From Lachnospiraceae bacterium (GTDB lineage: Bacteria; Bacillota; Clostridia; Lachnospirales; Lachnospiraceae): DNA of 64,000 bases. Shown one piece after another: positions 1-64,000 of the stretch (the stretch's first letter is position 1; each line of letters opens with the position of its first letter). The position numbers and the translations under genes were made by a program. The notes beneath the pieces were generated by a model. It saw only the letters and a list, made by a program, of their open reading frames with translations. It had not been told where the DNA came from and made no database searches. The stretch lies in contig SVEC01000015.1 of NCBI GenBank assembly GCA_015057555.1, positions 1-64,000 of the forward strand, in the 5' to 3' direction.

Positions 1-295
1 CCCCTGTAAAAGCCGTTACCGTGGTATCTCCAGGACTCCTAGTTGCAAACTCTCCCGGAAGATACTCCTTGATAGCTACCTTCTTCTCAAGGATAGCATT
101 ATATCCCACGTAGGTAACTCCAAATCCTCCATAGCCTATAGCCTTACCCACAATATATGTATCTAAAAGAGTAGAGTGTGGCGCCAAATGATATCCTATT
201 CTCTTATATTCACTTTCTTTAAATCCGCAGTGTGGACATGCATTTAAATCGCCATCATACATCTCCATACAGCCCATACATTGCATTTCAAGCAT
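1..295 (-). CDS. Ser/Thr protein kinase, N-terminal part (partial)
   Basis: Only the first 98 codons are inside the window; the gene runs off the left edge. The start is the ATG at 293-295, preceded by AGGGG at a 6-nt spacing. The product opens with a zinc-ribbon of the form CxxC...CPHCGF, like four of the other kinases in this array. It is followed by a glycine-rich loop (GYGGFGVTY) and the VAIKEYLP segment carrying the ATP-binding lysine. It lies 9 bp after the next kinase gene, so it is the sixth and distal gene of the same operon. Its sensor domain cannot be seen. Confidence 0.9.
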   Translation of the reverse strand, partial: MLEMQCMGCMEMYDGDLNACPHCGFKESEYKRIGYHLAPHSTLLDTYIVGKAIGYGGFGVTYVGYNAILEKKVAIKEYLPGEFATRSPGDTTVTAFTG

Positions 296-304
296 ATTGA
301 TCCC

Positions 305-2497
305 CTATCTTCTGTTGCTCCAATTATCTATGGTATCTTCTCCAATTATAATATTATTATAAAAATCATTCTCTCTTTCATCAATAAAGAACTGTTTTCC
401 ATAATCAAAAACCATCCTGTCTGTATAACCATCTAATACTGCATAATTTTCATCTATGTCAGACATAGTTTGAAACACATTCTTATTAAGTGGTATTTCT
501 TTTTCAGAGATAAACAATGTTTTCTGTGGTCTTTCAGCCAACATATAATTCATCAATACCTTAGCTGCTAGAATTTCATCCTCATCGGAACCTGCTCCTA
601 TACTCCACATTCTAGAAAATTCACCACATATCCGTTCTGTCACTACTGGTCTAAAAGCATACAATCCCGGCAATTCCTGTCTTACTACATCGTAATCTTT
701 TACAGAGGCTAAATAATATGTAATGCTTCCTTCTTCAAATGAGCCAAATGCAATATCTTGTTCTGTGTCGTTTTCATCATACTGATATTCCTTAGATTCA
801 AACTCTTCATTCATAGCTTGTAGCATACTTAATGCGTTTTCATCTAAGACATTTTCATCACCATAGTAAAACCGGCCACCTAAGCTGTTAATGAACATAT
901 CATAGCTATCAGAATCTATGTAGTATCCCTTACTCCCATCTGTGTCTAGCTGGGTAAACTGAGTTAACTCCACAGAATTTATATCCATACCATTTGTTCT
1001 TCTCACATAAGCTACTGGAGCATCAAAGGCTGTAGGAAACTGCTTACCAGTCGATATTTCCTCCTTATACTCCTCCAAAAAATAACAATTAGAAACATCT
1101 AAGTATTCATACACATCATCCCAGGTAACAGTATTATCTAACACCTCATTAGATGCATTGTCTGATATGAATAAAGTCGGTAGATTTCCACTTATTGCTG
1201 CCTCTTCAAGCTTGTCATAATATTCCGACTCTGGAATTGCAGTTACCTCTACGGAAACATTTTCCTGTTCCTGCAAGAATTTCTCTGCCATTACTCTAAT
1301 TTCATTTTCCTTAGCTAACAAATCTTCTTCCATAGTCTCCTCGATAACCTTAGCTGGCACCCAGATAGTTATAGTGGACTTATCTAAAATAATTTTATTG
1401 CTTTTATATTGATAAAACTGATATGCGCCTACACCACCCACAGCAATAATCACCAAGAATATAAATACTATAATTGCTCTTCTTATCTTCCTAGCTTTAA
1501 GCTCTCTCTTAGCACCTTTTACTACCTTTTTCTTCTCCAAAGCCTTCTTAAACTGAGGCAAACTAGCAAATCTTATCTCTGGACTAAGAGCCATAGATTT
1601 CATAACTGCCTCACTTAAATATTTAGGAATAGTTTCATCTATTTCTGCAGGTGCCTTCAGTTCATCCTCTAATGCTCTACTAACAGATTCATCAGGTGCT
1701 TCTCCAGTTACACATCTATAAATAGTTGCTCCTACTGCATATATATCTGTAAATGGACCTTGTTTACTCTTAGCTCTGTACTGCTCCACTGGAGCATATC
1801 CTGCCTTAAGAATAATGGAACGAGTCATCTCATTATCTATATCAGAAAATCTTGCTGCTCCAAAGTCTATAAGCTTTATCTGTCCATCGTTACATATAAA
1901 TATATTGTCTGGACTTACATCTCGATGAAGTATATTTTCAGAATGTAGTGCATGTAGTGCATCCATAACCGGAAACATAATCTCTAGCGTTTCCTCGTCT
2001 GCAAGTTTTCCCTTTTCCTCAAGCATATGCTTTAATGTAATACCATCGAGGTACTCCATAACTATATATGCAGTATTATTTTCCTCAAAATAATTATTAA
2101 CATGTACTATATTAGGAACATCTGCAAAGCGGGCCATATTCTTAGCTTCGCTCATAAATCTAGTCATGCCAGCATAAAATTCCTTTTTCTTAGACTTGGC
2201 ATATATAGATACATTATTCTCGCCTATTACTCTCTGAACAAGACCAGTAGGGTAGTATTCCTTAACCGCCACTACTGTTCCAAGATTTTTATCCCATGCT
2301 TTATAGGTTATACCAAATCCACCAAAACCTATAACTACGCCTAAAATATATCTGTCTCTAAGTATAGTTCCAGGATAAAGATGATATATTTCCTCTGGTG
2401 GTGTTCCTTTCTCGTAACCACAAAAAGGGCAGGTATTTTCCTTGCCCTTAGTGGTATCAATATTATACTCTTTCATGCATGATAAACATCTTTCCAT
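305..2497 (-). CDS. Membrane Ser/Thr kinase with solute-binding-protein-like ectodomain
   Basis: 730 residues. Order: zinc ribbon (CLSCM...CPFCG, residues 4-28), kinase domain (about 45-320) with GFGGFGITY loop, VAVKEYYP lysine, HRDVSPDN catalytic loop, DFG and an APE-like APVEQY, then one membrane segment (about 342-364) and an extracytoplasmic region to the end. The ectodomain begins TITIWVPA and continues with a long helix, a VSVEVTAIP strand, EYYDKL and a NLPTLFISD strand. That is the opening fold pattern of family 1 (MalE-type) extracellular solute-binding proteins. Inference: a kinase whose sensor is a binding-protein fold. No Cys lipobox is present, so it is anchored only by the membrane helix. 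Fifth gene of the array. Confidence 0.9.
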   Translation of the reverse strand: MERCLSCMKEYNIDTTKGKENTCPFCGYEKGTPPEEIYHLYPGTILRDRYILGVVIGFGGFGITYKAWDKNLGTVVAVKEYYPTGLVQRVIGENNVSIYAKSKKKEFYAGMTRFMSEAKNMARFADVPNIVHVNNYFEENNTAYIVMEYLDGITLKHMLEEKGKLADEETLEIMFPVMDALHALHSENILHRDVSPDNIFICNDGQIKLIDFGAARFSDIDNEMTRSIILKAGYAPVEQYRAKSKQGPFTDIYAVGATIYRCVTGEAPDESVSRALEDELKAPAEIDETIPKYLSEAVMKSMALSPEIRFASLPQFKKALEKKKVVKGAKRELKARKIRRAIIVFIFLVIIAVGGVGAYQFYQYKSNKIILDKSTITIWVPAKVIEETMEEDLLAKENEIRVMAEKFLQEQENVSVEVTAIPESEYYDKLEEAAISGNLPTLFISDNASNEVLDNTVTWDDVYEYLDVSNCYFLEEYKEEISTGKQFPTAFDAPVAYVRRTNGMDINSVELTQFTQLDTDGSKGYYIDSDSYDMFINSLGGRFYYGDENVLDENALSMLQAMNEEFESKEYQYDENDTEQDIAFGSFEEGSITYYLASVKDYDVVRQELPGLYAFRPVVTERICGEFSRMWSIGAGSDEDEILAAKVLMNYMLAERPQKTLFISEKEIPLNKNVFQTMSDIDENYAVLDGYTDRMVFDYGKQFFIDERENDFYNNIIIGEDTIDNWSNRR

Positions 2498-2537
2498 GAT
2501 TATCCTTCTCCTCTGTATAATTGATAATAATATTTGG

Positions 2538-4247
2538 TTATTTTACAGTAAACAAAATATCTGCACTGTATTCAGGGTAAATAGAATCCAAAGTCAGTTT
2601 ATATCTACCCGGTTCTAAGTCCCCAATGTCCACAAGACAGCATCCATAAATTCCGTTAACAAAGTCGTACTCAGCTCCATTATCCAACTCGTATGTTTCA
2701 GATCCAATATACAAATTACCATATCCCACAGGCTCATACCCATCATTGCCATTAAGCTTTTTCAGATAAAGGGCAACTTTAACTTTGTTATTTTCCGAAA
2801 CAGTTAGTCTCTTACTATACCTAAACTTAATATATATTCCGTCATCCACAATTTCAGCTTTTTCTCCCTTAGATGTCTTATATTTTAATCCATCGCTAAA
2901 GAAAACAACTCTTTCGATTTCAAATATTTCACTATCTGATATACCTATACTGCTATATTTAGAATCATTTTCTATTCTTAATCTTGCCTCTTGTAAAGTG
3001 TAATATCTATTACTATGGATAATCATTATGGCAACAACTGAAATTAGAATCAAAAAAAATACAATAACCATTTTTTTAGTTCTAATTCTTCCAGTTTCCT
3101 TTTCTAATTTGTCCTTTTCTCGCATTTCAACAATATACTTTTCTTTTTCCTTATCCTTAAATGTATACTGAGAATTATCTACCTTTTTTTCTTCTTTCTG
3201 TACTTTTTTAGGTGTTTCAGCTATAACAACAGCTTCTTCGATTATATCTTCAGCAACATTTTCTTCTACGTTTTGTTCCTCCACGCCACCTAACAAATCA
3301 TTTCTAAATTCTTCTATGCTCTGATATCTTTCAGGAGCCTTTATGGCCATAGCCTTAAGTATCGCATCATTTAAGCCCTGTGGTATATCTGGATTTAACT
3401 CTATAGGTGGTACTAAAGCATCCTCTACAATTCTTCCCACTGACTCCTCTGGCAAGGTTCCTGTAACTGCCTTATACAATGTTGCACCTAAGGCATATAT
3501 ATCAGTCCATGGACCAAATTTGCCCTTGCTTATATACTGCTCTGGTGGTGCATAACCATGCTTTAAAACAACCGAAACAGTCTTGCTCTCTGTAGCAAAA
3601 AATTGTTTTGCTGCTCCAAAATCTATAATTTTAATGGTCATATCAGAACATATAAAAATATTATCCGGGCTAATATCTCTATGTATAACTCCTTCGTTAT
3701 GTACTATCTCCAGGGCCTCACACACAGAAAAAATAGTCTGTGTCAACATTGGTTCCTTTAATGTTCCACCATTAATTTTAATATATTCATCAAGAGTTTG
3801 TCCATCAAGAAATTCCATTACCATATATGCAGTATCATTCTCAGTAAAGAAATCCAAAACACTTACGACATTAGGACAATTATTAAACTTTACCAGTTCT
3901 CTAGCCTCACCTAAAAATCGGTCAAGTCCTTTCATAAATTCCTCTCTATCAGATTCCTTATATAATCTAAGTTGACCTGTATATCTATCTCTGTCCACCA
4001 CTCCAAATGGATAGTATTCCTTAATAGCTACTGGTGTACCCATAAGATTATCCACTGCGCCGTAGGTTATTCCAAATCCACCATAGCCCACAACATTGCC
4101 TATTGCATATCTACCTTTCAGAATTCTGCCAGGCAATAATTGACATTCGTATTCTGTAGAATTATTTTCCATTACAGTCCCACAGTAGGGGCAAAAATCA
4201 TACCCGTCCTCTACCTGATTATTACAGTTGTTGCAAATGCGTGACAT
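2538..4247 (-). CDS. Membrane Ser/Thr kinase with short beta-rich ectodomain
   Basis: 569 residues. An N-terminal zinc ribbon (CNNCNN...CPYCG) is followed by a kinase domain (about 40-310) with GYGGFGITY, VAIKEYYP, HRDISPDN, DFG and APPEQY. A charged linker rich in Glu and Lys comes next, then one membrane helix (about 390-410) and an extracytoplasmic region of about 160 residues. That region looks beta-rich and ends in a segment (LEPGRYKLTLDSIYPEYSA) typical of Ig-like or lipid-free beta-sandwich folds. I do not recognise the ectodomain family. A GGAG site 9-10 nt upstream supports the start. Fourth gene of the kinase array, 40 bp before the next. Confidence 0.9.
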   Translation of the reverse strand: MSRICNNCNNQVEDGYDFCPYCGTVMENNSTEYECQLLPGRILKGRYAIGNVVGYGGFGITYGAVDNLMGTPVAIKEYYPFGVVDRDRYTGQLRLYKESDREEFMKGLDRFLGEARELVKFNNCPNVVSVLDFFTENDTAYMVMEFLDGQTLDEYIKINGGTLKEPMLTQTIFSVCEALEIVHNEGVIHRDISPDNIFICSDMTIKIIDFGAAKQFFATESKTVSVVLKHGYAPPEQYISKGKFGPWTDIYALGATLYKAVTGTLPEESVGRIVEDALVPPIELNPDIPQGLNDAILKAMAIKAPERYQSIEEFRNDLLGGVEEQNVEENVAEDIIEEAVVIAETPKKVQKEEKKVDNSQYTFKDKEKEKYIVEMREKDKLEKETGRIRTKKMVIVFFLILISVVAIMIIHSNRYYTLQEARLRIENDSKYSSIGISDSEIFEIERVVFFSDGLKYKTSKGEKAEIVDDGIYIKFRYSKRLTVSENNKVKVALYLKKLNGNDGYEPVGYGNLYIGSETYELDNGAEYDFVNGIYGCCLVDIGDLEPGRYKLTLDSIYPEYSADILFTVK

Positions 4248-4276
4248 ATGATTAATCTCCTTTCCCCTTAAAATAA

Positions 4277-5842
4277 TTAATTAATATAGAAATCTATTCT
4301 ATACATATTTTCTTCCTCGCCCTGATTAGTAGTATAGTGTACTACTATATTCATCTTATATTTCGCTGTTTCAAATTCTCCAGGATAATAAATATATAGT
4401 GTCCCTTCACCTACATTCAAATCTTTACCATCTATCTCCTGATTATTAATAATATCTTTGCCTAGCACATCACCTCTTGATTTTATCTCTATTTTATCAA
4501 TTTCTTTAAATCCTTTGCTTTTGTATTCTATGCATACAACACCTACAATTTTATCATCAACCTTATGATACTCAAGGTTCGCAGTTTCTATTTCTATACC
4601 TTTTATATTTCTATCCAGTTTTATTATTGAAGTAACTCTTCCAGATGGTTTATCATATTCCTCTTCCGATGCAACTACTTCTGCTGTTGATAACTCTTCA
4701 TAATTATCTTTTTTTACTTTAGGCGTAATACATGCTAATATGCAAATCCCTACAACCAACAACAACACTATTAATGTTATAGCAATTTTCTTACCACTCT
4801 TCTTTATTACTTTGCCTCTAGATGATTTTTCTATCTTATCTCTATTTTTTTCTTTATTTTCCTTTGTCTCTAACTTACCATTTCCCTTGTTTGGTATTAT
4901 ATTGTCAAACTCCAACTCATCCCCCATATAGTCATTACGCATCTCCGCAACACTCCGATATCTATCAGTATGCTTGACAGCAAGAGCATTAATTATTACC
5001 TTATTAAAGGCTTCTGAAAGGTCATTATTTAACTCCTTAGGCTCTACTAACTCGTCATTCACTATTCTCTCTATGGATTCTTCTGGTTCTTTGCCAGTTG
5101 CCATCTTATACATGGTAGCTCCCAGTGCGTAAATATCTGTCCATGGTCCAAGCTCACTTTTCTTAGAATATTGCTCTATTGGCGCATAGCCATGCTTCAG
5201 CACAACAGATACGGTTTTTGCCATTCCCTTCAAATCCTGTTTAGCAGCACCAAAATCTATAAGTTTTACACTTGAATCATCACAGATAAATATATTATCT
5301 GGGCTTACATCTCGGTGAATCAATCCTGCTTTATGTATTATTTCCAAGGCCTCCATTATTGAAAATGATACCTGTATCATCATCTCTTCACTAATTTGGT
5401 CATTGTTATTCGACAGATATTCTTTTAAGGTACAACCCTCTAAGAATTCCATAACCATATAAGCTGAATTATTTGCTTCAAAGAAATCAGAGATGCTCAC
5501 TATACTATCTTCCTTATTGAAGCGTGCTAAATCCTGAGCTTCTTGTAGGAATCTTTTCTTACCCTGTGTGAATTCCTGCTTTGCTGCCTCCGAATATACT
5601 GACACAGTAGCAGTATCAGCCATTCTATTCGCCATACCCATAGGGTAATACTCCTTAATAGCAACATTTTGAGAAAGCAACATGTCCTGTGCCTTATATG
5701 TTATACCAAATCCACCTACCCCTATAACCTTTATTAACTTGTATCTATCTCTTAATATTGTGCCTGTTGGTAAATATACAGACATCTCTATGCTCATAAC
5801 CTGTTGTTCTTCCTCTGTATAAGCCACCGTTTTATCGTCCAT
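4277..5842 (-). CDS. Membrane Ser/Thr kinase without zinc ribbon
   Basis: 521 residues. Unlike its neighbours it has no N-terminal CxxC zinc ribbon and starts with an acidic stretch. The kinase domain (about 30-300) carries GVGGFGITY, VAIKEYYP, HRDVSPDN, DFG and APIEQY. A lysine-rich linker leads to one membrane helix (about 350-373) and an extracytoplasmic domain of about 145 residues that alternates beta strands and charged loops. I do not recognise the ectodomain. It may be distantly related to that of the next gene, since both are short, beta-rich and end without a repeat. Third gene of the array. Confidence 0.9.
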   Translation of the reverse strand: MDDKTVAYTEEEQQVMSIEMSVYLPTGTILRDRYKLIKVIGVGGFGITYKAQDMLLSQNVAIKEYYPMGMANRMADTATVSVYSEAAKQEFTQGKKRFLQEAQDLARFNKEDSIVSISDFFEANNSAYMVMEFLEGCTLKEYLSNNNDQISEEMMIQVSFSIMEALEIIHKAGLIHRDVSPDNIFICDDSSVKLIDFGAAKQDLKGMAKTVSVVLKHGYAPIEQYSKKSELGPWTDIYALGATMYKMATGKEPEESIERIVNDELVEPKELNNDLSEAFNKVIINALAVKHTDRYRSVAEMRNDYMGDELEFDNIIPNKGNGKLETKENKEKNRDKIEKSSRGKVIKKSGKKIAITLIVLLLVVGICILACITPKVKKDNYEELSTAEVVASEEEYDKPSGRVTSIIKLDRNIKGIEIETANLEYHKVDDKIVGVVCIEYKSKGFKEIDKIEIKSRGDVLGKDIINNQEIDGKDLNVGEGTLYIYYPGEFETAKYKMNIVVHYTTNQGEEENMYRIDFYIN

Positions 5843-5887
5843 AGTGCTGTCTCCATCTTTTAATCTATTTCATAAATCAAATAAGCT

Positions 5888-8800
5888 TTAATAAATATAT
5901 ATCTCCTGAGTCTCTACATCCAATGTAGAAGACTCCTCTATCGGTTTGTCACTCCAATCAGACCATGTTCCATACACATCTCGCTTATAGTGATATGTTG
6001 TTATCTCAGAACGAGTTCTATATCTATATAAGGTTCGTGTTTCCTTACTAGTTGCATTGGCAACACTTGCAGAATTATCTGTGTCTGACCATGCTGTGTA
6101 GTCGCTTAGACGTTCGTAATAATACGTATATATTGGTTCTCTGGTTTGATAGGTATAGGTTGTTGTAGAACCCGCATAAAACCACACATAAAAATTATAT
6201 GAGCAAGCTGGTGCACTTGACCCCGTGCCTCCATAAGCCTGTTTACCACCAACATCTCGGTGCGAACAAACAGGCAATTGCTTTGTTGTCGAGCAGGTAT
6301 GGTAAGCACCATTACTTTTTATCGAACCACCTGATTTAACTGAATCTATACCCCATCCAGATTCATTAGTATAGGTATTATCATAATGATAGTAATTATA
6401 CTTCGTACTTGTACTAATAAGCTTAACAGTATCGCTATCCGTAACCTTACTGGTTGAAGTTTTATTTGAACTCCACGCAGTATATGATGTTACCTTGCTT
6501 CCAGTTTGTGTCCAACCAGCCATACTACTACTTGTACTTGATGTAGTTTCCTTCACCCTATACCTATACTGGACCTTACTTTCCACATTGGTACTATCAC
6601 TTGACGCAGTTGGATTCAAGTTCCAATCAGACCATGCTCCCCAGTTGCTCCAGCTCTTTGTAGTGTTATACAAGGTCCAACCATCTAACGTTGAAGCTGA
6701 GCTTGTAGTCGTCTCTTCAGTTATACTTCTTGAGCGGTACTGTGTACGTGTAGAATTGTTACATACCGACAAGCTTATAACACTTCCCTTAGCAACTTCA
6801 GTTCCAGCAGATATATTTTGTCCCATTACCACTCCTGGTGTCTGTGCTTCATTGTGAGCATATGATACTGTTGAGCCTAAGCCTGCATTTGATAGAGCTG
6901 ACTTAGCCTGCTCCTCAGTCATACCTGATACATTTGGTACTGCAACAAGATGTACCTCCTCCACTGGCTCATACTGTATCGCCTCAGTAGTTACACTAGT
7001 GTTTGAACCACCTGCATTTGAACTCTCCGTATTTGCAGGAACTGTTCCTGCCTGCTGGTTTTGAGTTTCATCATAGGCCTGTTGCTCATCCTGAGTGATA
7101 AATGAATCACTAGTTATACCTTCTGTATTAACATTAGCCATAGCATTTCCCTGACTAATATATATAATTATCTCACTCCCTTTATCAACTCTGGTGTTAG
7201 CTTCTACAGACTGGGATACAACATGGTCCTTAACTACAATCATATCCTCCACGTACTCTACAGTTACATTTAAGCCTAGTTCTTCCAGCTTTGTTTTAGC
7301 TTCATCTAATGCCATATACTGCACATCTGGAACAAGCACTGTTTCTGGTCCCATGCTTACCACTACCTCTATTAAATCACCCTGCTTTACAGTAACACCA
7401 GCCTGTGGCGACTGAGATATTATCGCATTTTTAGGAACTGTAGCACTGAATTCACTTCCTGACTTGTATATATAAAGAGCCTTTTCTTCTGCAGCTAACA
7501 ACGCCTCATCAAAATCAAGGTTTACCACCTCTGGCACAGTTGTATCTGCACTTGTGTCATAGGCTTTACCAGTGGATACCTCTAGAGTTAAGTTGGTTCC
7601 CGCATCCACTAACACCTCAGGCTCTATACTCTGTGAAACAACTGCTCCTGGCTTTATACTACTTTCTATATAATTACTTTCATACACCAAATCCGTTTCA
7701 TCAAGTAAAGCTGTAGCATCCGCTTCCATGTATCCCACCACATCAGGAACTGATATTTTTGCAGCTCCCGCACTGGCAAGCACAAGTAAAGTGGTATCAT
7801 TTTTTACTATACTACCACCGTAAAGCTGTTGTCCTAATATTCTATCAGCCTCCACACTATCAGAATATTCCTTACCGTACACCTGAAGAATTATGCTGTT
7901 AGTATCACAGGCTATCTCTGCGTCATTATTTGTCATATTAATAACATTAGGCACTCTGGTATATCCCTCAGGCAGATAATTTGCCTTCATCTTCTTCATA
8001 TCAAAATGAATTACTCCAGTTACTAACAACACAAGAAATGTTGCTATAGCTGACACTGCAACACCAGAAGTAATCTTTGCCCATAGTGGCATCCTACCTA
8101 TATCCATCTTAATGTTTTTAATCTTAACTCTCTTAACCTCTTCGGCTTCTAGATCTCTAAGAAAGTCCTTTGCATTCTGAGTTCTACCCTCTATCTTTAC
8201 ATTTAGGGCATTCATTATACTGTTCTCTGTATTTTTGCCCAGCTTAACGCCTAGCTTGGATGGTTCCTTTAATGTATCGTTAAGGCCCCTATCCATAGCA
8301 TCATCTGGAGTAACACCAGTAATCATCTTGTAAAATGTAGCTGCCACTGCATAAACATCTGTCCAAGTACCCTGGTCTCCACCACTTCTATACTGTTCCT
8401 CTGGTGAATAACCTGGTTTAAGCATGACAGATAAACTCTTGCTATGCTTGGTAGTGGCAAATCTTGATGCACCAAAATCTATAATTTTAATTCGCCCATC
8501 ATCAGTGATGAATATATTGTCTGGAGCTATATCTCTATGTATAATACCCTGTTCATGCACCTTATCTAGTGCTGTTAATATTGGTTTTATCATATCTATA
8601 GCCGTATCAACATTTAACTTCCCCTGTTCCTCCAAAATACCTTTAAGTGTTTTTCCCTCTAAATATTCCATTACTATATAGGCAGTATTATTAGCTTCAA
8701 AACAATCCAAAACCTTTACGATACCATCTACATCTATGAGTTTAGATAAACACTTTGATTCAGATAAAAACTTATCCTTTCCAGCTAAAAATTGCTCCTG

Positions 8801-9097
8801 CCTTTCTCCTGAATACACGGACACCTTCTCCTGTCCATGAACTCTAGTACAAAACTCATTAGGAAAATATTCCTTGATTGCAATCTTCTTTTCTAACGCT
8901 GCATCCCAGCCTATATATGTGACTCCAAAGCCACCAAAGCCTAATACTCTTCCTGCTATATATTTGTTATTAATAAAGGTTCCTGGCTGTAAGTGATAAG
9001 ATTCCTTTGAAACCTCATCTACCATAAATCCACAATGAGGACATATATCATATTTCTCGTTATAATCCTCCATACATCCCATACATTTTCTTGCCAT
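5888..9097 (-). CDS. PASTA-repeat Ser/Thr kinase with Trp/Tyr-rich C-terminal tail
   Basis: 1069 residues. Zinc ribbon (CMGCME...CPHCG), kinase domain (about 45-320; GFGGFGVTY, IAIKEYFP, HRDIAPDN, DFG, SPEEQY), membrane helix (about 342-366), five PASTA repeats (about 378-780; VPNVINM, VPDVVGY, VPEVVNL, VPDVQYM and VPNVSGM openings), then a 290-residue tail. PASTA kinases of the PrkC/StkP type bind muropeptides or lipid II. The tail is unusual: repeated W..WS.WS modules alternating with (L/Q)YRYR(T/V) strands, rich in Ser, Thr and Tyr, with three Cys in the middle. Such modules occur in Clostridial surface proteins and resemble thrombospondin-like Trp ladders. Inference: a wall-sensing kinase with an extra ligand-binding or adhesive tail. 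Confidence 0.93.
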   Translation of the reverse strand: MARKCMGCMEDYNEKYDICPHCGFMVDEVSKESYHLQPGTFINNKYIAGRVLGFGGFGVTYIGWDAALEKKIAIKEYFPNEFCTRVHGQEKVSVYSGERQEQFLAGKDKFLSESKCLSKLIDVDGIVKVLDCFEANNTAYIVMEYLEGKTLKGILEEQGKLNVDTAIDMIKPILTALDKVHEQGIIHRDIAPDNIFITDDGRIKIIDFGASRFATTKHSKSLSVMLKPGYSPEEQYRSGGDQGTWTDVYAVAATFYKMITGVTPDDAMDRGLNDTLKEPSKLGVKLGKNTENSIMNALNVKIEGRTQNAKDFLRDLEAEEVKRVKIKNIKMDIGRMPLWAKITSGVAVSAIATFLVLLVTGVIHFDMKKMKANYLPEGYTRVPNVINMTNNDAEIACDTNSIILQVYGKEYSDSVEADRILGQQLYGGSIVKNDTTLLVLASAGAAKISVPDVVGYMEADATALLDETDLVYESNYIESSIKPGAVVSQSIEPEVLVDAGTNLTLEVSTGKAYDTSADTTVPEVVNLDFDEALLAAEEKALYIYKSGSEFSATVPKNAIISQSPQAGVTVKQGDLIEVVVSMGPETVLVPDVQYMALDEAKTKLEELGLNVTVEYVEDMIVVKDHVVSQSVEANTRVDKGSEIIIYISQGNAMANVNTEGITSDSFITQDEQQAYDETQNQQAGTVPANTESSNAGGSNTSVTTEAIQYEPVEEVHLVAVPNVSGMTEEQAKSALSNAGLGSTVSYAHNEAQTPGVVMGQNISAGTEVAKGSVISLSVCNNSTRTQYRSRSITEETTTSSASTLDGWTLYNTTKSWSNWGAWSDWNLNPTASSDSTNVESKVQYRYRVKETTSSTSSSMAGWTQTGSKVTSYTAWSSNKTSTSKVTDSDTVKLISTSTKYNYYHYDNTYTNESGWGIDSVKSGGSIKSNGAYHTCSTTKQLPVCSHRDVGGKQAYGGTGSSAPACSYNFYVWFYAGSTTTYTYQTREPIYTYYYERLSDYTAWSDTDNSASVANATSKETRTLYRYRTRSEITTYHYKRDVYGTWSDWSDKPIEESSTLDVETQEIYIY

Positions 9098-9109
9098 AAC
9101 ATCTTCCCC

Positions 9110-11020
9110 TTACTTATCAAGATTTTCGTATATTTCATCACATTGTTTACTCATATCAAACAAATTACTCTCATCTATCACTAAGGCATCCATATATTTC
9201 TCTAGTTCCTTTAGCTCCCAATTAATCTTTATGTACTCGCTAAAGCAGGCCTTATTAATAGGTGTTCCATTACCATTTTGAACATAGTACACATCCTGTC
9301 CCATATCACCTAATAGATACGCTATAACTCGCTTCGCAGCTGATTCCTTAGCCTCGTTCCTTGAACTACCAACGCTCCATGTTTCTAAAAAGCAAGCACT
9401 AAGTGTCTTGTCAGTACAAGCCATAGGTATATCTATCTTGTATTTTCCACCATAGGATAATTGTATCTCATCATAGTCTGCAGTTCCTGCTATTAGATAC
9501 GCATTTGTCCCCTGGCAGAAATCATCCACATCATTAGTCTTCTTATCTTGGGTTTCGGCGGTATTTTCATAGCATATAGCAACGTCAATACCAGTAGGCA
9601 TCTGATTTTTATTTGGGAAATAGTCTTTATAATCCTCTAGCAAATATAGCTGTTCTTCATCTATAACCTTAAATACATCATCTAACTCTTCCGTATGCTT
9701 AAGAACATTATCACCTGCATACGTGGATACAAATAAGTCTGGTAGTTGCCCATCATCCGCAGCTGTATTTAATCTGTCATAATACTCAGATGCTGGTATT
9801 ACCTCAAGTTGAATTTCTATATGGGGATAGTCTGTTGAAAAGTTTTGTATCCTTTGAGTAAAAATGTTATTCTCCGACTGGGAATCACCAGGAATCCACA
9901 CTTCTATGGTTGTGGCCTCCAAAGTTGCATCGAACTTAAACTTGTTATAAATAAACATACTCATAAGGCCTCCCACCAAAACAACAGACGCAATAACACC
10001 TGCTATAAGAGCACGCCTTCTCTTACGACGCTTTAACTCAGCCTTAAGAGAAACTACTCTTTTCTGATGTAATATGGCATCCTCAAATTGAGCAACATTT
10101 TGAAATCTCAATTCTGGAGTTAGAGCCATAGCTGTCATTAATGAATTGTTTATATACTCTGGTATATCTGGATTTATCTGAGTAGGCTCAAGCATAGTAT
10201 CTTCTATCGCTCTGTCTACAGATTCTGGTGGTAACTGTCCTGTTATGGCAAAATACATCGTTGCTCCCAATGCATATATGTCTGTATAGTTACCCAGCTT
10301 CCCTTTATTTCTATACTGCTCCGGTGGCGCATAGCCTGGCTTAAGCTGAATAGTTAGGGTTTTCTCCTCGTCACGATTGATTCTAGCCGCACCAAAATCT
10401 ATAAGCTTAACTTTATTACCCACACATACAAATATATTGTCAGGACTTATATCCCTATGTAATATTTTATCCTTATGTAATGCTTTAAGAGCTGAAATAA
10501 CTCCTAACAACACCTCTATTGTTGTATCAACATCCAAGGCACCATCATTTGACAGAATACATTCCTTAAGAGACATCCCTTCTAGGAACTCCATTACCAT
10601 ATATCCAGTGTTATTCTCCTGAAATATATCAAATACATTAACTATATTAGGGTGGGTACTGTACTTTGCAGCAGTTTTGCCCTCCTCTAAAAATCTCTTA
10701 AGTCCATTATTATACTCTTCTGTATTCTTGCTTGAATATAACTTGATTTGTACTCCATCCTGACTACGATTCACTAAACCTGATGGAAAGAATTCTTTTA
10801 TCGCAATCAATTTCTCTAGTTGTGCATCCCAAGCCTTGTAAGTAATACCAAAGCCTCCTGAGCCAACTGCCACACCTACTATATACCTTCCCTTTAGTAT
10901 GGTTTCAGGCTGAAGATGATATATTTCTTTAGCTTTCGTTCCCCTTACATATCCACAGTAAGGACATATATCGTACCTATCATCATATTCATGCATACAA
11001 CTCATACAATGTAGCTTCAT
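9110..11020 (-). CDS. Membrane Ser/Thr kinase with solute-binding-protein-like ectodomain
   Basis: 636 residues from the ATG at 11018-11020. TTGGAGGG lies 4 nt upstream, so the longer start at 11035, which would put this site inside the gene, is unlikely. Zinc ribbon (CMSCM...CPYCG), kinase domain (about 40-310; GSGGFGITY, IAIKEFFP, HRDISPDN, DFG, APPEQY), membrane helix (about 335-360) and a 275-residue ectodomain. The ectodomain starts TTIEVWIPG, then an IQLEVIPASEYYDRL strand-helix and a QLPDLFVST strand. This is the same solute-binding-protein-like pattern as the kinase at 305-2497 but with a shorter middle. First gene of the array; the 21-bp TGCAT repeats lie just upstream. Confidence 0.9.
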   Translation of the reverse strand: MKLHCMSCMHEYDDRYDICPYCGYVRGTKAKEIYHLQPETILKGRYIVGVAVGSGGFGITYKAWDAQLEKLIAIKEFFPSGLVNRSQDGVQIKLYSSKNTEEYNNGLKRFLEEGKTAAKYSTHPNIVNVFDIFQENNTGYMVMEFLEGMSLKECILSNDGALDVDTTIEVLLGVISALKALHKDKILHRDISPDNIFVCVGNKVKLIDFGAARINRDEEKTLTIQLKPGYAPPEQYRNKGKLGNYTDIYALGATMYFAITGQLPPESVDRAIEDTMLEPTQINPDIPEYINNSLMTAMALTPELRFQNVAQFEDAILHQKRVVSLKAELKRRKRRRALIAGVIASVVLVGGLMSMFIYNKFKFDATLEATTIEVWIPGDSQSENNIFTQRIQNFSTDYPHIEIQLEVIPASEYYDRLNTAADDGQLPDLFVSTYAGDNVLKHTEELDDVFKVIDEEQLYLLEDYKDYFPNKNQMPTGIDVAICYENTAETQDKKTNDVDDFCQGTNAYLIAGTADYDEIQLSYGGKYKIDIPMACTDKTLSACFLETWSVGSSRNEAKESAAKRVIAYLLGDMGQDVYYVQNGNGTPINKACFSEYIKINWELKELEKYMDALVIDESNLFDMSKQCDEIYENLDK

Positions 11021-11058
11021 AATACCCTCCAACATAAATCTACAATTATTTTTATATT

Positions 11059-11119
11059 ATCATATTAAATACTCATATTTGCTAATTATGCATTTTCTGC
11101 GCTTTTTCTTGCATAATTG
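11059..11119 (-). promoter_or_regulatory. Putative LytTR operator and promoter of the kinase operon
   Basis: Two TGCAT-starting repeats (TGCATTTTC at 11089 and TGCATAATT at 11110) are exactly 21 bp apart, the spacing typical of tandem LytTR-domain sites. The same motif and period occur upstream of the adjacent LytTR operon (13948-14000). A possible minus-strand -10 (TATGAT, 11059-11064) lies 25 bp from the proximal repeat, with no good -35, as expected for an activator-dependent promoter. Operator role is inference. Confidence 0.5.
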
Positions 11120-11176
11120 CAACTTATTTCGTGTGAGTTTAATCGATTGAGGTTTTATCACATATGAACTTTTATC

Positions 11177-11216
11177 AAAAAAACTCACATTACTGATATG
11201 TAATGTGAGTTTTTTA
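11177..11216 (-). terminator. Rho-independent terminator (bidirectional)
   Basis: Stem ACTCACATTAC (11183-11193), loop of 6, and GTAATGTGAGT (11200-11210), flanked by A and T tracts on both sides. It ends the LytTR regulator operon on the minus strand. Confidence 0.9.
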
Positions 11217-11238
11217 TAATAATAGCCAAAATATATAC

Positions 11239-11949
11239 TTACATTCTATTTGAGAAATATTTCAGGTATTTTATCTTAAAACTATCAAAAAATCTCATCC
11301 CTACAGGAATCCTTCTTCCATCCTTTAGTAGTACTTCATTTCCTTCTATACCTGAAACATAAGCTAAATTAACAATAAATCCAGCATGACATCTACCAAA
11401 GGTATTTCCTAACTTTCCATCCAACTTACGAAGAGAAGTATAGCAATGATAATCTTTCTTTGCCGTGTTAATAATCAATACCCTATTATTTCTTTCTATA
11501 TAGACAATCTCTTCTTGAGATAGAAACACCGTGTGACCATTACTCACAAATTCAATAATATCGTTTTCAGTGTTTTTATAACTGTCTATCGCCTTCTCCA
11601 CAGCCCTTGGCAACATTATTTCAATATTTTCTTTCATAACAAAATAGCAATGCTTGGTTTCATATACATATGGTGCAAAATCCAATATATTTGTAAGAAA
11701 AATCGTTTGGCACGCTGGAAGCTTCTCGTTAATTAACTGGGTTAGTTCTATACCGTCATACTGTTCACCCTGATACTGAATATCCATAACCAAAATATCA
11801 CATCTAAACAAATCTTCTTCCACTGCCAGTTTTACATCCTGAGGTGTCCTTATTACTATCTCAAAATCTCTAGTTATATCCAGTTTTCTAATAATTTCAT
11901 CAGTTCTTTTAGCATCTTTAATTTCATCATCACATATCACAAGCTTCAT
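11239..11949 (-). CDS. LytTR-family response regulator
   Basis: 236 residues from the ATG at 11947-11949, preceded by GGAGG at 8 nt; the upstream in-frame ATGs lie before this site. Receiver domain (1-120) with acidic pocket D7/D8 and phosphoacceptor D56 (VMDIQY), and a C-terminal LytTR DNA-binding domain (about 140-236; ends with the LKDGRRIPVGMRFFDSFK pattern). AgrA/ComE-type regulators pair with GHKL kinases such as the one just upstream. It closes a three-gene operon and is the best candidate to bind the TGCAT 21-bp repeats upstream of its own operon and of the kinase array. Confidence 0.93.
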   Translation of the reverse strand: MKLVICDDEIKDAKRTDEIIRKLDITRDFEIVIRTPQDVKLAVEEDLFRCDILVMDIQYQGEQYDGIELTQLINEKLPACQTIFLTNILDFAPYVYETKHCYFVMKENIEIMLPRAVEKAIDSYKNTENDIIEFVSNGHTVFLSQEEIVYIERNNRVLIINTAKKDYHCYTSLRKLDGKLGNTFGRCHAGFIVNLAYVSGIEGNEVLLKDGRRIPVGMRFFDSFKIKYLKYFSNRM

Positions 11950-11970
11950 AAGTACATCCTCCATCAAAAA

Positions 11971-12627
11971 TCATATTATGATTTCTATAATAAATTCATC
12001 TTTATTATCCTGCATTCTAATATATCCATTATTTCTTTTAACTATATCATTAATTATTTTTATACCATACCCATGATTTTCATAATCAGACTTTGTGGTG
12101 ATCATATTAAGTTCTATAGGGGTTTCCTCTGGATTTTTGGAGTTTTTAATTTCAAGAACGACCTTATCCTCTCGTTGTTTCAACATTAAATTTACATATT
12201 TTTCACCCTCAAGCTTATTAGCAGCCTCCATAGCATTATCCAAAAGATTTGTAAAAAGACTTATGGTTTCTCCGTCCTTTATTCTCCAATTTGTTAATTT
12301 TTCTACTGAAAGAAAAAAATTAATATTATTTAATCCTGCTTCTCTTCTCTTAGTGTCTAGAATTATATCCAACACCTTATATCCCGTTAAATGGATATAG
12401 TCTTCATTATCCTTAGATATTTTAACAATTTGCTGACGTTTTTTGTAATCATGCTTAACATATTTCAGACCCTTATTCTCATTTACTGCACGTTGATACA
12501 AATCATTTCCCTCGTTTATTATCCGAATAAGCTGTTTTCTTTCTACTTCCAATTCTTTTCGGTCTCTTATCATATAAAACAAACCTATTATAGAACCAGC
12601 AAAAAATAAAACTATAACATAAATCAT
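11971..12627 (-). CDS. GHKL-type sensor histidine kinase, single membrane helix
   Basis: 218 residues, about half the length of AgrC-type kinases. One N-terminal membrane helix (1-20), a coiled dimerisation helix with candidate phospho-His H59 (VKHDYKKR), then a GHKL ATPase domain with N-box (LLDNAMEAA) and G-box (HGYGIKII). The usual multi-helix sensor part is absent. That part appears instead in the separate upstream gene (12647-13852). GGAG lies 7 nt before the start. Likely phosphorylates the LytTR regulator encoded 21 bp downstream. Confidence 0.88.
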   Translation of the reverse strand: MIYVIVLFFAGSIIGLFYMIRDRKELEVERKQLIRIINEGNDLYQRAVNENKGLKYVKHDYKKRQQIVKISKDNEDYIHLTGYKVLDIILDTKRREAGLNNINFFLSVEKLTNWRIKDGETISLFTNLLDNAMEAANKLEGEKYVNLMLKQREDKVVLEIKNSKNPEETPIELNMITTKSDYENHGYGIKIINDIVKRNNGYIRMQDNKDEFIIEIII

Positions 12628-12646
12628 ATGTAGTCTCCAATCATTA

Positions 12647-13852
12647 TTATGGCAATAGAATATTTATGCATGCCTCTCTATCCTGATTATCTATATTTAT
12701 AGCACCCGCACTTAATGCTACTATTTTATGTACAAATTTTAACTCCTTAGCCTTTAACACATTGCTTGTATGTTTACTAAATTCCAGCTTTATAATTATA
12801 TTATAGGAATCCTGCCTAATACCTAAGGATATCCACTTATCTTTTTCTACAGTCTTACAAAAATTAATGGCAAGCTTCATCAAGTTGTCCATAATTGCTA
12901 CAATTTTCATATCACGTTCAATATCATTTGTAATAGGTGCTACACATATCTCAAATGTTATATTACTTTCTTTCGACGCAACATCATAAGAAGCAAGCAA
13001 GGAATCTAAAGCAATATTACCACTTAAGGATAATGTAGATAAGTTAAAATCATCTGCCACTTCTGAATTCTTTAATTCATCCTTATAAAACTCCAGTTTC
13101 TTGTTACTATCAACTACATACTCATATTGAACATAATTGTTTTTTATAATTCCCTTTAACTCTTCCTTTTCCTTAAGTAATCTTTTTCTCTCAGATATAT
13201 TATAAAAATATCCTACTATATACATTATTACCACAAAGCTTAAAATAACAGAGAAATATATAACAAATACATTTATATTACCTCGTACACCGTTTCTGGC
13301 CTCTACTATCATTTTACTCTTATTAAGACCTATCATTGTTCCTAAAATCACAATAATAGCAACAATATATTTATATATTTTCCCATCTCCATCATATTCA
13401 TGCTTGAAAATCTTCTTAGATATAAACAATCCAAACATAGAATTGGCAAGCATCAATATTATTTCTACAAAAATATATTTGTCATGCCCTGAAGCTCCGA
13501 ATATAATAACAGATTCAACGTTTATATAATAACTTGCTAATGCACCCTCTATAGCAATCAAAATATTAGCAACTTGAAAGTTAACCCAAGATATCATAAA
13601 ATTACGCCATATATTTCCACTATTGAACAGTGCAAGTATTACTACAGTTCCTAGAAATTCCTCAACATATGCAAACCAATACCATGATTCACTTAATGTC
13701 GCTATCTTAAGTATATAATATTCTAAAAATGTCAACAGTATAAGTAATGGTATATGTTTTTTACTTCTCTTATATGGCAACGCAAACAACGAACAAATCA
13801 TCATCTGCATTGCATATACAATGGCTACTATTACATCACCATAAGTCATCAT
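12647..13852 (-). CDS. Multi-TM protein with degenerate GHKL kinase domain (pseudokinase)
   Basis: 401 residues from the ATG at 13850-13852 (GAGG at 6 nt; the longer GTG start at 13864 is less likely). About six membrane helices fill the first 225 residues, in the layout of AgrC-type sensors. The cytoplasmic part aligns in pattern with the neighbouring kinase, but the expected phospho-His is replaced (YKDELKNS where the neighbour has VKHDYKKR) and no glycine-rich G-boxes are visible. A remnant N-box (MDNLMKLA) remains. Inference: a sensor that lost catalysis and may work as a heterodimer with the kinase encoded 19 bp downstream. Confidence 0.75.
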   Translation of the reverse strand: MMTYGDVIVAIVYAMQMMICSLFALPYKRSKKHIPLLILLTFLEYYILKIATLSESWYWFAYVEEFLGTVVILALFNSGNIWRNFMISWVNFQVANILIAIEGALASYYINVESVIIFGASGHDKYIFVEIILMLANSMFGLFISKKIFKHEYDGDGKIYKYIVAIIVILGTMIGLNKSKMIVEARNGVRGNINVFVIYFSVILSFVVIMYIVGYFYNISERKRLLKEKEELKGIIKNNYVQYEYVVDSNKKLEFYKDELKNSEVADDFNLSTLSLSGNIALDSLLASYDVASKESNITFEICVAPITNDIERDMKIVAIMDNLMKLAINFCKTVEKDKWISLGIRQDSYNIIIKLEFSKHTSNVLKAKELKFVHKIVALSAGAINIDNQDREACINILLP

Positions 13853-13933
13853 ATTTTTCCTCACATATTATTTTAATTCTAACAAAATTGTATAATATTA
13901 TATAAAACATAAACTCTTTAGCTACGTATTTAT

Positions 13934-14000
13934 ATTATAATTTATTTTGCATAAAAATTACCACATTGTGCATTTTTCGTCATTATTCGTGCATTTTTCA
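13934..14000 (-). promoter_or_regulatory. Putative LytTR operator (three 21-bp repeats) and promoter
   Basis: TGCAT-starting repeats begin at 13948, 13969 and 13990, each exactly 21 bp apart; the outer two read TGCATTTTTC. A minus-strand -10 (TATAAT, 13934-13939) lies on the gene side with a poor -35 (GGTAAT), consistent with activator-dependent transcription of the sensor/regulator operon. Similar repeats precede the kinase operon. Function inferred. Confidence 0.55.
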
Positions 14001-14030
14001 CGGTATGAAATTTATTAAAACTACGTTTTT

Positions 14031-14067
14031 CTAAAAAAAAGAATCCCATGGTCACCATAGGATTCTT
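14031..14067 (-). terminator. Terminator after rplT
   Basis: Stem AAGAATCC...GGATTCTT with inner ATGG/CCAT pairing, followed on the minus strand by eight T. It closes the infC-rpmI-rplT operon. Confidence 0.9.
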
Positions 14068-14083
14068 ATTTTCTAAAAATATA

Positions 14084-14440
14084 TTAAGCTAACTTAGCCT
14101 TAGCAACCTCAACAATCTTAGCAAAGCCTGCTGGATCGTTTACTGCCATCTCTGAAAGCATCTTTCTATTTAAGTCAACCTCAGCTAACTTTAAGCCATG
14201 CATAAGCTTGCTGTATGAAAGTCCGTTCATTCTAGCTGCTGCATTGATACGAGCGATCCAGAGCTGTCTGAACTGTCTCTTTCTCTGCTTTCTACCAGCG
14301 TATGAAGTAGTTAAAGCTCTCATAACTGACTGCTTAGCTACTCTATACTGCTTTGATCTCGCTCCTCTATAACCCTTAGCGAGCTTTAATACTCTATTAT
14401 GTCTCTTCTTAGCGCCAACGCCGCCTTTAATTCTTGCCAT
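14084..14440 (-). CDS. rplT: 50S ribosomal protein L20
   Basis: 118 residues, the usual length of bacterial L20, beginning [24 protein letters not shown] and rich in Arg and Lys. L20 binds 23S rRNA early in 50S assembly. In Firmicutes it also represses its own operon by binding the infC leader. Third gene of infC-rpmI-rplT, 33 bp after rpmI, followed by a strong terminator. Confidence 0.98.
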
Positions 14441-14473
14441 TCTTGTATTCCTCCTAAATATCTATCCTACTTA

Positions 14474-14671
14474 TTACATATATGGTAAAATCTGCTTCAT
14501 TACCTTGCTGTTAGTTGCATCTGTCATAGTAGCTTTTCTAAGATTTCTCTTTCTCTTAGCTGACTTCTTAGTAAGAATGTGGCTCTTGTAAGCCTTATTT
14601 CTCTTTAACTCACCTGTTCCTGTCTTCTTAAAACGCTTTGCAGCTGCTTTTTTAGTCTTTAACTTTGGCAT
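14474..14671 (-). CDS. rpmI: 50S ribosomal protein L35
   Basis: 65 residues with the canonical [20 protein letters not shown] start and the basic [12 protein letters not shown] segment of L35. Component of the large ribosomal subunit. Located between infC and rplT, the conserved order in bacteria; AGGAGG lies upstream of the ATG. Confidence 0.98.
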
Positions 14672-14710
14672 TGTTATATGTCCTCCTTAAAAATATATAC
14701 TATAATTAAT

Positions 14711-15220
14711 TTAACGTTTTTCAGTTAAAAACATTACCATACTTCTTCCCTCAAGCTTAGCTGGCTTATCAACCACTGCTACATCCTGAAGTAACTCTGC
14801 GAACTCATCAAGAATTGCCTTGCTTGAGTCAACGTGTGCAAGCTCTCTACCTCTAAATCTAAGTGTTACCTTAACCTTGTCTCCCTTAGTAAGGAACTTT
14901 CTAGCCATATTAGCCTTAGTGTTAAGATCGTTAGTATCAATGTTTGGTGACAATCTAACTTCCTTAGTCTCGATAGTCTTCTGCTTCTTCTTGTTTTCCT
15001 TCTCGCGACGAGTCTGCTCATACTTGTACTTGCCGTAATCCATTATCTTACATACTGGTGGCTTAGCTGTAGGAGCAATCTTAATTAAGTCAACTCCTGC
15101 TTCCTCTGCTAATCTCTTCGCCTCCTTGGTATCCATAACACCAAGCTGTTCTCCATCAGTACCGATAACTCGTACTTCCTTATCTCTAATCTGTTCGTTA
15201 ATCATTAACTCGCTTATAAT
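14711..15220 (-). CDS. infC: Translation initiation factor IF-3 (ATT start)
   Basis: About 169 residues. Contains the IF3 N-terminal signature (INEQIRDKEVRVIG), the linker rich in Lys and the C-terminal domain ending in the GRSMVMFLTEKR pattern. The SD GGAGG (15226-15230) overlaps the in-frame GTG at 15226, so that GTG cannot be the start. It sits 5 nt before an ATT at 15218-15220 (ATT ATA AGC GAG), while the first ATG (codon 8 of the long frame) is 20 nt away. Rare AUU starts are established for infC in E. coli and Bacillus relatives and allow IF3 to limit its own synthesis. The protein binds the 30S subunit and enforces start-codon fidelity. Confidence 0.95.
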   Translation of the reverse strand: MISELMINEQIRDKEVRVIGTDGEQLGVMDTKEAKRLAEEAGVDLIKIAPTAKPPVCKIMDYGKYKYEQTRREKENKKKQKTIETKEVRLSPNIDTNDLNTKANMARKFLTKGDKVKVTLRFRGRELAHVDSSKAILDEFAELLQDVAVVDKPAKLEGRSMVMFLTEKR

Positions 15221-15235
15221 ACGCACCTCCGTTAT

Positions 15236-15366
15236 ATAAAAAAGTGGATAGACAAACTATCCACTAAAATGCTACAATAATAATTCAATACTTAATTATA
15301 TCGTGCTAACCCAAGTCGCCTCTATCGCGCTAAGGTGAGAGTGGATACTCTGCTTGTTCAACATAC
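15236..15366 (-). promoter_or_regulatory. infC leader with attenuator (L20-leader type)
   Basis: The 5' leader ends in a terminator hairpin, AGTGGATAG/CTATCCACT (15243-15265), followed by six T and only a few bases before the infC SD. About 75 nt upstream the transcript carries TATCCACT (15340-15347), complementary to the 5' arm of the terminator. An antiterminator that excludes the terminator is therefore possible. The stretch between (GATAGAGGCGACTTGGGTT region) resembles the conserved part of Firmicutes L20 leaders. Attenuation by L20 is established for B. subtilis infC; its use here is inferred. Confidence 0.8.
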
Positions 15367-15372
15367 TCATTT

Positions 15373-15401
15373 AATTTATCACAGCTTTCTTTCAAAGTCA
15401 A
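15373..15401 (-). promoter_or_regulatory. infC operon promoter
   Basis: TTGACT (15396-15401), 17-bp spacer, TAAATT (15373-15378) on the minus strand; near-consensus housekeeping promoter placing the start near 15366, at the head of the leader. Confidence 0.75.
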
Positions 15402-15456
15402 GCAATAATTCATAATAATATGAAACTTTTTTACCACCTCTTCCCATCCCCACCTC

Positions 15457-15485
15457 TTGACACTTTCCCTTATTAAATATAAAAT
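15457..15485 (+). promoter_or_regulatory. Promoter of the CNNM/CorC-type gene
   Basis: TTGACA (15457-15462), 17-bp spacer, TAAAAT (15480-15485), followed 24 bp later by an AAAGGAG ribosome site. Divergent from the infC promoter. Confidence 0.7.
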
Positions 15486-15522
15486 ATATACCATATTTTT
15501 TAGATAAAAGGAGATGATTTAT

Positions 15523-16809
15523 TTGGACACGAGTCACATTATTCAGTTAATTGTGATTGTCATTTTGCTAGCACTTTCTTCCTTCTTTTCATCATCGGAG
15601 ACAGCACTTACTACAGTTAACAAGCACAAGCTTCGTTCATTGATGGAGAATGGCAACAAAAGCGCAGCAAAGGTACTTAAAATTACGGAAAATTCCGGAA
15701 AACTGCTTAGCACAATACTTATAGGTAACAACATAGTTAACATCTATGCATCTTCCCTTACAACTACTTGGGCTACTGATGTCTTTGGTAGTAAATACAT
15801 AGGACTTGCAACAGGTGCACTTACACTTCTTGTGCTTATCTTTGGAGAGATAACTCCTAAGACTCTTGCCACACAGAAGGCAGTAGCTATGTCTATGGTT
15901 TTTGCATATCCTATTTCATTTCTTATGACTATATTTACACCAGCTATTTGGCTGCTAAATATTATCACTGGTGTTATATTTAAGCTTCTTAGAATAGACC
16001 CTAATGGCGGTGAAGGTGCTATGACAGAATCTGAGCTTAGAACTATAGTAAATGTAAGCCACGAGGATGGTGTTATTGAGCAGGAAGAAAAATTTATGAT
16101 TTCTAACGTGGTGGATTTCGGCGATGCTCTATCAAAGGACGTTATGATTCCAAGGGCAGATATTATCTGTGCTGATGTAAACTCATCCTATGATGAGCTG
16201 GTTAAAATTTTTATGGACGAAACCTACTCACGTATGCCTATATATGAGGAGTCAAAGGATCACGTTATTGGTATCTTATATTTGAAGGATTTATTCTTCT
16301 ACAGTGAGACCCATGATCTTAGCGACTTCGATGTTAGAAGGATTCTTAGAAAGCCTGTATTTGTACACGAGTATCAGAAGACAAGCCAGATATTTGCAGA
16401 CCTTAAGACCTCTGCGGTTACTATGGCTATTGTACTTGACGAGTACGGTGTAACCTCCGGTATTATCACTATGGAAGACCTTATCGAGGAAATCGTTGGC
16501 GAGATTCGTGATGAATATGATGATGACGAAGATGATTTCATCAAGAAGCTTTCTGACAATGAATATGATATCGATGCTTCTATTAAGCTTGATGACTTAA
16601 ATGATGCATTAGACACTACATTAAAATCAAATAACTACGACTCCCTAGGAGGACTTGTAATCGAGCTTTTAGACAAGCTTCCTGAGGAAGGTGAGATTGC
16701 AACCACTGACAATATAACCCTTAAGGTTACTAAGGTTGCTAAGAATCGTATAGAAAGAATTCTTCTTACGATTAGTGAAACAAAAGAAGACGAAACGGAA
16801 GAAGCATAA
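15523..16809 (+). CDS. Hemolysin C/CorC (CNNM) family ion transporter
   Basis: About 428 residues. DUF21/CNNM membrane domain with three to four helices (1-190, including the SSFFSSSETALTTVN motif and the FGEITPKTLA motif), a CBS pair (about 210-330; VMIPRADI, MEDLIEEIVGEI) and a C-terminal CorC_HlyC domain. The family exports or handles Mg2+ and Co2+. SD AAAGGAG directly abuts the ATG at 15514, leaving no spacer. The in-frame TTG at 15523, 9 nt beyond, is the better start; the difference is three residues. Single gene ending in a bidirectional terminator. Confidence 0.93.
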   Translation: MDTSHIIQLIVIVILLALSSFFSSSETALTTVNKHKLRSLMENGNKSAAKVLKITENSGKLLSTILIGNNIVNIYASSLTTTWATDVFGSKYIGLATGALTLLVLIFGEITPKTLATQKAVAMSMVFAYPISFLMTIFTPAIWLLNIITGVIFKLLRIDPNGGEGAMTESELRTIVNVSHEDGVIEQEEKFMISNVVDFGDALSKDVMIPRADIICADVNSSYDELVKIFMDETYSRMPIYEESKDHVIGILYLKDLFFYSETHDLSDFDVRRILRKPVFVHEYQKTSQIFADLKTSAVTMAIVLDEYGVTSGIITMEDLIEEIVGEIRDEYDDDEDDFIKKLSDNEYDIDASIKLDDLNDALDTTLKSNNYDSLGGLVIELLDKLPEEGEIATTDNITLKVTKVAKNRIERILLTISETKEDETEEA

Positions 16810-16810
16810 A

Positions 16811-16850
16811 AAAGAGCCTGCACATATTACTATGTGCAGGCATTATTTTT
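16811..16850. terminator. Bidirectional terminator between convergent genes
   Basis: Perfect 11-bp stem GCCTGCACATA (16816-16826) and TATGTGCAGGC (16831-16841) with a 4-nt loop; A tract on one side and T tract on the other, serving both convergent genes. Confidence 0.9.
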
Positions 16851-17526
16851 ATTTCTTTGCTTTTTCCTTTGTCTTATCTTTAGCAGACTTCTCCTTGTTT
16901 TTATCTTTAGGAGCGCTCTCCTCTTCCTTCTTAACCATATCCTTAGCCATATCGTCTATGATACTTTCCATAAACTTCTTCTTAAGGTAAATATCATATC
17001 CCAAAAGTGCCAAGAAGGTAAGCTTCTTAAGATAATCATCGTCCTTGCCGTCGAAGCCCTGTTCTATAAGCTCTAAGGTCTTAGTGATACTATCCTCAGT
17101 GTTCTCATACTGAAGCTTCTCTAGCTCATAAAGAGTTGTATATACTTCCTCTAAGCTATGGCTAGCAGACTTATTATCATAATAATTATCTATCAGTGGC
17201 TTAAGCACCACCTGAATATCATTAATAGTTACCACGTTCTTAAAGTAGTAAATATATATAAGCAGTATTATATGCTCCTTAGAATATCTCTTCTTGTTAG
17301 GAGGTGGCAACAAATCATTCTTAGTATAGTTATTAATCATAGTCTTAGTAAGCGTTTTATCTTCCTCTGTACGCTTATTCTTTGACAAATATCTATCCAT
17401 AAATGTAGTAACCTGATCCATATATAGCTCTATAGAAGGTATATCCTCCGGCGCAATATATCCCAAGTCAAGCCACTGACCTATCTGCTGCTTTAGTTCC
17501 TCTACTTTCAAATCCTTACCCATCAT
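16849..17526 (-). CDS. DUF1836 domain protein
   Basis: 225 residues. The central part (MINNYTKNDLLPPPNKKRYSKEHI) is the hallmark of DUF1836, a Firmicutes family with a predicted MerR-like winged helix in its first half. A Lys/Glu/Asp-rich low-complexity tail follows from about residue 200. No signal peptide or membrane helix. GGAG precedes the ATGATG start by 5 nt. Probably a cytoplasmic regulator, but function is not known. Monocistronic. Confidence 0.88.
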   Translation of the reverse strand: MMGKDLKVEELKQQIGQWLDLGYIAPEDIPSIELYMDQVTTFMDRYLSKNKRTEEDKTLTKTMINNYTKNDLLPPPNKKRYSKEHIILLIYIYYFKNVVTINDIQVVLKPLIDNYYDNKSASHSLEEVYTTLYELEKLQYENTEDSITKTLELIEQGFDGKDDDYLKKLTFLALLGYDIYLKKKFMESIIDDMAKDMVKKEEESAPKDKNKEKSAKDKTKEKAKK

Positions 17527-17612
17527 CTATTCTCCAACTGGTATAAATTTACTATATTTTAAAACTACTATCACACATTATATAGTATTGAAAACTAGAT
17601 GTAAAGGTATTT

Positions 17613-18725
17613 TTAACTTACCAAGCTTTTTACCAAATCAAGCTGGTGCATAGAAGTTGCCAGACCATCCTCAGTAAGATACATACCACTTCTTCTTATC
17701 TGAGCATTTGCATCATTATCCTCTAAGGATTTTAGTGCATAGCTTGTGGCTAAGCTCTTTAAATATATGGCTCCCACATTTGCATCCTTTAGACTAAGTA
17801 GCTTGTCCTGACCCGAATCATCCTTTGCCCATACAGATAGCTTAGCAAATATAGAATCATTCTCATCTATCCAGCCATTTCCATCCTCATCGTATTCCAC
17901 AAGCTCTGCAAATCCATTTCCAGTTTTGGCACCGAACATCTCTAGACCATTATTAATTATTCCATCATTGTTCTTGTCAAAGACTAAAAATCCTGAGCCC
18001 TTTGAAAGCATAGAAATATTGTCCTTAGAGCCATCTCCGTCGATATCAAACTGCCATTTCTGGTCGCTTACACCTATAGGATTTGAATCTAGGCTTATAA
18101 CCAATGGGTCTGTATAGATTACCTGAGTATCGTGGCTTAACACCTGCGAGGTCTCCACATATTTTCTAGACATAGCCACCTCCATATTAAACTCTATGGT
18201 GCGACCGTCTGCGGTGGTAACCTTACCGGTTGTGGCAAAATTTAGCGTTTCTGACTCTTCATAGGTATACTCTGTATAATTAGTCACTGTCCATACGCTT
18301 GCATTTGTCCTATCTGTAGACAGATCAAGTATTCCACCCTCATTATACAGGCTTCCAAACAACCCCTCTCTGCCCTCGTCATAGCGTCCCCTTCTTCCTA
18401 TAAGAAGTGTCAGCCTGTTCCTAAATTGTAGAAGAAATGTTCTTAGCTGCTTGAGCAAGCTATTTACACTGTCTTCCTGTCTTGTGGTTAAATTTGGACC
18501 AATATAACCTCTGTCTTCAAGCTTTCCATCCTCATCCTTTGGGCAATCCAGTAGATTTCCATCTCCAGATGAGTAGGTGCTGGTAAAGGTATGTTCAAAG
18601 CTGTTTTCCTGATATCTTAGCTCTCCAGTAGCATTATTTCTCATAAGCGTTTGATTCTTGCTACCAACCTTTACCGTCTTTGTTCCTGTTGCTGCCATGT
18701 TTACTGAACTTGTTCCAATAACCAT
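17613..18725 (-). CDS. Calcium-binding-repeat protein (hemolysin-type C-terminal module)
   Basis: 370 residues from the ATG at 18723-18725 (AAAGGAGG at 8 nt). The C-terminal half has a run of Asp-rich loops: DIDGDGSKD, DKNNDGIINNG, DEDGNGWIDEND, then AKLSVWAKD and VGAIYL. This module is common at the ends of large calcium-binding adhesins and secreted hemolysin-like proteins, where the DxDxDG loops bind Ca2+. The N-terminal half is Ser/Thr/Gly-rich with a short helical stretch (about 90-125). There is no signal peptide and no membrane helix, so its location is unclear. Function not established. Confidence 0.75.
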   Translation of the reverse strand: MVIGTSSVNMAATGTKTVKVGSKNQTLMRNNATGELRYQENSFEHTFTSTYSSGDGNLLDCPKDEDGKLEDRGYIGPNLTTRQEDSVNSLLKQLRTFLLQFRNRLTLLIGRRGRYDEGREGLFGSLYNEGGILDLSTDRTNASVWTVTNYTEYTYEESETLNFATTGKVTTADGRTIEFNMEVAMSRKYVETSQVLSHDTQVIYTDPLVISLDSNPIGVSDQKWQFDIDGDGSKDNISMLSKGSGFLVFDKNNDGIINNGLEMFGAKTGNGFAELVEYDEDGNGWIDENDSIFAKLSVWAKDDSGQDKLLSLKDANVGAIYLKSLATSYALKSLEDNDANAQIRRSGMYLTEDGLATSMHQLDLVKSLVS

Positions 18726-18811
18726 TTTCCCGTCCTCCTTTTTCTCTTCCAACACATAAAAGATAAATCAGTCTACACAAGGAGGATGTCCTTACATTTA
18801 ATTTATCGACA

Positions 18812-18853
18812 TAAAAAAACAATACTTTATCCCTTTTAGAGATAAAGTATTGT
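18812..18853 (-). terminator. Terminator after the YerC gene
   Basis: Stem ACAATACTTTATC (18819-18831) with GATAAAGTATTGT (18841-18853), followed on the minus strand by seven T. Ends the amylase-yerC transcript. Confidence 0.9.
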
Positions 18854-18881
18854 CCACTAATTTTCTTCACAAACCTTATAT

Positions 18882-19184
18882 TTATTCTTCTGTCTTATCC
18901 TTATTAAGTCTTCCAAATACAAGCTCATACCCATCATTACCATAATTAAGAGAACGGTTTACTCTACTTATGGTTGCTGTGGATGCACCTGTGGTTTTTG
19001 CCACCTCAAGGTAAGTATTATTTTCCTTAAGCATCTTTGCCACTGCAAATCTCTGTGCTATGGCAAGTACCTCATTTACAGTACATACATCCTCGAAGAA
19101 ATCGAAGCATTCCTCTACAGTCTCAAGTGTAAGAATTGCCTCAAATAAATCCTTTACAGTTTCATTTCTAATTGACTTTCCCAT
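18882..19184 (-). CDS. YerC/YecD family TrpR-like regulator
   Basis: 100 residues, the usual size. TrpR-like helix-turn-helix with LETVEECFDFFEDVCTVNE in the first half and the recognition segment VAKTTGASTATISRVNRSL. This is the YerC/YecD family, small predicted DNA-binding proteins of Firmicutes. It begins 14 bp after the amylase gene and shares its terminator, so the two are probably co-transcribed. Targets unknown. Confidence 0.9.
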   Translation of the reverse strand: MGKSIRNETVKDLFEAILTLETVEECFDFFEDVCTVNEVLAIAQRFAVAKMLKENNTYLEVAKTTGASTATISRVNRSLNYGNDGYELVFGRLNKDKTEE

Positions 19185-19198
19185 AACTCACCTTACTC

Positions 19199-20650
19199 CT
19201 ACTTCTCTTTTCTCACCCATACTGCAACTGAATCACGATTAACGTAGAACTCTCCGAAGCCTTCCTCGTCAATCTTGATGTTATATCTGGCATTGCCCAT
19301 AGCGTCTGCAAAATGGCAGCCTGCAAAATGCTTACCAATATACATACGCTTAGTTCCGCCTGTACCATCACTGATAACTACTGCAAGACCTGAATCCTTA
19401 TGTTCCTCATCACCCTCTCTGGTCCATCCTATACAGTTTGGATCATCGAAGTAATCGTGCTGCTCTCCGTAAGCCTTATCTTTTCTAAGCTTCATAAGCT
19501 TGTCTAATTCCTTCTTCTTAGCCTTAACCTTAGCTGTTGGAATTCCCTTGTAATCTCCATAGAATACACATGGATAACCCTCCTGTCTAAGGAGAATAAT
19601 AGCGTAAGCCATAGGCTTAAACCAATCCTCTACCCATGACTCTAGGGACTGTCCTGGCTGTGAGTCATGATTATCAACAAAGGTTACTGCCATAAGTGGA
19701 TTAACCTTACTAAGTGTTCCGTCAAGGATTGTTCTAAGGTCATAATTACCATGAGCCTTTGAGCAGTTATGGAAGTTAAAATGAAGTGGTACATCAAAGA
19801 GACTTACCTCTCCTTCAGTTCCTGCGATGTAATCCTGAAGCTGATTAACATCCCAGTGCCAGTACTCACCTACTGCGAATAAATCCTTATCGGTAGCCTC
19901 CTTAACACTTCTCATCCATTCCTTGTAAAAATACTTATTAATATGTTTAACTGCATCAAGTCTAAATCCATCAAGGTTTGCTTCCTCAGCATACCATTTA
20001 CCCCAGCGCATAAGTTCTTCTCTTACTTCCTGATTAGAGAAATCCACATCAGCACCCATAAGGTAATCGTAGTTACCAAGCTCCTCATCAACTGAAGCAT
20101 CCCAGTCCTTACCCTTAAATCTAAATATAGACTTTGTGGCTCTGTCCTGATCCCAGTCAATTCCATCGAAATGATTCCAGTTCCAAGTAAAATCTGAGTA
20201 CTTACCATTTCTGCCTGGGAAGGTAAACTTTGTCCAAGCACCAATAGTCTTAGAATCTCCTACCATCTGATTACGGCTCACTGCATTGAATTCCTCTGCA
20301 GTAACCTGCTCCACTTCATCAGCGCCAATCTTGTGATTAAGTACTATGTCTGCATATACATTTATTCCCTTACTGTGAAGTGCCTTTACTGCTGCCAAAT
20401 ACTCTGCCTTAGTACCGTACTTAGTAGCAACACTTCCCTTCTGGTCAAACTCTCCTAAATCATATAAATCATATACTCCGTAGCCTACGTCGTTTACTCC
20501 ATTTGCTCCCTTATATGCTGGTGGTAACCATACTGCTGTTACTCCTGCATTCTTTAACTTAGTGGCATCTGCCTTAAGAGTGTTCCACAATGTAGAATCT
20601 GCTGGAAGGTCCCACTCAAAATATTGCATCATGATTCCGTTAAGTCCCAT
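19199..20650 (-). CDS. Cytoplasmic alpha-amylase (GH13)
   Basis: 483 residues from the ATG at 20648-20650 (CGGAGG at 5 nt). Starts NGIMMQYFEW, the opening of the GH13_5 liquefying-amylase subfamily. Catalytic residues are visible: nucleophile Asp in GFRLDAVKH (about 230), acid Glu in AVGEYW (about 258) and Asp in FVDNHDSQ (about 323), matching the spacing of the B. licheniformis enzyme. No signal peptide, so it acts on intracellular alpha-1,4-glucans such as glycogen or imported maltodextrins. Followed by yerC. Confidence 0.95.
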   Translation of the reverse strand: MGLNGIMMQYFEWDLPADSTLWNTLKADATKLKNAGVTAVWLPPAYKGANGVNDVGYGVYDLYDLGEFDQKGSVATKYGTKAEYLAAVKALHSKGINVYADIVLNHKIGADEVEQVTAEEFNAVSRNQMVGDSKTIGAWTKFTFPGRNGKYSDFTWNWNHFDGIDWDQDRATKSIFRFKGKDWDASVDEELGNYDYLMGADVDFSNQEVREELMRWGKWYAEEANLDGFRLDAVKHINKYFYKEWMRSVKEATDKDLFAVGEYWHWDVNQLQDYIAGTEGEVSLFDVPLHFNFHNCSKAHGNYDLRTILDGTLSKVNPLMAVTFVDNHDSQPGQSLESWVEDWFKPMAYAIILLRQEGYPCVFYGDYKGIPTAKVKAKKKELDKLMKLRKDKAYGEQHDYFDDPNCIGWTREGDEEHKDSGLAVVISDGTGGTKRMYIGKHFAGCHFADAMGNARYNIKIDEEGFGEFYVNRDSVAVWVRKEK

Positions 20651-20686
20651 AATATCCTCCGATTTCACACTTTAATATTCTAAATC

Positions 20687-20715
20687 ATTATAACAAAAAA
20701 CTTTAAAGTAGTAAA
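20687..20715 (-). promoter_or_regulatory. Amylase operon promoter
   Basis: TTTACT (20710-20715), 17-bp spacer, TATAAT (20687-20692) on the minus strand. It overlaps the foot of the terminator of the preceding gene. Confidence 0.6.
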
Positions 20716-20749
20716 GCGTGAAAATCAGTTATGATTTTCACGCTTTACT
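20708..20749 (-). terminator. Terminator after the VWA lipoprotein gene
   Basis: Long perfect stem AGTAAAGCGTGAAAATCA and its complement around a 4-6 nt loop, starting just after the stop codon; a T-rich tract follows after a short ACTTTAAAGT palindrome. Confidence 0.85.
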
Positions 20750-20750
20750 A

Positions 20751-22424
20751 TTAGTTATCGTATTCTTCTACCAAGCTTATAAACTCAGACTTATATCCAT
20801 CATTCTCCCAACCAGCAACTGACTTTGCAAGGTCAAGCACCAGCTTCTTGTCTGTGGTTCCCATATATTCACTATCCTTTAAGTACATACCAAACCCAGC
20901 AACTGCTGCCGCCCATCTGAGATTATCAGAACCCTTCTGATTGTAGTTATCTACTGTACATACATAAGAGTTAAGCTTACTTTCATCTTCTTCCGGCTCC
21001 TTGTAGCGTACATTTACAGTAAACAACTCTGTATTTTTAAAAACATCACTTACCTCTTCTCCAGCTTCATCATTATCATACTTTAAGTCAGGCTCATTGA
21101 TTTCAAAGTCTGATTCTGTCAAAGCTATCTCATATATTGCAGTCACTGTATGTCCTGCTCCCATTTCTCCCCCGTCCTTAGTATCGTCAGAAAAATCCTC
21201 AGCTGCCATAGTTCTATTTTCATAGCCTATAAGTCTGTAGCCTTTTACATTTGCAGGATTAAACTCCACCTGAAGCTTAACATCCTTTGCAACTGTTACC
21301 ATAGTAGCCCCCATTTCATCTACTAAGGCTCTCTTTGCCTCAAAGGTTGAGTCAATATATGCGTAATTTCCATTTCCCTTGTCGGCTAAGGTCTCAAGCT
21401 TGTTGTCCTTGTAATTGCCATAACCAAATCCAAGAACGCTCAAGTAAACTCCTGTTTCCTTTTTCTTAGTAATAAGCTTCTCCAGCTCTCCCTGGCTGGT
21501 TACGCCCACATTTAAGTCACCATCTGTACAAAGGATTACTCTGTTATTTCCACCCTTGATAAAATACTCCTCAGCTATGTCATAAGCAGTTTCAATTCCT
21601 GCTGAACCATTTGTTGAACCATGAGCCTCAAGCTGCTCAATTGCCGTAGAAATGGTATAATAATCATTTCCCTTTGCACCTTCAAGTACAACGGTTTCGC
21701 TACCTGCATAGGTTACAATTGACACTCTATCCTTTGCAGTCAAATTCTCTGCCAACAGACATAGGGACTTTTGAACCAATGGAAGTTTATCCTCATTAAA
21801 CATTGAACCTGATGTATCTATAAGAAATACAAGATTTGAATCCGGTGCTTCACTAAAATCAATATCTTCAGTATTTAAAGATATAAGTGCAATCTTTGTA
21901 TCCTCATTCCATGGACAGTCTGCATACTCAGTATACACTGCAAACTTCTCTCCATCCTTTGGATCTTCGTAATCATAATGGAAATAGTTAATCATCTCCT
22001 CTATTCTAACTGATGAAGCTGGCACATCGTAACCATTTACTATATTACTTCTAATATTTGTATAGGATGCGGTATCCACGTCTGCTGCAAAGGTAGAAAG
22101 TGGTGATGTCTTAACAGATAGCCAAGAGTTTTCAGCCAGGTCATCGTACTCATTTGTATTAAATTCTACCTCTGGCTCCATCCATTCCTCCTCTGAATAT
22201 GAATCGGATGCAGCTACAGAATTATTTGTTGGAGCTGCTGCCGAATCATATACACCACTATCGCTCTCATAATATGCACTTTCTGTCTGATAATCATATC
22301 CTGCGGTAGTAGTTGACTCATAACGTCTTTCATCTGATTTTTCTCCACAGCCACTAAGTCCTAACACCATAGAACCAACTAGAGTGAATACTAATGCTTT
22401 TTGTAATAAATATTTCTTTCTCAT
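20751..22424 (-). CDS. VWA-domain lipoprotein (YfbK-like)
   Basis: 557 residues from the ATG at 22422-22424 (AGGAGG at 7 nt). Lipoprotein signal peptide with lipobox LSGC (Cys26), a Ser/Tyr-rich linker, a von Willebrand N-terminal domain (about 95-175), and a VWA domain with MIDAS motif DTSGSM near residue 201, TYAGSE and CTDGDLNVG. The C-terminal DUF3520-type region (about 370-557) matches the YfbK family. Such proteins bind metal-dependent ligands at the membrane surface; no ligand is known. It follows the sigma/anti-sigma pair but is separated from it by a terminator. Confidence 0.92.
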   Translation of the reverse strand: MRKKYLLQKALVFTLVGSMVLGLSGCGEKSDERRYESTTTAGYDYQTESAYYESDSGVYDSAAAPTNNSVAASDSYSEEEWMEPEVEFNTNEYDDLAENSWLSVKTSPLSTFAADVDTASYTNIRSNIVNGYDVPASSVRIEEMINYFHYDYEDPKDGEKFAVYTEYADCPWNEDTKIALISLNTEDIDFSEAPDSNLVFLIDTSGSMFNEDKLPLVQKSLCLLAENLTAKDRVSIVTYAGSETVVLEGAKGNDYYTISTAIEQLEAHGSTNGSAGIETAYDIAEEYFIKGGNNRVILCTDGDLNVGVTSQGELEKLITKKKETGVYLSVLGFGYGNYKDNKLETLADKGNGNYAYIDSTFEAKRALVDEMGATMVTVAKDVKLQVEFNPANVKGYRLIGYENRTMAAEDFSDDTKDGGEMGAGHTVTAIYEIALTESDFEINEPDLKYDNDEAGEEVSDVFKNTELFTVNVRYKEPEEDESKLNSYVCTVDNYNQKGSDNLRWAAAVAGFGMYLKDSEYMGTTDKKLVLDLAKSVAGWENDGYKSEFISLVEEYDN

Positions 22425-22555
22425 AATATTTCCTCCTAACATTTCGAATATTTATGTACTTAATATTGCAGCTTTTTCCCTTTGTTTTTTAAGCTTATAT
22501 CTAATGTACGGATGAAAAATTATTTTTTATGGAAAATTATATTCATATCTTCCCA

Positions 22556-22580
22556 ACAAAAAAGGAGCCTAGCTCCTTTT
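22556..22580 (-). terminator. Terminator after the anti-sigma-like gene
   Basis: AAAAGGAGC (22560-22568), 3-nt loop, GCTCCTTTT (22572-22580), with a minus-strand T run. It separates the sigma/anti-sigma pair from the VWA gene. Confidence 0.8.
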
Positions 22581-22585
22581 CTTGA

Positions 22586-23395
22586 TTATTTAATCAAATA
22601 TATTATTCTTCCTAAGATATTACCTTCTCCATCTATCTCCAAAGAATCCAAGGTGATTTCTTCTTCAATATTCATTATATCCAATGCATGGACAAACATA
22701 GGATTTGAAAGTGTAATCTTGTCTCCAACATTAATTTTTATATCTTCGTATTGGTTAAGCTTAATCTCCTTAATTTCAAAGGATACCTTATTTAAATCCT
22801 CCACGGTAATCTCACATACCACAGTAAGCTGTCTGGCATCCTTTTGAATACCTTTTATAGCAACCATATCCATACCATTATTATACGACTCCGCTGACTG
22901 GCTATCGCCTGTAACAACGTTGCTAGTATTATCTGGTATTACAGCTTCACTTTCTACTCCGGTATCTGCCGGTGCCTCCATAGCTACTGAATCTGAAACC
23001 TCGTCATATTTTGTATCATATGCTTCGGTAGTTGCTGATTCTGTCATCATAATAGCCTCTTCGCTTTTTTCTCCACCCATACCAAGCTTCATCACTGGTA
23101 TGGCTATTATAGTTATAAGCACAGCTGCTGCCACATAACCAAAGGTCTTCCATCCTCTAGCAGATTTTCTCTTGCGCTCTCTAATTACATCCTTTGCTTC
23201 TTCCTCAAAACCTGCTTCAATCTTACTCCAAAGGTCTGGAGTACTATTTCCAATTTCCCATACATAAGAATTAATCATCTCATCACTTACGTATTCTACA
23301 AGGTAGTTGGCCTCTTCTATGTTAAATGCGGACTGGTCCGGCATAGTATTTGTTCTATATTCATTTATATCAGTAATATTATTATCCCTGTTCAT
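22586..23395 (-). CDS. Putative membrane-bound anti-sigma factor
   Basis: 269 residues. A cytoplasmic N-terminal part (1-83) ending in basic RERKRKSARG, one membrane helix (about 84-104, YVAAAVLITIIAIPVM), a low-complexity acidic linker and an extracytoplasmic C-terminal region. The gene overlaps the end of the upstream sigma factor gene by 14 bp. No zinc-binding HxxxCxxC motif is visible, so identification as the cognate anti-sigma factor rests on context and topology. Confidence 0.7.
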   Translation of the reverse strand: MNRDNNITDINEYRTNTMPDQSAFNIEEANYLVEYVSDEMINSYVWEIGNSTPDLWSKIEAGFEEEAKDVIRERKRKSARGWKTFGYVAAAVLITIIAIPVMKLGMGGEKSEEAIMMTESATTEAYDTKYDEVSDSVAMEAPADTGVESEAVIPDNTSNVVTGDSQSAESYNNGMDMVAIKGIQKDARQLTVVCEITVEDLNKVSFEIKEIKLNQYEDIKINVGDKITLSNPMFVHALDIMNIEEEITLDSLEIDGEGNILGRIIYLIK

Positions 23396-23945
23396 AATCT
23401 ACCAGACACCTCCTTAGCTTATTTATTCCCTGATTGTACAGCCAGGTTACTGTCCCCATCGGCATTCCCGTCATTTCAGAAATTTCCTTGAACTTAAATT
23501 GTCCCACCAGCTTTAGGTCGATGATTTCCTTTTCTCTCGGTTCAAGGGTTTCCATAGCCTGAGCCATATCACTAGATAGTGCTACGCTATCCTCCACACT
23601 TGTCTTAGATGTATCCTCCCACTGACGTGGAGCATTATCATCGTCTGAAGTATTATCTATCTCATAGACCTCTCTACTTCTCTTTCTTATGTGGTCAATG
23701 GCCATGTTCTTTGCTATGGTCACTAGCCATGTCTTATGGGGGCTTCCCTTTTTAAATGAATCTGCCACTCTAATAAGCTTAATAAAGAAATCTGAGGTTA
23801 TGTCCTCAGCATCCTCCTTAGAGCCTACCGTATCATATACCACTGCGTATATGAGCTTAACATATGCCTCATAGATGAGTCTTAACCCATCCTTATCACC
23901 ATTAAGAAGCTTTTCTATGGCAGATTGAAATTCTCTATCTGTCAC
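23382..23945 (-). CDS. ECF-type RNA polymerase sigma factor
   Basis: 187 residues from a GTG start (AGGAGG at 7 nt). Region 2 (about 22-92; DAEDITSDFFIKLIR and KTWLVTIAKNMAIDHIRKRSRE) and region 4 (about 125-180; LEPREKEIIDLKLVGQFKFKEISEMTGMPMGTVTWLYNQGINKLR) are both clear; region 3 is absent as in ECF sigmas. Forms an overlapping pair with the membrane anti-sigma-like gene. The signal that releases it is not evident. Confidence 0.93.
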   Translation of the reverse strand: MTDREFQSAIEKLLNGDKDGLRLIYEAYVKLIYAVVYDTVGSKEDAEDITSDFFIKLIRVADSFKKGSPHKTWLVTIAKNMAIDHIRKRSREVYEIDNTSDDDNAPRQWEDTSKTSVEDSVALSSDMAQAMETLEPREKEIIDLKLVGQFKFKEISEMTGMPMGTVTWLYNQGINKLRRCLVDYEQG

Positions 23946-24048
23946 GAAGCTACCTCCTATTTATATTTACGAATTAGATTTTAATTTTTATGGAAGAAAT
24001 ATTAATTTCCTGCAAAAATTTTATTTCCTGTATATAATATCACACTAC

Positions 24049-25200
24049 TTAGCTCTTTTGAACAATAAATTTTTTATCCAGCAATAACCAATTTGCCCTA
24101 AACCATTGCATTATCTGCCAATAACCACATCCCCGTAACTTAAATTCCTCAAGTAAATCAAATTTGGCCTGCAGGCTTCTCACATCCTCGAACCAAACCT
24201 CATGCTGCAACCCTGTGTTGTCATCAACATATCTAAAATATGGGGTTTGCGCCACCTCATCAAACATAATCTCACTGCCCTGACTAATAGCTAATCTCAC
24301 TGCTTCCACATTTCCTATGGTTTTTGCCCTGCTTACACCTCTCTCGTAAGGAAGTGTCCAATCGTAGCCATAATTAGGAATTCCCAAATCCAGCTTTTCT
24401 CTAGGTATCTCTGTAATAGCGTACTCCACCACTCGCCTAACCTGGTCTATAGGAGCTACTGCCATTGGTGGTCCGTAGGTATATCCCCATTCATATGTCA
24501 TAAGGAGAAGATGGTCTGCCACCTGACCTAGGGCTCTGTAATCTTTACCCTCGTAGAGCAAACCTCTTTGGTCAGCAGATGTCTTCGGAGCTAACGCCAC
24601 TGAGGTGTGAAAGCCATTTGCTCTCATCACCTCTGCCACCTGCCTTACAAAGTCAGTAAATTTGTCTCTATCCGTCGCCAATATAAACTCAAAGTCAATA
24701 TCTACCCCTACATACCCCTTATCCCTCATGGTTTGAAGTATATTTTCTATTATGTTATCTATGTATGTTTGATTATTTATCACGCTGGAAATCAGCTGAT
24801 TATTGAACTGACCATCCGGGCCAAAGGGAGTTAGAGTTAGTATGGGCTGAACCCGTCTTTCTATAGCCATATCAATAAGCCACCTGTCATCCCATAGTGG
24901 TGGTATAAGCTCTCCTGTACTGCTAAAGCCATAGGAGAATATAGGTAGCTCTGATAGATAAGGCAAGGTCTCTCCTAACACCCATCTACTGATAAATGGA
25001 TATGCATATCCACTAACTGCTATCTCTCTTCTTGTCCCATTCTGTCCTTCCTGACCCGTACCAACAAAAAGAGCCTGTCCTGGGACAAGCTCGTATGGGT
25101 AAATCAATTGATTATCAAATATTAAATTATTTACAGCTATACCATAGGCGTTAGCAATGCTATATATGCTATCTCCTGATTTTACAACATATATTTCCAT
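24049..25200 (-). CDS. LysM-GH18 glycosidase (YaaH/SleL-like)
   Basis: 383 residues. One LysM domain (1-45, IYVVKSGDSIYSIANAYGI) followed by a GH18 barrel (about 60-380) with the catalytic motif GVDIDFE. Same layout as the spore cortex-lytic enzyme SleL and YaaH of spore formers, which lack a classical signal peptide. Likely hydrolyses N-acetylglucosamine-containing glycan (cortex or wall). The LysM targets peptidoglycan. Stands alone, with no operon partner. Whether this organism sporulates cannot be told from the window. Confidence 0.92.
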   Translation of the reverse strand: MEIYVVKSGDSIYSIANAYGIAVNNLIFDNQLIYPYELVPGQALFVGTGQEGQNGTRREIAVSGYAYPFISRWVLGETLPYLSELPIFSYGFSSTGELIPPLWDDRWLIDMAIERRVQPILTLTPFGPDGQFNNQLISSVINNQTYIDNIIENILQTMRDKGYVGVDIDFEFILATDRDKFTDFVRQVAEVMRANGFHTSVALAPKTSADQRGLLYEGKDYRALGQVADHLLLMTYEWGYTYGPPMAVAPIDQVRRVVEYAITEIPREKLDLGIPNYGYDWTLPYERGVSRAKTIGNVEAVRLAISQGSEIMFDEVAQTPYFRYVDDNTGLQHEVWFEDVRSLQAKFDLLEEFKLRGCGYWQIMQWFRANWLLLDKKFIVQKS

Positions 25201-25284
25201 AAATATATTCCTATGCTTTTTTATTATTCTATGAGTGATTTATGAAAAGAATGACATGTTGATTGTTAGTTTACATAACAATAT

Positions 25285-25905
25285 TTAATTGTTCTTATAG
25301 TAAAATATAGCCAGCTGGGTCCTATCTCTAAGCTCCAGCTTCTCAAGTATGGTGCTAAGATAATTCCTAACTGTTCCCTCACTTAAAAATAGTTTCTCTG
25401 CTATCTCCTTGTTACTATATCCCTCTGCCACAGCTACAATAATTTCCTCCTCCTTCTCGGAAATGTCATGAGCTCTATAATCAAAACCACTTTTTTTAGC
25501 CATAAGCTCTGGAAGCTTCTCTACTATGTCCTGACCAAATACACTTTGGCCTCTCATTACTGCCTTAAGAGCTGGGATTATTCCTTCAAAATCCTGCTTT
25601 AGAATATAGCCCTTGGCGCCTATATTTAAAGCCTTTACTATATACTCATCATCCATAAATGTGGTGAGATATAATATCCTTGCCTCTGGATTATCTCCTA
25701 ATATTTTCTCTCCTGCCTCTAATCCTGACATTCCAGACATTCTAATGTCCATAAGAAGCACATCTGGCTTGTGATTAGGATATAGCTCTAAAGCCTCCTC
25801 ACCACTATTTCCCACAGCCACTACCTCTATATCACTATCTGACTCTAGTATTGTCTTTAATGAAATTGCAACCAATGCATCATCATCTATTATTAGTACC
25901 TTCAT
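25285..25905 (-). CDS. NarL/LuxR-family response regulator
   Basis: 206 residues. Receiver (1-120) with phosphoacceptor D53 (LLMDIRMSG) and C-terminal LuxR helix-turn-helix (EGYSNKEIAEKLFLSEGTVRNYLSTILEKLEL). AGGAGG precedes the ATG. Encoded 84 bp after its cognate kinase and downstream of an ABC exporter. This is the composition of antibiotic-sensing modules such as LnrJK-LnrLMN of Bacillus. Probably activates the exporter operon via the palindrome at 30505-30516. Confidence 0.93.
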   Translation of the reverse strand: MKVLIIDDDALVAISLKTILESDSDIEVVAVGNSGEEALELYPNHKPDVLLMDIRMSGMSGLEAGEKILGDNPEARILYLTTFMDDEYIVKALNIGAKGYILKQDFEGIIPALKAVMRGQSVFGQDIVEKLPELMAKKSGFDYRAHDISEKEEEIIVAVAEGYSNKEIAEKLFLSEGTVRNYLSTILEKLELRDRTQLAIFYYKNN

Positions 25906-25989
25906 AATAACCTCCTGCCATCTCCTAAATATTTATAGATTATGTAAACCATTTTTGTTTATAAAACAGTTTACATAACTCTCGAATGC

Positions 25990-27105
25990 TTACTTTGGAA
26001 AAGTAACAAATATTTTATACCCATTTCTTTCGTCTATAGACATATTTCCCTTTAGGGTTCTTACTCTGTCTTGCATATTATGAATTCCTATGCCGTCTGC
26101 TCTTCCTATATTTTGGGTAGCATCTATAGTGGTATTTTTATCGTTTGCTCTATTATCATAATAAGCTCCCTTACTCTTATAGTCATGTATCACTAACTGA
26201 TACATTCCCGGATGTTCTCTGACGATAATATCCACCTTATCATTATTACTATGCTTAATTATATTTGAAACTGCCTCTCGAACGATTCCGATTATGGCAT
26301 ATTTATATTTTCTATCAATATTATCTCCTATATCATAATCAACGCTACATTCAAAGCTATCCTTTATCTCATCCACCAAATCACCTATGGCCTGTCTTAA
26401 ATCTATAGACTCATCATGAAGGTCGTGCACACTTTCTCTGATATTGTTCATAGCCACATCCAAGTTATTCTTTACAGACTCAAGCTGACTGTGCAGAGGC
26501 TCCTGTTTGTTAACCGTCATAAGGGCCCCCATCTGAAGTATGGATCTGGTAATCATATGTCCTACATTATCGTGAATATCTCTGGCGATACGGTTACGCT
26601 CCTTTAAGGTTGCCACATATATGTCCTGATCCTGCCTTTCTATAAGATGCTTGTTCTTATCTGCCAGGAGTATATTTCTCTCTTCACTGTCATCACGAAT
26701 ATGTTTAATTTGCTCACTAAGTACTTCATTACGATTACTCTTATAGAACAGTACATGAGCCAGTAGTGTAACTACTAACAGAAAAATTGTACCCATAATT
26801 CCTATATCATCTATAGTGTTTAGCAAGATTACTCCAATTATAATCTCTATAATATATAACCTTTGGGCGAACAAATCATAGCACACTATAGGAGCTATAA
26901 GAATAAGCTCGGGTACGAATAGTAGCATAACTACATACATAACACCGGTTACTATCAGCAATATCCTATTCTCAAAGTATCCATTTAAGCATGCAAAAAT
27001 AACACCAACCAGCAGGTATATAACGAGCTTGTCCATGCTACAGGTACTGTATAGCAAAAATATAGATAAAAATATTAAAATAAGCTTGTCTGTTATGTAG
27101 GTCAT
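25990..27105 (-). CDS. NarL-type sensor histidine kinase (HisKA_3)
   Basis: 371 residues. Four to five membrane helices occupy the first 125 residues with almost no extracellular loop. Then a coiled coil, a HisKA_3 domain with the phospho-His in RNRIARDIHDNVGHM (near 175), and an HATPase domain with N-box REAVSNIIKHS and G-box GIGIHNMQDRV. Intramembrane-sensing kinases of this kind usually detect membrane-active compounds together with an ABC exporter. Pairs with the regulator encoded next; lies after the terminator of the exporter operon. Confidence 0.92.
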   Translation of the reverse strand: MTYITDKLILIFLSIFLLYSTCSMDKLVIYLLVGVIFACLNGYFENRILLIVTGVMYVVMLLFVPELILIAPIVCYDLFAQRLYIIEIIIGVILLNTIDDIGIMGTIFLLVVTLLAHVLFYKSNRNEVLSEQIKHIRDDSEERNILLADKNKHLIERQDQDIYVATLKERNRIARDIHDNVGHMITRSILQMGALMTVNKQEPLHSQLESVKNNLDVAMNNIRESVHDLHDESIDLRQAIGDLVDEIKDSFECSVDYDIGDNIDRKYKYAIIGIVREAVSNIIKHSNNDKVDIIVREHPGMYQLVIHDYKSKGAYYDNRANDKNTTIDATQNIGRADGIGIHNMQDRVRTLKGNMSIDERNGYKIFVTFPK

Positions 27106-27143
27106 CGTTTCTCCTTAATTCTCTTAATTTCATTTAATATTAT

Positions 27144-27178
27144 CATAAAAAGGAGTCCACTTCAATGTGAACTCCTTA
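27144..27178 (-). terminator. Terminator after the ABC exporter operon
   Basis: AAGGAGT...ACTCCTT (27150-27177) with internal CAC/GTG pairing and a minus-strand T tract. It suggests the exporter and the two-component genes are separate transcripts. Confidence 0.75.
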
Positions 27179-27191
27179 TAGTCAATTCTGT

Positions 27192-28310
27192 CTACCCTTC
27201 TCTTCTCTGCTTCATCACCTTAGCCACAACTAGTGCAATTGCTATAAACGCCACTGCAAAAAGTGCTTCAATTCCTACACATCTAAAGAAGGTGTCTAAG
27301 CCACCATCTACATATAAGCTTTCTGTAGCTTTTACCTGCCAGTAGGTTGGCATAAATCTTGCTATCTTAAGTATTCCATCACTGAATATCTCCATAGGAA
27401 CAAACACACCACCTAAGAAAGCCATTCCAAGAGCGATGATATTTGATATCATGCTGATGGTTGGTGCTTTAAGATTAAAGTTACTTATGATACAAACCAA
27501 TCCAACTGTAAGCAACAGGAAAACAAATGAACTTACCAGATTAAGAGCGTTAGTACCCACGAACACCTGACCCTTAAACATTATAGCTGCCACAATTATA
27601 AGAGCTACCCAAACTGCTATACTAAGCAGTGCTGAGGCACCTATAAGCTGAATGCTTCTTGACTTGGTTGTCATTGGAGCTACTGAATTTTTGTCCTTAA
27701 TCTCCTTTCTGTTAAACACCATAATAATTGGTGCCATTACATTCATAAGAAGCATAATTAATATATAAGTCATATATGTGAAGTAGTAATACATCTTAGG
27801 CTTTGCTGCCGACTTACCTTTGTAGCTTACAAGTCCTTCACTATCCAAGGAATTAATAGCTTTCTCATTTGCCTCCTCCAAGCTGTGTCCTGTTGCCACA
27901 TAAGCATCAAATGCTTTCTGATATGCTGCTATCTGACCATCCACATATGAACCTGAATGACTTCCCGGCCTCTTAATGTTAGAAAGCTCTCCAGTTTCTG
28001 AGTAACCCTCCTCTATGTACACAACATAATCTAACACCTGATAATACAGATAATCCTGTATTTCCTCTCTGTCATCTGCAACCTCTCGTTTATCGTGAAT
28101 AGAGTAAATATACTCCATTAAATACTTTGACTTCTCGCTGTTATCATAGTCAAATACCATTACAGAAACTCTGCTACCCTGAAATTCTTTTCTCTGGTCT
28201 CCACCTACATTTGACAGGATTCCAAGGAGAACTGCAAATATACTGATATAGATAATAAACTGATGCTTCTGCTTATCTAATATTTTGAAAAATGTCTTAA
28301 ATACTTGCAT
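27192..28310 (-). CDS. ABC-2 type exporter permease
   Basis: 372 residues. One membrane helix near the N-terminus, a large extracytoplasmic loop (about 35-170) and five or more helices in the second half, the ABC2_membrane_3 layout. Starts inside the end of the preceding permease gene (14-bp overlap), consistent with translational coupling. Likely forms a heterodimer with that permease and uses the ATPase encoded first in the operon. Substrate unknown; LnrN-like position suggests amphipathic antibiotics. Confidence 0.9.
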   Translation of the reverse strand: MQVFKTFFKILDKQKHQFIIYISIFAVLLGILSNVGGDQRKEFQGSRVSVMVFDYDNSEKSKYLMEYIYSIHDKREVADDREEIQDYLYYQVLDYVVYIEEGYSETGELSNIKRPGSHSGSYVDGQIAAYQKAFDAYVATGHSLEEANEKAINSLDSEGLVSYKGKSAAKPKMYYYFTYMTYILIMLLMNVMAPIIMVFNRKEIKDKNSVAPMTTKSRSIQLIGASALLSIAVWVALIIVAAIMFKGQVFVGTNALNLVSSFVFLLLTVGLVCIISNFNLKAPTISMISNIIALGMAFLGGVFVPMEIFSDGILKIARFMPTYWQVKATESLYVDGGLDTFFRCVGIEALFAVAFIAIALVVAKVMKQRREG

Positions 28311-29439
28311 ACTGCTTTCTCCTTCCTAACAAAAATCCTCCAAATGTAAATATAACTGTCATAACGAGAAGAACTATTATATTCTCATTGAATCTATCAT
28401 AATTGTCATATACCTTCAGTGCATATAATGCATCACTAAGTCTTGCTGCTGGGTTAATCTTATTTACTATTGGGCAGTAAAGATGAACCATCATCTTCAT
28501 ATCCAGAATCATAAGTCCACTTAAGAAGCAGCTTATAAGAGAATATGCAACTGCTATGGACTCCTTTACACCCTCTGAAAGCTTTCCAAAGCTTCCGATA
28601 AAGAAGCCGGATGTAAGTCCTGCCAGATTTCCAACAAATATAGTAAGGATAATTCTAGGTATCTCATCACCGAAATTAACTCCTATAATAAGCAGGTAGC
28701 AAAGAGCTATACAAGACATTATGGAAAGAAGAATCCATATAGCCGCAAGTCCTGATACCATCTGAGTTAAGCCACCTGTATTTGTCACATTCTTTCTGGC
28801 TCCTATGGTTGAAAGATTTGCCTGATTCTTAATGGTAAATGATACTCCTGCGAAGCTGGCAAAAAGACAGGACATTGCTATAAGGTTGAAGAAGTAGTCT
28901 GAATATACATCCATATCAACATCTCCTAAGCTTATCTCCTCATTATTAACTTCCTCACTAAGAAGCTTCTCCATAGCAGCCATCTGTGCATCTGGTCCTA
29001 AGTCAGCCACATCAGTCATTACAGTTACTATCTGATGATAATTTGCCACTATGGTTGAAAGAATACTTTCCTCTATTCCGTCACCATTTACCATAAGCTT
29101 CAGCTTACCATCCTCGGAATATAACACTCCCAAGACACCGTCTGTAAGCATATCCTGTGCTTCCTCTAATGAACTTGTGTAGGTTACATTAAGAAGCTTT
29201 TCACCATCCTCCACTATAGAAATATTCTCTATAGTATTTGAGAAATTCTTTTGAAGTTCTTCATCCTCTATGTATACTGCAACCGGAATATTGGTCTGCA
29301 ATTCATCAAATGCATACGCATTTCCAAAAGTCGCATAAAACAAAGTCCCAAGAATCACTGTAAATATTAAGCTCCAGAATATCTGGTCCTTACTTCTTAA
29401 GGTTACTAAAAATGTATATTTAAAATTGTGCCAAAACAT
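28297..29439 (-). CDS. ABC-2 type exporter permease
   Basis: 380 residues with the same topology as its partner: an N-terminal helix (about 20-40), a long extracytoplasmic region (about 45-175) rich in acidic residues, and a helical C-terminal half. It begins 3 bp after the ATPase gene and overlaps the second permease. The pair plus ATPase resembles LnrLMN-type antibiotic exporters. Confidence 0.9.
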   Translation of the reverse strand: MFWHNFKYTFLVTLRSKDQIFWSLIFTVILGTLFYATFGNAYAFDELQTNIPVAVYIEDEELQKNFSNTIENISIVEDGEKLLNVTYTSSLEEAQDMLTDGVLGVLYSEDGKLKLMVNGDGIEESILSTIVANYHQIVTVMTDVADLGPDAQMAAMEKLLSEEVNNEEISLGDVDMDVYSDYFFNLIAMSCLFASFAGVSFTIKNQANLSTIGARKNVTNTGGLTQMVSGLAAIWILLSIMSCIALCYLLIIGVNFGDEIPRIILTIFVGNLAGLTSGFFIGSFGKLSEGVKESIAVAYSLISCFLSGLMILDMKMMVHLYCPIVNKINPAARLSDALYALKVYDNYDRFNENIIVLLVMTVIFTFGGFLLGRRKQYASI

Positions 29440-29442
29440 ATG

Positions 29443-30393
29443 CTATGCCTCCTTATCTCGAAGCTCTTTTCCTGTAATCTCAAGGAATACATCATTTAAG
29501 GTTGGAAGCTCTGAGTAAACTCTTCCGCATGGGATGTTGTTATCATTAATGTAGTTAAGTACATTTATAAGGTTGTGCTTACCACCGCTACACTTAACCT
29601 GAAGCTTGCTATCCTCCACAGTAGCACTGTACACATGATTGATTTTGCTAATAGCTTCTAGCTGTTCCTTAGTCACATCAATCTTCTCTATAAAGATTGT
29701 CTCTGTGTTCTTAATCATCTTCTTAAGCTCATCCTTTGTGCCAAGAGCCAAATTCTTACCCTTATCCATAATAGCTATTCGACTGCAAATCTGCTCAACC
29801 TCCTCCATATAATGTGAGGTGTAAATGATTGTAGCACCATTTTTATTAAGCTCTTCTATTCCCTCCAGAATCTTATTTCTACTCTGTGGGTCAACTGCCA
29901 CTGTAGGCTCATCCATGATTATAAGCTTTGGCTTATGAGCTATACCGCAGGCTATGTTAAGTCTTCTAAGAAGACCACCTGATAGCTTCTTAGGATAAAA
30001 CTTCTTAAAGTTTTCAAGACCTACAAATGTGATTGCGTCCTCCACATACTCCTTTCTCTTAGCCTTGTCCTTTATGTAGAGACCACAGAAGTAATCAATG
30101 TTCTCATATACTGTAAGCTCATCAAAGACTGCAACGTTTTGCATTACCACACCGATGTTTCTCTTAGCCTCGTAATTATCAGGTGTCATCTTCTTACCGA
30201 AGACCTCAACCTCACCCTTATCATAGGAAAGAAGCGATAATATACAGTTAATGGTTGTGGTCTTGCCGGAACCGTTAGGCCCTAAAAGTCCAAATACCTC
30301 ACCCTCCTTAATCTCCATGTTGAAGTGGTCTAGGGCTAGCACCTCCTTGTATCTCTTAACTAAATTTTCTATCTTTACTACTGCTTCACTCAT
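29443..30393 (-). CDS. ABC exporter ATP-binding protein
   Basis: 316 residues. Walker A GPNGSGKTT, Q-loop VMQN, signature LSGGLLRRL, Walker B LIIMDEPT and H-switch YTSHYMEEV all present. A C-terminal extension (about 215-316) matches DUF4162-type ABC-2 ATPases of drug exporters. Powers the two permeases encoded directly downstream. AGGAGG before the ATG. Transcribed divergently from citrate synthase. Confidence 0.95.
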   Translation of the reverse strand: MSEAVVKIENLVKRYKEVLALDHFNMEIKEGEVFGLLGPNGSGKTTTINCILSLLSYDKGEVEVFGKKMTPDNYEAKRNIGVVMQNVAVFDELTVYENIDYFCGLYIKDKAKRKEYVEDAITFVGLENFKKFYPKKLSGGLLRRLNIACGIAHKPKLIIMDEPTVAVDPQSRNKILEGIEELNKNGATIIYTSHYMEEVEQICSRIAIMDKGKNLALGTKDELKKMIKNTETIFIEKIDVTKEQLEAISKINHVYSATVEDSKLQVKCSGGKHNLINVLNYINDNNIPCGRVYSELPTLNDVFLEITGKELRDKEA

Positions 30394-30696
30394 GTGACTA
30401 CCTCCTAATTGTTCTTGCTTTTCAATTCTCGTTTCATTTTTTCCTTGTACCCATAATATTAAGTTTGTAGATTCTTTGTAAGTGCAAAATGTAAATTGTT
30501 AATGTGACATTTGTCATATAACTTAAACAACTTATGGTCATACACCCTAATGACTTTTGCTCTTTCAACCTAATATCCTTAAAATTTACACTCTTTTTTC
30601 AGAAAAATAAAAGGTTTAATCATAAAATATTTGTATTCTAGTCAATTTTATATTATATTAATATAGATACGATAATTTTAAATGAAGGAGAATAGT
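30394..30696. promoter_or_regulatory. Divergent intergenic region with palindromic operator candidate
   Basis: 303 bp without a gene. It holds a perfect inverted repeat, TGACA-TT-TGTCA (30505-30516), of the type bound by NarL-family regulators of ABC exporter operons, about 110 bp before the ATPase gene. On the plus strand TTGTAT (30631-30636), 17 bp, TATATT (30654-30659) could serve citrate synthase. Both assignments are inferred. Confidence 0.45.
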
Positions 30697-32064
30697 ATGG
30701 ATCTTAAAGAATTTTCAGAAGTTACACCTGAGCTTGTACGCTTGGCTAACATATGTGAGACCCATGACTTAATAGATACTAGCTTATATGCTAAGTATAA
30801 TGTTAAGAGAGGTCTCCGAGATTTAGATGGTAAGGGTGTACTTACAGGTATTACAGAAATATCAACCATTAATGCATACCGTGATGTAGATGGTGTGCCT
30901 ACCCCTATTGAAGGAGAGCTCTACTATCGTGGAATGAATATCTACGATCTTGTAGATGGATTTACCAGCGAAGATAGATTTGGATATGAGGAGACAGTAT
31001 ATCTTCTCTTGTTTGGGGAGCTTCCAAACCGAACTGAGCTTGAGAATTTTAACCAGCTTTTAGGTCACTATAGAAAGCTACCTAGAAACTTTACCCGTGA
31101 TGTCATTATGACTACACCTAACAAGGATATTATGAATGCTATGGCAAAGAGCATTCTTAGCTTAAGCTCCTATGACAAGAACACATCTGATATTAGTATA
31201 CCAAATGTACTTCGTCAGAGTATTCAGCTTATAGCAAACTTTCCTACCATTGCGGTTTATTCATATCTTGCTTACAGACATTACGATTTAGGAAAGGGAA
31301 TTTATATTCACACTCCTAAGTCAAATCTTTCAACAGCAGAAAACATACTTAGAATTCTTAGAAGCAATAAGGCTTATACCGATACAGAAGCCAAGCTTCT
31401 TGACCTGGCCTTAGTGCTCCACGCAGAGCACGGTGGTGGTAACAACTCCACATTTACAACTCACGTTGTTACTTCCTCAGGTACAGATACATATTCATCT
31501 GTTGCTGCTTCTCTTTGTTCCCTTAAGGGACCTAAGCACGGTGGCGCAAATGTTAAGGTTAAACTTATGTTTGACGACCTTAAGGAACATGTTACAAACT
31601 GGGATGACGAGTCACAAATTAGACAGTACTTAAGTGATATCCTTGACAAGAAGGCCTTTGATAAGGCGGGTCTTATCTACGGTATGGGACATGCAGTTTA
31701 TTCACTATCTGATCCAAGAGCTAACCTGTTTAAGAAATTTGTTAAGAAGCTTTCCATAGAAAAGGGTCGCGAGGATGAGTATGCTCTTTATAAGAGTGTA
31801 GCTCGTATTGCCAAGGAGGTTATCGCAGACAAGCGTAAGATTTACAAGGGTGTTAGCCCTAACATCGACTTCTACAGTGGCTTCGTATACAGTATGCTAG
31901 AGCTTCCTCATGAGCTTTTCACTCCACTCTTTGCAGTGGCAAGAATCGCAGGCTGGAGTGCTCATAGAATCGAAGAGCTTATCAATGTTAACAAGATTAT
32001 AAGACCTGCTTATATGTCTATTGCTCCAAATAGAGAGTATGTGCCTATAAGTAAGAGAGATTAA
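30697..32064 (+). CDS. gltA: Citrate synthase
   Basis: 455 residues from the ATG at 30697 (AAGGAG at 6 nt; the ATG at 30682 precedes this site). Active-site regions are clear: LHAEHGGGNNSTFT, the LKGPKHGGANVKV loop and GMGHAVYSLSDPRA. The enzyme condenses acetyl-CoA and oxaloacetate. It converges on isocitrate dehydrogenase, so two enzymes of the oxidative branch to 2-oxoglutarate are adjacent; aconitase is not in the window. Many anaerobes use this branch only for glutamate synthesis. Confidence 0.95.
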   Translation: MDLKEFSEVTPELVRLANICETHDLIDTSLYAKYNVKRGLRDLDGKGVLTGITEISTINAYRDVDGVPTPIEGELYYRGMNIYDLVDGFTSEDRFGYEETVYLLLFGELPNRTELENFNQLLGHYRKLPRNFTRDVIMTTPNKDIMNAMAKSILSLSSYDKNTSDISIPNVLRQSIQLIANFPTIAVYSYLAYRHYDLGKGIYIHTPKSNLSTAENILRILRSNKAYTDTEAKLLDLALVLHAEHGGGNNSTFTTHVVTSSGTDTYSSVAASLCSLKGPKHGGANVKVKLMFDDLKEHVTNWDDESQIRQYLSDILDKKAFDKAGLIYGMGHAVYSLSDPRANLFKKFVKKLSIEKGREDEYALYKSVARIAKEVIADKRKIYKGVSPNIDFYSGFVYSMLELPHELFTPLFAVARIAGWSAHRIEELINVNKIIRPAYMSIAPNREYVPISKRD

Positions 32065-32074
32065 AATACAAAAT

Positions 32075-32203
32075 GAAGGATGTGCGTATTTACTTCTCGG
32101 CCGGCCTGCCTAGGGTCGGTCCACGCTGACACGTGCTTCGCAATGGTCAGCTTAGTCCCGACCACTGTCGCGGCCGGAATGGAAGTTATCTCGCACATCC
32201 TTC
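32075..32203 (-). ncRNA. Structured RNA element, copy 1
   Basis: 129 nt, GC-rich against an AT-rich background. Terminal stem GAAGGATGTGCG/CGCACATCCTTC, then CCGGCC/GGCCGG, an internal loop (GCGAC opposite AGGCA), AG.GGTCGG/CCGACCCT with one bulge, and an apical GCTGAC/GTCAGC hairpin. Lies between the convergent citrate synthase and isocitrate dehydrogenase genes. Given on the minus strand because that strand makes all four copies follow a gene in sense. I do not recognise the family; strand and function are inferred. Confidence 0.7.
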
Positions 32204-32217
32204 ATTAATTTTTAATC

Positions 32218-33426
32218 TTATAAACTTTCCTCTAACGTAACTCTGATAGCCTTGATAAAGTCTGCACTGTTGAGTACAGTTACGCTCTCAAGTGATGTGA
32301 TAAGAGCTAAGTCCTTAGTCATCTTACCATCCTCAATAGTCTTGATAGTTGCAGCCTCAAGCTTATCTGCAAAGCTCATAAGCTCAGGAATGTTATCAAG
32401 CTCTCCACGCTTTCTTAAAGCTCCTGTCCAAGCAAAGATGGTTGCAACTGAGTTAGTTGAAGTTTCCTCGCCTGCAAGATGCTTGTAGTAATGTCTCTGA
32501 ACTGTTCCGTGAGCAGCCTCGTACTCATACTTTCCATCTGGTGATACAAGCACTGAAGTCATCATAGCAAGTGAGCCAAATGCTGATGAAACCATATCAC
32601 TCATAACATCACCATCATAGTTCTTACAAGCCCAGATATATCCACCCTCAGACTTCATAACTCTTGCTACAGCGTCATCTATAAGTGTGTAGAAATACTC
32701 GATACCTGCTGCATCGAATTTCTCCTTATACTCTGCATCGAATATCTCCTGGAAGATATCCTTAAATGTATGGTCATACTTCTTAGAGATAGTATCCTTA
32801 GTTGCAAACCAAAGTGTCTGCTTAGTATCAAGAGCATAGTTAAAGCAGCTTCTTGCAAAGCTCTCGATAGAACCATTAATATTATGCATACCCTGAATGA
32901 TACCAGGCTCATTAAAATTATGTATTAACTCTCTAATCTCTGTTCCGTCCTCTGCTGTATATACAAGCTCAGCCTTACCAGCTGCAGGAATCTTCATCTC
33001 AGTTCCCTTATATACATCACCGTAAGCATGTCTTGCAATTGTAATAGGCTTCTTCCAGTTCTTAACACATGGCTCGATACCCTTTACAATAATTGGTGCT
33101 CTAAATACTGTACCATCGAGGATTGCACGGATAGTTCCGTTAGGACTCTTCCACATCTCCTTTAAGTCATACTCTGTCATACGAGCTGCATTTGGAGTGA
33201 TGGTTGCACACTTTACAGCCACCCCATACTTCTGTGTAGCGTAAGCTGAATCAAAGGTTACCTTATCATCAGTTTCATTTCTATACTGTAAACCAAGGTC
33301 ATAATACTCTGACTTTAAATCGATAAATGGATAAATAAGTTCATCCTTAATTATTTGCCAGAGGATTCTAGTCATCTCATCTCCATCCATCTCTACAAGT
33401 GGAGTAATCATCTTAATCTTTTCCAT
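32218..33426 (-). CDS. icd: NADP-dependent isocitrate dehydrogenase (homodimeric, eukaryotic type)
   Basis: 402 residues. [13 protein letters not shown] near the N-terminus, [14 protein letters not shown] (phosphate and substrate loop), the [15 protein letters not shown] metal site and [20 protein letters not shown] cofactor segment are those of the type II (eukaryotic-like) enzyme. Oxidatively decarboxylates isocitrate to 2-oxoglutarate. Monocistronic; the structured RNA copy 1 starts 14 nt after its stop codon. Confidence 0.95.
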
Positions 33427-33468
33427 AGCTTTATTTGCCTCCTAACCAACTTACAAAAATCGTTTTAT

Positions 33469-33496
33469 ATTGTAACATAATATAATTAATTTTCAA
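33469..33496 (-). promoter_or_regulatory. Isocitrate dehydrogenase promoter
   Basis: TTGAAA (33491-33496), 16-bp spacer, TACAAT (33469-33474) on the minus strand, 43 bp before the start codon. Confidence 0.55.
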
Positions 33497-33585
33497 ATAT
33501 ATCTTTGTAAAAAATTGAAATGAATTGATAAATAATTACTTTTATAATAAAATAACACTATCTTGTTATTAAAAAAGGAGTCATT

Positions 33586-34044
33586 ATGAGTTTTACTTAC
33601 AAAGTTCCAAAAAGGAAATCAAATAGAATTACATATAGAATTATGGGAAGTATATTCTTCCTTGTTGCCTTTGCGCAGTTTTTTATGGTAGCTACGGGCT
33701 ATGGAAACCACAAGATGCTTACACTTATCTTTGCCCTGTTCTTAGGCTCCTATGGTATCTATCTTATAGCTGCCTCCTTTAGAAAGCAGGCCTTTGATAT
33801 CACCTACCTATTCAATGAGGATGGTCTTAAGGTGACTCATCGATATGGTGAGACCCAGTATAGCTTTGACGATATCGAGTTTGTAACTATGGTCATCGCA
33901 GATGAGAATATGTTGTTCTACGTGCTTAATGTTAAAACAAAGAAGAATTTATATACTATTCCATTTACTATGAAGGGAGAGCTTTGCGAGAAGATTTACG
34001 AATTTGTAAACGCTCGCATAAAGCATGAGAATAATGAAGCTTAG
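33586..34044 (+). CDS. Small membrane protein, YcxB-like
   Basis: 152 residues. Two membrane helices (about 20-40 and 44-64) in the first half, then a beta-rich cytoplasmic domain (ITYLFNEDGLKVTHRYGETQYSFDDI pattern) that resembles YcxB/PH-like domains. AAAGGAG precedes the ATG. Its 3' end overlaps the start of birA by 20 bp, so they are co-transcribed. Function unknown. Confidence 0.75.
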   Translation: MSFTYKVPKRKSNRITYRIMGSIFFLVAFAQFFMVATGYGNHKMLTLIFALFLGSYGIYLIAASFRKQAFDITYLFNEDGLKVTHRYGETQYSFDDIEFVTMVIADENMLFYVLNVKTKKNLYTIPFTMKGELCEKIYEFVNARIKHENNEA

Positions 34045-34834
34045 TAGTTCACTATTTAACATACCATTTGTTAATAATGTGCTTTTCTATGACACCATAG
34101 ACTCCACAAATAATAAAGCTAAGGAGCTTGCCAAACGTGGCAGTGTTGACGGAAGTTTAGTAGTGGGAATAAAACAAACTGCCGGAAAGGGTCGACTTGG
34201 AAGAAGCTTTGATTCCCAGGATGATGATGGACTATACTTTAGCATTATGCTACGACCTGATGTAGCTACTGAACATTTGTCTAGAGTTACATTGGTAACC
34301 GCTCTTGCTATATCAAAGTCTATAAATAGCTTTTGCAATGTAAGAACTAGTATTAAATGGCCTAATGATATTTATCTAGGCGGTAAAAAGCTGGTGGGTA
34401 TTCTTACAGAAGCCGGTCCTGATTATGTGGTTATAGGAATAGGTGTAAATATTAACACCAAACGCTTTAATAATGAATTATCAGATCTAGCCACTTCATT
34501 ATATCTTGAAACTCATAAGGAATATGACAAAGCAAAGCTACTTGACCGTATATTGCAGCAGTTAAATGACTTATATGAAATGTTTTTGAAAAGCAATGAC
34601 TTATCCTTTATGTCCGGAGAATACAATAACTACTTAGGAGTTCTTAATAAGGATATATATCTTATACCACAGCAGCTTTCACTTAAGATGTCAAATCCTA
34701 GCCTAATAGACACCAATGGCCTAGATACTGTCCATTGTCTAGGCATTAATGAAAACGGTGATTTAATTTGCAGAGACAAGCTAGGGGAGTTGCATTATGT
34801 TAACTCAGGTGAGATTTCGCTTCGTCCAGTATAA
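34025..34834 (+). CDS. birA: Biotin-[acetyl-CoA-carboxylase] ligase
   Basis: 269 residues. The catalytic domain is clear: DSTNNKAKELA, KQTAGKGRLGRSFDS (biotinyl-AMP loop), SIKWPNDIYLGGKKLVGIL and GIGVNIN. A shorter SH3-like C-terminal domain follows. There is no N-terminal helix-turn-helix, so it is a class I ligase without repressor function. Attaches biotin to carboxyl carrier proteins. The start overlaps the previous gene; an alternative ATG is at 34034. Confidence 0.93.
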   Translation: MRIMKLSSSLFNIPFVNNVLFYDTIDSTNNKAKELAKRGSVDGSLVVGIKQTAGKGRLGRSFDSQDDDGLYFSIMLRPDVATEHLSRVTLVTALAISKSINSFCNVRTSIKWPNDIYLGGKKLVGILTEAGPDYVVIGIGVNINTKRFNNELSDLATSLYLETHKEYDKAKLLDRILQQLNDLYEMFLKSNDLSFMSGEYNNYLGVLNKDIYLIPQQLSLKMSNPSLIDTNGLDTVHCLGINENGDLICRDKLGELHYVNSGEISLRPV

Positions 34835-34919
34835 GTTTAAAAATCTTATAGCTTTTCGACAAATTATTTGTTATAATTAATTATATTTATGCGGAACAAT
34901 TATTCTTATGGAGGGTAAT

Positions 34920-35264
34920 ATGGAAGAGAAAAGAAAATATGAGAGACTTCCTATAAAGCTTAAGCTTGAGGTATCAAACCTTTTTAAGCAAGACGGAATC
35001 AAAATCGAGAATTTAGATAGCGAAATCGAGGTATTTGATATTTCTAAGGCTGGCATTGGATTTATGTCAGAAAGTAAGCTACCTATAGATTACTACTTTA
35101 ATGCAACTATAGAATTTGAAAACACTGATGAGATTATTCTCTCAGTTGTTAAAATTCTCTACATCAAATCTATCGGCGGTTCAGGCTACAGATATGGATG
35201 CGAATTTGTAGGACTTCCATCTATGTATCATCGTTTATTTGATGAATACGCTCAGAGCTTATAA
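34920..35264 (+). CDS. PilZ-domain protein
   Basis: 114 residues from the ATG at 34920 (GGAGG at 5 nt). A single PilZ domain: RKYERLP at the N-terminus supplies the RxxxR c-di-GMP binding motif, and DISKAGIGF the (D/N)xSxxG motif. Likely a c-di-GMP effector. No diguanylate cyclase or phosphodiesterase lies in the window. Followed by a strong bidirectional terminator. Confidence 0.88.
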   Translation: MEEKRKYERLPIKLKLEVSNLFKQDGIKIENLDSEIEVFDISKAGIGFMSESKLPIDYYFNATIEFENTDEIILSVVKILYIKSIGGSGYRYGCEFVGLPSMYHRLFDEYAQSL

Positions 35265-35316
35265 AATCAGGGCATAAAAAAACTTCACATAATGTGAAGT
35301 TTTTTTATGCCCCGAT
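35263..35316. terminator. Bidirectional terminator
   Basis: Long palindrome: AAATC.GGGGCAT-like outer stem, an A7/T7 segment and ACTTCACA/TGTGAAGT around a TAA loop. Serves the PilZ gene and the chaperone operon, which converge here. Confidence 0.9.
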
Positions 35317-35712
35317 TTACTGAATAGGAATAAGCTTTATCTTCTCTCTATCAACTGACTTCTGTGGGTTAGTAATAATAATACTTAACACTCCATCCTT
35401 ATAAGCTGCAGTAATATCCTCCTGTTTGATTTTATTGCCCACGAAAAAGCTTCTCTTACAGCTTGTTGCAAGTCTCTCCTTTAGTATGTAATGTATCCTT
35501 GTATCATCCTTTTCTAAGGTTTCTGGCTTGCTAGCTATAATGGTAAGTGTTCCATCCAACAGCTCTGCAGTAACGTCCTCTCTTGAAAAGCCTGGTATCT
35601 CAATCTCTAAGAGATAATTTCCGTCCTTTTCCTGAATATCTGTACGCATCATATTTGGTATAGTTGTAGATGTTTTGTCAAATAAATTAAATGTCTGATT
35701 CTCAAATAACAT
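35317..35712 (-). CDS. Hsp20/alpha-crystallin small heat-shock protein
   Basis: 131 residues from the ATG at 35710-35712 (AGGAGG at 7 nt). Alpha-crystallin domain (about 25-120) with LLEIEIPGFSREDVTAELLDGTLTI and the C-terminal GVLSIIITNP motif. An ATP-independent holdase. Lies 53 bp after the HscC gene and probably shares its transcript, so aggregation-prone clients may pass from this protein to the Hsp70. Confidence 0.93.
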   Translation of the reverse strand: MLFENQTFNLFDKTSTTIPNMMRTDIQEKDGNYLLEIEIPGFSREDVTAELLDGTLTIIASKPETLEKDDTRIHYILKERLATSCKRSFFVGNKIKQEDITAAYKDGVLSIIITNPQKSVDREKIKLIPIQ

Positions 35713-35765
35713 AGTATCTACCTCCTTACATTTAACCACTAATTATGGGACTATTTTACCATATA

Positions 35766-37457
35766 TTACATATCCTCTTCAATAGCATCCAAGAATTCCT
35801 TAAGTTCTTCTCTAGCCTTTTCTATATCACTCTTATTCTGCTTATCTAAGATAGCTTCAAACTCAGTCATTCTATTCTGAATAAGCCTACGCTTGTCACC
35901 AATAGCCTCTTCATACATTCTGTCCCCTCTGAACATAAGAAGCTTGTTCTCTTCTTGGTCTCTAGGATGAATCTTAAGAGCCTCAAGCGCCTTCATTCTC
36001 TCCTCTATTTCAGCGTCAGTCATATCATTATCTTCATTCTTTATAATTACCTTCTTGGTAACCTTGGTAGATATAACCTTTACAATAACCTCAAGAATAG
36101 AGTTTACATCATAGGTATATGTTACATCAATTGCCTCCTGACCAGCTGGACCTACAGGCACAGCTACAACAATATCTCCTAGATAAACATTGTTTCTAGC
36201 GTATCTGCTTTCTCCTTGAAGAATCTTAACTCGGATTTCACTTTGATTATCCCCAGCTGTATAAAGCCTCTCAGTCTTGCTTGTTGGGATAACTGAATTT
36301 CTCTCAATTATAGGAAGATAATGTCCATTCTCTTTATAGCCTCCACTTCTAGTTACCACAACCTCTGTACCTAAAGTAAATGGGCATACATCTGTAAGTA
36401 TTACCTCTCTAACAGCTTCATTTCTTTCCTTCATAGCTGCCTGAGTAGCTGCACCTACTGCTACAACCTCATCAGGATTTATATCTGTATTTGGAAGTCT
36501 TCCGAATAATCTGCTTACAAAACGTCTAACTATAGGTAGCTTAGTAGCTCCACCTACCATAATTACCTCATCTATATCAGCCAGCTTAATATTTGCATCC
36601 TTTAAGCTTCTCTCTATAGGCCTCTTAATCTTTGCCAAAAGAAGCTGACATGCCTTTTCATAATCTGACAAACTAACCTCATACTCGTAGGTTTCCTCGC
36701 CAATCCTGCATTTCATGGTTGATGTCTTGCTATCTTCAAAGCCTATCTTGCAGAGTTCAGCCTGCTTCCTAATATGAACTCTAGTCTTAACATCTAACTC
36801 ATCTAAATCAATCTCGTTATCCTTTGCAAACATTTGCTCTATGATTTCTGTAAAATCCTCACCACCAAGGAAGTTATCTCCTGCTACAGCTCTAACCTCC
36901 ATAATGTTCTCATATAACTCAAGTATTGATACATCAAAAGTACCGCCTCCAAGGTCGAATACTAAAAACTTGGTATTTGCATTCTTCTTGTTAAGACCAT
37001 AAGCAATAGCTGCTGCCGTAGGCTCACTCACAATTCTTTCCACTACAAAGCCAGCCAGCTCTCCCGCCTTCTTAGTCGCCTTTCTTTGGGCATCATTAAA
37101 ATAAGCAGGTACACTAATTACAGCCTCAGTAACCTCCTTGCCCAGAAATTCCTCTGCATCCTCCTTTAAGGACTTAAGTATAAGACTTGAAAGCTCCTCT
37201 GGAAGAAACTTTTTCTCTCCCAATTCGTATTCCTTGGCAGAGCCCATACTTCTCTTAAATACATCTGCAGTTTCATTCGGATGCGTCTGCTTTCTTTCCT
37301 TTGCAGTTTTCCCCACATAAACTGTTCCATCAGCATCGATACTTATCACTGACGGAGTTAGGTTCTCCCCAAGCTTGTTAGGAATAATCTTTGCCTGGTC
37401 CCCCTCAAAATACCCTATTAAGCTGTTTGTTGTTCCTAAATCAATTCCTACTATCAT
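35766..37457 (-). CDS. hscC: HscC-type Hsp70 chaperone
   Basis: 563 residues, shorter than DnaK (about 610-640) and lacking the full C-terminal lid. N-terminal ATPase domain with [10 protein letters not shown]-type phosphate loop, [32 protein letters not shown] and [12 protein letters not shown]. The pattern of the substrate domain ([37 protein letters not shown]) matches E. coli HscC rather than DnaK. The ATG (37455-37457) overlaps the stop of the upstream J/TPR gene in ATGA, so the two are translationally coupled. HscC is a specialised Hsp70 with few known clients. Confidence 0.92.
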
Positions 37458-40400
37458 TTTCCTTCTATCCTTTTTAAACATTCCTCATACAGAGCATTAT
37501 GACCACATATCAAAATAGCTTGTCTAAAGCATAATCTTGCATTCTCGTAGTCCTTCATAGCTTCGTATATTAATCCCTTTTCATACCATGCATCATGGCA
37601 GCTTCCGTAAAAGCAACCAGAGCATCTCCTTATCTTTAGCCCTTTGTCTATAATAGAAAGTGCTTCCTTGTATTTCTTTACTGTTCTATTAAGTCTAGAC
37701 ATCTTAATGTATGCGTGTGGATTAGTCATCTCTGCCGGATTAATAAGTGCCTTTTGAACATACTTCTTTAAATCCTGTCTTAGGGGGTTTTTCTTTTTTA
37801 AAACCTCTACTAACTCACTATAATAATTTTGTTTGCATTCAATGTCAAGATTTACAGCTGTCTCATAATGTCGAACTGCCTGATCATACAAGCCTTTATT
37901 TCTAAGCACAGCTCCCATAGCTGCGAAAAAGCCTGCATGACTGCCAAAACGATTAACTGCAAACTGAAGAGTTTCATTGGCTCTACTTAGATAGCCTTCA
38001 TCCCCGTATATTGCTATAAGCTGTATAACACACTGCTTTACATTTTCATCAAATTCAAATCTATTTATTGAGTCCTCTAATATACTGGTAGCATAGTCAA
38101 TATCACCCATTCTAACAGCTAACTCTGATATATCATAGGCTATATCAGGATTCATACCAAACTCATCTATATATTTGGTATATACCTTCATACTTTCCTC
38201 AAAGCGATTCATACACTGAAGTACTCTGGCTTTATAAGAATATAGCTGAAGCTTACCATTATCATTTGCCACGTAGTTTAATGCCTTATCAAAGCTTTCC
38301 AAAGCCTTGTCAAACTCCCTGTGATGCTCATATATTAAACCAACTCTGCTATAACAAAATGAATTTTCTGGGTCAAGTTTTAAGGCCTGTTGAAAATCCT
38401 CCATGGCACTTTTATACTTTTGAAAAAATCTATTTAAGGTTCCTCGGTTTATATAAGCCATCAGGTCTGGATAAATTTCTATTTGCCTATTGAACATTTC
38501 CATAGCCTGAGCAAGCTTTCCCTGATTCTTTAAAATTTCTCCCATTCTTCCATAAGCTGCTTTGTGATTTGGTTCTAGCTCAAGCACTTTCTCAAATTCT
38601 TTAATAGCCTCATCATATTTTTCACAAAAGCTTAAACAGTTTGCTTTAAGAGTGTGAACCTTAACAATATTATCTAAATCTGAATTTCCGTCATTTCTAT
38701 TCAATATGGAATCTAGAATTTTTATAGCTTCCTCTTCTTTGCACTGAGTTGCCAATAACCTAGCTTCACAAAAGCTTATTCTATCACTATCTATACCCAT
38801 ATCTTTATATTTCTGGATTATAGATTTTGCTCCATCAAGTTGTTCGAATTTTAAATAAACCTCTATCTGAGTTTCATATGGCTCAGCAATATACGGATAT
38901 ATTTCCATAGCTTTACTAGAAGAATCTATAGCTTCCTTTATAAAATCCAGCTTAAGACTGGCCTTGCTCATATAATTATAAGCTATAAAGCTTCTCTTTT
39001 CCCTTCCGAGAAGCTCCTCACAAACAGCTATGCATTTCTCGTAGTTTCCAGTTTCGTACTCCAGCTCACACATAGCCTCATAGGAAAGAATTATCTCGTC
39101 ATGGTCTATGGAGCGTGCCACCTCAATATATTCTCTGGCAGTATCATACTCCTTTAGCTTCAGATGACAATCACCTATAAGAAAATTAACATATCCATAT
39201 CTTTTTTTCTTATCCATTGCCTCCTTGCTATCATCCTCCTTTGGAATAGCTTCTATGGCAGCTTTCCAATTATGAAAGCATTTTAAGGCATTGTGAAATT
39301 CCTGAAGGCATAAATATACTCTACCCTTCAGATTATTATATTCACAGTTTTGTTCCTCACTTGGTTCAAACTCATTTAATATGCTAATAGCTTCTGAAAA
39401 TTTATATATCTGATAATATGACCATCCCATTTCCATAGGAACCTTCTTGTCCTCTGGATTTTCCTGCCTACTTTTCTTAAGTTCATCGATAAGTCCTACA
39501 TTTGCTCTTATCATGCCGGATCGCGCACTGTTATCATAATGATTAATTCTAAGCAGTTCCATAAACAAATCTCTGGCCTTGGCATATTCCCCTATGCAAA
39601 TCTTTTGTTCTGCCAGCTTGCCCTTCATAACATAGCTATCAGGCTTTATAGATAGTGCCTTTTCATAGTACTCTCCTGCCTCATTATAATCACCCAGCAC
39701 AAGCTTTAGATCTCCACAAATACCCATAAAGCTTATATCTTCCGGAAAATCTGTATGCAACAATATTGCATCCTGGTAAAGGTCCTCATAAATATCTCTT
39801 CTAGCTTCCTTTTCCTCAGGAGTTTCACTTTCTGAATCAACATTCTCAAATTCCTGTAGCCTACATTTAATTCTGAGCATCTCAAAATATGGATGATAGG
39901 CATCCATCTCACCGATAAGCTGAATTAATTCCTTTTGCTCTTTATAATCATGCTTTCTAACAGCTAAATCCAATCTAAAATATCTATCTAAGAACTTGTC
40001 AGCAAGCTCATCTCTACACTCTAACAGTGAGAAATCTAATACATCATCATATATAGAATTATTGATAACATACTCTATAAAATTTTCCGGATAGATTTCA
40101 GATAGTTCCTTGGCTCTTTCCTCAATCTCAAACCTATCCACTATAAGCTTCCAAACCTCCTTGGATATGAAAAACTTTTCCATAAGGAACCTTATCAAGG
40201 TATCAAAGGCATCCTGTGATGTGTCAATCGCTACAAATTCATCCCTATCTAAAAGCTTCTCCCATTCCTCTACACTAATTCTTCTAGAGAAATCATTGTA
40301 TAATTCTTTTATACACTTGAGAAGCTCACTATCCTGACTAAGATCATTTTCCTGATTATCTACGTCAGCAAGGCTTAAGGCTTCCTCATAGGCCTGTCGT

Positions 40401-40522
40401 AGTCTCATAAATCCTTCTGAATCATCCTCTGGATTAACATTCTTAAGCTTATCTCTATATGCAGTTTTAAGAATTTCCTTATCCTTGGTTTCCTCACATC
40501 CAAGAATGTCCCAAATATTCAT
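37454..40522 (-). CDS. J-domain protein with tetratricopeptide repeats
   Basis: 1022 residues. A J-like domain at the N-terminus (2-50; [23 protein letters not shown]...[12 protein letters not shown]) is followed by a long array of about 20 TPR motifs (about 240-1020, e.g. [20 protein letters not shown] and [23 protein letters not shown]). The HPD tripeptide that stimulates Hsp70 is replaced by NPE (30-32). No membrane helix. The stop overlaps the hscC start (ATGA). Most likely the dedicated co-chaperone or client adaptor of HscC. A Cys-rich patch ([10 protein letters not shown]) sits near the C-terminus. Confidence 0.9.
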
Positions 40523-40546
40523 AAGGCTCCTCCATATGATTAGTAC

Positions 40547-40669
40547 GGGCTGTGCACGATATACTTTATTGGCCAGCCTGCCTAGGGTGGGGGCACCCGC
40601 AGACCTAAAGATGGTCTGCTAAGACCCCCATCCCTGTCGAGGCTGGGATATAGTATATTGGCACAGCCC
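40547..40669 (-). ncRNA. Structured RNA element, copy 2
   Basis: 123 nt, the most diverged copy. Terminal stem GGGCTGTGC/GCACAGCCC extended by ATATACT/AGTATAT, then CCAGCC/GGCTGG, internal loop CGAC opposite AGGCA, AGGG.TGGGGG/CCCCCA-CCCT and apical GCAGACC/GGTCTGC. Every helix differs in sequence from copies 1 and 3 yet stays paired. On the minus strand it sits between the dTDP-rhamnose synthesis gene and the J/TPR gene, ending 25 bp before the latter's start codon, next to its GGAGG. Confidence 0.7.
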
Positions 40670-40732
40670 TATTTTATTAATTCCATAGTTAGGACAATTT
40701 AAAGTGTAGTCCCATCATCTTTATTTCTGAAC

Positions 40733-41566
40733 CTACGCTAAGTATTCCTTAAGTGCATCCTCCCACTGTGGAAAGGTAAAATCTGTAGTAAGCTTTAACA
40801 TATAGTTGTCAAGAACTGAGTAAGCAGGTCTTTTTGCTGGTGTTGGATATTGGTCTGTTGTAATATGATTAACCTTTGCATCCACGCCCGCATACTCAAA
40901 TATTTTTTCTGTAAAATCAGCCCATGAACAATATCCCTCACAGGTTCCATGGAATAAACCATAGTTATCTGTTGGCTCTAAGGTCTTAATCATCTCAGCA
41001 AGTGCCTTAGCGCTTGTAGGAGAACCTATCTGGTCACACACTACACTAACTTCTCCCTTTTCCTTACCAAGAGTTAACATGGTCTGAACAAAGTTCTTAC
41101 CCTCACCATAAAGCCAAGCTGTTCTAATGATAAAATATTTTTCAGCAAACTGCTTAACAAATTCTTCACCCTCAAGCTTTGTCTTACCGTAGGCTCCAAG
41201 GGGTGCAACCGGAGAAAACTCATTGTAAGGCTCAGTGTTAGTTCCATCAAACACATAATCTGTAGACACATGAATCATCTTTGCTCCAACTTTTGTGGCA
41301 GCAATACTAAGATTTCTAGGACCTATTGCATTAATCTTATAAGCCAAATCCCACTGACTCTCACATGCATTTACATTTGTATGAGCAGCACAGTTAATAA
41401 TAACCTCTGGTCTGTGCTCCATTACAAATGATACTACCTGCTCCACATCTGTTATATCAAGCTCTGCCACATCAGTATTTATAAGCTGAACAGCTTCACC
41501 TTCATATGCTTTATTAATTGCTCTACCTAACTGTCCATTACATCCAGTTACTAATATTTTCTTCAT
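40733..41566 (-). CDS. rfbD: dTDP-4-dehydrorhamnose reductase
   Basis: 277 residues from the ATG at 41564-41566 (GGAGG at 8 nt). Extended SDR fold: NAD(P)-binding GCNGQLGRA, HVSTDYVFDG and the catalytic YGKTKLEGE (Tyr-x3-Lys). Reduces dTDP-4-keto-L-rhamnose to dTDP-L-rhamnose; RfbA, B and C are not in the window. Third gene after glmM and the sugar-phosphate transferase, a cell-surface polysaccharide operon. Symbol rmlD is equivalent. Confidence 0.94.
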   Translation of the reverse strand: MKKILVTGCNGQLGRAINKAYEGEAVQLINTDVAELDITDVEQVVSFVMEHRPEVIINCAAHTNVNACESQWDLAYKINAIGPRNLSIAATKVGAKMIHVSTDYVFDGTNTEPYNEFSPVAPLGAYGKTKLEGEEFVKQFAEKYFIIRTAWLYGEGKNFVQTMLTLGKEKGEVSVVCDQIGSPTSAKALAEMIKTLEPTDNYGLFHGTCEGYCSWADFTEKIFEYAGVDAKVNHITTDQYPTPAKRPAYSVLDNYMLKLTTDFTFPQWEDALKEYLA

Positions 41567-41592
41567 GAATATATCCTCCAACTAATACCTAT

Positions 41593-42987
41593 TTATTCTA
41601 CAGTACTTTTCTCCTCTGTAGGCACGTATTCCTCAAACACAAACTCCTCTTCCTTTTTAAAGGCCTCAGTACTATCCTTTTTAAGGATAACCAGTGCCGT
41701 CTGGAATAAAAGCTTAATATCTAACCATAAGCTGTATTCCTCTATATACATAAGGTCTAATATAAGTTTATCCTTTGGTGAAGTATTATACTTACCGGCA
41801 ATCTGAGCGTAGCCTGTTATTCCTGCCTTAACTCTAAGTCTGTACTCAAATTCAGGTAAAACTGAAGTGTAGTTGAATATATTTGCCAGCATCTCTGGTC
41901 TAGGACCAACCACACTCATATCTCCCTTAAGTACATTTATAAACTGTGGAATCTCATCAATTCTATACTTTCTTAGGATTTTTCCCACCTTAGTAACTCT
42001 CTCATCATTTTCCACTACAGAGTAATTCTCTACATCCTCCTTCATGGTTCTAAGCTTATACACAGAGAAAATTTTCCCTCCTCTGGTTGCTCTATTTTGC
42101 TTAAATATTATACTTCCGCCATCCTCTATCTTTATAGCTAAAGCAGCTATAAGCAAAACTGGTGATGTAACAATTAAGGCTATCACAGAAATCACTATAT
42201 CAGAAACTCTTTTAATAAACTTCTGCTCTAAAGTTAAACCCTTAGATATATTACCAAACATAGAAACATCATCTAATATTACATGCTTGGAACTAGTTTC
42301 TATAACATCATGCATATCAGGATTAAAGAATACATTTTTCATATTTTGGTAGCAGTACTCCACAATAGCCGTTCTATCCTTAATTGGCACATCATATATA
42401 AATACTGTGTCCCTCTGACTAATATATTCCTTAAGGTTTACATCCCTATAATCTGCAACCTTTGTAACCTTATATTGAAGCTTGTATTTTTTTATACCCT
42501 TTATAACCTCATTTAAGCTTCTCTGGGAGGATGTTACAATAATACAATCCTCCGGATCAAAGAGAGTAAAATAAAGCTTATTACCACCATAGCTGAACAC
42601 AAAAATAATCACAAATTGTATTAAAAAAATCAAAAGCAGCAGTGGTGGTTGTTCTAGTTTGAAGGTTTCGTTTTTTCTGTCGTTAGTATTCATCATAGAA
42701 AGCATCAGCATTGCTATAATATCTGTAAACATCATAGTAAGAATTAAGGAATGCATAATCGGCTTACTTTTTCGCTTCCCTATGTCATATCTACCATATA
42801 TGTTGGCAAACATATATGCAGAAATCAAATATGCTGCTATAACTACACCTGATGTTCTGGAAATGTTAAGAAGCTGCCAGTTTTTAATAGCATATAATCC
42901 ATAAAACGACCAAAACAAAAGTACATGCATCAAAAGCTTTAATATAAACACTATTGAATTTTCAAGCTTTCTTAATCTTGTTTTCAT
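41593..42987 (-). CDS. Polyprenyl glycosylphosphotransferase (exopolysaccharide initiation)
   Basis: 464 residues. Four to five N-terminal membrane helices (about 15-145), a Rossmann-like central domain (about 145-245) and a C-terminal bacterial sugar transferase domain with one helix (RVSDIVISVIALIVTSPVLLI), KRxT-type YKLRTM, DEIPQFINVLKGDMSVVGPRPE and a Tyr-Gln-type ending. Transfers a sugar-1-phosphate (often glucose or galactose) to undecaprenyl phosphate to start polysaccharide synthesis. Substrate cannot be told. Located between glmM and rfbD, with 9 and 26 bp gaps. Confidence 0.92.
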   Translation of the reverse strand: MKTRLRKLENSIVFILKLLMHVLLFWSFYGLYAIKNWQLLNISRTSGVVIAAYLISAYMFANIYGRYDIGKRKSKPIMHSLILTMMFTDIIAMLMLSMMNTNDRKNETFKLEQPPLLLLIFLIQFVIIFVFSYGGNKLYFTLFDPEDCIIVTSSQRSLNEVIKGIKKYKLQYKVTKVADYRDVNLKEYISQRDTVFIYDVPIKDRTAIVEYCYQNMKNVFFNPDMHDVIETSSKHVILDDVSMFGNISKGLTLEQKFIKRVSDIVISVIALIVTSPVLLIAALAIKIEDGGSIIFKQNRATRGGKIFSVYKLRTMKEDVENYSVVENDERVTKVGKILRKYRIDEIPQFINVLKGDMSVVGPRPEMLANIFNYTSVLPEFEYRLRVKAGITGYAQIAGKYNTSPKDKLILDLMYIEEYSLWLDIKLLFQTALVILKKDSTEAFKKEEEFVFEEYVPTEEKSTVE

Positions 42988-42996
42988 TAATATCCT

Positions 42997-44355
42997 TTAG
43001 ACCTGCTCGTAGCCCTTGTCCTTAATTACCTTTACCACTAAGTCAACACATTCCCTACATATCTCATCTGACTCAGCCTCTACCATAACTCTAATAAGTG
43101 GCTCTGTTCCACTCTGTCTGAGAAGAATCCGACCATTATCTCCAAGCTTTTCCTCAACAAGCTTGGTTGCATTAAGAACATCAGCGTCGTTCATAACTGC
43201 ATCCTTACTGCTTACTCTTACATTTACCAAAAGCTGTGGGAATATCTTAAGTTCTCTAGTAAGCTCTGTAAGGCTACATTTACTCTCAATCATAACTTCC
43301 ATAATTTTGAGTGAAGTTAATACTCCATCACCAGTTCTGGCATTCTTAGAAAATATAATATGACCACTCTGTTCACCACCTAATATGTGACCATTCTCCA
43401 TCATATTCTCATAAACATATTTATCACCTACTGCCGTTTTCTCATAGGCGATACCCTCGGCATCAAAAGCCTTGTATAATCCAAGGTTAGACATAACTGT
43501 TGTTACTACTGTATTATTATTAAGTCTACCCTTATCTCTCAAATACTTACCACAGATATAAAGAATTGCATCCCCATCAACAAGATTTCCCTTCTCATCA
43601 ACAGCAAGACATCTATCTGCATCTCCATCATAGGCAAAGCCTGCATCAAGACCATTATCAACTACAAACTTCTGAAGATGCTCTATATGAGTCGAACCAC
43701 AATTTGTATTAATATTAGTTCCATCAGGCTCATTGTTGATAACATAGGTTTTAGCTCCCAAGGCGTCAAATACTGCCTTAGCAACTGTGGAGGCTGCACC
43801 GTTAGCACAATCCAAACCAACCTTAAGATTCTTAAAGGATCTAGTTGGCACTGTCATAAGATATCCTATATATCTATTTCTACCCATAGAGTAATCTGTT
43901 GTTCTACCAATATTCTCTCTGGTTGCCATAGGAATCTCTGGTATTTCTCCATCTATGTACTTTTCAATTTCTTCCTCTACTGAAGCATCCATCTTAGCTC
44001 CATGCTTATTAATTATCTTAATACCATTATCATAAAATGGATTATGGCTTGCCGAAATCATAATTCCACAATCAAATTCATCTGCACGTACAATGTATGA
44101 AACGCTTGGAGTAGGAGTAACATGCATAAGATACACATCTGCTCCACTAGCTGTAATACCCGCTACAAGTGAATATTCAAACATATAGCTTGAACGTCTT
44201 GTATCCTTACCAATTACAACTCTTGCTCGTTCTCCCTCGTTTTTATCCTTACCAAAATAATATCCTAAGTATCTTCCAACCTTAAATGCATGCTCTACAG
44301 TAAGGTCTACATTTGCCTCTCCTCTAAAGCCGTCTGTTCCAAAATATTTTCCCAT
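42997..44355 (-). CDS. glmM: Phosphoglucosamine mutase
   Basis: 452 residues. Catalytic serine loop ISASHNPFYDNG, Mg-binding DGDADRCLAV and phosphate-binding RQSGTEPLIRVMVE identify GlmM. Converts glucosamine-6-phosphate to glucosamine-1-phosphate for UDP-GlcNAc and wall synthesis. AGGAG precedes the ATG. Opens the operon with the sugar transferase and rfbD. A -10 (TATAAT) lies about 30 bp upstream with a weak TTTACT -35. Confidence 0.96.
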   Translation of the reverse strand: MGKYFGTDGFRGEANVDLTVEHAFKVGRYLGYYFGKDKNEGERARVVIGKDTRRSSYMFEYSLVAGITASGADVYLMHVTPTPSVSYIVRADEFDCGIMISASHNPFYDNGIKIINKHGAKMDASVEEEIEKYIDGEIPEIPMATRENIGRTTDYSMGRNRYIGYLMTVPTRSFKNLKVGLDCANGAASTVAKAVFDALGAKTYVINNEPDGTNINTNCGSTHIEHLQKFVVDNGLDAGFAYDGDADRCLAVDEKGNLVDGDAILYICGKYLRDKGRLNNNTVVTTVMSNLGLYKAFDAEGIAYEKTAVGDKYVYENMMENGHILGGEQSGHIIFSKNARTGDGVLTSLKIMEVMIESKCSLTELTRELKIFPQLLVNVRVSSKDAVMNDADVLNATKLVEEKLGDNGRILLRQSGTEPLIRVMVEAESDEICRECVDLVVKVIKDKGYEQV

Positions 44356-44406
44356 ATAAAACAGTCTCCTATGTCAAAACATTATTACCTCGATTATAGT
44401 CCATTT

Positions 44407-44483
44407 TAATAAAAAAGTAAAGCAAAAGCCCTGATATAAAGCAGTTAATATCTTTTACCCTATACCAAAGCTTTCACTTTACT
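44407..44483 (-). terminator. Terminator after the lipid kinase gene
   Basis: Fourteen-base arms (44416-44429 and 44470-44483) pair with two G-T wobbles around a 40-nt loop; six T follow on the minus strand. Confidence 0.65.
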
Positions 44484-44486
44484 AAT

Positions 44487-45479
44487 TTATGATTTTTCCA
44501 TATTATCTAATATTTCTTCTTCATCAAATATATCCTCAGATATAGCTTGTGTTGCTGCTATTTCGTCTATTTCATCCTTATGGCCAGGATTAAGATATAT
44601 GTCAAAGGCTTGCTTAACATTCTCTATGGTAGCCACCCTTTTGTTACCACCAAACTCACCATCTATGGTCCAAGGAATTTCCTCATCGCACTCTATAACA
44701 ATCTTACTAGCCTTACAGGAATAAAACATAGGATTTGAATCATCTATATCGTTAGTAAGAAAGGCTGTGAGTACTTGTCGCAATTCCTCAACAGTGTGTG
44801 GCATCTTAACCAACAGGCAGTCAAACTTTCCGTCATCAAGGATTACATGCTTTGCTCCCCTTATCTTGAATCCAGCCACAGAAAAAGAATTTGTTATCAT
44901 AACGTAGATATACTCGCCGGTAACCAATGCCCCATCTAGCTGTGCCTTAATCTTATATGGATGGAAATCAGTAATGTTCTTTACCGCTTCTACTACATAA
45001 GCTGCGTGACCCATATATTTTTTCAAATTCTGATTAGTATTATAGGACACGTCTGTAAATAATCCAAATGCAGCAATATAGACAAAATACTTATCATCTA
45101 GCTTACCAACATCTAAGGTTTTTTTCTCCCCTCTTACAATCTGGACTGCTGCCTCTGCCGGCTTTCTGGATAATCCAACACTTCTGGCAAAATCATTGGT
45201 GGTCCCCACTGGAATATATCCTATAGGAACCTTTTTCTCTCCCATCTGCATGTAACCACATACAGTATTTTCAAGCGTGCCATCTCCACCGGCACATACA
45301 ATCAAATCATAATTAGCTCCATCTGCTATAACCTTAGCTTCAGCATCCTCAGGACCTGATGTTGGATATGTAGTCACCTCATATCCAGCCTCAGAAAATG
45401 TCACTAATATGTCTAACATATCTGATTTAATTCCTGATTTACCAGCCTTCGGATTAACAATAAAAAGCAATTTCTTCAT
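44487..45479 (-). CDS. Diacylglycerol/lipid kinase family protein (YegS/DgkB-like)
   Basis: 330 residues. DAGK catalytic domain with VNPKAGKSG, the nucleotide loop GGDGTLENTV and PVGTTNDFARSVG, then a C-terminal beta-sandwich ending in EIPWTIDGEFGG. Phosphorylates diacylglycerol or related lipids for phospholipid recycling. An acidic tail of about 20 residues follows. The gene lies 30 bp after queC. It may be read through from the queuosine operon, though with no functional link. Confidence 0.9.
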   Translation of the reverse strand: MKKLLFIVNPKAGKSGIKSDMLDILVTFSEAGYEVTTYPTSGPEDAEAKVIADGANYDLIVCAGGDGTLENTVCGYMQMGEKKVPIGYIPVGTTNDFARSVGLSRKPAEAAVQIVRGEKKTLDVGKLDDKYFVYIAAFGLFTDVSYNTNQNLKKYMGHAAYVVEAVKNITDFHPYKIKAQLDGALVTGEYIYVMITNSFSVAGFKIRGAKHVILDDGKFDCLLVKMPHTVEELRQVLTAFLTNDIDDSNPMFYSCKASKIVIECDEEIPWTIDGEFGGNKRVATIENVKQAFDIYLNPGHKDEIDEIAATQAISEDIFDEEEILDNMEKS

Positions 45480-45509
45480 AAAATATACCCCAAGCTTCTT
45501 CTTAAAGAA

Positions 45510-46166
45510 TTATCTTCGACTTAAATAAGCGTCTAATCCTTTCTTTCTTAACTTACAGGCCGGACACTCCCCACATCCGTCACCTTTAACACCATTGTAG
45601 CATGTAAGAGTCATTTCCCTAACTATATCAAAACCACCTAGCTTATCTGCCATCTCCCAGGTTTCTTCTTTATCAATCCACATCAATGGAGTAATTATAT
45701 CAAAATCATAGTCCATTGCCAAGTTCAGAGTTGTATTTAGAGACTTAATAAATACATCTCTGCAGTCTGGGTATCCGGAAAAATCACTTTGTGATACACC
45801 TGTTATTATATCGGTTATTCCCCTAACCTTAGCAAATATTGCCACGAAGGTTAAAAACACCATATTTCTTCCCTCCACAAAGGAATTGGGTGGTCCCTCC
45901 TCAGGTGCATCCTTATCTACCTGAATATCATCTCTGGTAAGAGAATTTGGAGCCAACTGATTAAGGAGACTCATATCCATAATTGTATGCTCAACGCCTA
46001 ATCTATCACATATTTCCTTGGCACAGGTTAACTCAAGAGCATGTCTTTGACCATAATCGAAGGATACTGCATACACCTTATTATATTTTTTTATAGCCCA
46101 TAGCAAACAGGTTGTACTATCCTGACCTCCGCTAAATACAACTACTGCTTCACTCTTATTTTTCAT
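45510..46166 (-). CDS. queC: 7-cyano-7-deazaguanine synthase
   Basis: 218 residues. PP-loop [14 protein letters not shown] and a zinc site of four Cys near the C-terminus ([19 protein letters not shown]). Converts 7-carboxy-7-deazaguanine to preQ0 with ATP and ammonia. Fourth gene of queD-queE-folE-queC. Confidence 0.97.
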
Positions 46167-46176
46167 ATAAAGCCTC

Positions 46177-46755
46177 CTACTTAAGCATCATCATAAGTCT
46201 GTTCTGCAGACTAGAATCTTCTTTAAACTTACCATTTAAGGTAGTGGTAACAGTTTTAGCCCCCATGCTCTTAATTCCTCTGGCTGTCATGCAGCTATGA
46301 CATCCTTCAATAACTACAGCAACATCCTGTGAGCCCGTTACCTTGGTCATAATGTAAGCTATATCAGTACCAATTCTCTCCTGTAGCTGAAGTCGCTTTG
46401 CCACCATATCAGCTATTCTGGCAATCTTGCTTAAGCCTAATACCTTGCCTTGTGGAATGTAGGCAATAGAAACCTTCATATCATACATAAGTGCCATATG
46501 ATGCTCACAATAGCTAAATACCTCTATATCCTTAACCAATACCATATCCTCAGTAAGATATCCCGGCTGTTCAAAGGACTTATCAAACATAGCAGCAATC
46601 TCATCGTTGCTGTAGTTCATTCCCTCAAAAACCTCCTCATACATACGAGCCACACGGTCTGGAGTGTCCTTTAATCCCTCTCTCTCCGGGTCGTCTCCCA
46701 AAGCTATTAATATTCCCTTAATATGTTCTCTAATTGCATACTTATCTATTGCCAT
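46177..46755 (-). CDS. folE: GTP cyclohydrolase I
   Basis: 192 residues with zinc and catalytic motifs [12 protein letters not shown] and [12 protein letters not shown]. Forms dihydroneopterin triphosphate from GTP. Within the queuosine cluster it feeds QueD; the same product serves folate synthesis. One bp after queE and 10 bp before queC. Confidence 0.97.
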
Positions 46756-46756
46756 C

Positions 46757-47425
46757 TTAAACTCCCTTTCTATTTGGATCCCAAATGTACTTATGCATCT
46801 GTAGCTGCAGTTTAACCTTATTCATATTATGCTCCATCATATAATTAACTATATCCTCAGGCTTAATCACACCAAAGGAGGAGCTAAGATATACTGCTAC
46901 CCTATCTGTCAAATTATATTCTTCAATTATCTCTCTGGCCTTGTCTAAATCTTCTCTACCTGATACTACAAACTTCACCGTATCATTATCCCTAATCAAG
47001 TCATAGTTTTCCATAACCATCATATGATTCATTTTACTTCCAGGAAGCTTATAATCAAGGGTAAATGTAACATTTTCTCCTATGTTTATAAAATCATCCA
47101 TAGCCACAGCTCCATTGGTTTCAAGCTCTATTCTTAAATCCTTATCTTTAGATAAAAGCTTGATTAATCTGCCAATGTTTTCCTGTAGCAAGGGTTCTCC
47201 ACCGGTCAATGTGACATTATTAACCCCCTGTTCCTTAATGTAAGCGTAGATTTCCTCCTCGCTTAATATCTCATAGGGAGCGCTAGGTTCATTGGCCCAC
47301 TTAGTATCACAATATGAGCAGTTTAAATTACAGCCTGCAAATCTAATAAATGCAGCTAACTCTCCTGCGCATCGGCCCTCACCGTTTATACTTATGAATT
47401 TTTCAACAACCTTAAACTTTCCCAT
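46757..47425 (-). CDS. queE: 7-carboxy-7-deazaguanine synthase (radical SAM)
   Basis: 222 residues. Radical SAM cluster motif CNLNCSYCD (Cys-x3-Cys-x2-Cys), the [22 protein letters not shown] opening and [10 protein letters not shown]. Converts 6-carboxytetrahydropterin into 7-carboxy-7-deazaguanine. Starts 3 bp after queD and abuts folE. Confidence 0.97.
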
Positions 47426-47428
47426 ATT

Positions 47429-47848
47429 CTACTCACTATAAGTGGCGCAGTTATTAGGTGTCTCATAGACAGTCGACTTAGCCACTTTGTATCCTTTATC
47501 TAACATTTCATTATAAAAATATTGTGCAAAATTCTCTGCAGTTGGACGAAATCCAACCTGAATAATTCTAAAGTCCTCTTCCTCTAAGGCTTCCATAGTT
47601 TTAGACTTAAGGCTTCCTTCCTCTATTATTAGAGAGTGGTCTAAATTATCCACCAAGGTACCCAAATCAGCTTTTAATGTAGAGAAATCCACTATCATAC
47701 CTCTACATTGACCCTCTGACTCTAAGTTTTCACTGGAAACCTCAATCTCCACGGTCCATCTATGGCCATGAATATTTGAGCACTTGCCCTCATAGCCCTT
47801 TAAAAAATGTGCGCTGTCAAAGCTGGCGCTGGTTTTTAAGGTGTACAT
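47429..47848 (-). CDS. queD: 6-carboxytetrahydropterin synthase
   Basis: 139 residues from the ATG at 47846-47848 (AGGAGG at 7 nt). Zinc-binding FDSAHFLKG and IHGHRW with catalytic Cys in GKCSNIHGH; a YETPNN-type C-terminus. Makes 6-carboxytetrahydropterin from dihydroneopterin triphosphate. First gene of the preQ0 operon. Just upstream, instead of a recognisable preQ1 riboswitch, lies structured RNA copy 3. Confidence 0.97.
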   Translation of the reverse strand: MYTLKTSASFDSAHFLKGYEGKCSNIHGHRWTVEIEVSSENLESEGQCRGMIVDFSTLKADLGTLVDNLDHSLIIEEGSLKSKTMEALEEEDFRIIQVGFRPTAENFAQYFYNEMLDKGYKVAKSTVYETPNNCATYSE

Positions 47849-47873
47849 AGTATTTTCCTCCTTATTTATTTGC

Positions 47874-47997
47874 AAAGAAGCGGCGTTGCTACATATTGGC
47901 CGGCCTGCCTAGGGTCGGTCCTCGCTGACACTTGAGACGGTCAGCTTAGTCCCGACCACTGTCGCGGCCGGAATATAATTTTAGGCGCAGCTTCTTT
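47874..47997 (-). ncRNA. Structured RNA element, copy 3
   Basis: 124 nt. Terminal stem AAAGAAGC/GCTTCTTT continued by GCG/CGC and ATATT/AATAT; core identical in pattern to copy 1 (CCGGCC/GGCCGG, CGAC opposite AGGCA, GGTCGG/CCGACC, apical GCTGAC/GTCAGC). On the minus strand it follows the thrC terminator and ends 9 bp before the AGGAGG of queD, so it would form the 5' leader of the queuosine operon. Whether it regulates that operon is unknown. Confidence 0.7.
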
Positions 47998-48014
47998 ATA
48001 TAATCCTGTCAACT

Positions 48015-48048
48015 AAAAAACACCGTAAGCAGGTATCTACTTACGGTG
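48015..48048 (-). terminator. Terminator downstream of thrC
   Basis: Stem CACCGTAAG (48021-48029) and CTTACGGTG (48040-48048) followed by six T on the minus strand; ends the thrC transcript about 130 nt after its stop codon. Confidence 0.85.
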
Positions 48049-48174
48049 CAATAATTCTAATCCGGCATACAACTATGTGTAGCCTTATGCATCATAATAG
48101 TCCTGGTTTTGTTTATAGACAGGATGGTACAAACGAACTGTCTTGTGTAATTTTATGTAGGCCAAGGGCCCATC
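48049..48174 (-). other. thrC 3' untranslated region with competing helices
   Basis: 126 nt between the thrC stop and its terminator. On the transcript AGGATGG at the stop codon can pair with CCATCCT, while overlapping CTGTC can pair with an upstream GACAG; a GGC-TACA/TGTA-GCC hairpin follows. The alternatives exclude each other, which would fit a switch, but I recognise no riboswitch class and only one copy is seen. Confidence 0.3.
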
Positions 48175-49662
48175 CTATACTCCAAGGAACTCCTTAACTA
48201 CCTTAAGCATATCTTCCTTGTCACATACTGTGTTATGACGTATCGGAGCTGTTCTAATGTCCTCGATGGCTTGAGGTACCTTAACTCCTGAGAGACGGTT
48301 AAGCTCATCTACAAGGTCAAAATCACTCTGCTTGTCATACTCTGCGTCGATTGAGTTCATAACGCTTCTTGTAAACTTGTATGGGCTTGCTGTAGAAGCA
48401 ATAACTGTTGGAGTATTATCTCCTGTTGAAGCCACATACTTATCGTATACATTTGCAGCAACTGCAGTATGGGTATCCATAATGTAGTTGTCTGATTCAT
48501 AAACCTTCTTAATGGTAGCTGAAGTCTCAGCTTCTGATGCATAGTTTCCGTAGAAGCTTGCAAGGTTAGCCTTCATATCATCAGTGATTGTGTACTCACC
48601 CTGGCTGTTTAATGCCATCATAAGCTCTTTGTTCTTAGCAGCATCATTTCCAGCAATCTTATAGATAAGTCTCTCAAGGTTACTTGAGATGAGAATATCC
48701 ATAGATGGTGATGTTGTAAGGATGAAATCTCTATTTCTGTTATAGCTTCCTGTCTCGAAAAAGTCATATAATACCTTGTTCTCATTTGAAGCGCAAATAA
48801 ACTTAGCTATAGGAAGTCCCATCTCCTTAGCATAGTAAGCAGCTAAAATATTACCGAAGTTACCTGTTGGAACTACTACATTAATCTTATCTCCCGCCTT
48901 AATATCACCATTTGCCACAAGTCTAGTATATGCATATACATAGTAAACCATCTGTGGTACAAGACGACCGATATTAATAGAGTTTGCTGATGAGAACTGA
49001 TATCCCTTAGTTCCAAGGTACTCATTAAGCTCTACATCTGAGAACATATTCTTAACACCTGTCTGAGCATCATCAAAGTTACCAGTGATACCAACTACAA
49101 ATGTGTTGTCACCCTTCTGAGTAACCATCTGCTTCTCCTGAATTGGACTAACACCATTCTTAGGATAAAATACAATAATCTTAGTTCCAGGAACATCTGC
49201 AAAGCCTGCAAGGGCAGCCTTACCGGTATCTCCTGAAGTAGCTGTAAGAATAACGATTTCATTCTCCACGTTGTTCTTCTTTGCTGATGTAGTTAAGAGA
49301 TATGGGAGAATTGAAAGTGCCATATCTTTAAATGCTATAGTTGAACCATGGAATAACTCTAAGTAATAAGCCCCTGCCTTCTTAACAAGAGGTGCAATCT
49401 CCTTAGTGTCAAACTTATCATCATATGCGCTGTTAATACAGTGCATCAACTCTTCCTCAGTAAAGTCAGTAAGCATAAGCTTCATAACATTATATGCAAC
49501 CTGACGGTAATCCATCTTTGAAAGTTCCTCTAATGATACATCAAATGCAGGAATACTATCTGGAACAAAAAGACCTCCCTCATTAGCAAGGCCCTTCAAT
49601 ATAGCCATAGAAGCTGTAGCTGTCTCGTTAGCATTTCTGGTACTTTTGTATATTAATTCCAT
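48175..49662 (-). CDS. thrC: Threonine synthase
   Basis: 495 residues, the long class of threonine synthase. N-terminal YKSTRN start, PLP lysine in STIAFKDMALSIL, TATSGDTGKAALAGF and the PTGNFGNILAAYYAKEMG phosphate loop. Converts O-phosphohomoserine to threonine. AGGAG precedes the ATG. Monocistronic, with its own terminator 130 bp downstream. Confidence 0.96.
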   Translation of the reverse strand: MELIYKSTRNANETATASMAILKGLANEGGLFVPDSIPAFDVSLEELSKMDYRQVAYNVMKLMLTDFTEEELMHCINSAYDDKFDTKEIAPLVKKAGAYYLELFHGSTIAFKDMALSILPYLLTTSAKKNNVENEIVILTATSGDTGKAALAGFADVPGTKIIVFYPKNGVSPIQEKQMVTQKGDNTFVVGITGNFDDAQTGVKNMFSDVELNEYLGTKGYQFSSANSINIGRLVPQMVYYVYAYTRLVANGDIKAGDKINVVVPTGNFGNILAAYYAKEMGLPIAKFICASNENKVLYDFFETGSYNRNRDFILTTSPSMDILISSNLERLIYKIAGNDAAKNKELMMALNSQGEYTITDDMKANLASFYGNYASEAETSATIKKVYESDNYIMDTHTAVAANVYDKYVASTGDNTPTVIASTASPYKFTRSVMNSIDAEYDKQSDFDLVDELNRLSGVKVPQAIEDIRTAPIRHNTVCDKEDMLKVVKEFLGV

Positions 49663-49768
49663 ATCTAAAACTCCTCATAAATATATTAGTAATTTAACCA
49701 AAAGGATAATAACACATTAAAATTATAAAAACAAGTAATTAATGCTTATATTTCCTTATATTATCCAG

Positions 49769-50578
49769 TTACTTAACTAAGAATACTTCTGCCTTTTGTC
49801 TACCAAAGTATAGTGCCTCTGTATGGGATTCAAAATAAATATCTATACGATTACCCTTTATAGCACCTCCCGTATCCTCTGCAGTATATATCTTTCCATT
49901 TATTACTACCTTGGAACCAAATGGTATTACACTTGTATCTGTAGCAATTGTACGTCCTTGAGTAGCTCTTGTTCCACTTGCTGTTGTAGGATTAGTCATA
50001 TTACTGTAGATACCACAGCAAATTGGACATGGACAATATGCTGTAAGCTCAAACATTCCCAAACTCACATATGTACCATTTTCATCAGCAAAAGTATATT
50101 GTGCATTTGAACCAGCTGTAACTGTATTACCTGAGGATGGTGGACCCTGGATATTTGGATCATATATTCCAATCTCAGCCTGTGCCATAACCTGTACGTC
50201 AAGTATCTCCTGAGCTGCCTGTTTTTCTCTCTCTTCTTGTCTAGCAGTGAGAATCTCCTGGATTTCATTCTCAGTCTTGGCTATAGTTTCGGCCTGCTCT
50301 GACACATAATCCTTATTAACCATCTGTTCATAGGAAATATTATCCACATAGAACACATTCCCTGAAAAAGCTTCCTTATCAGCTGCTACTGTTGGAATTG
50401 TCATCATAACACCTGATGGCATTCTACTTTCAGTTATTCTCATAGCTAGGGTTGTGCCACATATAACCATTAATGCAAGCACTACTATGGCTGATCCTAT
50501 ATATCTTCCGTATTCAGTCATTATTTCTGTTGTTTTTTCAAATACTTGGCTTTTGAATTTCTTTAATTTTTCTTTCAT
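49769..50578 (-). CDS. 3D-domain cell-wall protein (RpfB/YabE-like)
   Basis: 269 residues from the ATG at 50576-50578. One N-terminal membrane helix (about 28-46) anchors it; a coiled, Gln/Glu-rich stalk (about 85-125) is followed by a 3D domain (about 165-269) with the catalytic-type FELTAYCPCPICCG, TASGTRATQGRTIATD and the closing EDTGGAIKGNRIDIYF, whose three Asp give the domain its name. The fold resembles MltA-type lytic transglycosylases. A Cys-rich motif (CPCPICC) marks this subfamily. Preceded by a consensus promoter. Confidence 0.9.
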   Translation of the reverse strand: MKEKLKKFKSQVFEKTTEIMTEYGRYIGSAIVVLALMVICGTTLAMRITESRMPSGVMMTIPTVAADKEAFSGNVFYVDNISYEQMVNKDYVSEQAETIAKTENEIQEILTARQEEREKQAAQEILDVQVMAQAEIGIYDPNIQGPPSSGNTVTAGSNAQYTFADENGTYVSLGMFELTAYCPCPICCGIYSNMTNPTTASGTRATQGRTIATDTSVIPFGSKVVINGKIYTAEDTGGAIKGNRIDIYFESHTEALYFGRQKAEVFLVK

Positions 50579-50678
50579 TCTTATCACCAACCTTAATTAT
50601 AAAAGACTAATTTTTGCCTAGGTTTTATGTCTTTCTTCTTTCAAATATGTTACAAATCAATTACATAACACTATAGTG

Positions 50679-50707
50679 ATTATAAGTTAGAGTACTATAA
50701 CGGTCAA
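50679..50707 (-). promoter_or_regulatory. Promoter of the 3D-domain gene
   Basis: TTGACC (50702-50707), 17-bp spacer, TATAAT (50679-50684) on the minus strand, about 100 bp before the start codon. Confidence 0.75.
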
Positions 50708-50787
50708 GCCTTTTCACATTTTTTTCTAGACATAAATCCCCTTTAGATTTATACTTTTTCTATAATACTACAAGGATATACAAGATT

Positions 50788-51570
50788 ATGGAAAAAATGG
50801 GAGTATATAAAGCCACAAAAAAAGACGGTTCCTTGTACTATAGAGCCTCTTTTACATACAAAGGTAAGCATATTAGCTTGGGAAGCTACACGTCAAGTGA
50901 TGAAGCTCACCAGGCTTATTTAGATGCAAAGATGGTTGTAGAAGATATAGCTATAACCTTACAGGATTTTAATAGCTGTAAAATACTTTCCCACAACAAA
51001 TTCATAAGCTTGCTTAACTATAGAGATAATGCTATCTATATTTCCACACCAATTTATATTAGAAAACAGTATTTTGAATATTATCTAGACAAAAACACAG
51101 TATTAAAATTTGACCGAGACGACCTTTTCTTCTATGCATCTCATAAAATTCAAAAGCGTGGTGGGTATCTATTTGTGTGTGATTATGGAAGCCAATACAA
51201 AATCCTCAGTCGATTGGGAATTAAGCCCTTTGCAGTATATGGTAGAGACTACATAATGGCTAACGGGGATCAAAATGATTATAGATATTCAAACATCAAG
51301 ATAATTAACAACTACATAGGTGTTAGGGCTGAAACCAAAAACGGAATCACCAGCTATACAGTCTACATTCACATAAATGGAGACTACCTTGTAGGGAAGT
51401 ACTCTAATGAAATTCAGGCTGCTGTAGCCTACAACAAGGCCGCAGACACACTTAACAGTATGGGACTTGAGAAAGCTTTTTTACGCAACTACATCACTAG
51501 CCTCAAATCTGCAGAGTATAGAGAACTGTATAACAGCACGAAGATTTCCAAAAAGCTGTATCATATATAA
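50788..51570 (+). CDS. AP2-domain protein with degenerate HNH-like core
   Basis: 260 residues. Two AP2-type DNA-binding domains, about 4-50 (GVYKATKKDGSLYYRASFTYKG, then LGSYTSSDEAHQAY) and 176-222 (YIGVRAETKNGITSYTVYIHING). Between them the segment YIMANGDQNDYRYSNIKII (about 154-172) follows the pattern of HNH homing endonucleases (HHINGDKLDNRxxNL) but lacks the catalytic His pair. Likely a former mobile endonuclease turned DNA-binding protein. TATAAT lies 22 bp before the ATG with weak -35 and SD. Structured RNA copy 4 begins 53 bp after its stop. Confidence 0.8.
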   Translation: MEKMGVYKATKKDGSLYYRASFTYKGKHISLGSYTSSDEAHQAYLDAKMVVEDIAITLQDFNSCKILSHNKFISLLNYRDNAIYISTPIYIRKQYFEYYLDKNTVLKFDRDDLFFYASHKIQKRGGYLFVCDYGSQYKILSRLGIKPFAVYGRDYIMANGDQNDYRYSNIKIINNYIGVRAETKNGITSYTVYIHINGDYLVGKYSNEIQAAVAYNKAADTLNSMGLEKAFLRNYITSLKSAEYRELYNSTKISKKLYHI

Positions 51571-51623
51571 GATAAATCCAATGCCTTGCAGAGTGCAATG
51601 CTAAATATTTTATTAGAAACCAT

Positions 51624-51746
51624 AAAGGATGTGCGCCACAACGTATCAACCGGGCGCGGCAGGGTTCTGCGGAGCTGACCATTGTAGTGTCAGCGAAGCA
51701 GAATCCCTAGACAGACCGGGATGTAATGTAGCAACGCACATCCTTT
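51624..51746 (+). ncRNA. Structured RNA element, copy 4
   Basis: 123 nt, in the opposite orientation to the other copies. Terminal stem AAAGGATGTGCG/CGCACATCCTTT, near-identical to copy 1; CCGG.C/G.CCGG, internal loop CGGC opposite AGACA, AGGGTTCTGC/GCAGAATCCCT with one bulge, apical GCTGAC/GTCAGC. The internal-loop change (A to G on one side, G to A on the other) is reciprocal. Lies between the convergent AP2 gene (+) and dus gene (-); a TTTTCTATT tract follows the stem. Confidence 0.7.
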
Positions 51747-51754
51747 TCTATTAA

Positions 51755-52699
51755 TTATAATAAGGTTTTATCTATAAGCTCTTGCATCTCTGCATAGCTT
51801 TCCACCATATTTATACTTGCACGAAGCTTTGCGGAATCCTTGATTCCTTGGGTGTACCAGGCCACATGCTTACGCATCTCGTGTATGCCTGTGTACTCTC
51901 CTTTGTATTCTATCATAAGCTTGGCCTGACGGAGCATCATATCTCTAATCTCCTGATTACTAGGTCTTGGTAGCTCTTCACCAGTTGCTAGATAATGCTT
52001 TATCTCCTTGAATATCCAAGGATTTCCCTTGGCAGCTCTTCCTATCATAAATGAATCACATCCAGTTTCTTCTTTCATACGAAGAACATCTTTCCCACAG
52101 GTTATATCACCATTTCCTATTACAGGTATAGATACATTTTCTTTGACCTGTCTTATAATATCCCAGTTTGCTACTCCCTGATAATATTGTTCTCTGGTTC
52201 TTCCGTGCACAGCAACAGCTGATGCACCTGATTCCTGAGCAATTCTGGCAATTTCTGGTGCATTTAGGTTATCTGGTGTAAAGCCTGCTCTGATTTTGAT
52301 GGTAACGGGAAGACTTACACTCTTAACAAGGGACTCAACAATTTGTCCTATAAGCTCTGGCTTTTTCATAAGGGCTGAGCCCTCTCCATTATTTACAATC
52401 TTAGGTACCGGACATCCCATATTTACGTCTATAAAGGAAAATCCCTTATCTTCTAGGCGCTTGGCCTGTTCACCCATTAGTTCTGGCTCACTGCCGAATA
52501 TTTGAACACCTATTGGCTCCTCCCTCTTATCAGTCATTATAAGAGGACCTGTATTTTTGTTATTGTAATGCATACCCTTGGCGCTAACCATCTCTGTGTA
52601 CAGGATATCTACTCCCTGCTCCTTACACAATAAACGAAATGGCAGGTCACAAATACCTGCCATTGGCGCCAGTATGATTTTGTCCTTAAAATCAAACAT
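51755..52699 (-). CDS. dusB: tRNA-dihydrouridine synthase
   Basis: 314 residues. FMN barrel with ILAPMAGICDLPFR, the catalytic Cys in DVNMGCPVPKI, VKSVSLPVTIKIRAGF, HGRTREQYYQG and NGDITCG. Reduces uridine in the tRNA D-loop. Closest to the DusB group in motif and length. Last gene of the lysine-riboswitch operon, 13 bp after coaX. Confidence 0.94.
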   Translation of the reverse strand: MFDFKDKIILAPMAGICDLPFRLLCKEQGVDILYTEMVSAKGMHYNNKNTGPLIMTDKREEPIGVQIFGSEPELMGEQAKRLEDKGFSFIDVNMGCPVPKIVNNGEGSALMKKPELIGQIVESLVKSVSLPVTIKIRAGFTPDNLNAPEIARIAQESGASAVAVHGRTREQYYQGVANWDIIRQVKENVSIPVIGNGDITCGKDVLRMKEETGCDSFMIGRAAKGNPWIFKEIKHYLATGEELPRPSNQEIRDMMLRQAKLMIEYKGEYTGIHEMRKHVAWYTQGIKDSAKLRASINMVESYAEMQELIDKTLL

Positions 52700-52712
52700 T
52701 TTAATCTCCTGA

Positions 52713-53477
52713 CTACTGCTTCTCGTATATTAATCTTAAACCCTGAAGAGTAAGATTTGGATCATAAACATCTATCTTGTCTGTGTTCTCTGATATAAGC
52801 TTTCCAAGACCACCTGTAGCCACAACCTTTATATCAGATAGACCAGATTCCTTCTTCATCTTCTCTATAATGTATTCAGTCTGTCCTATGCATCCATAGA
52901 ATACACCAGCCTGCATACTAGTCACTGTGTCCTTAGCAAGAATTGTATCCGGTTTTGTAATCTCGATTTCAGGAAGCTTTGCGGTGCCTGTCCAAAGTGC
53001 ACTAGCCGCAAGTCTGATACCCGGTGTAGTTACTCCTGAGTGGAAAACTCCATCTTCCAAAACCAAATCGTGGGTCGTAGCTGTACCAAAATCAACAACT
53101 ATAACTGGTCCACCGTAAAGCTCGTAGGCCGCCACAGCATCAACAAGTCGGTCCGCACCAAGAGCCTTTGGATTAGGTATAGCAACATTTATACCAGTCT
53201 TAATTCCAGGTCCAACTACAATAGGGGTAAGGTGAAGATACTTAATGATTCCACTGGTAAGTGAATGCATTACCTTTGGAACAACTGATGCAATTATAAC
53301 TGAGTCTATATCCTTTACACTCATACCACGAAGAGTTAGCCAGTCTCCAAAAAACATACCATACTCATCTGATGTACGAGATATACCTGTTGTCATACGA
53401 AATGTATTGATAAGCTTTTCACCATCAAACAAACCAACTGTAATATTAGTATTTCCTACGTCTATTGCAAATAACAT
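52713..53477 (-). CDS. coaX: Type III pantothenate kinase
   Basis: 254 residues from the ATG at 53475-53477 (AAAGGAG at 5 nt); the in-frame extension upstream reads back into the previous gene. ASKHA fold with [23 protein letters not shown] and DFGTATT motifs. First step of coenzyme A synthesis, independent of the CoaA feedback type. In the dap operon, 10 bp after the DUF6145 gene. Confidence 0.95.
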
Positions 53478-53487
53478 ATTATCTCCT

Positions 53488-53814
53488 TTAATCCTCGTTA
53501 AGGAAGAATACCTTGTAATACTGTTCAAGCTGCTCAAACAGTTCTTCCTTTTCTCTTTGCATCTGTTTTATCTTAAGAACGCTACCTATCTCATCATAAA
53601 GGATATCATCCTCATCACACTCTGTTGTGATTTGTAAGGAACCATCCTCATCAAAATAAAGCAAAATCACTCCACCCACATCCTCTGTATAGAGAACACA
53701 CATAATCTGAAGTTCCTGTCTTACAAGCTCTGGTAATCCTTCAAAATCTGGATTTAAGTAATATTTCTCTGTGTATTTTGATGCGCTACAAAGCACTATT
53801 TCTTCCTGATACAT
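53488..53814 (-). CDS. DUF6145 family protein
   Basis: 108 residues, acidic, with a beta-rich first part ([25 protein letters not shown]), [21 protein letters not shown] and a coiled C-terminal helix ([23 protein letters not shown]). Matches the DUF6145 family of Lachnospiraceae as I recall it; function unknown. No signal peptide. Located between dapB and coaX with 17 and 10 bp gaps, so co-transcribed. Confidence 0.75.
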
Positions 53815-53831
53815 AGTTTCACCTGCCTATA

Positions 53832-54587
53832 TTAACCGATTACATCTGACATATTATACATGCCCGCTGGCTTTCCTGCAAGGAACTTGGCTGCCTCAAC
53901 CGCGCCCTTTGCAAATACTGACTTAGAATAAGCTGTGTGCTTAATCTCTATAACCTCGTCGATACCTGCAAATATAACTTCGTGCTCACCAACTATAGTA
54001 CCACCTCTAACTGCAGAGATACCAAGTTCTCTCTTATCACGCTTATTTCTAGTCTGTGAACGATCGTAAATGTATTCGTACTGATTATTGCTTGCCTCAT
54101 TAATTGAATCTGCCAATGCAAGAGCAGTTCCTGATGGTGCATCAACCTTAAGATTGTGATGCTTTTCAACTATCTCCACATCATATCCTGCTGGACCAAA
54201 TACTGCGATAGCATCCTTAAGAAGCTTCATAATAGTATTGATACCAAGACTCATATTAGCTGATTTAAGTATAGCAACCTTCTCTGAAACCTGTGAAACC
54301 CTGCTTAACTGCTCTGGTGAAAGTCCTGTAGTACAAAGAACTACTGGAATATTCTTAGCTTCAGCAAATTTAAGTAGCTTATCAACTGCCACTGCAGCTG
54401 CAAAGTCAACTATTACATCCGCCTCAACACCACAGGCCTCAATATCTGTAAATACCGGATATCCATTGTCCTTATTGTCTATTACATCAATACCTGCAAC
54501 GATTTCAACAGAATCGTCAGCCTTACAAATATCTGTAATTACCTGACCCATCTTACCGTTACAGCCATGCATGATTATCCTTGTCAT
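53832..54587 (-). CDS. dapB: 4-hydroxy-tetrahydrodipicolinate reductase
   Basis: 251 residues. NAD-binding GCNGKMGQVI, the VDFAAAVAV and CTTGLS segments, active-site VEKHHNLKVDAPSGTAL and C-terminal FLAGKPAGMYNMSDVIG. Reduces the dapA product toward diaminopimelate and lysine. AGGAGG precedes the ATG; 9 bp after dapA. Confidence 0.97.
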   Translation of the reverse strand: MTRIIMHGCNGKMGQVITDICKADDSVEIVAGIDVIDNKDNGYPVFTDIEACGVEADVIVDFAAAVAVDKLLKFAEAKNIPVVLCTTGLSPEQLSRVSQVSEKVAILKSANMSLGINTIMKLLKDAIAVFGPAGYDVEIVEKHHNLKVDAPSGTALALADSINEASNNQYEYIYDRSQTRNKRDKRELGISAVRGGTIVGEHEVIFAGIDEVIEIKHTAYSKSVFAKGAVEAAKFLAGKPAGMYNMSDVIG

Positions 54588-54596
54588 AAAAACCTC

Positions 54597-55484
54597 CTAG
54601 AACTTCAAACCAAAATTAACCATAGCTGTCTTAAGCTTCTCAGCATTTGCAGGCTCCATCTCTGTAAGAGGTCCTCTAACATATCCATCACAAAATCCCA
54701 TAATCTCTACAGCCTTCTTAACAGGAATTGGATTAACCTCACAGAAAAGTGCATCGCAAAGCTCTATAGACTTAAGCTGCATATCACGAGCCTTCTTTAC
54801 ATCTCCATCAAGATATGCCTGACATAAGTCGTGAGTCTGCTGTGGTGCAATATTTGCGATAACCGAAATAACACCTAAACCGCCAAGTGACATAATTGGC
54901 ACTATCTGATCATCATTTCCTGAGTAAAGGTCAATATCATCTCCGCAAAGGCTCATAAGCTTAGCAGCTTGTGAAAGATTACCAGTAGCTTCCTTAATAC
55001 CTACTATATTGTCCACATTCTTAGCTAGATATGCAGCTGTCTCTGGTAATATATTAACGCCTGTTCTACTTGGTACATTATACATGATGATAGGAAGAGA
55101 TACGCTGTTAGCAATAGCTGTATAATGTGCAATAAGTCCCTTCTGAGTAGCCTTATTGTAATATGGAGTTACGATGAGTAATCCATCAACACCAGCCTTC
55201 TCAGCCTCCTGTGAAAGATAAATAGCTGTCTCAGTACAGTTTGAACCTGTACCTGCTACAACTGGGATTCTCTTATTAACAACTTCCGCACAGAATCTAA
55301 TACACTCAATATGCTCCTCATGAGTAAGTGTAGAAGACTCACCAGTTGTTCCACAAACGATAATACTATCAGTTCCATTTGCAATGTGGAACTCTATAAT
55401 CTCTCTGAACTTATCGTAATCAACCTCTTTGTTTTCCTTAAATGGTGTAACTATTGCAACACCTGAGCCAGTAAAAATTGCCAT
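54597..55484 (-). CDS. dapA: 4-hydroxy-tetrahydrodipicolinate synthase
   Basis: 295 residues. GTTGESSTLTHEEH, Tyr of MYNVPSRTGVN and the Schiff-base Lys in VGIKEATGN are present. Condenses pyruvate with aspartate semialdehyde. First gene of dapA-dapB-DUF6145-coaX-dusB; expression is governed by the lysine riboswitch immediately upstream. Confidence 0.98.
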   Translation of the reverse strand: MAIFTGSGVAIVTPFKENKEVDYDKFREIIEFHIANGTDSIIVCGTTGESSTLTHEEHIECIRFCAEVVNKRIPVVAGTGSNCTETAIYLSQEAEKAGVDGLLIVTPYYNKATQKGLIAHYTAIANSVSLPIIMYNVPSRTGVNILPETAAYLAKNVDNIVGIKEATGNLSQAAKLMSLCGDDIDLYSGNDDQIVPIMSLGGLGVISVIANIAPQQTHDLCQAYLDGDVKKARDMQLKSIELCDALFCEVNPIPVKKAVEIMGFCDGYVRGPLTEMEPANAEKLKTAMVNFGLKF

Positions 55485-55517
55485 ATTAGCATCCTCCTAA
55501 TTTTAAATATTTACTTT

Positions 55518-55557
55518 AAAACGTAGTAAAGGGTTAGCACGACAAAGTGCTAACCCG
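55518..55557 (-). terminator. Lysine riboswitch terminator
   Basis: Stem GGGTTAGCAC (55531-55540) and GTGCTAACCC (55547-55556) followed by a T-rich tract on the minus strand; forms the off state of the riboswitch before dapA. Confidence 0.85.
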
Positions 55558-55584
55558 AAATAACTTGAAATGATACATCTCTAA

Positions 55585-55775
55585 ATTATATTCTATAGTA
55601 GCGCTCCATCTTACGATGACAGCCATACAGCTATTAACTGCACAGCCAGGATAACAAAGCTTAGATATTCGCTATCCTTCGGCGATTTCCCCTTTCATCC
55701 ACAATCCTCTGATCTAAGTCATCCTGTGAATTACTAATGAATCTCGCACCTCTACCTTATATATTCATGCTTCCC
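55585..55775 (-). ncRNA. Lysine riboswitch (L box)
   Basis: Minus-strand sequence carries the conserved elements: AGGTAGAGGTGCG at the 5' side, GAAAGGGGAAATCGCCGAAG in the middle, CTGGCTGT...GGCTGTCATCGT and the closing GGAGCGCTACT. Lies between a consensus promoter and dapA, with a terminator at its 3' end. Lysine binding is expected to favour termination. Confidence 0.93.
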
Positions 55776-55797
55776 TTGCACTCGTCAAGTCCTGTTG

Positions 55798-55826
55798 ATT
55801 ATAACACTTGCAACGAGCTATGTCAA
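55798..55826 (-). promoter_or_regulatory. Promoter of the dap operon
   Basis: TTGACA (55821-55826), exact 17-bp spacer, TATAAT (55798-55803): full consensus sigma-A promoter at the head of the lysine riboswitch. Confidence 0.92.
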
Positions 55827-55861
55827 CGCCTGGCAAATAAAACTTGCCCGGTGTTTAACAA

Positions 55862-56491
55862 CTATTCTAAGCATTCCATTTTACTAACTGATACTTCATA
55901 GGCAACCTTGTTCACTATCTCATCATTGCCTATCTTTTTCTGGTATTCTCTACTCTGGATTCTACCCCAAACTGCTACGTGCTCACCAACCGCAAGCTTT
56001 CCAGCAAAACGGGCATTTCTTCCCCAGCATATACATGGAATATAATCTGACTTACCATAAGCTCTGTTCACCGCCAAAAGGATATCTGCTATCTCTCTTC
56101 CCAGTGGAGTCATACGATAAATTGGTTCCTTGCATATGTAACCATCTAAGTAAATCTGATTAGGCTTATTTTCTCTCTCATCAGGCTCCACAATATTCTC
56201 AATTTCTCTTACAAATACGGATAAGATAAGTCTATTTTTAGTTTCATCATGCTTGTTATAGGATCTGAACTGTCCTTTAGCTAGCACCTTATCTCCGATA
56301 TGAGAATTCTCCACATCATAGAGTCTGTCTGACACCATCAGGGGTATAATGTCATGGGTATCGCTTAATCTGCTTACCAATAGGTCCACCATATAAAAGC
56401 CTTCACCAAATATCTCATGGCTAAACCTAAAATCTGATGCTATTTCTCCTGCTACTACTACCTGATTGTTTGTTAAAATTTTCTCTGTCAT
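55862..56491 (-). CDS. Single-stranded DNA-binding-like protein, two OB folds
   Basis: 209 residues from the ATG at 56489-56491 (AAGGAGG at 7 nt). Two OB-fold units, about 1-110 (NQVVVAGEIASDFRFSHEIFGEGFY) and 112-205 (IYLDGYICKEPIYRMTPLGREIADILLAVNRAYGKSDYIPCICWG), the second with the pattern of PriB/SSB proteins. Not the canonical SSB: there is no acidic DDDIPF tail. Presumably binds single-stranded DNA; role not known. Convergence with no partner gene; the dap promoter follows. Confidence 0.85.
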   Translation of the reverse strand: MTEKILTNNQVVVAGEIASDFRFSHEIFGEGFYMVDLLVSRLSDTHDIIPLMVSDRLYDVENSHIGDKVLAKGQFRSYNKHDETKNRLILSVFVREIENIVEPDERENKPNQIYLDGYICKEPIYRMTPLGREIADILLAVNRAYGKSDYIPCICWGRNARFAGKLAVGEHVAVWGRIQSREYQKKIGNDEIVNKVAYEVSVSKMECLE

Positions 56492-56575
56492 ATTTTTTCC
56501 TCCTTCATATGAACACCCTAATATCCCCAGGGTGTATGACTGGTAAATAAAGGCTCCCCTAGCCACCAGTCTTAT
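56492..56575 (-). other. Hairpins in the leader of the OB-fold gene
   Basis: Two hairpins before the ribosome site: GACTGGT/ACCAGTC with an inner GGCT/AGCC, and ACACCCT/AGGGTGT. They could be a leader structure, but no known class is recognised. Confidence 0.35.
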
Positions 56576-56638
56576 TCTTTTGGTATATTAATATATATAC
56601 TCTAGCGAGCATAAATATATTCCAGTTTTTTGTAGTTT

Positions 56639-57421
56639 TTACATATTTCTTCGCTGTCGTAGCACCTCGTATGATATGACTGCCACTGAGGTTGCAGCAT
56701 TTAAGGATTCCACCTTTCCACACATAGGTATCCTTATAAGCTTATCTGCCTTACTGCTTACAGCGTGGCTTAAGCCATTACCTTCGTTGCCTATTAAAAA
56801 ACCACAAGAACCTTCAAAATTCTCATCATAGAATTCCTTGCCATCTAAGTGTGCTCCAAATATACAAACTCCCTGGGACTTAAGCTGATCTATATCTTCC
56901 TCTAGGTTTTCTGATATATATATTGGCACTCTAAACACTGAACCCATAGTAGACCTTATAACCTTAGGATTATACATGTCCACACAATCACTGCTTAAAA
57001 TAATGCCTGTTGCCCCTGCACCCTCTGCAGTTCTTATAATGGTGCCCAGATTACCTGGATCCTGAAGACGCTCTGCAATCAATACAAATGCATTGTCACT
57101 AATCACATCCCTAAGCTTGGTATATCTCATCTTAACTAATGCCATAACACCCTGAGGCGTGTTGGTATCAGACATAGATGAAAACACGTGGTCTGCTACA
57201 ATTATTACTTCATCTTCAGAAACAAGCTTTAGTATGTCCTCCTTAAGCTTCTCATAAGCGCCCTGACTTACAAATACACTATCAATATCCTTAACAGGAA
57301 GCTCTCTAAACATTCTAATTCCTTCCACTACATATAAACCCTTATCTCGCCTATATGAAGCAGATTTAACCAGCTTCTTTACCTCTTTAATTCTGTCATT
57401 GGTAGCTGAAGTAATTATCAT
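56639..57421 (-). CDS. SpoU/TrmH-family RNA 2'-O-methyltransferase
   Basis: 260 residues. N-terminal substrate-binding domain (1-95) and SPOUT domain with motif 1 LIAERLQDPGNLGTIIRTAEGAGA, motif 2 FLIGNEGNGL and motif 3 IPMCGKVESLNAATSVAV. Methylates ribose in rRNA or tRNA with SAM; YsgA-like 23S enzymes have this layout. AAGGAG before the ATG; ends about 150 bp before the OB-fold gene. Confidence 0.93.
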   Translation of the reverse strand: MIITSATNDRIKEVKKLVKSASYRRDKGLYVVEGIRMFRELPVKDIDSVFVSQGAYEKLKEDILKLVSEDEVIIVADHVFSSMSDTNTPQGVMALVKMRYTKLRDVISDNAFVLIAERLQDPGNLGTIIRTAEGAGATGIILSSDCVDMYNPKVIRSTMGSVFRVPIYISENLEEDIDQLKSQGVCIFGAHLDGKEFYDENFEGSCGFLIGNEGNGLSHAVSSKADKLIRIPMCGKVESLNAATSVAVISYEVLRQRRNM

Positions 57422-57532
57422 TCGTCTTGGATCTCCTTATCTATGATTGCCTATAATAGCAAATAGTAAATTTAATAACAAGTACTTTGAATGGGTTTTT
57501 ACCATATATTATCCGTTTCGACAATGTTTTCT

Positions 57533-60500
57533 CTAACCCTTTTTAAGTGCTGGTCGTACAACCACATTTTCTTCACCCTTAAAATCCTTTAGGGCTTGAA
57601 TTAGCTCATCGGATGCTACAACTCTGTATTTTTCAGCCATACGCTTAAAGCTTCTAGGGTTTCGAAGCATTACCATAACCATGGTTCTTCCCTTATATCT
57701 ACCCAAGATATTAAGGAAGGTTTGCTCCTGAGCATTAAATTGCTCCTCATTCTCAAAGCATACCCAAAGTTCCTTATTCTCTGCTTCCATATCCTGTCTT
57801 ATCTCATCTAAGGTATAAATCTCGGAAGCTATAAGATTACTACCTCTATCAGACAAGGAAGCATTACCTCTAATAAGTAGTTTGCTATTATTATCGAACA
57901 AAGCTCTATAATTGTTATACTCTCTAGGAAATACAACGATTTCTAGGGTCCCATACAAATCTTCTATGGTAACAAATGCCATATTGTCACCACGCTTTGT
58001 GGTCTGAACTCTAACATTCTCTACCACACCGGCAACTGTGTAGAATCGTTTATCTTCAATGGTCCATTCTCCTAATTCCTCATCCTGAACAAAATCTGAG
58101 GACTTAGCAGTACATTTGCTAGCTATTACCTCGTAATAATCATCCAAGAGATGTCCACTGATACATATTCCTAGGAATTCCTTCTCCTTAGAAAGTTTAT
58201 CCTCCTTAGAGTACTCCTCCACATCCGGATACTTTACAGAAAAGTCTGCCTTTTCTTCTTCACCTAAAAAATCCATAAGTGACATCTGTCCTGACATTGC
58301 ACTTTTCTTTTCTCTAGCAATATTATCAAGTATACTTGGATATGCCATCATCATCTGACGTCTATTATATCCAAAGCTGTCAAATGCTCCTGAACAAATA
58401 AAGCTTTCTATGGTACGCTTGTTGGCCTCCTTGTTAGAAAGTCTATTCACAAAATCTTCTAGGCTTTTAAATGGACCCCTCTCTAAGATTTCCTCTCTTA
58501 CTATATCAGTTACTCCTTCACCTACACTTTTAACTGCTGAAAGGCCGTATCTGATAGCATTGCCACTTACTGAGAAATCTCCCAAGCCCTCATTAATATC
58601 CGGAGGAAGAATCTCAATACCCATAGACTTACATATCTGAATATACTCTGCTACCTTGCTTGATTTTTCTTTTACAGATGATATGAGAGCTGCCATATAT
58701 TCTACTGGATAATGTGCCTTAAGATATGCAGTTTGATATGCCACAAGAGCATAGGCTCCTGCGTGAGACTTATTAAATGCATACTTTGCAAAATCAGTCA
58801 TCTCATCAAATATCTTATTAGCAATCTCCTCACTAACACCCTTGTTAATACAACCAGGAACACCCTCTGCCTCATTACCATAAACAAAGTTTTGTCGCTC
58901 CTTTGCCATAACCTCAGGCTTTTTCTTAGCCATGGCTCTTCTAACCAAGTCACTTCGACCAAGGGAGTAACCTGCCAGCTCCATAACTATCTGCATAACC
59001 TGCTCCTGATATACTATACACCCATAGGTTGGAGCAAGTATCTTCTCTAAGGCTGGATGATCATAAACTATGCTTTCTGAATTATTCTTACCCTTTAAGT
59101 ACTGAGGGATAAAATCCATAGGACCTGGTCTATACAATGATATTCCAGCTATAACCTCCTCTATGTTAGAAGGCTTAAGCTGCTTCATGAAGCTTTTCAT
59201 ACCAGCACTTTCCAGCTGGAATACACCATCAGTTTTACCTGCCGATATAAGTTCAAATACTGCCGGGTCATCAAGCTCCATCTTAGCAAAATCTATATCC
59301 ACCCCATGATTATCCTTGATAAAGCGCTTAGCATCCTGTATAACTGTTAGGTTTCTAAGACCTAAGAAATCCATTTTAAGAAGTCCTAGCTCCTCAATTA
59401 AATCTTTATCATACTGAGTAACAATAGCATCCTCCACACCACGACCAAGAGGTACATACTCTCCTATAGGCTTCTGACCAATAACCACACCTGCTGCATG
59501 AGTTCCTGACTGTCTTGGAAGACCCTCAAGCTTAATGGCCATATCAATCATCTTCCTGACATCCTCGCTCTCATCATACATCTGAGCAAGTTCCTTGCTT
59601 ACCTTTAGTGCAAGAGGAATATTAAGCTTTTCATTGGCATATTCCTCTGGAAGCTTAGCAGGAACAGCCTTACTTACCTTATCACAAAGCGCATATGGAA
59701 GGTCCATAACTCTACCAACATCTCTGATACACTGCTTAGCTGCCAATGTACCAAAGGTAATAATCTGAGCAACGTTATCCTTACCATATTTTTGGTTTAC
59801 ATAATCTATAACCTCCTGCCTTCTATCCGGACAGAAATCAATATCTATATCGGGCATAGTTACTCTCTCAGGATTTAAGAATCTCTCAAAGAGAAGCTCG
59901 TATCTTATAGGCTCCATATCAGTAATGTCCAAAGTATAGGAAACTACACTACCTACCGCAGAGCCTCGCCCCGGACCTACAGGAATACCATTCTCCTTGG
60001 CAAAACGAATAAAGTCCCATACAATTAGGAAGTAATCCACAAAGCCCATATCCCGGATTACTCCTAGCTCATAGTCAAGTCTTTCTTGAAGGGCAGGGGT
60101 TACATCACCATACTTTCTAGCCAAACCCTTGTTACACTGTTCGCTAAGATATGAAAATGCGTCATAGCCCTCTGGCACCTCAAACTTAGGAAGCTTCTGC
60201 TCACCGAATACTATCTCCACATTACACATATCCGCAATCTTATTAGTATTCTCAAGAGCCTCCAATGCATAAGGAAATAGCTTTGCCATCTCCTCACCGG
60301 ACTTTAAATAATACTGTCCACCGTCATATCTCATACGGTCCTCGTCCTTAAGCAACTTACCTGTCTGGATACAAAGAAGCACATCATGAGCCTCTGCATC
60401 CTCTGCCATTATGTAGTGGGAGTCGTTGGTAGCAACCATAGGAATACCTGTCTCCTTAGATAGACGCATAACTCCGGCATTTACAGTTTGCTGCTCAGGC

Positions 60501-61039
60501 ATACCATGATCCTGCATCTCAAGGTAATAATTTCCCTCACCAAATATTTCTAAATGTCTTAATGCAGCCTCCTTGGCACCTTCGTAATTATTATATCTAA
60601 GATTAGTTGCAACCTCTCCTGCTAAGCATGCACTAAGGGCAATAATACCCTTACTGTACTGTCTCAAAATCTCCATATCAACTCTAGGCTTGTAGTAAAA
60701 GCCATCCACAAAGCCTGCGGAAACTATCTTACAAAGATTATGGTAGCCCTCATTGTCCTTAGCCAAAAGCACAAGATGATTGTATCTACCCTCACCTTTT
60801 ACTATCTCTCTATCAAATCTTGAACCAGGTGCCACATATACCTCACAGCCTATAATGGGCTTTATACCAGCAGCCTTGCATGCCTTATAAAAATTAATAG
60901 CACCATACATAACTCCGTGGTCAGTGATAGCTAAGGATTTCATACCAAGAGCCTTAGCTCTTGCAACCAGCTCTTTAATCTTGGCTGAGCCATCTAATAA
61001 ACTATATTCAGTATGGACATGTAAATGTGTAAAATCCAT
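57533..61039 (-). CDS. dnaE: DNA polymerase III alpha subunit
   Basis: 1168 residues, full length for DnaE. PHP domain at the N-terminus (FTHLHVHTEYSLLDGSAKI), palm with catalytic aspartates in MPDIDIDFCPDRR, GPGRGSAVGS, SHAAGVVIG, finger segment YDHPALEKILAPTYG, helix-hairpin-helix and a C-terminal OB fold (VAGVVENVRVQTTKRGDNMAFVTIEDL). Extends the lagging strand in Firmicutes, which also have PolC. No disruption seen. Confidence 0.97.
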   Translation of the reverse strand: MDFTHLHVHTEYSLLDGSAKIKELVARAKALGMKSLAITDHGVMYGAINFYKACKAAGIKPIIGCEVYVAPGSRFDREIVKGEGRYNHLVLLAKDNEGYHNLCKIVSAGFVDGFYYKPRVDMEILRQYSKGIIALSACLAGEVATNLRYNNYEGAKEAALRHLEIFGEGNYYLEMQDHGMPEQQTVNAGVMRLSKETGIPMVATNDSHYIMAEDAEAHDVLLCIQTGKLLKDEDRMRYDGGQYYLKSGEEMAKLFPYALEALENTNKIADMCNVEIVFGEQKLPKFEVPEGYDAFSYLSEQCNKGLARKYGDVTPALQERLDYELGVIRDMGFVDYFLIVWDFIRFAKENGIPVGPGRGSAVGSVVSYTLDITDMEPIRYELLFERFLNPERVTMPDIDIDFCPDRRQEVIDYVNQKYGKDNVAQIITFGTLAAKQCIRDVGRVMDLPYALCDKVSKAVPAKLPEEYANEKLNIPLALKVSKELAQMYDESEDVRKMIDMAIKLEGLPRQSGTHAAGVVIGQKPIGEYVPLGRGVEDAIVTQYDKDLIEELGLLKMDFLGLRNLTVIQDAKRFIKDNHGVDIDFAKMELDDPAVFELISAGKTDGVFQLESAGMKSFMKQLKPSNIEEVIAGISLYRPGPMDFIPQYLKGKNNSESIVYDHPALEKILAPTYGCIVYQEQVMQIVMELAGYSLGRSDLVRRAMAKKKPEVMAKERQNFVYGNEAEGVPGCINKGVSEEIANKIFDEMTDFAKYAFNKSHAGAYALVAYQTAYLKAHYPVEYMAALISSVKEKSSKVAEYIQICKSMGIEILPPDINEGLGDFSVSGNAIRYGLSAVKSVGEGVTDIVREEILERGPFKSLEDFVNRLSNKEANKRTIESFICSGAFDSFGYNRRQMMMAYPSILDNIAREKKSAMSGQMSLMDFLGEEEKADFSVKYPDVEEYSKEDKLSKEKEFLGICISGHLLDDYYEVIASKCTAKSSDFVQDEELGEWTIEDKRFYTVAGVVENVRVQTTKRGDNMAFVTIEDLYGTLEIVVFPREYNNYRALFDNNSKLLIRGNASLSDRGSNLIASEIYTLDEIRQDMEAENKELWVCFENEEQFNAQEQTFLNILGRYKGRTMVMVMLRNPRSFKRMAEKYRVVASDELIQALKDFKGEENVVVRPALKKG

Positions 61040-61079
61040 ATAATACCTTCCTTAAATAACTAAATAACAAACTAACCAG

Positions 61080-61688
61080 CTAATCCTCTATTAATCTATA
61101 CAAGAACAAAAACACATTTTTCAGACCATCCACAAGCTTCTTAAATCCACTCATACGAATAGCCTTCACCTCATTGTTCTTGATATACTTAAAAGTGTAT
61201 TCCTCGCCCTTCTCTGCAAGCATCTCAAGATACTTTTCTAAAAGTGCTTGAGAATTGGGATGTAATAATTTCCCTGAGCGACCTCTCTTATAATATTCTA
61301 AAGGCTGAGTTTCTCTGTAATTTTCCTTGTTATAAATCTTACAGGCAGCCACCCTGTCACAAAACATCTCTATAACATACCTTTTGGGCATCTCCATACC
61401 TACGATACCCTTAGTCTTATCTACACTGTAATCAATCCAATACTCTAGATGATGCTTATTTCTACCCTTGTGATGAAGCCAGGCGCTAGTATAACCTTTA
61501 TCCTCACGCTCAGCATCATTAGGACTCCTATTTCCCTGATAATACTTTGCGCCCATAGAAAACTCTACCCAAGAATACTTTGACAAATCGTGAAGAATTC
61601 CTTGCTTATAAAGTCCTACAGCAAAGCAATGCTTCATAACCTGTAGCTTATGCTTATTTATAGTTTTTAAATGCTCTAACCATTTCAC
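61080..61688 (-). CDS. DUF5662 family protein
   Basis: 202 residues from a GTG at 61686-61688, preceded by GAGGTG at 6 nt; a longer in-frame start at 61724 would overlap the upstream gene. His-rich core: HKLQVMKHCFAVGLYKQGILHDLSKYSWVEF, SAWLHHKGRNKHHLEYW and MFCDRVAACKIYN. This is the arrangement of DUF5662, whose His/Asp pattern resembles metal-dependent HD-type folds. Biochemical function unknown. Confidence 0.85.
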   Translation of the reverse strand: MKWLEHLKTINKHKLQVMKHCFAVGLYKQGILHDLSKYSWVEFSMGAKYYQGNRSPNDAEREDKGYTSAWLHHKGRNKHHLEYWIDYSVDKTKGIVGMEMPKRYVIEMFCDRVAACKIYNKENYRETQPLEYYKRGRSGKLLHPNSQALLEKYLEMLAEKGEEYTFKYIKNNEVKAIRMSGFKKLVDGLKNVFLFLYRLIED

Positions 61689-61708
61689 GCTCTTCACCTC
61701 AAAACATT

Positions 61709-62806
61709 TTAATACTCTACCCAATTATCCTTTAATCCTTCTGTGACTATTATATCTCCATTGCTGTCCATAAAAACGGCCTGTGCCTCATATTTTTCAA
61801 GCAATGGCAATGACCTCTCATACCCTAACACAAAGCAAGCCGTTGAAAGACCGTCACTATAAAGTCCATTATCACAAACCACTGTAACGCTAAGCAATTC
61901 ACTGTCTGCCGGATATCCGGTTTTACTATCTAATATATGATGATAATCTACACCCTCATAGGTTTTAAATTTTTCATAACCTCCTGAGGTGGATACACAT
62001 GTGATTGTACCAGCAGGGAACTCAATATGTCCCATCATAGCACCTGTATCATTAGGCTTCTTAGGGTCTCTGACTCCTACCTTCCAGTTGCTTCCATCGC
62101 ATTTCTCACCATAAACTAAAATACTTCCACCAACTGTAATAAGTGCACCCTCTACCTTTTCATCCTCTAAAATATCTCTAGCTTTATCTAGAGCATAGCC
62201 CTTTCCTGTTGCTCCAAGGTCTATTAGCATATTGTTTTTTTCGAAGCTTACATAATGGTTTTCGACAGTAGTTTCACCTGCAACATTGCTGTAGGTTTCC
62301 TTCAAAACAACTATGTTCTTATAGCCTACCTGCTGTAATGTATCATTGATATCCTGCTCAGTAGGTGGTACAAATTCTTCATCAAAATCTCCCTCAATAT
62401 TCCACAAGGAAGCCAATGGTCTTATTGTAATATCTAGAGCTCCTTGGCTATCTTCACATAAAGCCAAGCTTTGACTTAAGATGTGATATAATTCTTCACT
62501 AGGCTCATAGCTATTAGCTTCACCGCAGCTCTGATTAAGAAGACTCACTTCACTATCCTTTTCTCTCCAGGATAATATATTTTTATCTAAAATTTTAATC
62601 TCCTCAATAATGCTTTTAGTAATCTTATCATCATCCACATCATTATCATATATAGCAACTGATATTGATGTACCCATTGCAAAGCCGTAGCTTGTGTTTC
62701 CTTGATTATCATTATTCTCATTCTTATTACCAAATGCTATGACCACGGCAATAAGACCTAGCGATAACACTATCATTTTTAGAAGATTAACTATCTTCTT
62801 ATTCAT
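61709..62806 (-). CDS. apbE: FAD:protein FMN transferase
   Basis: 365 residues. N-terminal membrane/signal segment (about 9-26) without a clear lipobox Cys, then the ApbE fold: GFAMGTSISVAIYD, DLGATGKGYALDKA, GGSILVYGEK and HHILDSKTGYPADSELLSVTVVCDN...DGLSTACFVLG. Covalently attaches FMN to Thr of partner flavoproteins such as Rnf or NQR subunits. No partner in the window. Confidence 0.94.
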   Translation of the reverse strand: MNKKIVNLLKMIVLSLGLIAVVIAFGNKNENNDNQGNTSYGFAMGTSISVAIYDNDVDDDKITKSIIEEIKILDKNILSWREKDSEVSLLNQSCGEANSYEPSEELYHILSQSLALCEDSQGALDITIRPLASLWNIEGDFDEEFVPPTEQDINDTLQQVGYKNIVVLKETYSNVAGETTVENHYVSFEKNNMLIDLGATGKGYALDKARDILEDEKVEGALITVGGSILVYGEKCDGSNWKVGVRDPKKPNDTGAMMGHIEFPAGTITCVSTSGGYEKFKTYEGVDYHHILDSKTGYPADSELLSVTVVCDNGLYSDGLSTACFVLGYERSLPLLEKYEAQAVFMDSNGDIIVTEGLKDNWVEY

Positions 62807-62825
62807 ACAATCACAATCCTAACAA

Positions 62826-64000
62826 TTATTTTACTATCTCACCATTTGACTCAATAAGTTTCTTAAACCAACGACCAGATTCCTTAATGGTTCTAGCCTG
62901 AGTCTTATAATCAACATGAATAAGTCCAAAACGCTCATCATAGCCTTCAGCCCACTCGAAGTTATCCATAACAGACCAGTACAGATATCCCAGTACAGGT
63001 ACTCCTTCATCCGCAGCTCTCATAAGCTCTTTAACATATCTTCTTATATAGTCAATTCTGTTACCATCCACAATCTTTCCATCTAAGTCAACCCAATCAC
63101 GACCAGCAAAACCATTTTCACCAATTATATATGGAAGACCATATCTCTCATACATAAATTTTGCAGACCAGTACATAACTTTCTCGTCTACTACCCAACC
63201 TAAGCTGTTACGTGACACACCCTGAAAGGCATTAGAAGAATATTGATTAGGTATTCTAAAACTTTCACTGTAATAAATATTACATGTGATAAAATCCAGT
63301 GGCTGAGATATAAGTTCCATATCCTCCTTGGAAGGAGTAATCATATCCTCACCCAAAAGCTCATAGGCCTCTTCTGGATATTTTCCTTTAAGAATAGGGT
63401 CACACCACCAGCATATAGAGAAAAAACCTTTGTGCTTTAATGTAAACGAATCTGCCTTTGCCTGCTCAATAGCCTCCCTGCTATCATTTTCCGGAATATG
63501 CACAGGTGCTATAGGCACAAAGCTCACCTTACACTTCTGCTTTGCATGCTCTCTAATATACTTAACTGCTCTGCCATGGGAAAGCATTATATTATGTGAC
63601 ATTCTCACCAAATCTCTCATCGGTAACTGCTGGAATGGAGCATGTGTACCCTTCCAGTGACCACAGCCGATGATACACTGTGGCTCATTGATAGTCATCC
63701 AAATCTTAACTCTATCTGACAAAGCATCTACAACTACCTTGGTATATTCCTCGAACCAAAGAGGTGAATCTGGATTTAACCAGTGTCCCTTACAATAAAG
63801 CTCATAAGGATAATCCCAGTGGAACAATGTAATTATTGGTTCTATACCATTTGCAAGAAGTTCATCCACTAAATCAGAATAAAACTTCAAGCCCTTTTCG
63901 TTAACCTGTCCAACTCCATTAGGCAAAACTCTTGCCCAGCTTATGGAGAAACGGTAATACTTAAGTCCCATCTCCTTAAAGAGCTTAATATCATCTTTGT
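62826..64000 (-). CDS. GH1 beta-glucosidase/6-phospho-beta-glucosidase (partial)
   Basis: The frame stays open to the right edge, so the 5' end is missing; 391 codons plus stop are present. Acid/base Glu in WMTINEPQC, nucleophile Glu in YIIGENGFAG, and the KLFKEMGLKYYRFSISWARVLP barrel segment identify glycoside hydrolase family 1. Hydrolyses beta-glucosides, probably in the cytoplasm as there is no transport gene in view. Ends 20 bp before apbE. Confidence 0.94.
   Translation of the reverse strand, partial: KDDIKLFKEMGLKYYRFSISWARVLPNGVGQVNEKGLKFYSDLVDELLANGIEPIITLFHWDYPYELYCKGHWLNPDSPLWFEEYTKVVVDALSDRVKIWMTINEPQCIIGCGHWKGTHAPFQQLPMRDLVRMSHNIMLSHGRAVKYIREHAKQKCKVSFVPIAPVHIPENDSREAIEQAKADSFTLKHKGFFSICWWCDPILKGKYPEEAYELLGEDMITPSKEDMELISQPLDFITCNIYYSESFRIPNQYSSNAFQGVSRNSLGWVVDEKVMYWSAKFMYERYGLPYIIGENGFAGRDWVDLDGKIVDGNRIDYIRRYVKELMRAADEGVPVLGYLYWSVMDNFEWAEGYDERFGLIHVDYKTQARTIKESGRWFKKLIESNGEIVK

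Follow-up and report, generated by a model that had tools for sequence, protein, structure and literature searches.

The bcr1 repeat of the Bacillus cereus group is lineage-specific, approximately 150 bp, multicopy and foldable, and has been proposed to be mobile; we know of no report of its insertion into hairpin tips. REPs are tied to Y1 transposases. They are described as dispersed extragenic palindromes of 20–40 bp (PMC3733652). In Streptococcus pneumoniae, SPRITE, RUP and BOX are described as small interspersed repeats with MITE-like features, found preferentially between convergent genes; SPRITE is further likened to a Rho-independent terminator and occurs close to the 3' ends of genes (PMC3049150). 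IS1272, of the IS1182 family, is described as moving by 'inverted repeat-replacing' transposition, in which the structure of a stem-loop and not its sequence sets the target; it carries a transposase gene, replaces the target stem-loop and leaves no target-site duplication (PMC5678879).

An element of approximately 125 bp, found four times in the window (the whole 64,000 nt stretch of DNA analysed here), resembles each of these in part. Likened by description, it shares with bcr1 that it is lineage-specific, multicopy, foldable and proposed to be mobile, and with REP and BIME sequences that it is a dispersed extragenic palindrome. Going by the account in PMC3049150, it resembles SPRITE, RUP and BOX in being small, MITE-like and enriched between convergent genes, and SPRITE also in being terminator-like at 3' ends, and is set apart from the descriptions given there by copy-specific compensated arms, inversion of the interior and apparent insertion into hairpin tips. 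As in IS1272 as portrayed in PMC5678879, the target appears to be chosen by structure; unlike IS1272, the element is geneless, and both arms of the resident hairpin remain at one site. Literature searches for a matching described repeat returned none that we recognised as this element, although its absence from the literature is thereby unproven.

Below, G000 is the genome of the window, and G008, G012, G018 and G031 are sister genomes that carry the element, within a genus set of 37 genomes. The relevant features of the window are:

20709–20750, no strand assigned: plain terminator TAGTAAAGCGTGAAAATCA-gtta-...; in G018 and G012, two relatives, the element lies within the loop of this terminator.
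32075–32203, plus strand: copy 1, outer arms AATGAAGGATGTGCG and CGCACATCCTTCATT, core 32098–32180; between convergent genes, citrate-synthase-like (30682–32064, plus) and Iso_dh-family (32218–33426, minus).
40547–40669, plus strand: copy 2, arms GGGCTGTGC and GCACAGCCC, core 40570–40649; neighbours both on the minus strand, rmlD-like (40733–41581) and encoding a TPR protein (37454–40522).
47874–47997, plus strand: copy 3, arms AAAGAAGC and GCTTCTTT, core 47897–47974; flanked by the terminator that follows threonine synthase and by the start region of a PTPS-family gene.
51624–51746, minus strand: copy 4, arms AAAGGATGTGCGTTGC and GTGGCGCACATCCTTT, core 51647–51722 (minus strand); between convergent genes at 50788–51570 (plus) and 51755–52699 (dus-like, minus).

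The initial annotation had reported four copies with one shared architecture at these positions. All four exist and fold as claimed: relative to dinucleotide shuffles, the fold of the plus strand is better by 4.5 to 9.1 SD, and 0/200 shuffles equalled it for each copy. However, copy 4 sits on the minus strand, and lines up on the plus strand only through the quasi-palindromic nature of the element. Allowing at most three mismatches, the motif GGCCNGCCTGCCTAGGG matched three times in the window (0.07 expected). A covariance model of the core found 40 copies, not four, in G000 (E ≤1; 150 of 233 first-look candidates scored), the weakest with an E value of 3.5e-9. All 23 exact occurrences of the core motif CCTGCCTAGGG in G000 lie within these 40 short copies, and reversed-pattern controls gave none.

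Each element consists of copy-specific outer arms, mostly 8–19 bp, followed by short A+T-rich linkers and a core. The core begins with a C/G-rich helix and a 5 × 5 internal loop, beyond which are a variable helix opening with AGGG and closing with CCCT, and an apical hairpin GCTGAC...GTCAGC. A conserved 5 nt internal loop had been noted before; the loop is real, but in core orientation it reads TGCCT opposite GTCGC, with variants. The observation that helices vary between copies yet remain paired also held, as 13 of the 20 core pairs changed on both sides (194 cells; 105 copies, 96 distinct rows). Core covariation was not matched by any of 500 shuffles on four of five measures, and the fifth, further pair types, was reached by 7/500. 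Alignment A5 was fitted to the covariance model and is hence biased towards structure; in a 26-copy MAFFT alignment, both-sided change was seen at 8/20 pairs. The first alignment omitted the partial BLAST matches L022, L024, L027 and L029, the self-reverse match L028 and one match without a locus, and had copy 4 added to the BLAST-derived set; 100 of 114 loci entered one analysis step. The outer arms of the same copy formed a perfect helix of at least 10 bp in 85% of 118 copies, compared with 4.4% when arms were swapped between copies; 4 of 122 distinct sequences were omitted from these statistics for short flanks, and a few of the 122 duplicate another copy, truncated where a locus ends.

The element family was found in one small group of gut bacteria, in which its distribution is patchy and bursty. 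The sister genomes hold at least 28 (G008), 40 (G012), 42 (G018) and 10 (G031) copies, and together with G000 they form one clade on a tree of a single gene, thrC, where their sisters G030, G033, G004 and G009 are element-free. With the core covariance model, 30 of the other 32 genus members had no match at E ≤0.01, and the remaining two had single weak matches (G011, E 0.004; G032, E 0.009). A wider spread was rejected, as only the window's own genome matched in a family sample of 299 genomes (15 candidates scored per genome). Carriage as phage or plasmid cargo was likewise rejected: there were no exact core-pattern matches in IMG/VR, and a blastn search of phages and plasmids with copy 1 returned nothing.

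In G000 the copies are scattered and mostly single; integron attC-like sites would be expected in cassette arrays alongside an integron integrase. By mechanically called ORFs, 21 of the 40 lie between convergent genes, 18 between tandem genes, none between divergent genes and one at an edge, whereas the background in a 416 kb sample of G000 is 25 convergent, 122 tandem and 33 divergent gaps of 180. The copies are therefore enriched between convergent genes and missing between divergent ones. T-rich tracts (at least 5 T in 8) adjoin 75% of right arms and 58% of left arms, compared with 23% for flank controls.

Comparison of orthologous sites revealed that the element is present at some and absent from others. 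The terminator at 20709–20750 is intact in G000, while G018 and G012 retain both of its arms as decayed copies flanking an element that bears its own arms. Copy 3 is common to G012 and G018 and missing from G008 and G031; it adjoins the resident terminator rather than lying inside it, which counts against insertion into a terminator loop there. A plain terminator-like hairpin takes the place of copy 1 in relatives, and a plain terminator occupies the C11:138094 site, also in relatives. The plain GGATGTGC hairpins at the copy 1 site may represent collapsed copies and not genuinely empty sites. When 77 copies from the other genomes were considered, 20 could be mapped to the G000 sample, 12 of them at seven G000 sites holding a copy and eight at five sites without one. 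Three copies (L057, L089 and L092) lie inside the tips of other copies, and the outer copy of L092 occurs without the insert in G012 (L144). No target-site duplication was recognised by eye at the sites compared, where palindromic arms and decayed flanks would mask one.

At orthologous sites, copies can also be found in opposite orientation. In 11 pairs of copies from orthologous sites, core identity was at least 0.95 (rounded). Four of these pairs were in opposite orientation, and alignment made in-place inversion of the interior clear in three; the fourth is left ambiguous by the two copies that G008 has at that site. At the copy 4 site, the copy in G012 is dissimilar and runs in the other direction. 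Across 63 orthologous-site pairs, core identity was 0.839 for the same and 0.823 for opposite orientation, barely above the 0.795 of random pairs, so the copies at many shared sites may be independent. Some flipped interiors could stem from misassembly, as the named sources are MAGs.

We conclude that the element is probably a lineage-specific, non-autonomous palindromic mobile DNA repeat, MITE- or REP-like, that targets the tips of hairpins, chiefly those of intrinsic terminators, and serves as or adjoins a terminator. As judged from site comparison, it would insert into a hairpin loop or tip, that of another copy included, presumably by active transposition. Bidirectional termination would then pass to its arms and flanking A/T tracts, and the resident arms would decay; decay is seen at one site, and the takeover of function is what the arrangement suggests. 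The arms are probably kept complementary by template-switch homogenisation together with selection for a working hairpin, and the same process would flip the interior; the flips are observed, and this cause is proposed for them. Finally, copies 1 and 3 in relatives suggest that some copies may collapse into a short plain hairpin. Strong conservation at many core positions, beyond the needs of a neutral repeat, counts against this reading as a whole.

That the arms are merely those of the host terminator was rejected. While 17 of the 40 G000 copies have TGTGC arms, such arms were found in only one of 34 plain hairpins in the 416 kb G000 sample, and there were 0–5 pattern matches to plain TGTGC hairpins per genome across the 37 genomes. 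As plain TGTGC hairpins are rare, the arms mostly arrive with the element, and most copies have not simply landed in existing terminators of that sequence. A short-motif search for copies of the larger palindrome without a core gave five matches; four have the core, and the fifth lacks both core and terminator part.

The size of approximately 125 bp, 40 copies, inverted-repeat ends, lack of room for a transposase gene, and presence or absence at orthologous sites are those of a MITE. Neither an autonomous copy (by exact core motif in G000) nor a transposase (among the three families searched) was linked to the element. Y1_Tnp, expected for a REP or BIME with a tyrosine transposase, had no matches in G000, G008, G012 or G018 and one short fragment in G031; together with its greater length, this separates the element from the 20–40 bp REPs as described in PMC3733652. 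Among the 37 genus genomes, DDE_Tnp_1_6 was found in G027 alone, outside the clade, and in none of G000, G008, G012 and G018, which does not fit an IS1182/IS1272-type element. DDE_Tnp_1_6 is presumably the transposase domain linked to IS1182. A full-length IS110/IS1111 DEDD transposase was present in G018 and G031 only, and G000, G008 and G012 have just a partial match within an ORF of >1400 aa that is present in most of the genus. Mobilisation by Y1, DDE_Tnp_1_6 or IS110 enzymes was rejected. The mobilising enzyme, if found, would be one that recognises hairpin tips by their structure and inserts DNA there, and it would account for the way a bacterial lineage can exchange many of its terminators for one repeat. 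A bolder and more tentative proposal is that this is a new class of mobile repeat with no recognisable transposase, whose target is set by structure alone (a hairpin loop, in a terminator or in another copy) and whose ends are defined by pairing and not by sequence, such that the arms change freely while the copies flip in place and nest into giant palindromes acting as terminators.

The foremost alternative, though an unlikely one, is a selected cis- or trans-acting RNA in a 3' UTR or leader, whose fold binds a protein or ligand that keeps the helices paired. The strong fold, the compensatory changes, the high conservation of both the internal loop and the apical hairpin, and placement just after genes, where co-transcription is expected, are all consistent with this, and the initial annotation had taken the paired changes as strong evidence of selection on an RNA structure and against a plain repeat. 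The element is instead a multicopy repeat, and its pattern of change looks DNA-like and strand-neutral. A strand-specific RNA should tolerate G-U and not A-C pairs, yet the mispairs in 1920 core cells are 11 G-U and 20 A-C, in contrast to 10 G-U and 0 A-C in 135 pairs of six tRNAs from the same genomes (a small sample). As A-C is at least as common as G-U, wobble is at most ~1% on either strand. Outer-arm mispairs were 67 G-U and 52 A-C. Single mismatches in the core, 62 A-C and 2 G-T, would favour an RNA read from the minus strand, where A-C becomes G-U, but the majority trace to positions that recur among related copies. Orientation relative to tandem genes is even (10 same, 8 opposite), and in-place flips, presence or absence at orthologous sites, nesting and the bursty distribution also argue against an RNA. 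As strong covariation is usually taken as proof of functional RNA, its coexistence here with DNA-level flipping, nesting and presence/absence advises caution in covariation-based RNA discovery.

The initial annotation could not assign the element to a known family, and cmscan likewise pointed to no described Rfam family, drum-type clostridial RNAs included: no copy matched at a family's cut-off in the window (at gathering and at E ≤5), in nine further loci (E ≤2) or in the copy 3 region (E ≤10). Two far sub-threshold matches to animal RNAs overlie copies, mir-358 (25 of 65 bits) and Six3os1_1 (13.8 of 50 bits). A tRNA search of the window found none.

Somewhat less probable again is a host DNA site at gene ends, a cruciform or a BIME-like site bound by nucleoid proteins, gyrase or a nuclease, under selection in its double-stranded form and dispersed by recombination, not transposition. 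Such a site would agree with the strand-neutral way in which the sequence and structure of the core are conserved, and with the avoidance of divergent (promoter) regions. Given that the nearest sister species have no matches, that presence differs between orthologous sites and that copies nest within copies, a mobile repeat fits better than an essential host site.

Very improbable is that these are functionless decaying palindromes whose matched changes come solely from template-switch (quasipalindrome) repair, which would also invert the spacer: few G-U intermediates and in-place flips agree with it, but gene-end placement is non-random, and the sequences of the 5 × 5 loop and apical hairpin are conserved across copies and species, beyond the reach of repair alone. 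Arm homogenisation and spacer inversion are described as products of template switching (PMC8604942, PMC7202029), which can thereby yield compensation in a DNA palindrome, so compensation alone is no proof of RNA function. Template-switch repair probably explains some of the pattern but not all of it, and the element offers a ready natural system in which to measure both it and structure-targeted insertion. A matched 2 nt insertion in both arms, which distinguishes two orthologues (GGGCTGTGC versus GGGCTGTGTGC), is consistent with such repair.

The initial annotation had described a dispersed structured RNA with compensatory changes, in four copies and assignable to no known family. The four stretches all fold well above shuffled sequence on both strands, and are listed here with other features of the window:

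15230-15361, minus strand, L20 leader-like match (52.6 bits, just under the family cut-off of 58.7)
32075-32203, plus strand, first copy, between convergent citrate-synthase-like and Iso_dh-family genes
40547-40669, plus strand, second copy
47874-47997, plus strand, third copy, between threonine synthase (thrC) and a PTPS-family gene
51624-51746, minus strand, fourth copy
55591-55762, minus strand, Lysine riboswitch (Rfam, 116 bits)

Three copies lie on the plus strand and the fourth on the minus strand, and the genome total is 40, not four. When a covariance model of the core (78 positions, built from 26 copies) was used to search the 2.5-Mb genome of the window (G000), 40 copies were returned at E<=1, none weaker than 3.5e-9, with 150 of 233 first-look candidates scored. 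The collection over fetched loci holds 122 distinct copy sequences. As annotated, no known family could be assigned: no Rfam family reached its cut-off over the tested copies, and two animal RNA families that overlap copies were both far sub-threshold.

The core consists of a C/G-rich helix, a 5x5 internal loop (TGCCT/GTCGC), an AGGG...CCCT helix that is variable in its inner part, and an apical hairpin (GCTGAC/GTCAGC). In an alignment of 105 copies (96 distinct rows) fitted to the covariance model, 98.1% of core cells are paired. The helices do vary yet stay paired, with both-side changes in 13 of the 20 core pairs (194 cells), and in 8 of 20 in a 26-copy MAFFT alignment. None of 500 shuffles matched the observed covariation on four of five measures, seven equalled it in the count of pair types, and slid structures all fell far short of it. 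The outer stem is variable, with 84 distinct 9-nt inner arm ends among 118 copies. A perfect outer helix of at least 10 bp forms with the copy's own partner arm in 85% of these, versus 4.4% when partners are swapped between copies.

This structure is maintained without clear strand preference, as seen from mismatch counts and orientation. Core mispairs comprise 11 G-U and 20 A-C among 1920 cells; a small sample of six distinct tRNAs from the same loci gave 10 G-U and no A-C in 135 pairs. Single mismatches in the outer stem are 67 G-T and 52 A-C. Those in the core are 62 A-C versus 2 G-T, most at repeated positions common to related copies. Taken alone, that count would be compatible with an RNA of the minus strand, on which the 62 A-C mismatches would read as G-U. 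In 18 tandem-gene contexts, the core is oriented evenly, 10 along the genes and 8 against.

The 40 copies in G000 occupy 21 convergent, 18 tandem and no divergent contexts, with one at a contig edge. For comparison, a 416-kb sample contains 180 intergenic gaps of 40 nt or longer, of which 25 are convergent, 122 tandem and 33 divergent. These counts rest on mechanical ORFs, which in some cases overlap copies and could be spurious. A T-rich tract (at least 5 T in 8) adjoins the right arm in 75% of copies and, on the opposite strand, the left arm in 58%, versus 23% of nearby controls. Placement and T tracts together give the copies the appearance of bidirectional terminators.

Comparison with related genomes of the genus revealed sites with and without the element. 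At the first copy's site, the same gene pair flanks a plain hairpin, GGATGTGC-CAAG-GCACATCC, in G018 (contig C27) and G031. A nearly identical hairpin lies downstream of the citrate synthase gene in G012, where the isocitrate dehydrogenase gene is elsewhere, and an unrelated terminator is found in G008 and in the second copy of the gene pair in G018 (C55). At the third copy's site, the spacer of nearly all loci contains a plain terminator (by eye; 28 of 30 fetched loci comparable). The element is additional in G000, G012 and G018, between that terminator and the next gene's start; a decayed TGTGC hairpin is seen in G008 and the terminator alone in the separately fetched G031. At 48020-48170 on the minus strand, the region upstream of the PTPS-family gene contains a motif of roughly 45 nt (AAGACAGTTCGTTTGTACCATCCTGTCTATAAACAAAACCAGGACT) and, after it, a strong terminator, which the third copy separates from the start region of the gene. 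The motif, recognisable by eye in most genus loci compared, recalls a preQ1 riboswitch, for which Rfam gave no match in this region even at E<=10.

At 20709-20750, the plain terminator of G000 is perfectly paired and unusually long, with 19-bp arms and a GTTA loop. In G018 and G012 this site holds an element with its own arms, flanked by decayed copies of both terminator arms; this is most simply read as insertion into the terminator loop, with G000 as the empty site. The C11:138094 site carries the element in G000 and G012, with similar arms in both and the core in opposite orientations; in G018, G008 and G031 it carries plain terminators. Of 77 copies from other genomes, 20 map to the 416 kb of G000, some weakly: 12 at seven copy-bearing sites and eight at five copy-less sites.

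Among 63 orthologous-site pairs between genomes (pairs rather than sites, not all independent), 48 share orientation and 15 are opposite. Cores are on average 0.839 identical in same-orientation pairs, 0.823 in opposite ones and 0.795 in random pairs. Core identity reaches 0.95 (rounded) in 11 pairs, four of them opposite. In three (L086/L129, L146/L075 and L095/L007) a reverse-complemented interior sits between collinear flanks and arms; the fourth (L116:5082/L082) is ambiguous because G008 carries two opposite-orientation copies at the site. Opposite pairs of low identity, such as the fourth window copy with L147 (0.70), rather resemble independent copies that share a site. Orthologous copies further differ by changes that match between the two arms, among them a 2-nt insertion in each arm (GGGCTGTGC versus GGGCTGTGTGC).

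Copies are also nested. In L057 (G000) and in L089 and L092 (G018), the place expected for the tip of an outer copy, between the halves of the outer core, is occupied by a complete copy that has its own arms; the right half of the outer core has diverged in L089. G012 has the outer copy of L092 without its insert (L144); flank alignment places the two at the same site, and their outer arms are similar. Nine G000 copies (L031, L034, L035, L040, L054, L059, L060, L187 and L188; eight folded) form the apex of a much larger palindrome, roughly 250 nt long, that has additional variable helices, as do L212, L072, L110 and L111, the last two judged from arms only. The layout is an outer AGTGAAAGTTG-like arm, an inverted pair of terminator-like hairpins (GGTACATA...TATGTGCC), a GATTATGAAGGGG-like arm and the element at the apex, with a small hairpin beyond the end. 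These helices differ among copies and remain paired.

Most likely, the element is a palindromic DNA repeat whose new copies enter pre-existing hairpins at their loop or tip. The arms of the new copy would then take over termination as those of the old hairpin decay. Template switching between inverted repeats, which is reported in PMC8604942 to cause both arm homogenisation and interior inversion, would keep the arms alike and occasionally flip the interior; selection for termination and for a recognised core may add to this. We infer that the element transposes as such and that copies can collapse. Neither Y1_Tnp nor DDE_Tnp_1_6 is present in G000, G008, G012 or G018, and full-length IS110 occurs in just two of the five element-bearing genomes, G018 and G031. 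A partial DEDD_Tnp_IS110 match within an ORF of >1400 aa (G000:C5:154003, and in most genus genomes) is, at a guess, an RNase H-like or Cas9-type RuvC part rather than IS110.

In kind, the element fits a MITE/REP-like repeat. The pneumococcal SPRITE, RUP and BOX repeats, as described in PMC3049150, are likewise small, MITE-like, biased to convergent genes and inserted into one another, and SPRITE shares the likeness to terminators. IS1272, by the account in PMC5678879, also targets stem-loops but replaces its target and carries a transposase. Its targeting of hairpin tips, its compensated arms that differ by copy and its inversion in place are unusual for this kind.

Searching 61 genomes with stricter filters (at most 77 candidates scored, counts being lower bounds) gave at least 40 listed copies in G000, 28 in G008, 40 in G012, 42 in G018 and 10 in G031. 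G011 and G032 had a single weak match each, and the other 54 had no copy at E<=0.01 among the candidates scored. An exact pattern found no match in IMG/VR, and blastn none in phage and plasmid collections. In the GTDB collection (84,980 species), a scan that may omit the window's own genome, the exact pattern matched 64 stretches, all in four Lachnospiraceae MAG assemblies from roe deer, sheep, water deer and one unstated source. The distribution looks like a burst on one lineage. In a thrC tree, the five element-bearing genomes form one clade beside the element-free G033, G009, G004 and G030, and the four sampled for icd (G000, G008, G018 and G031) group likewise (FastTree, midpoint root, topology only).
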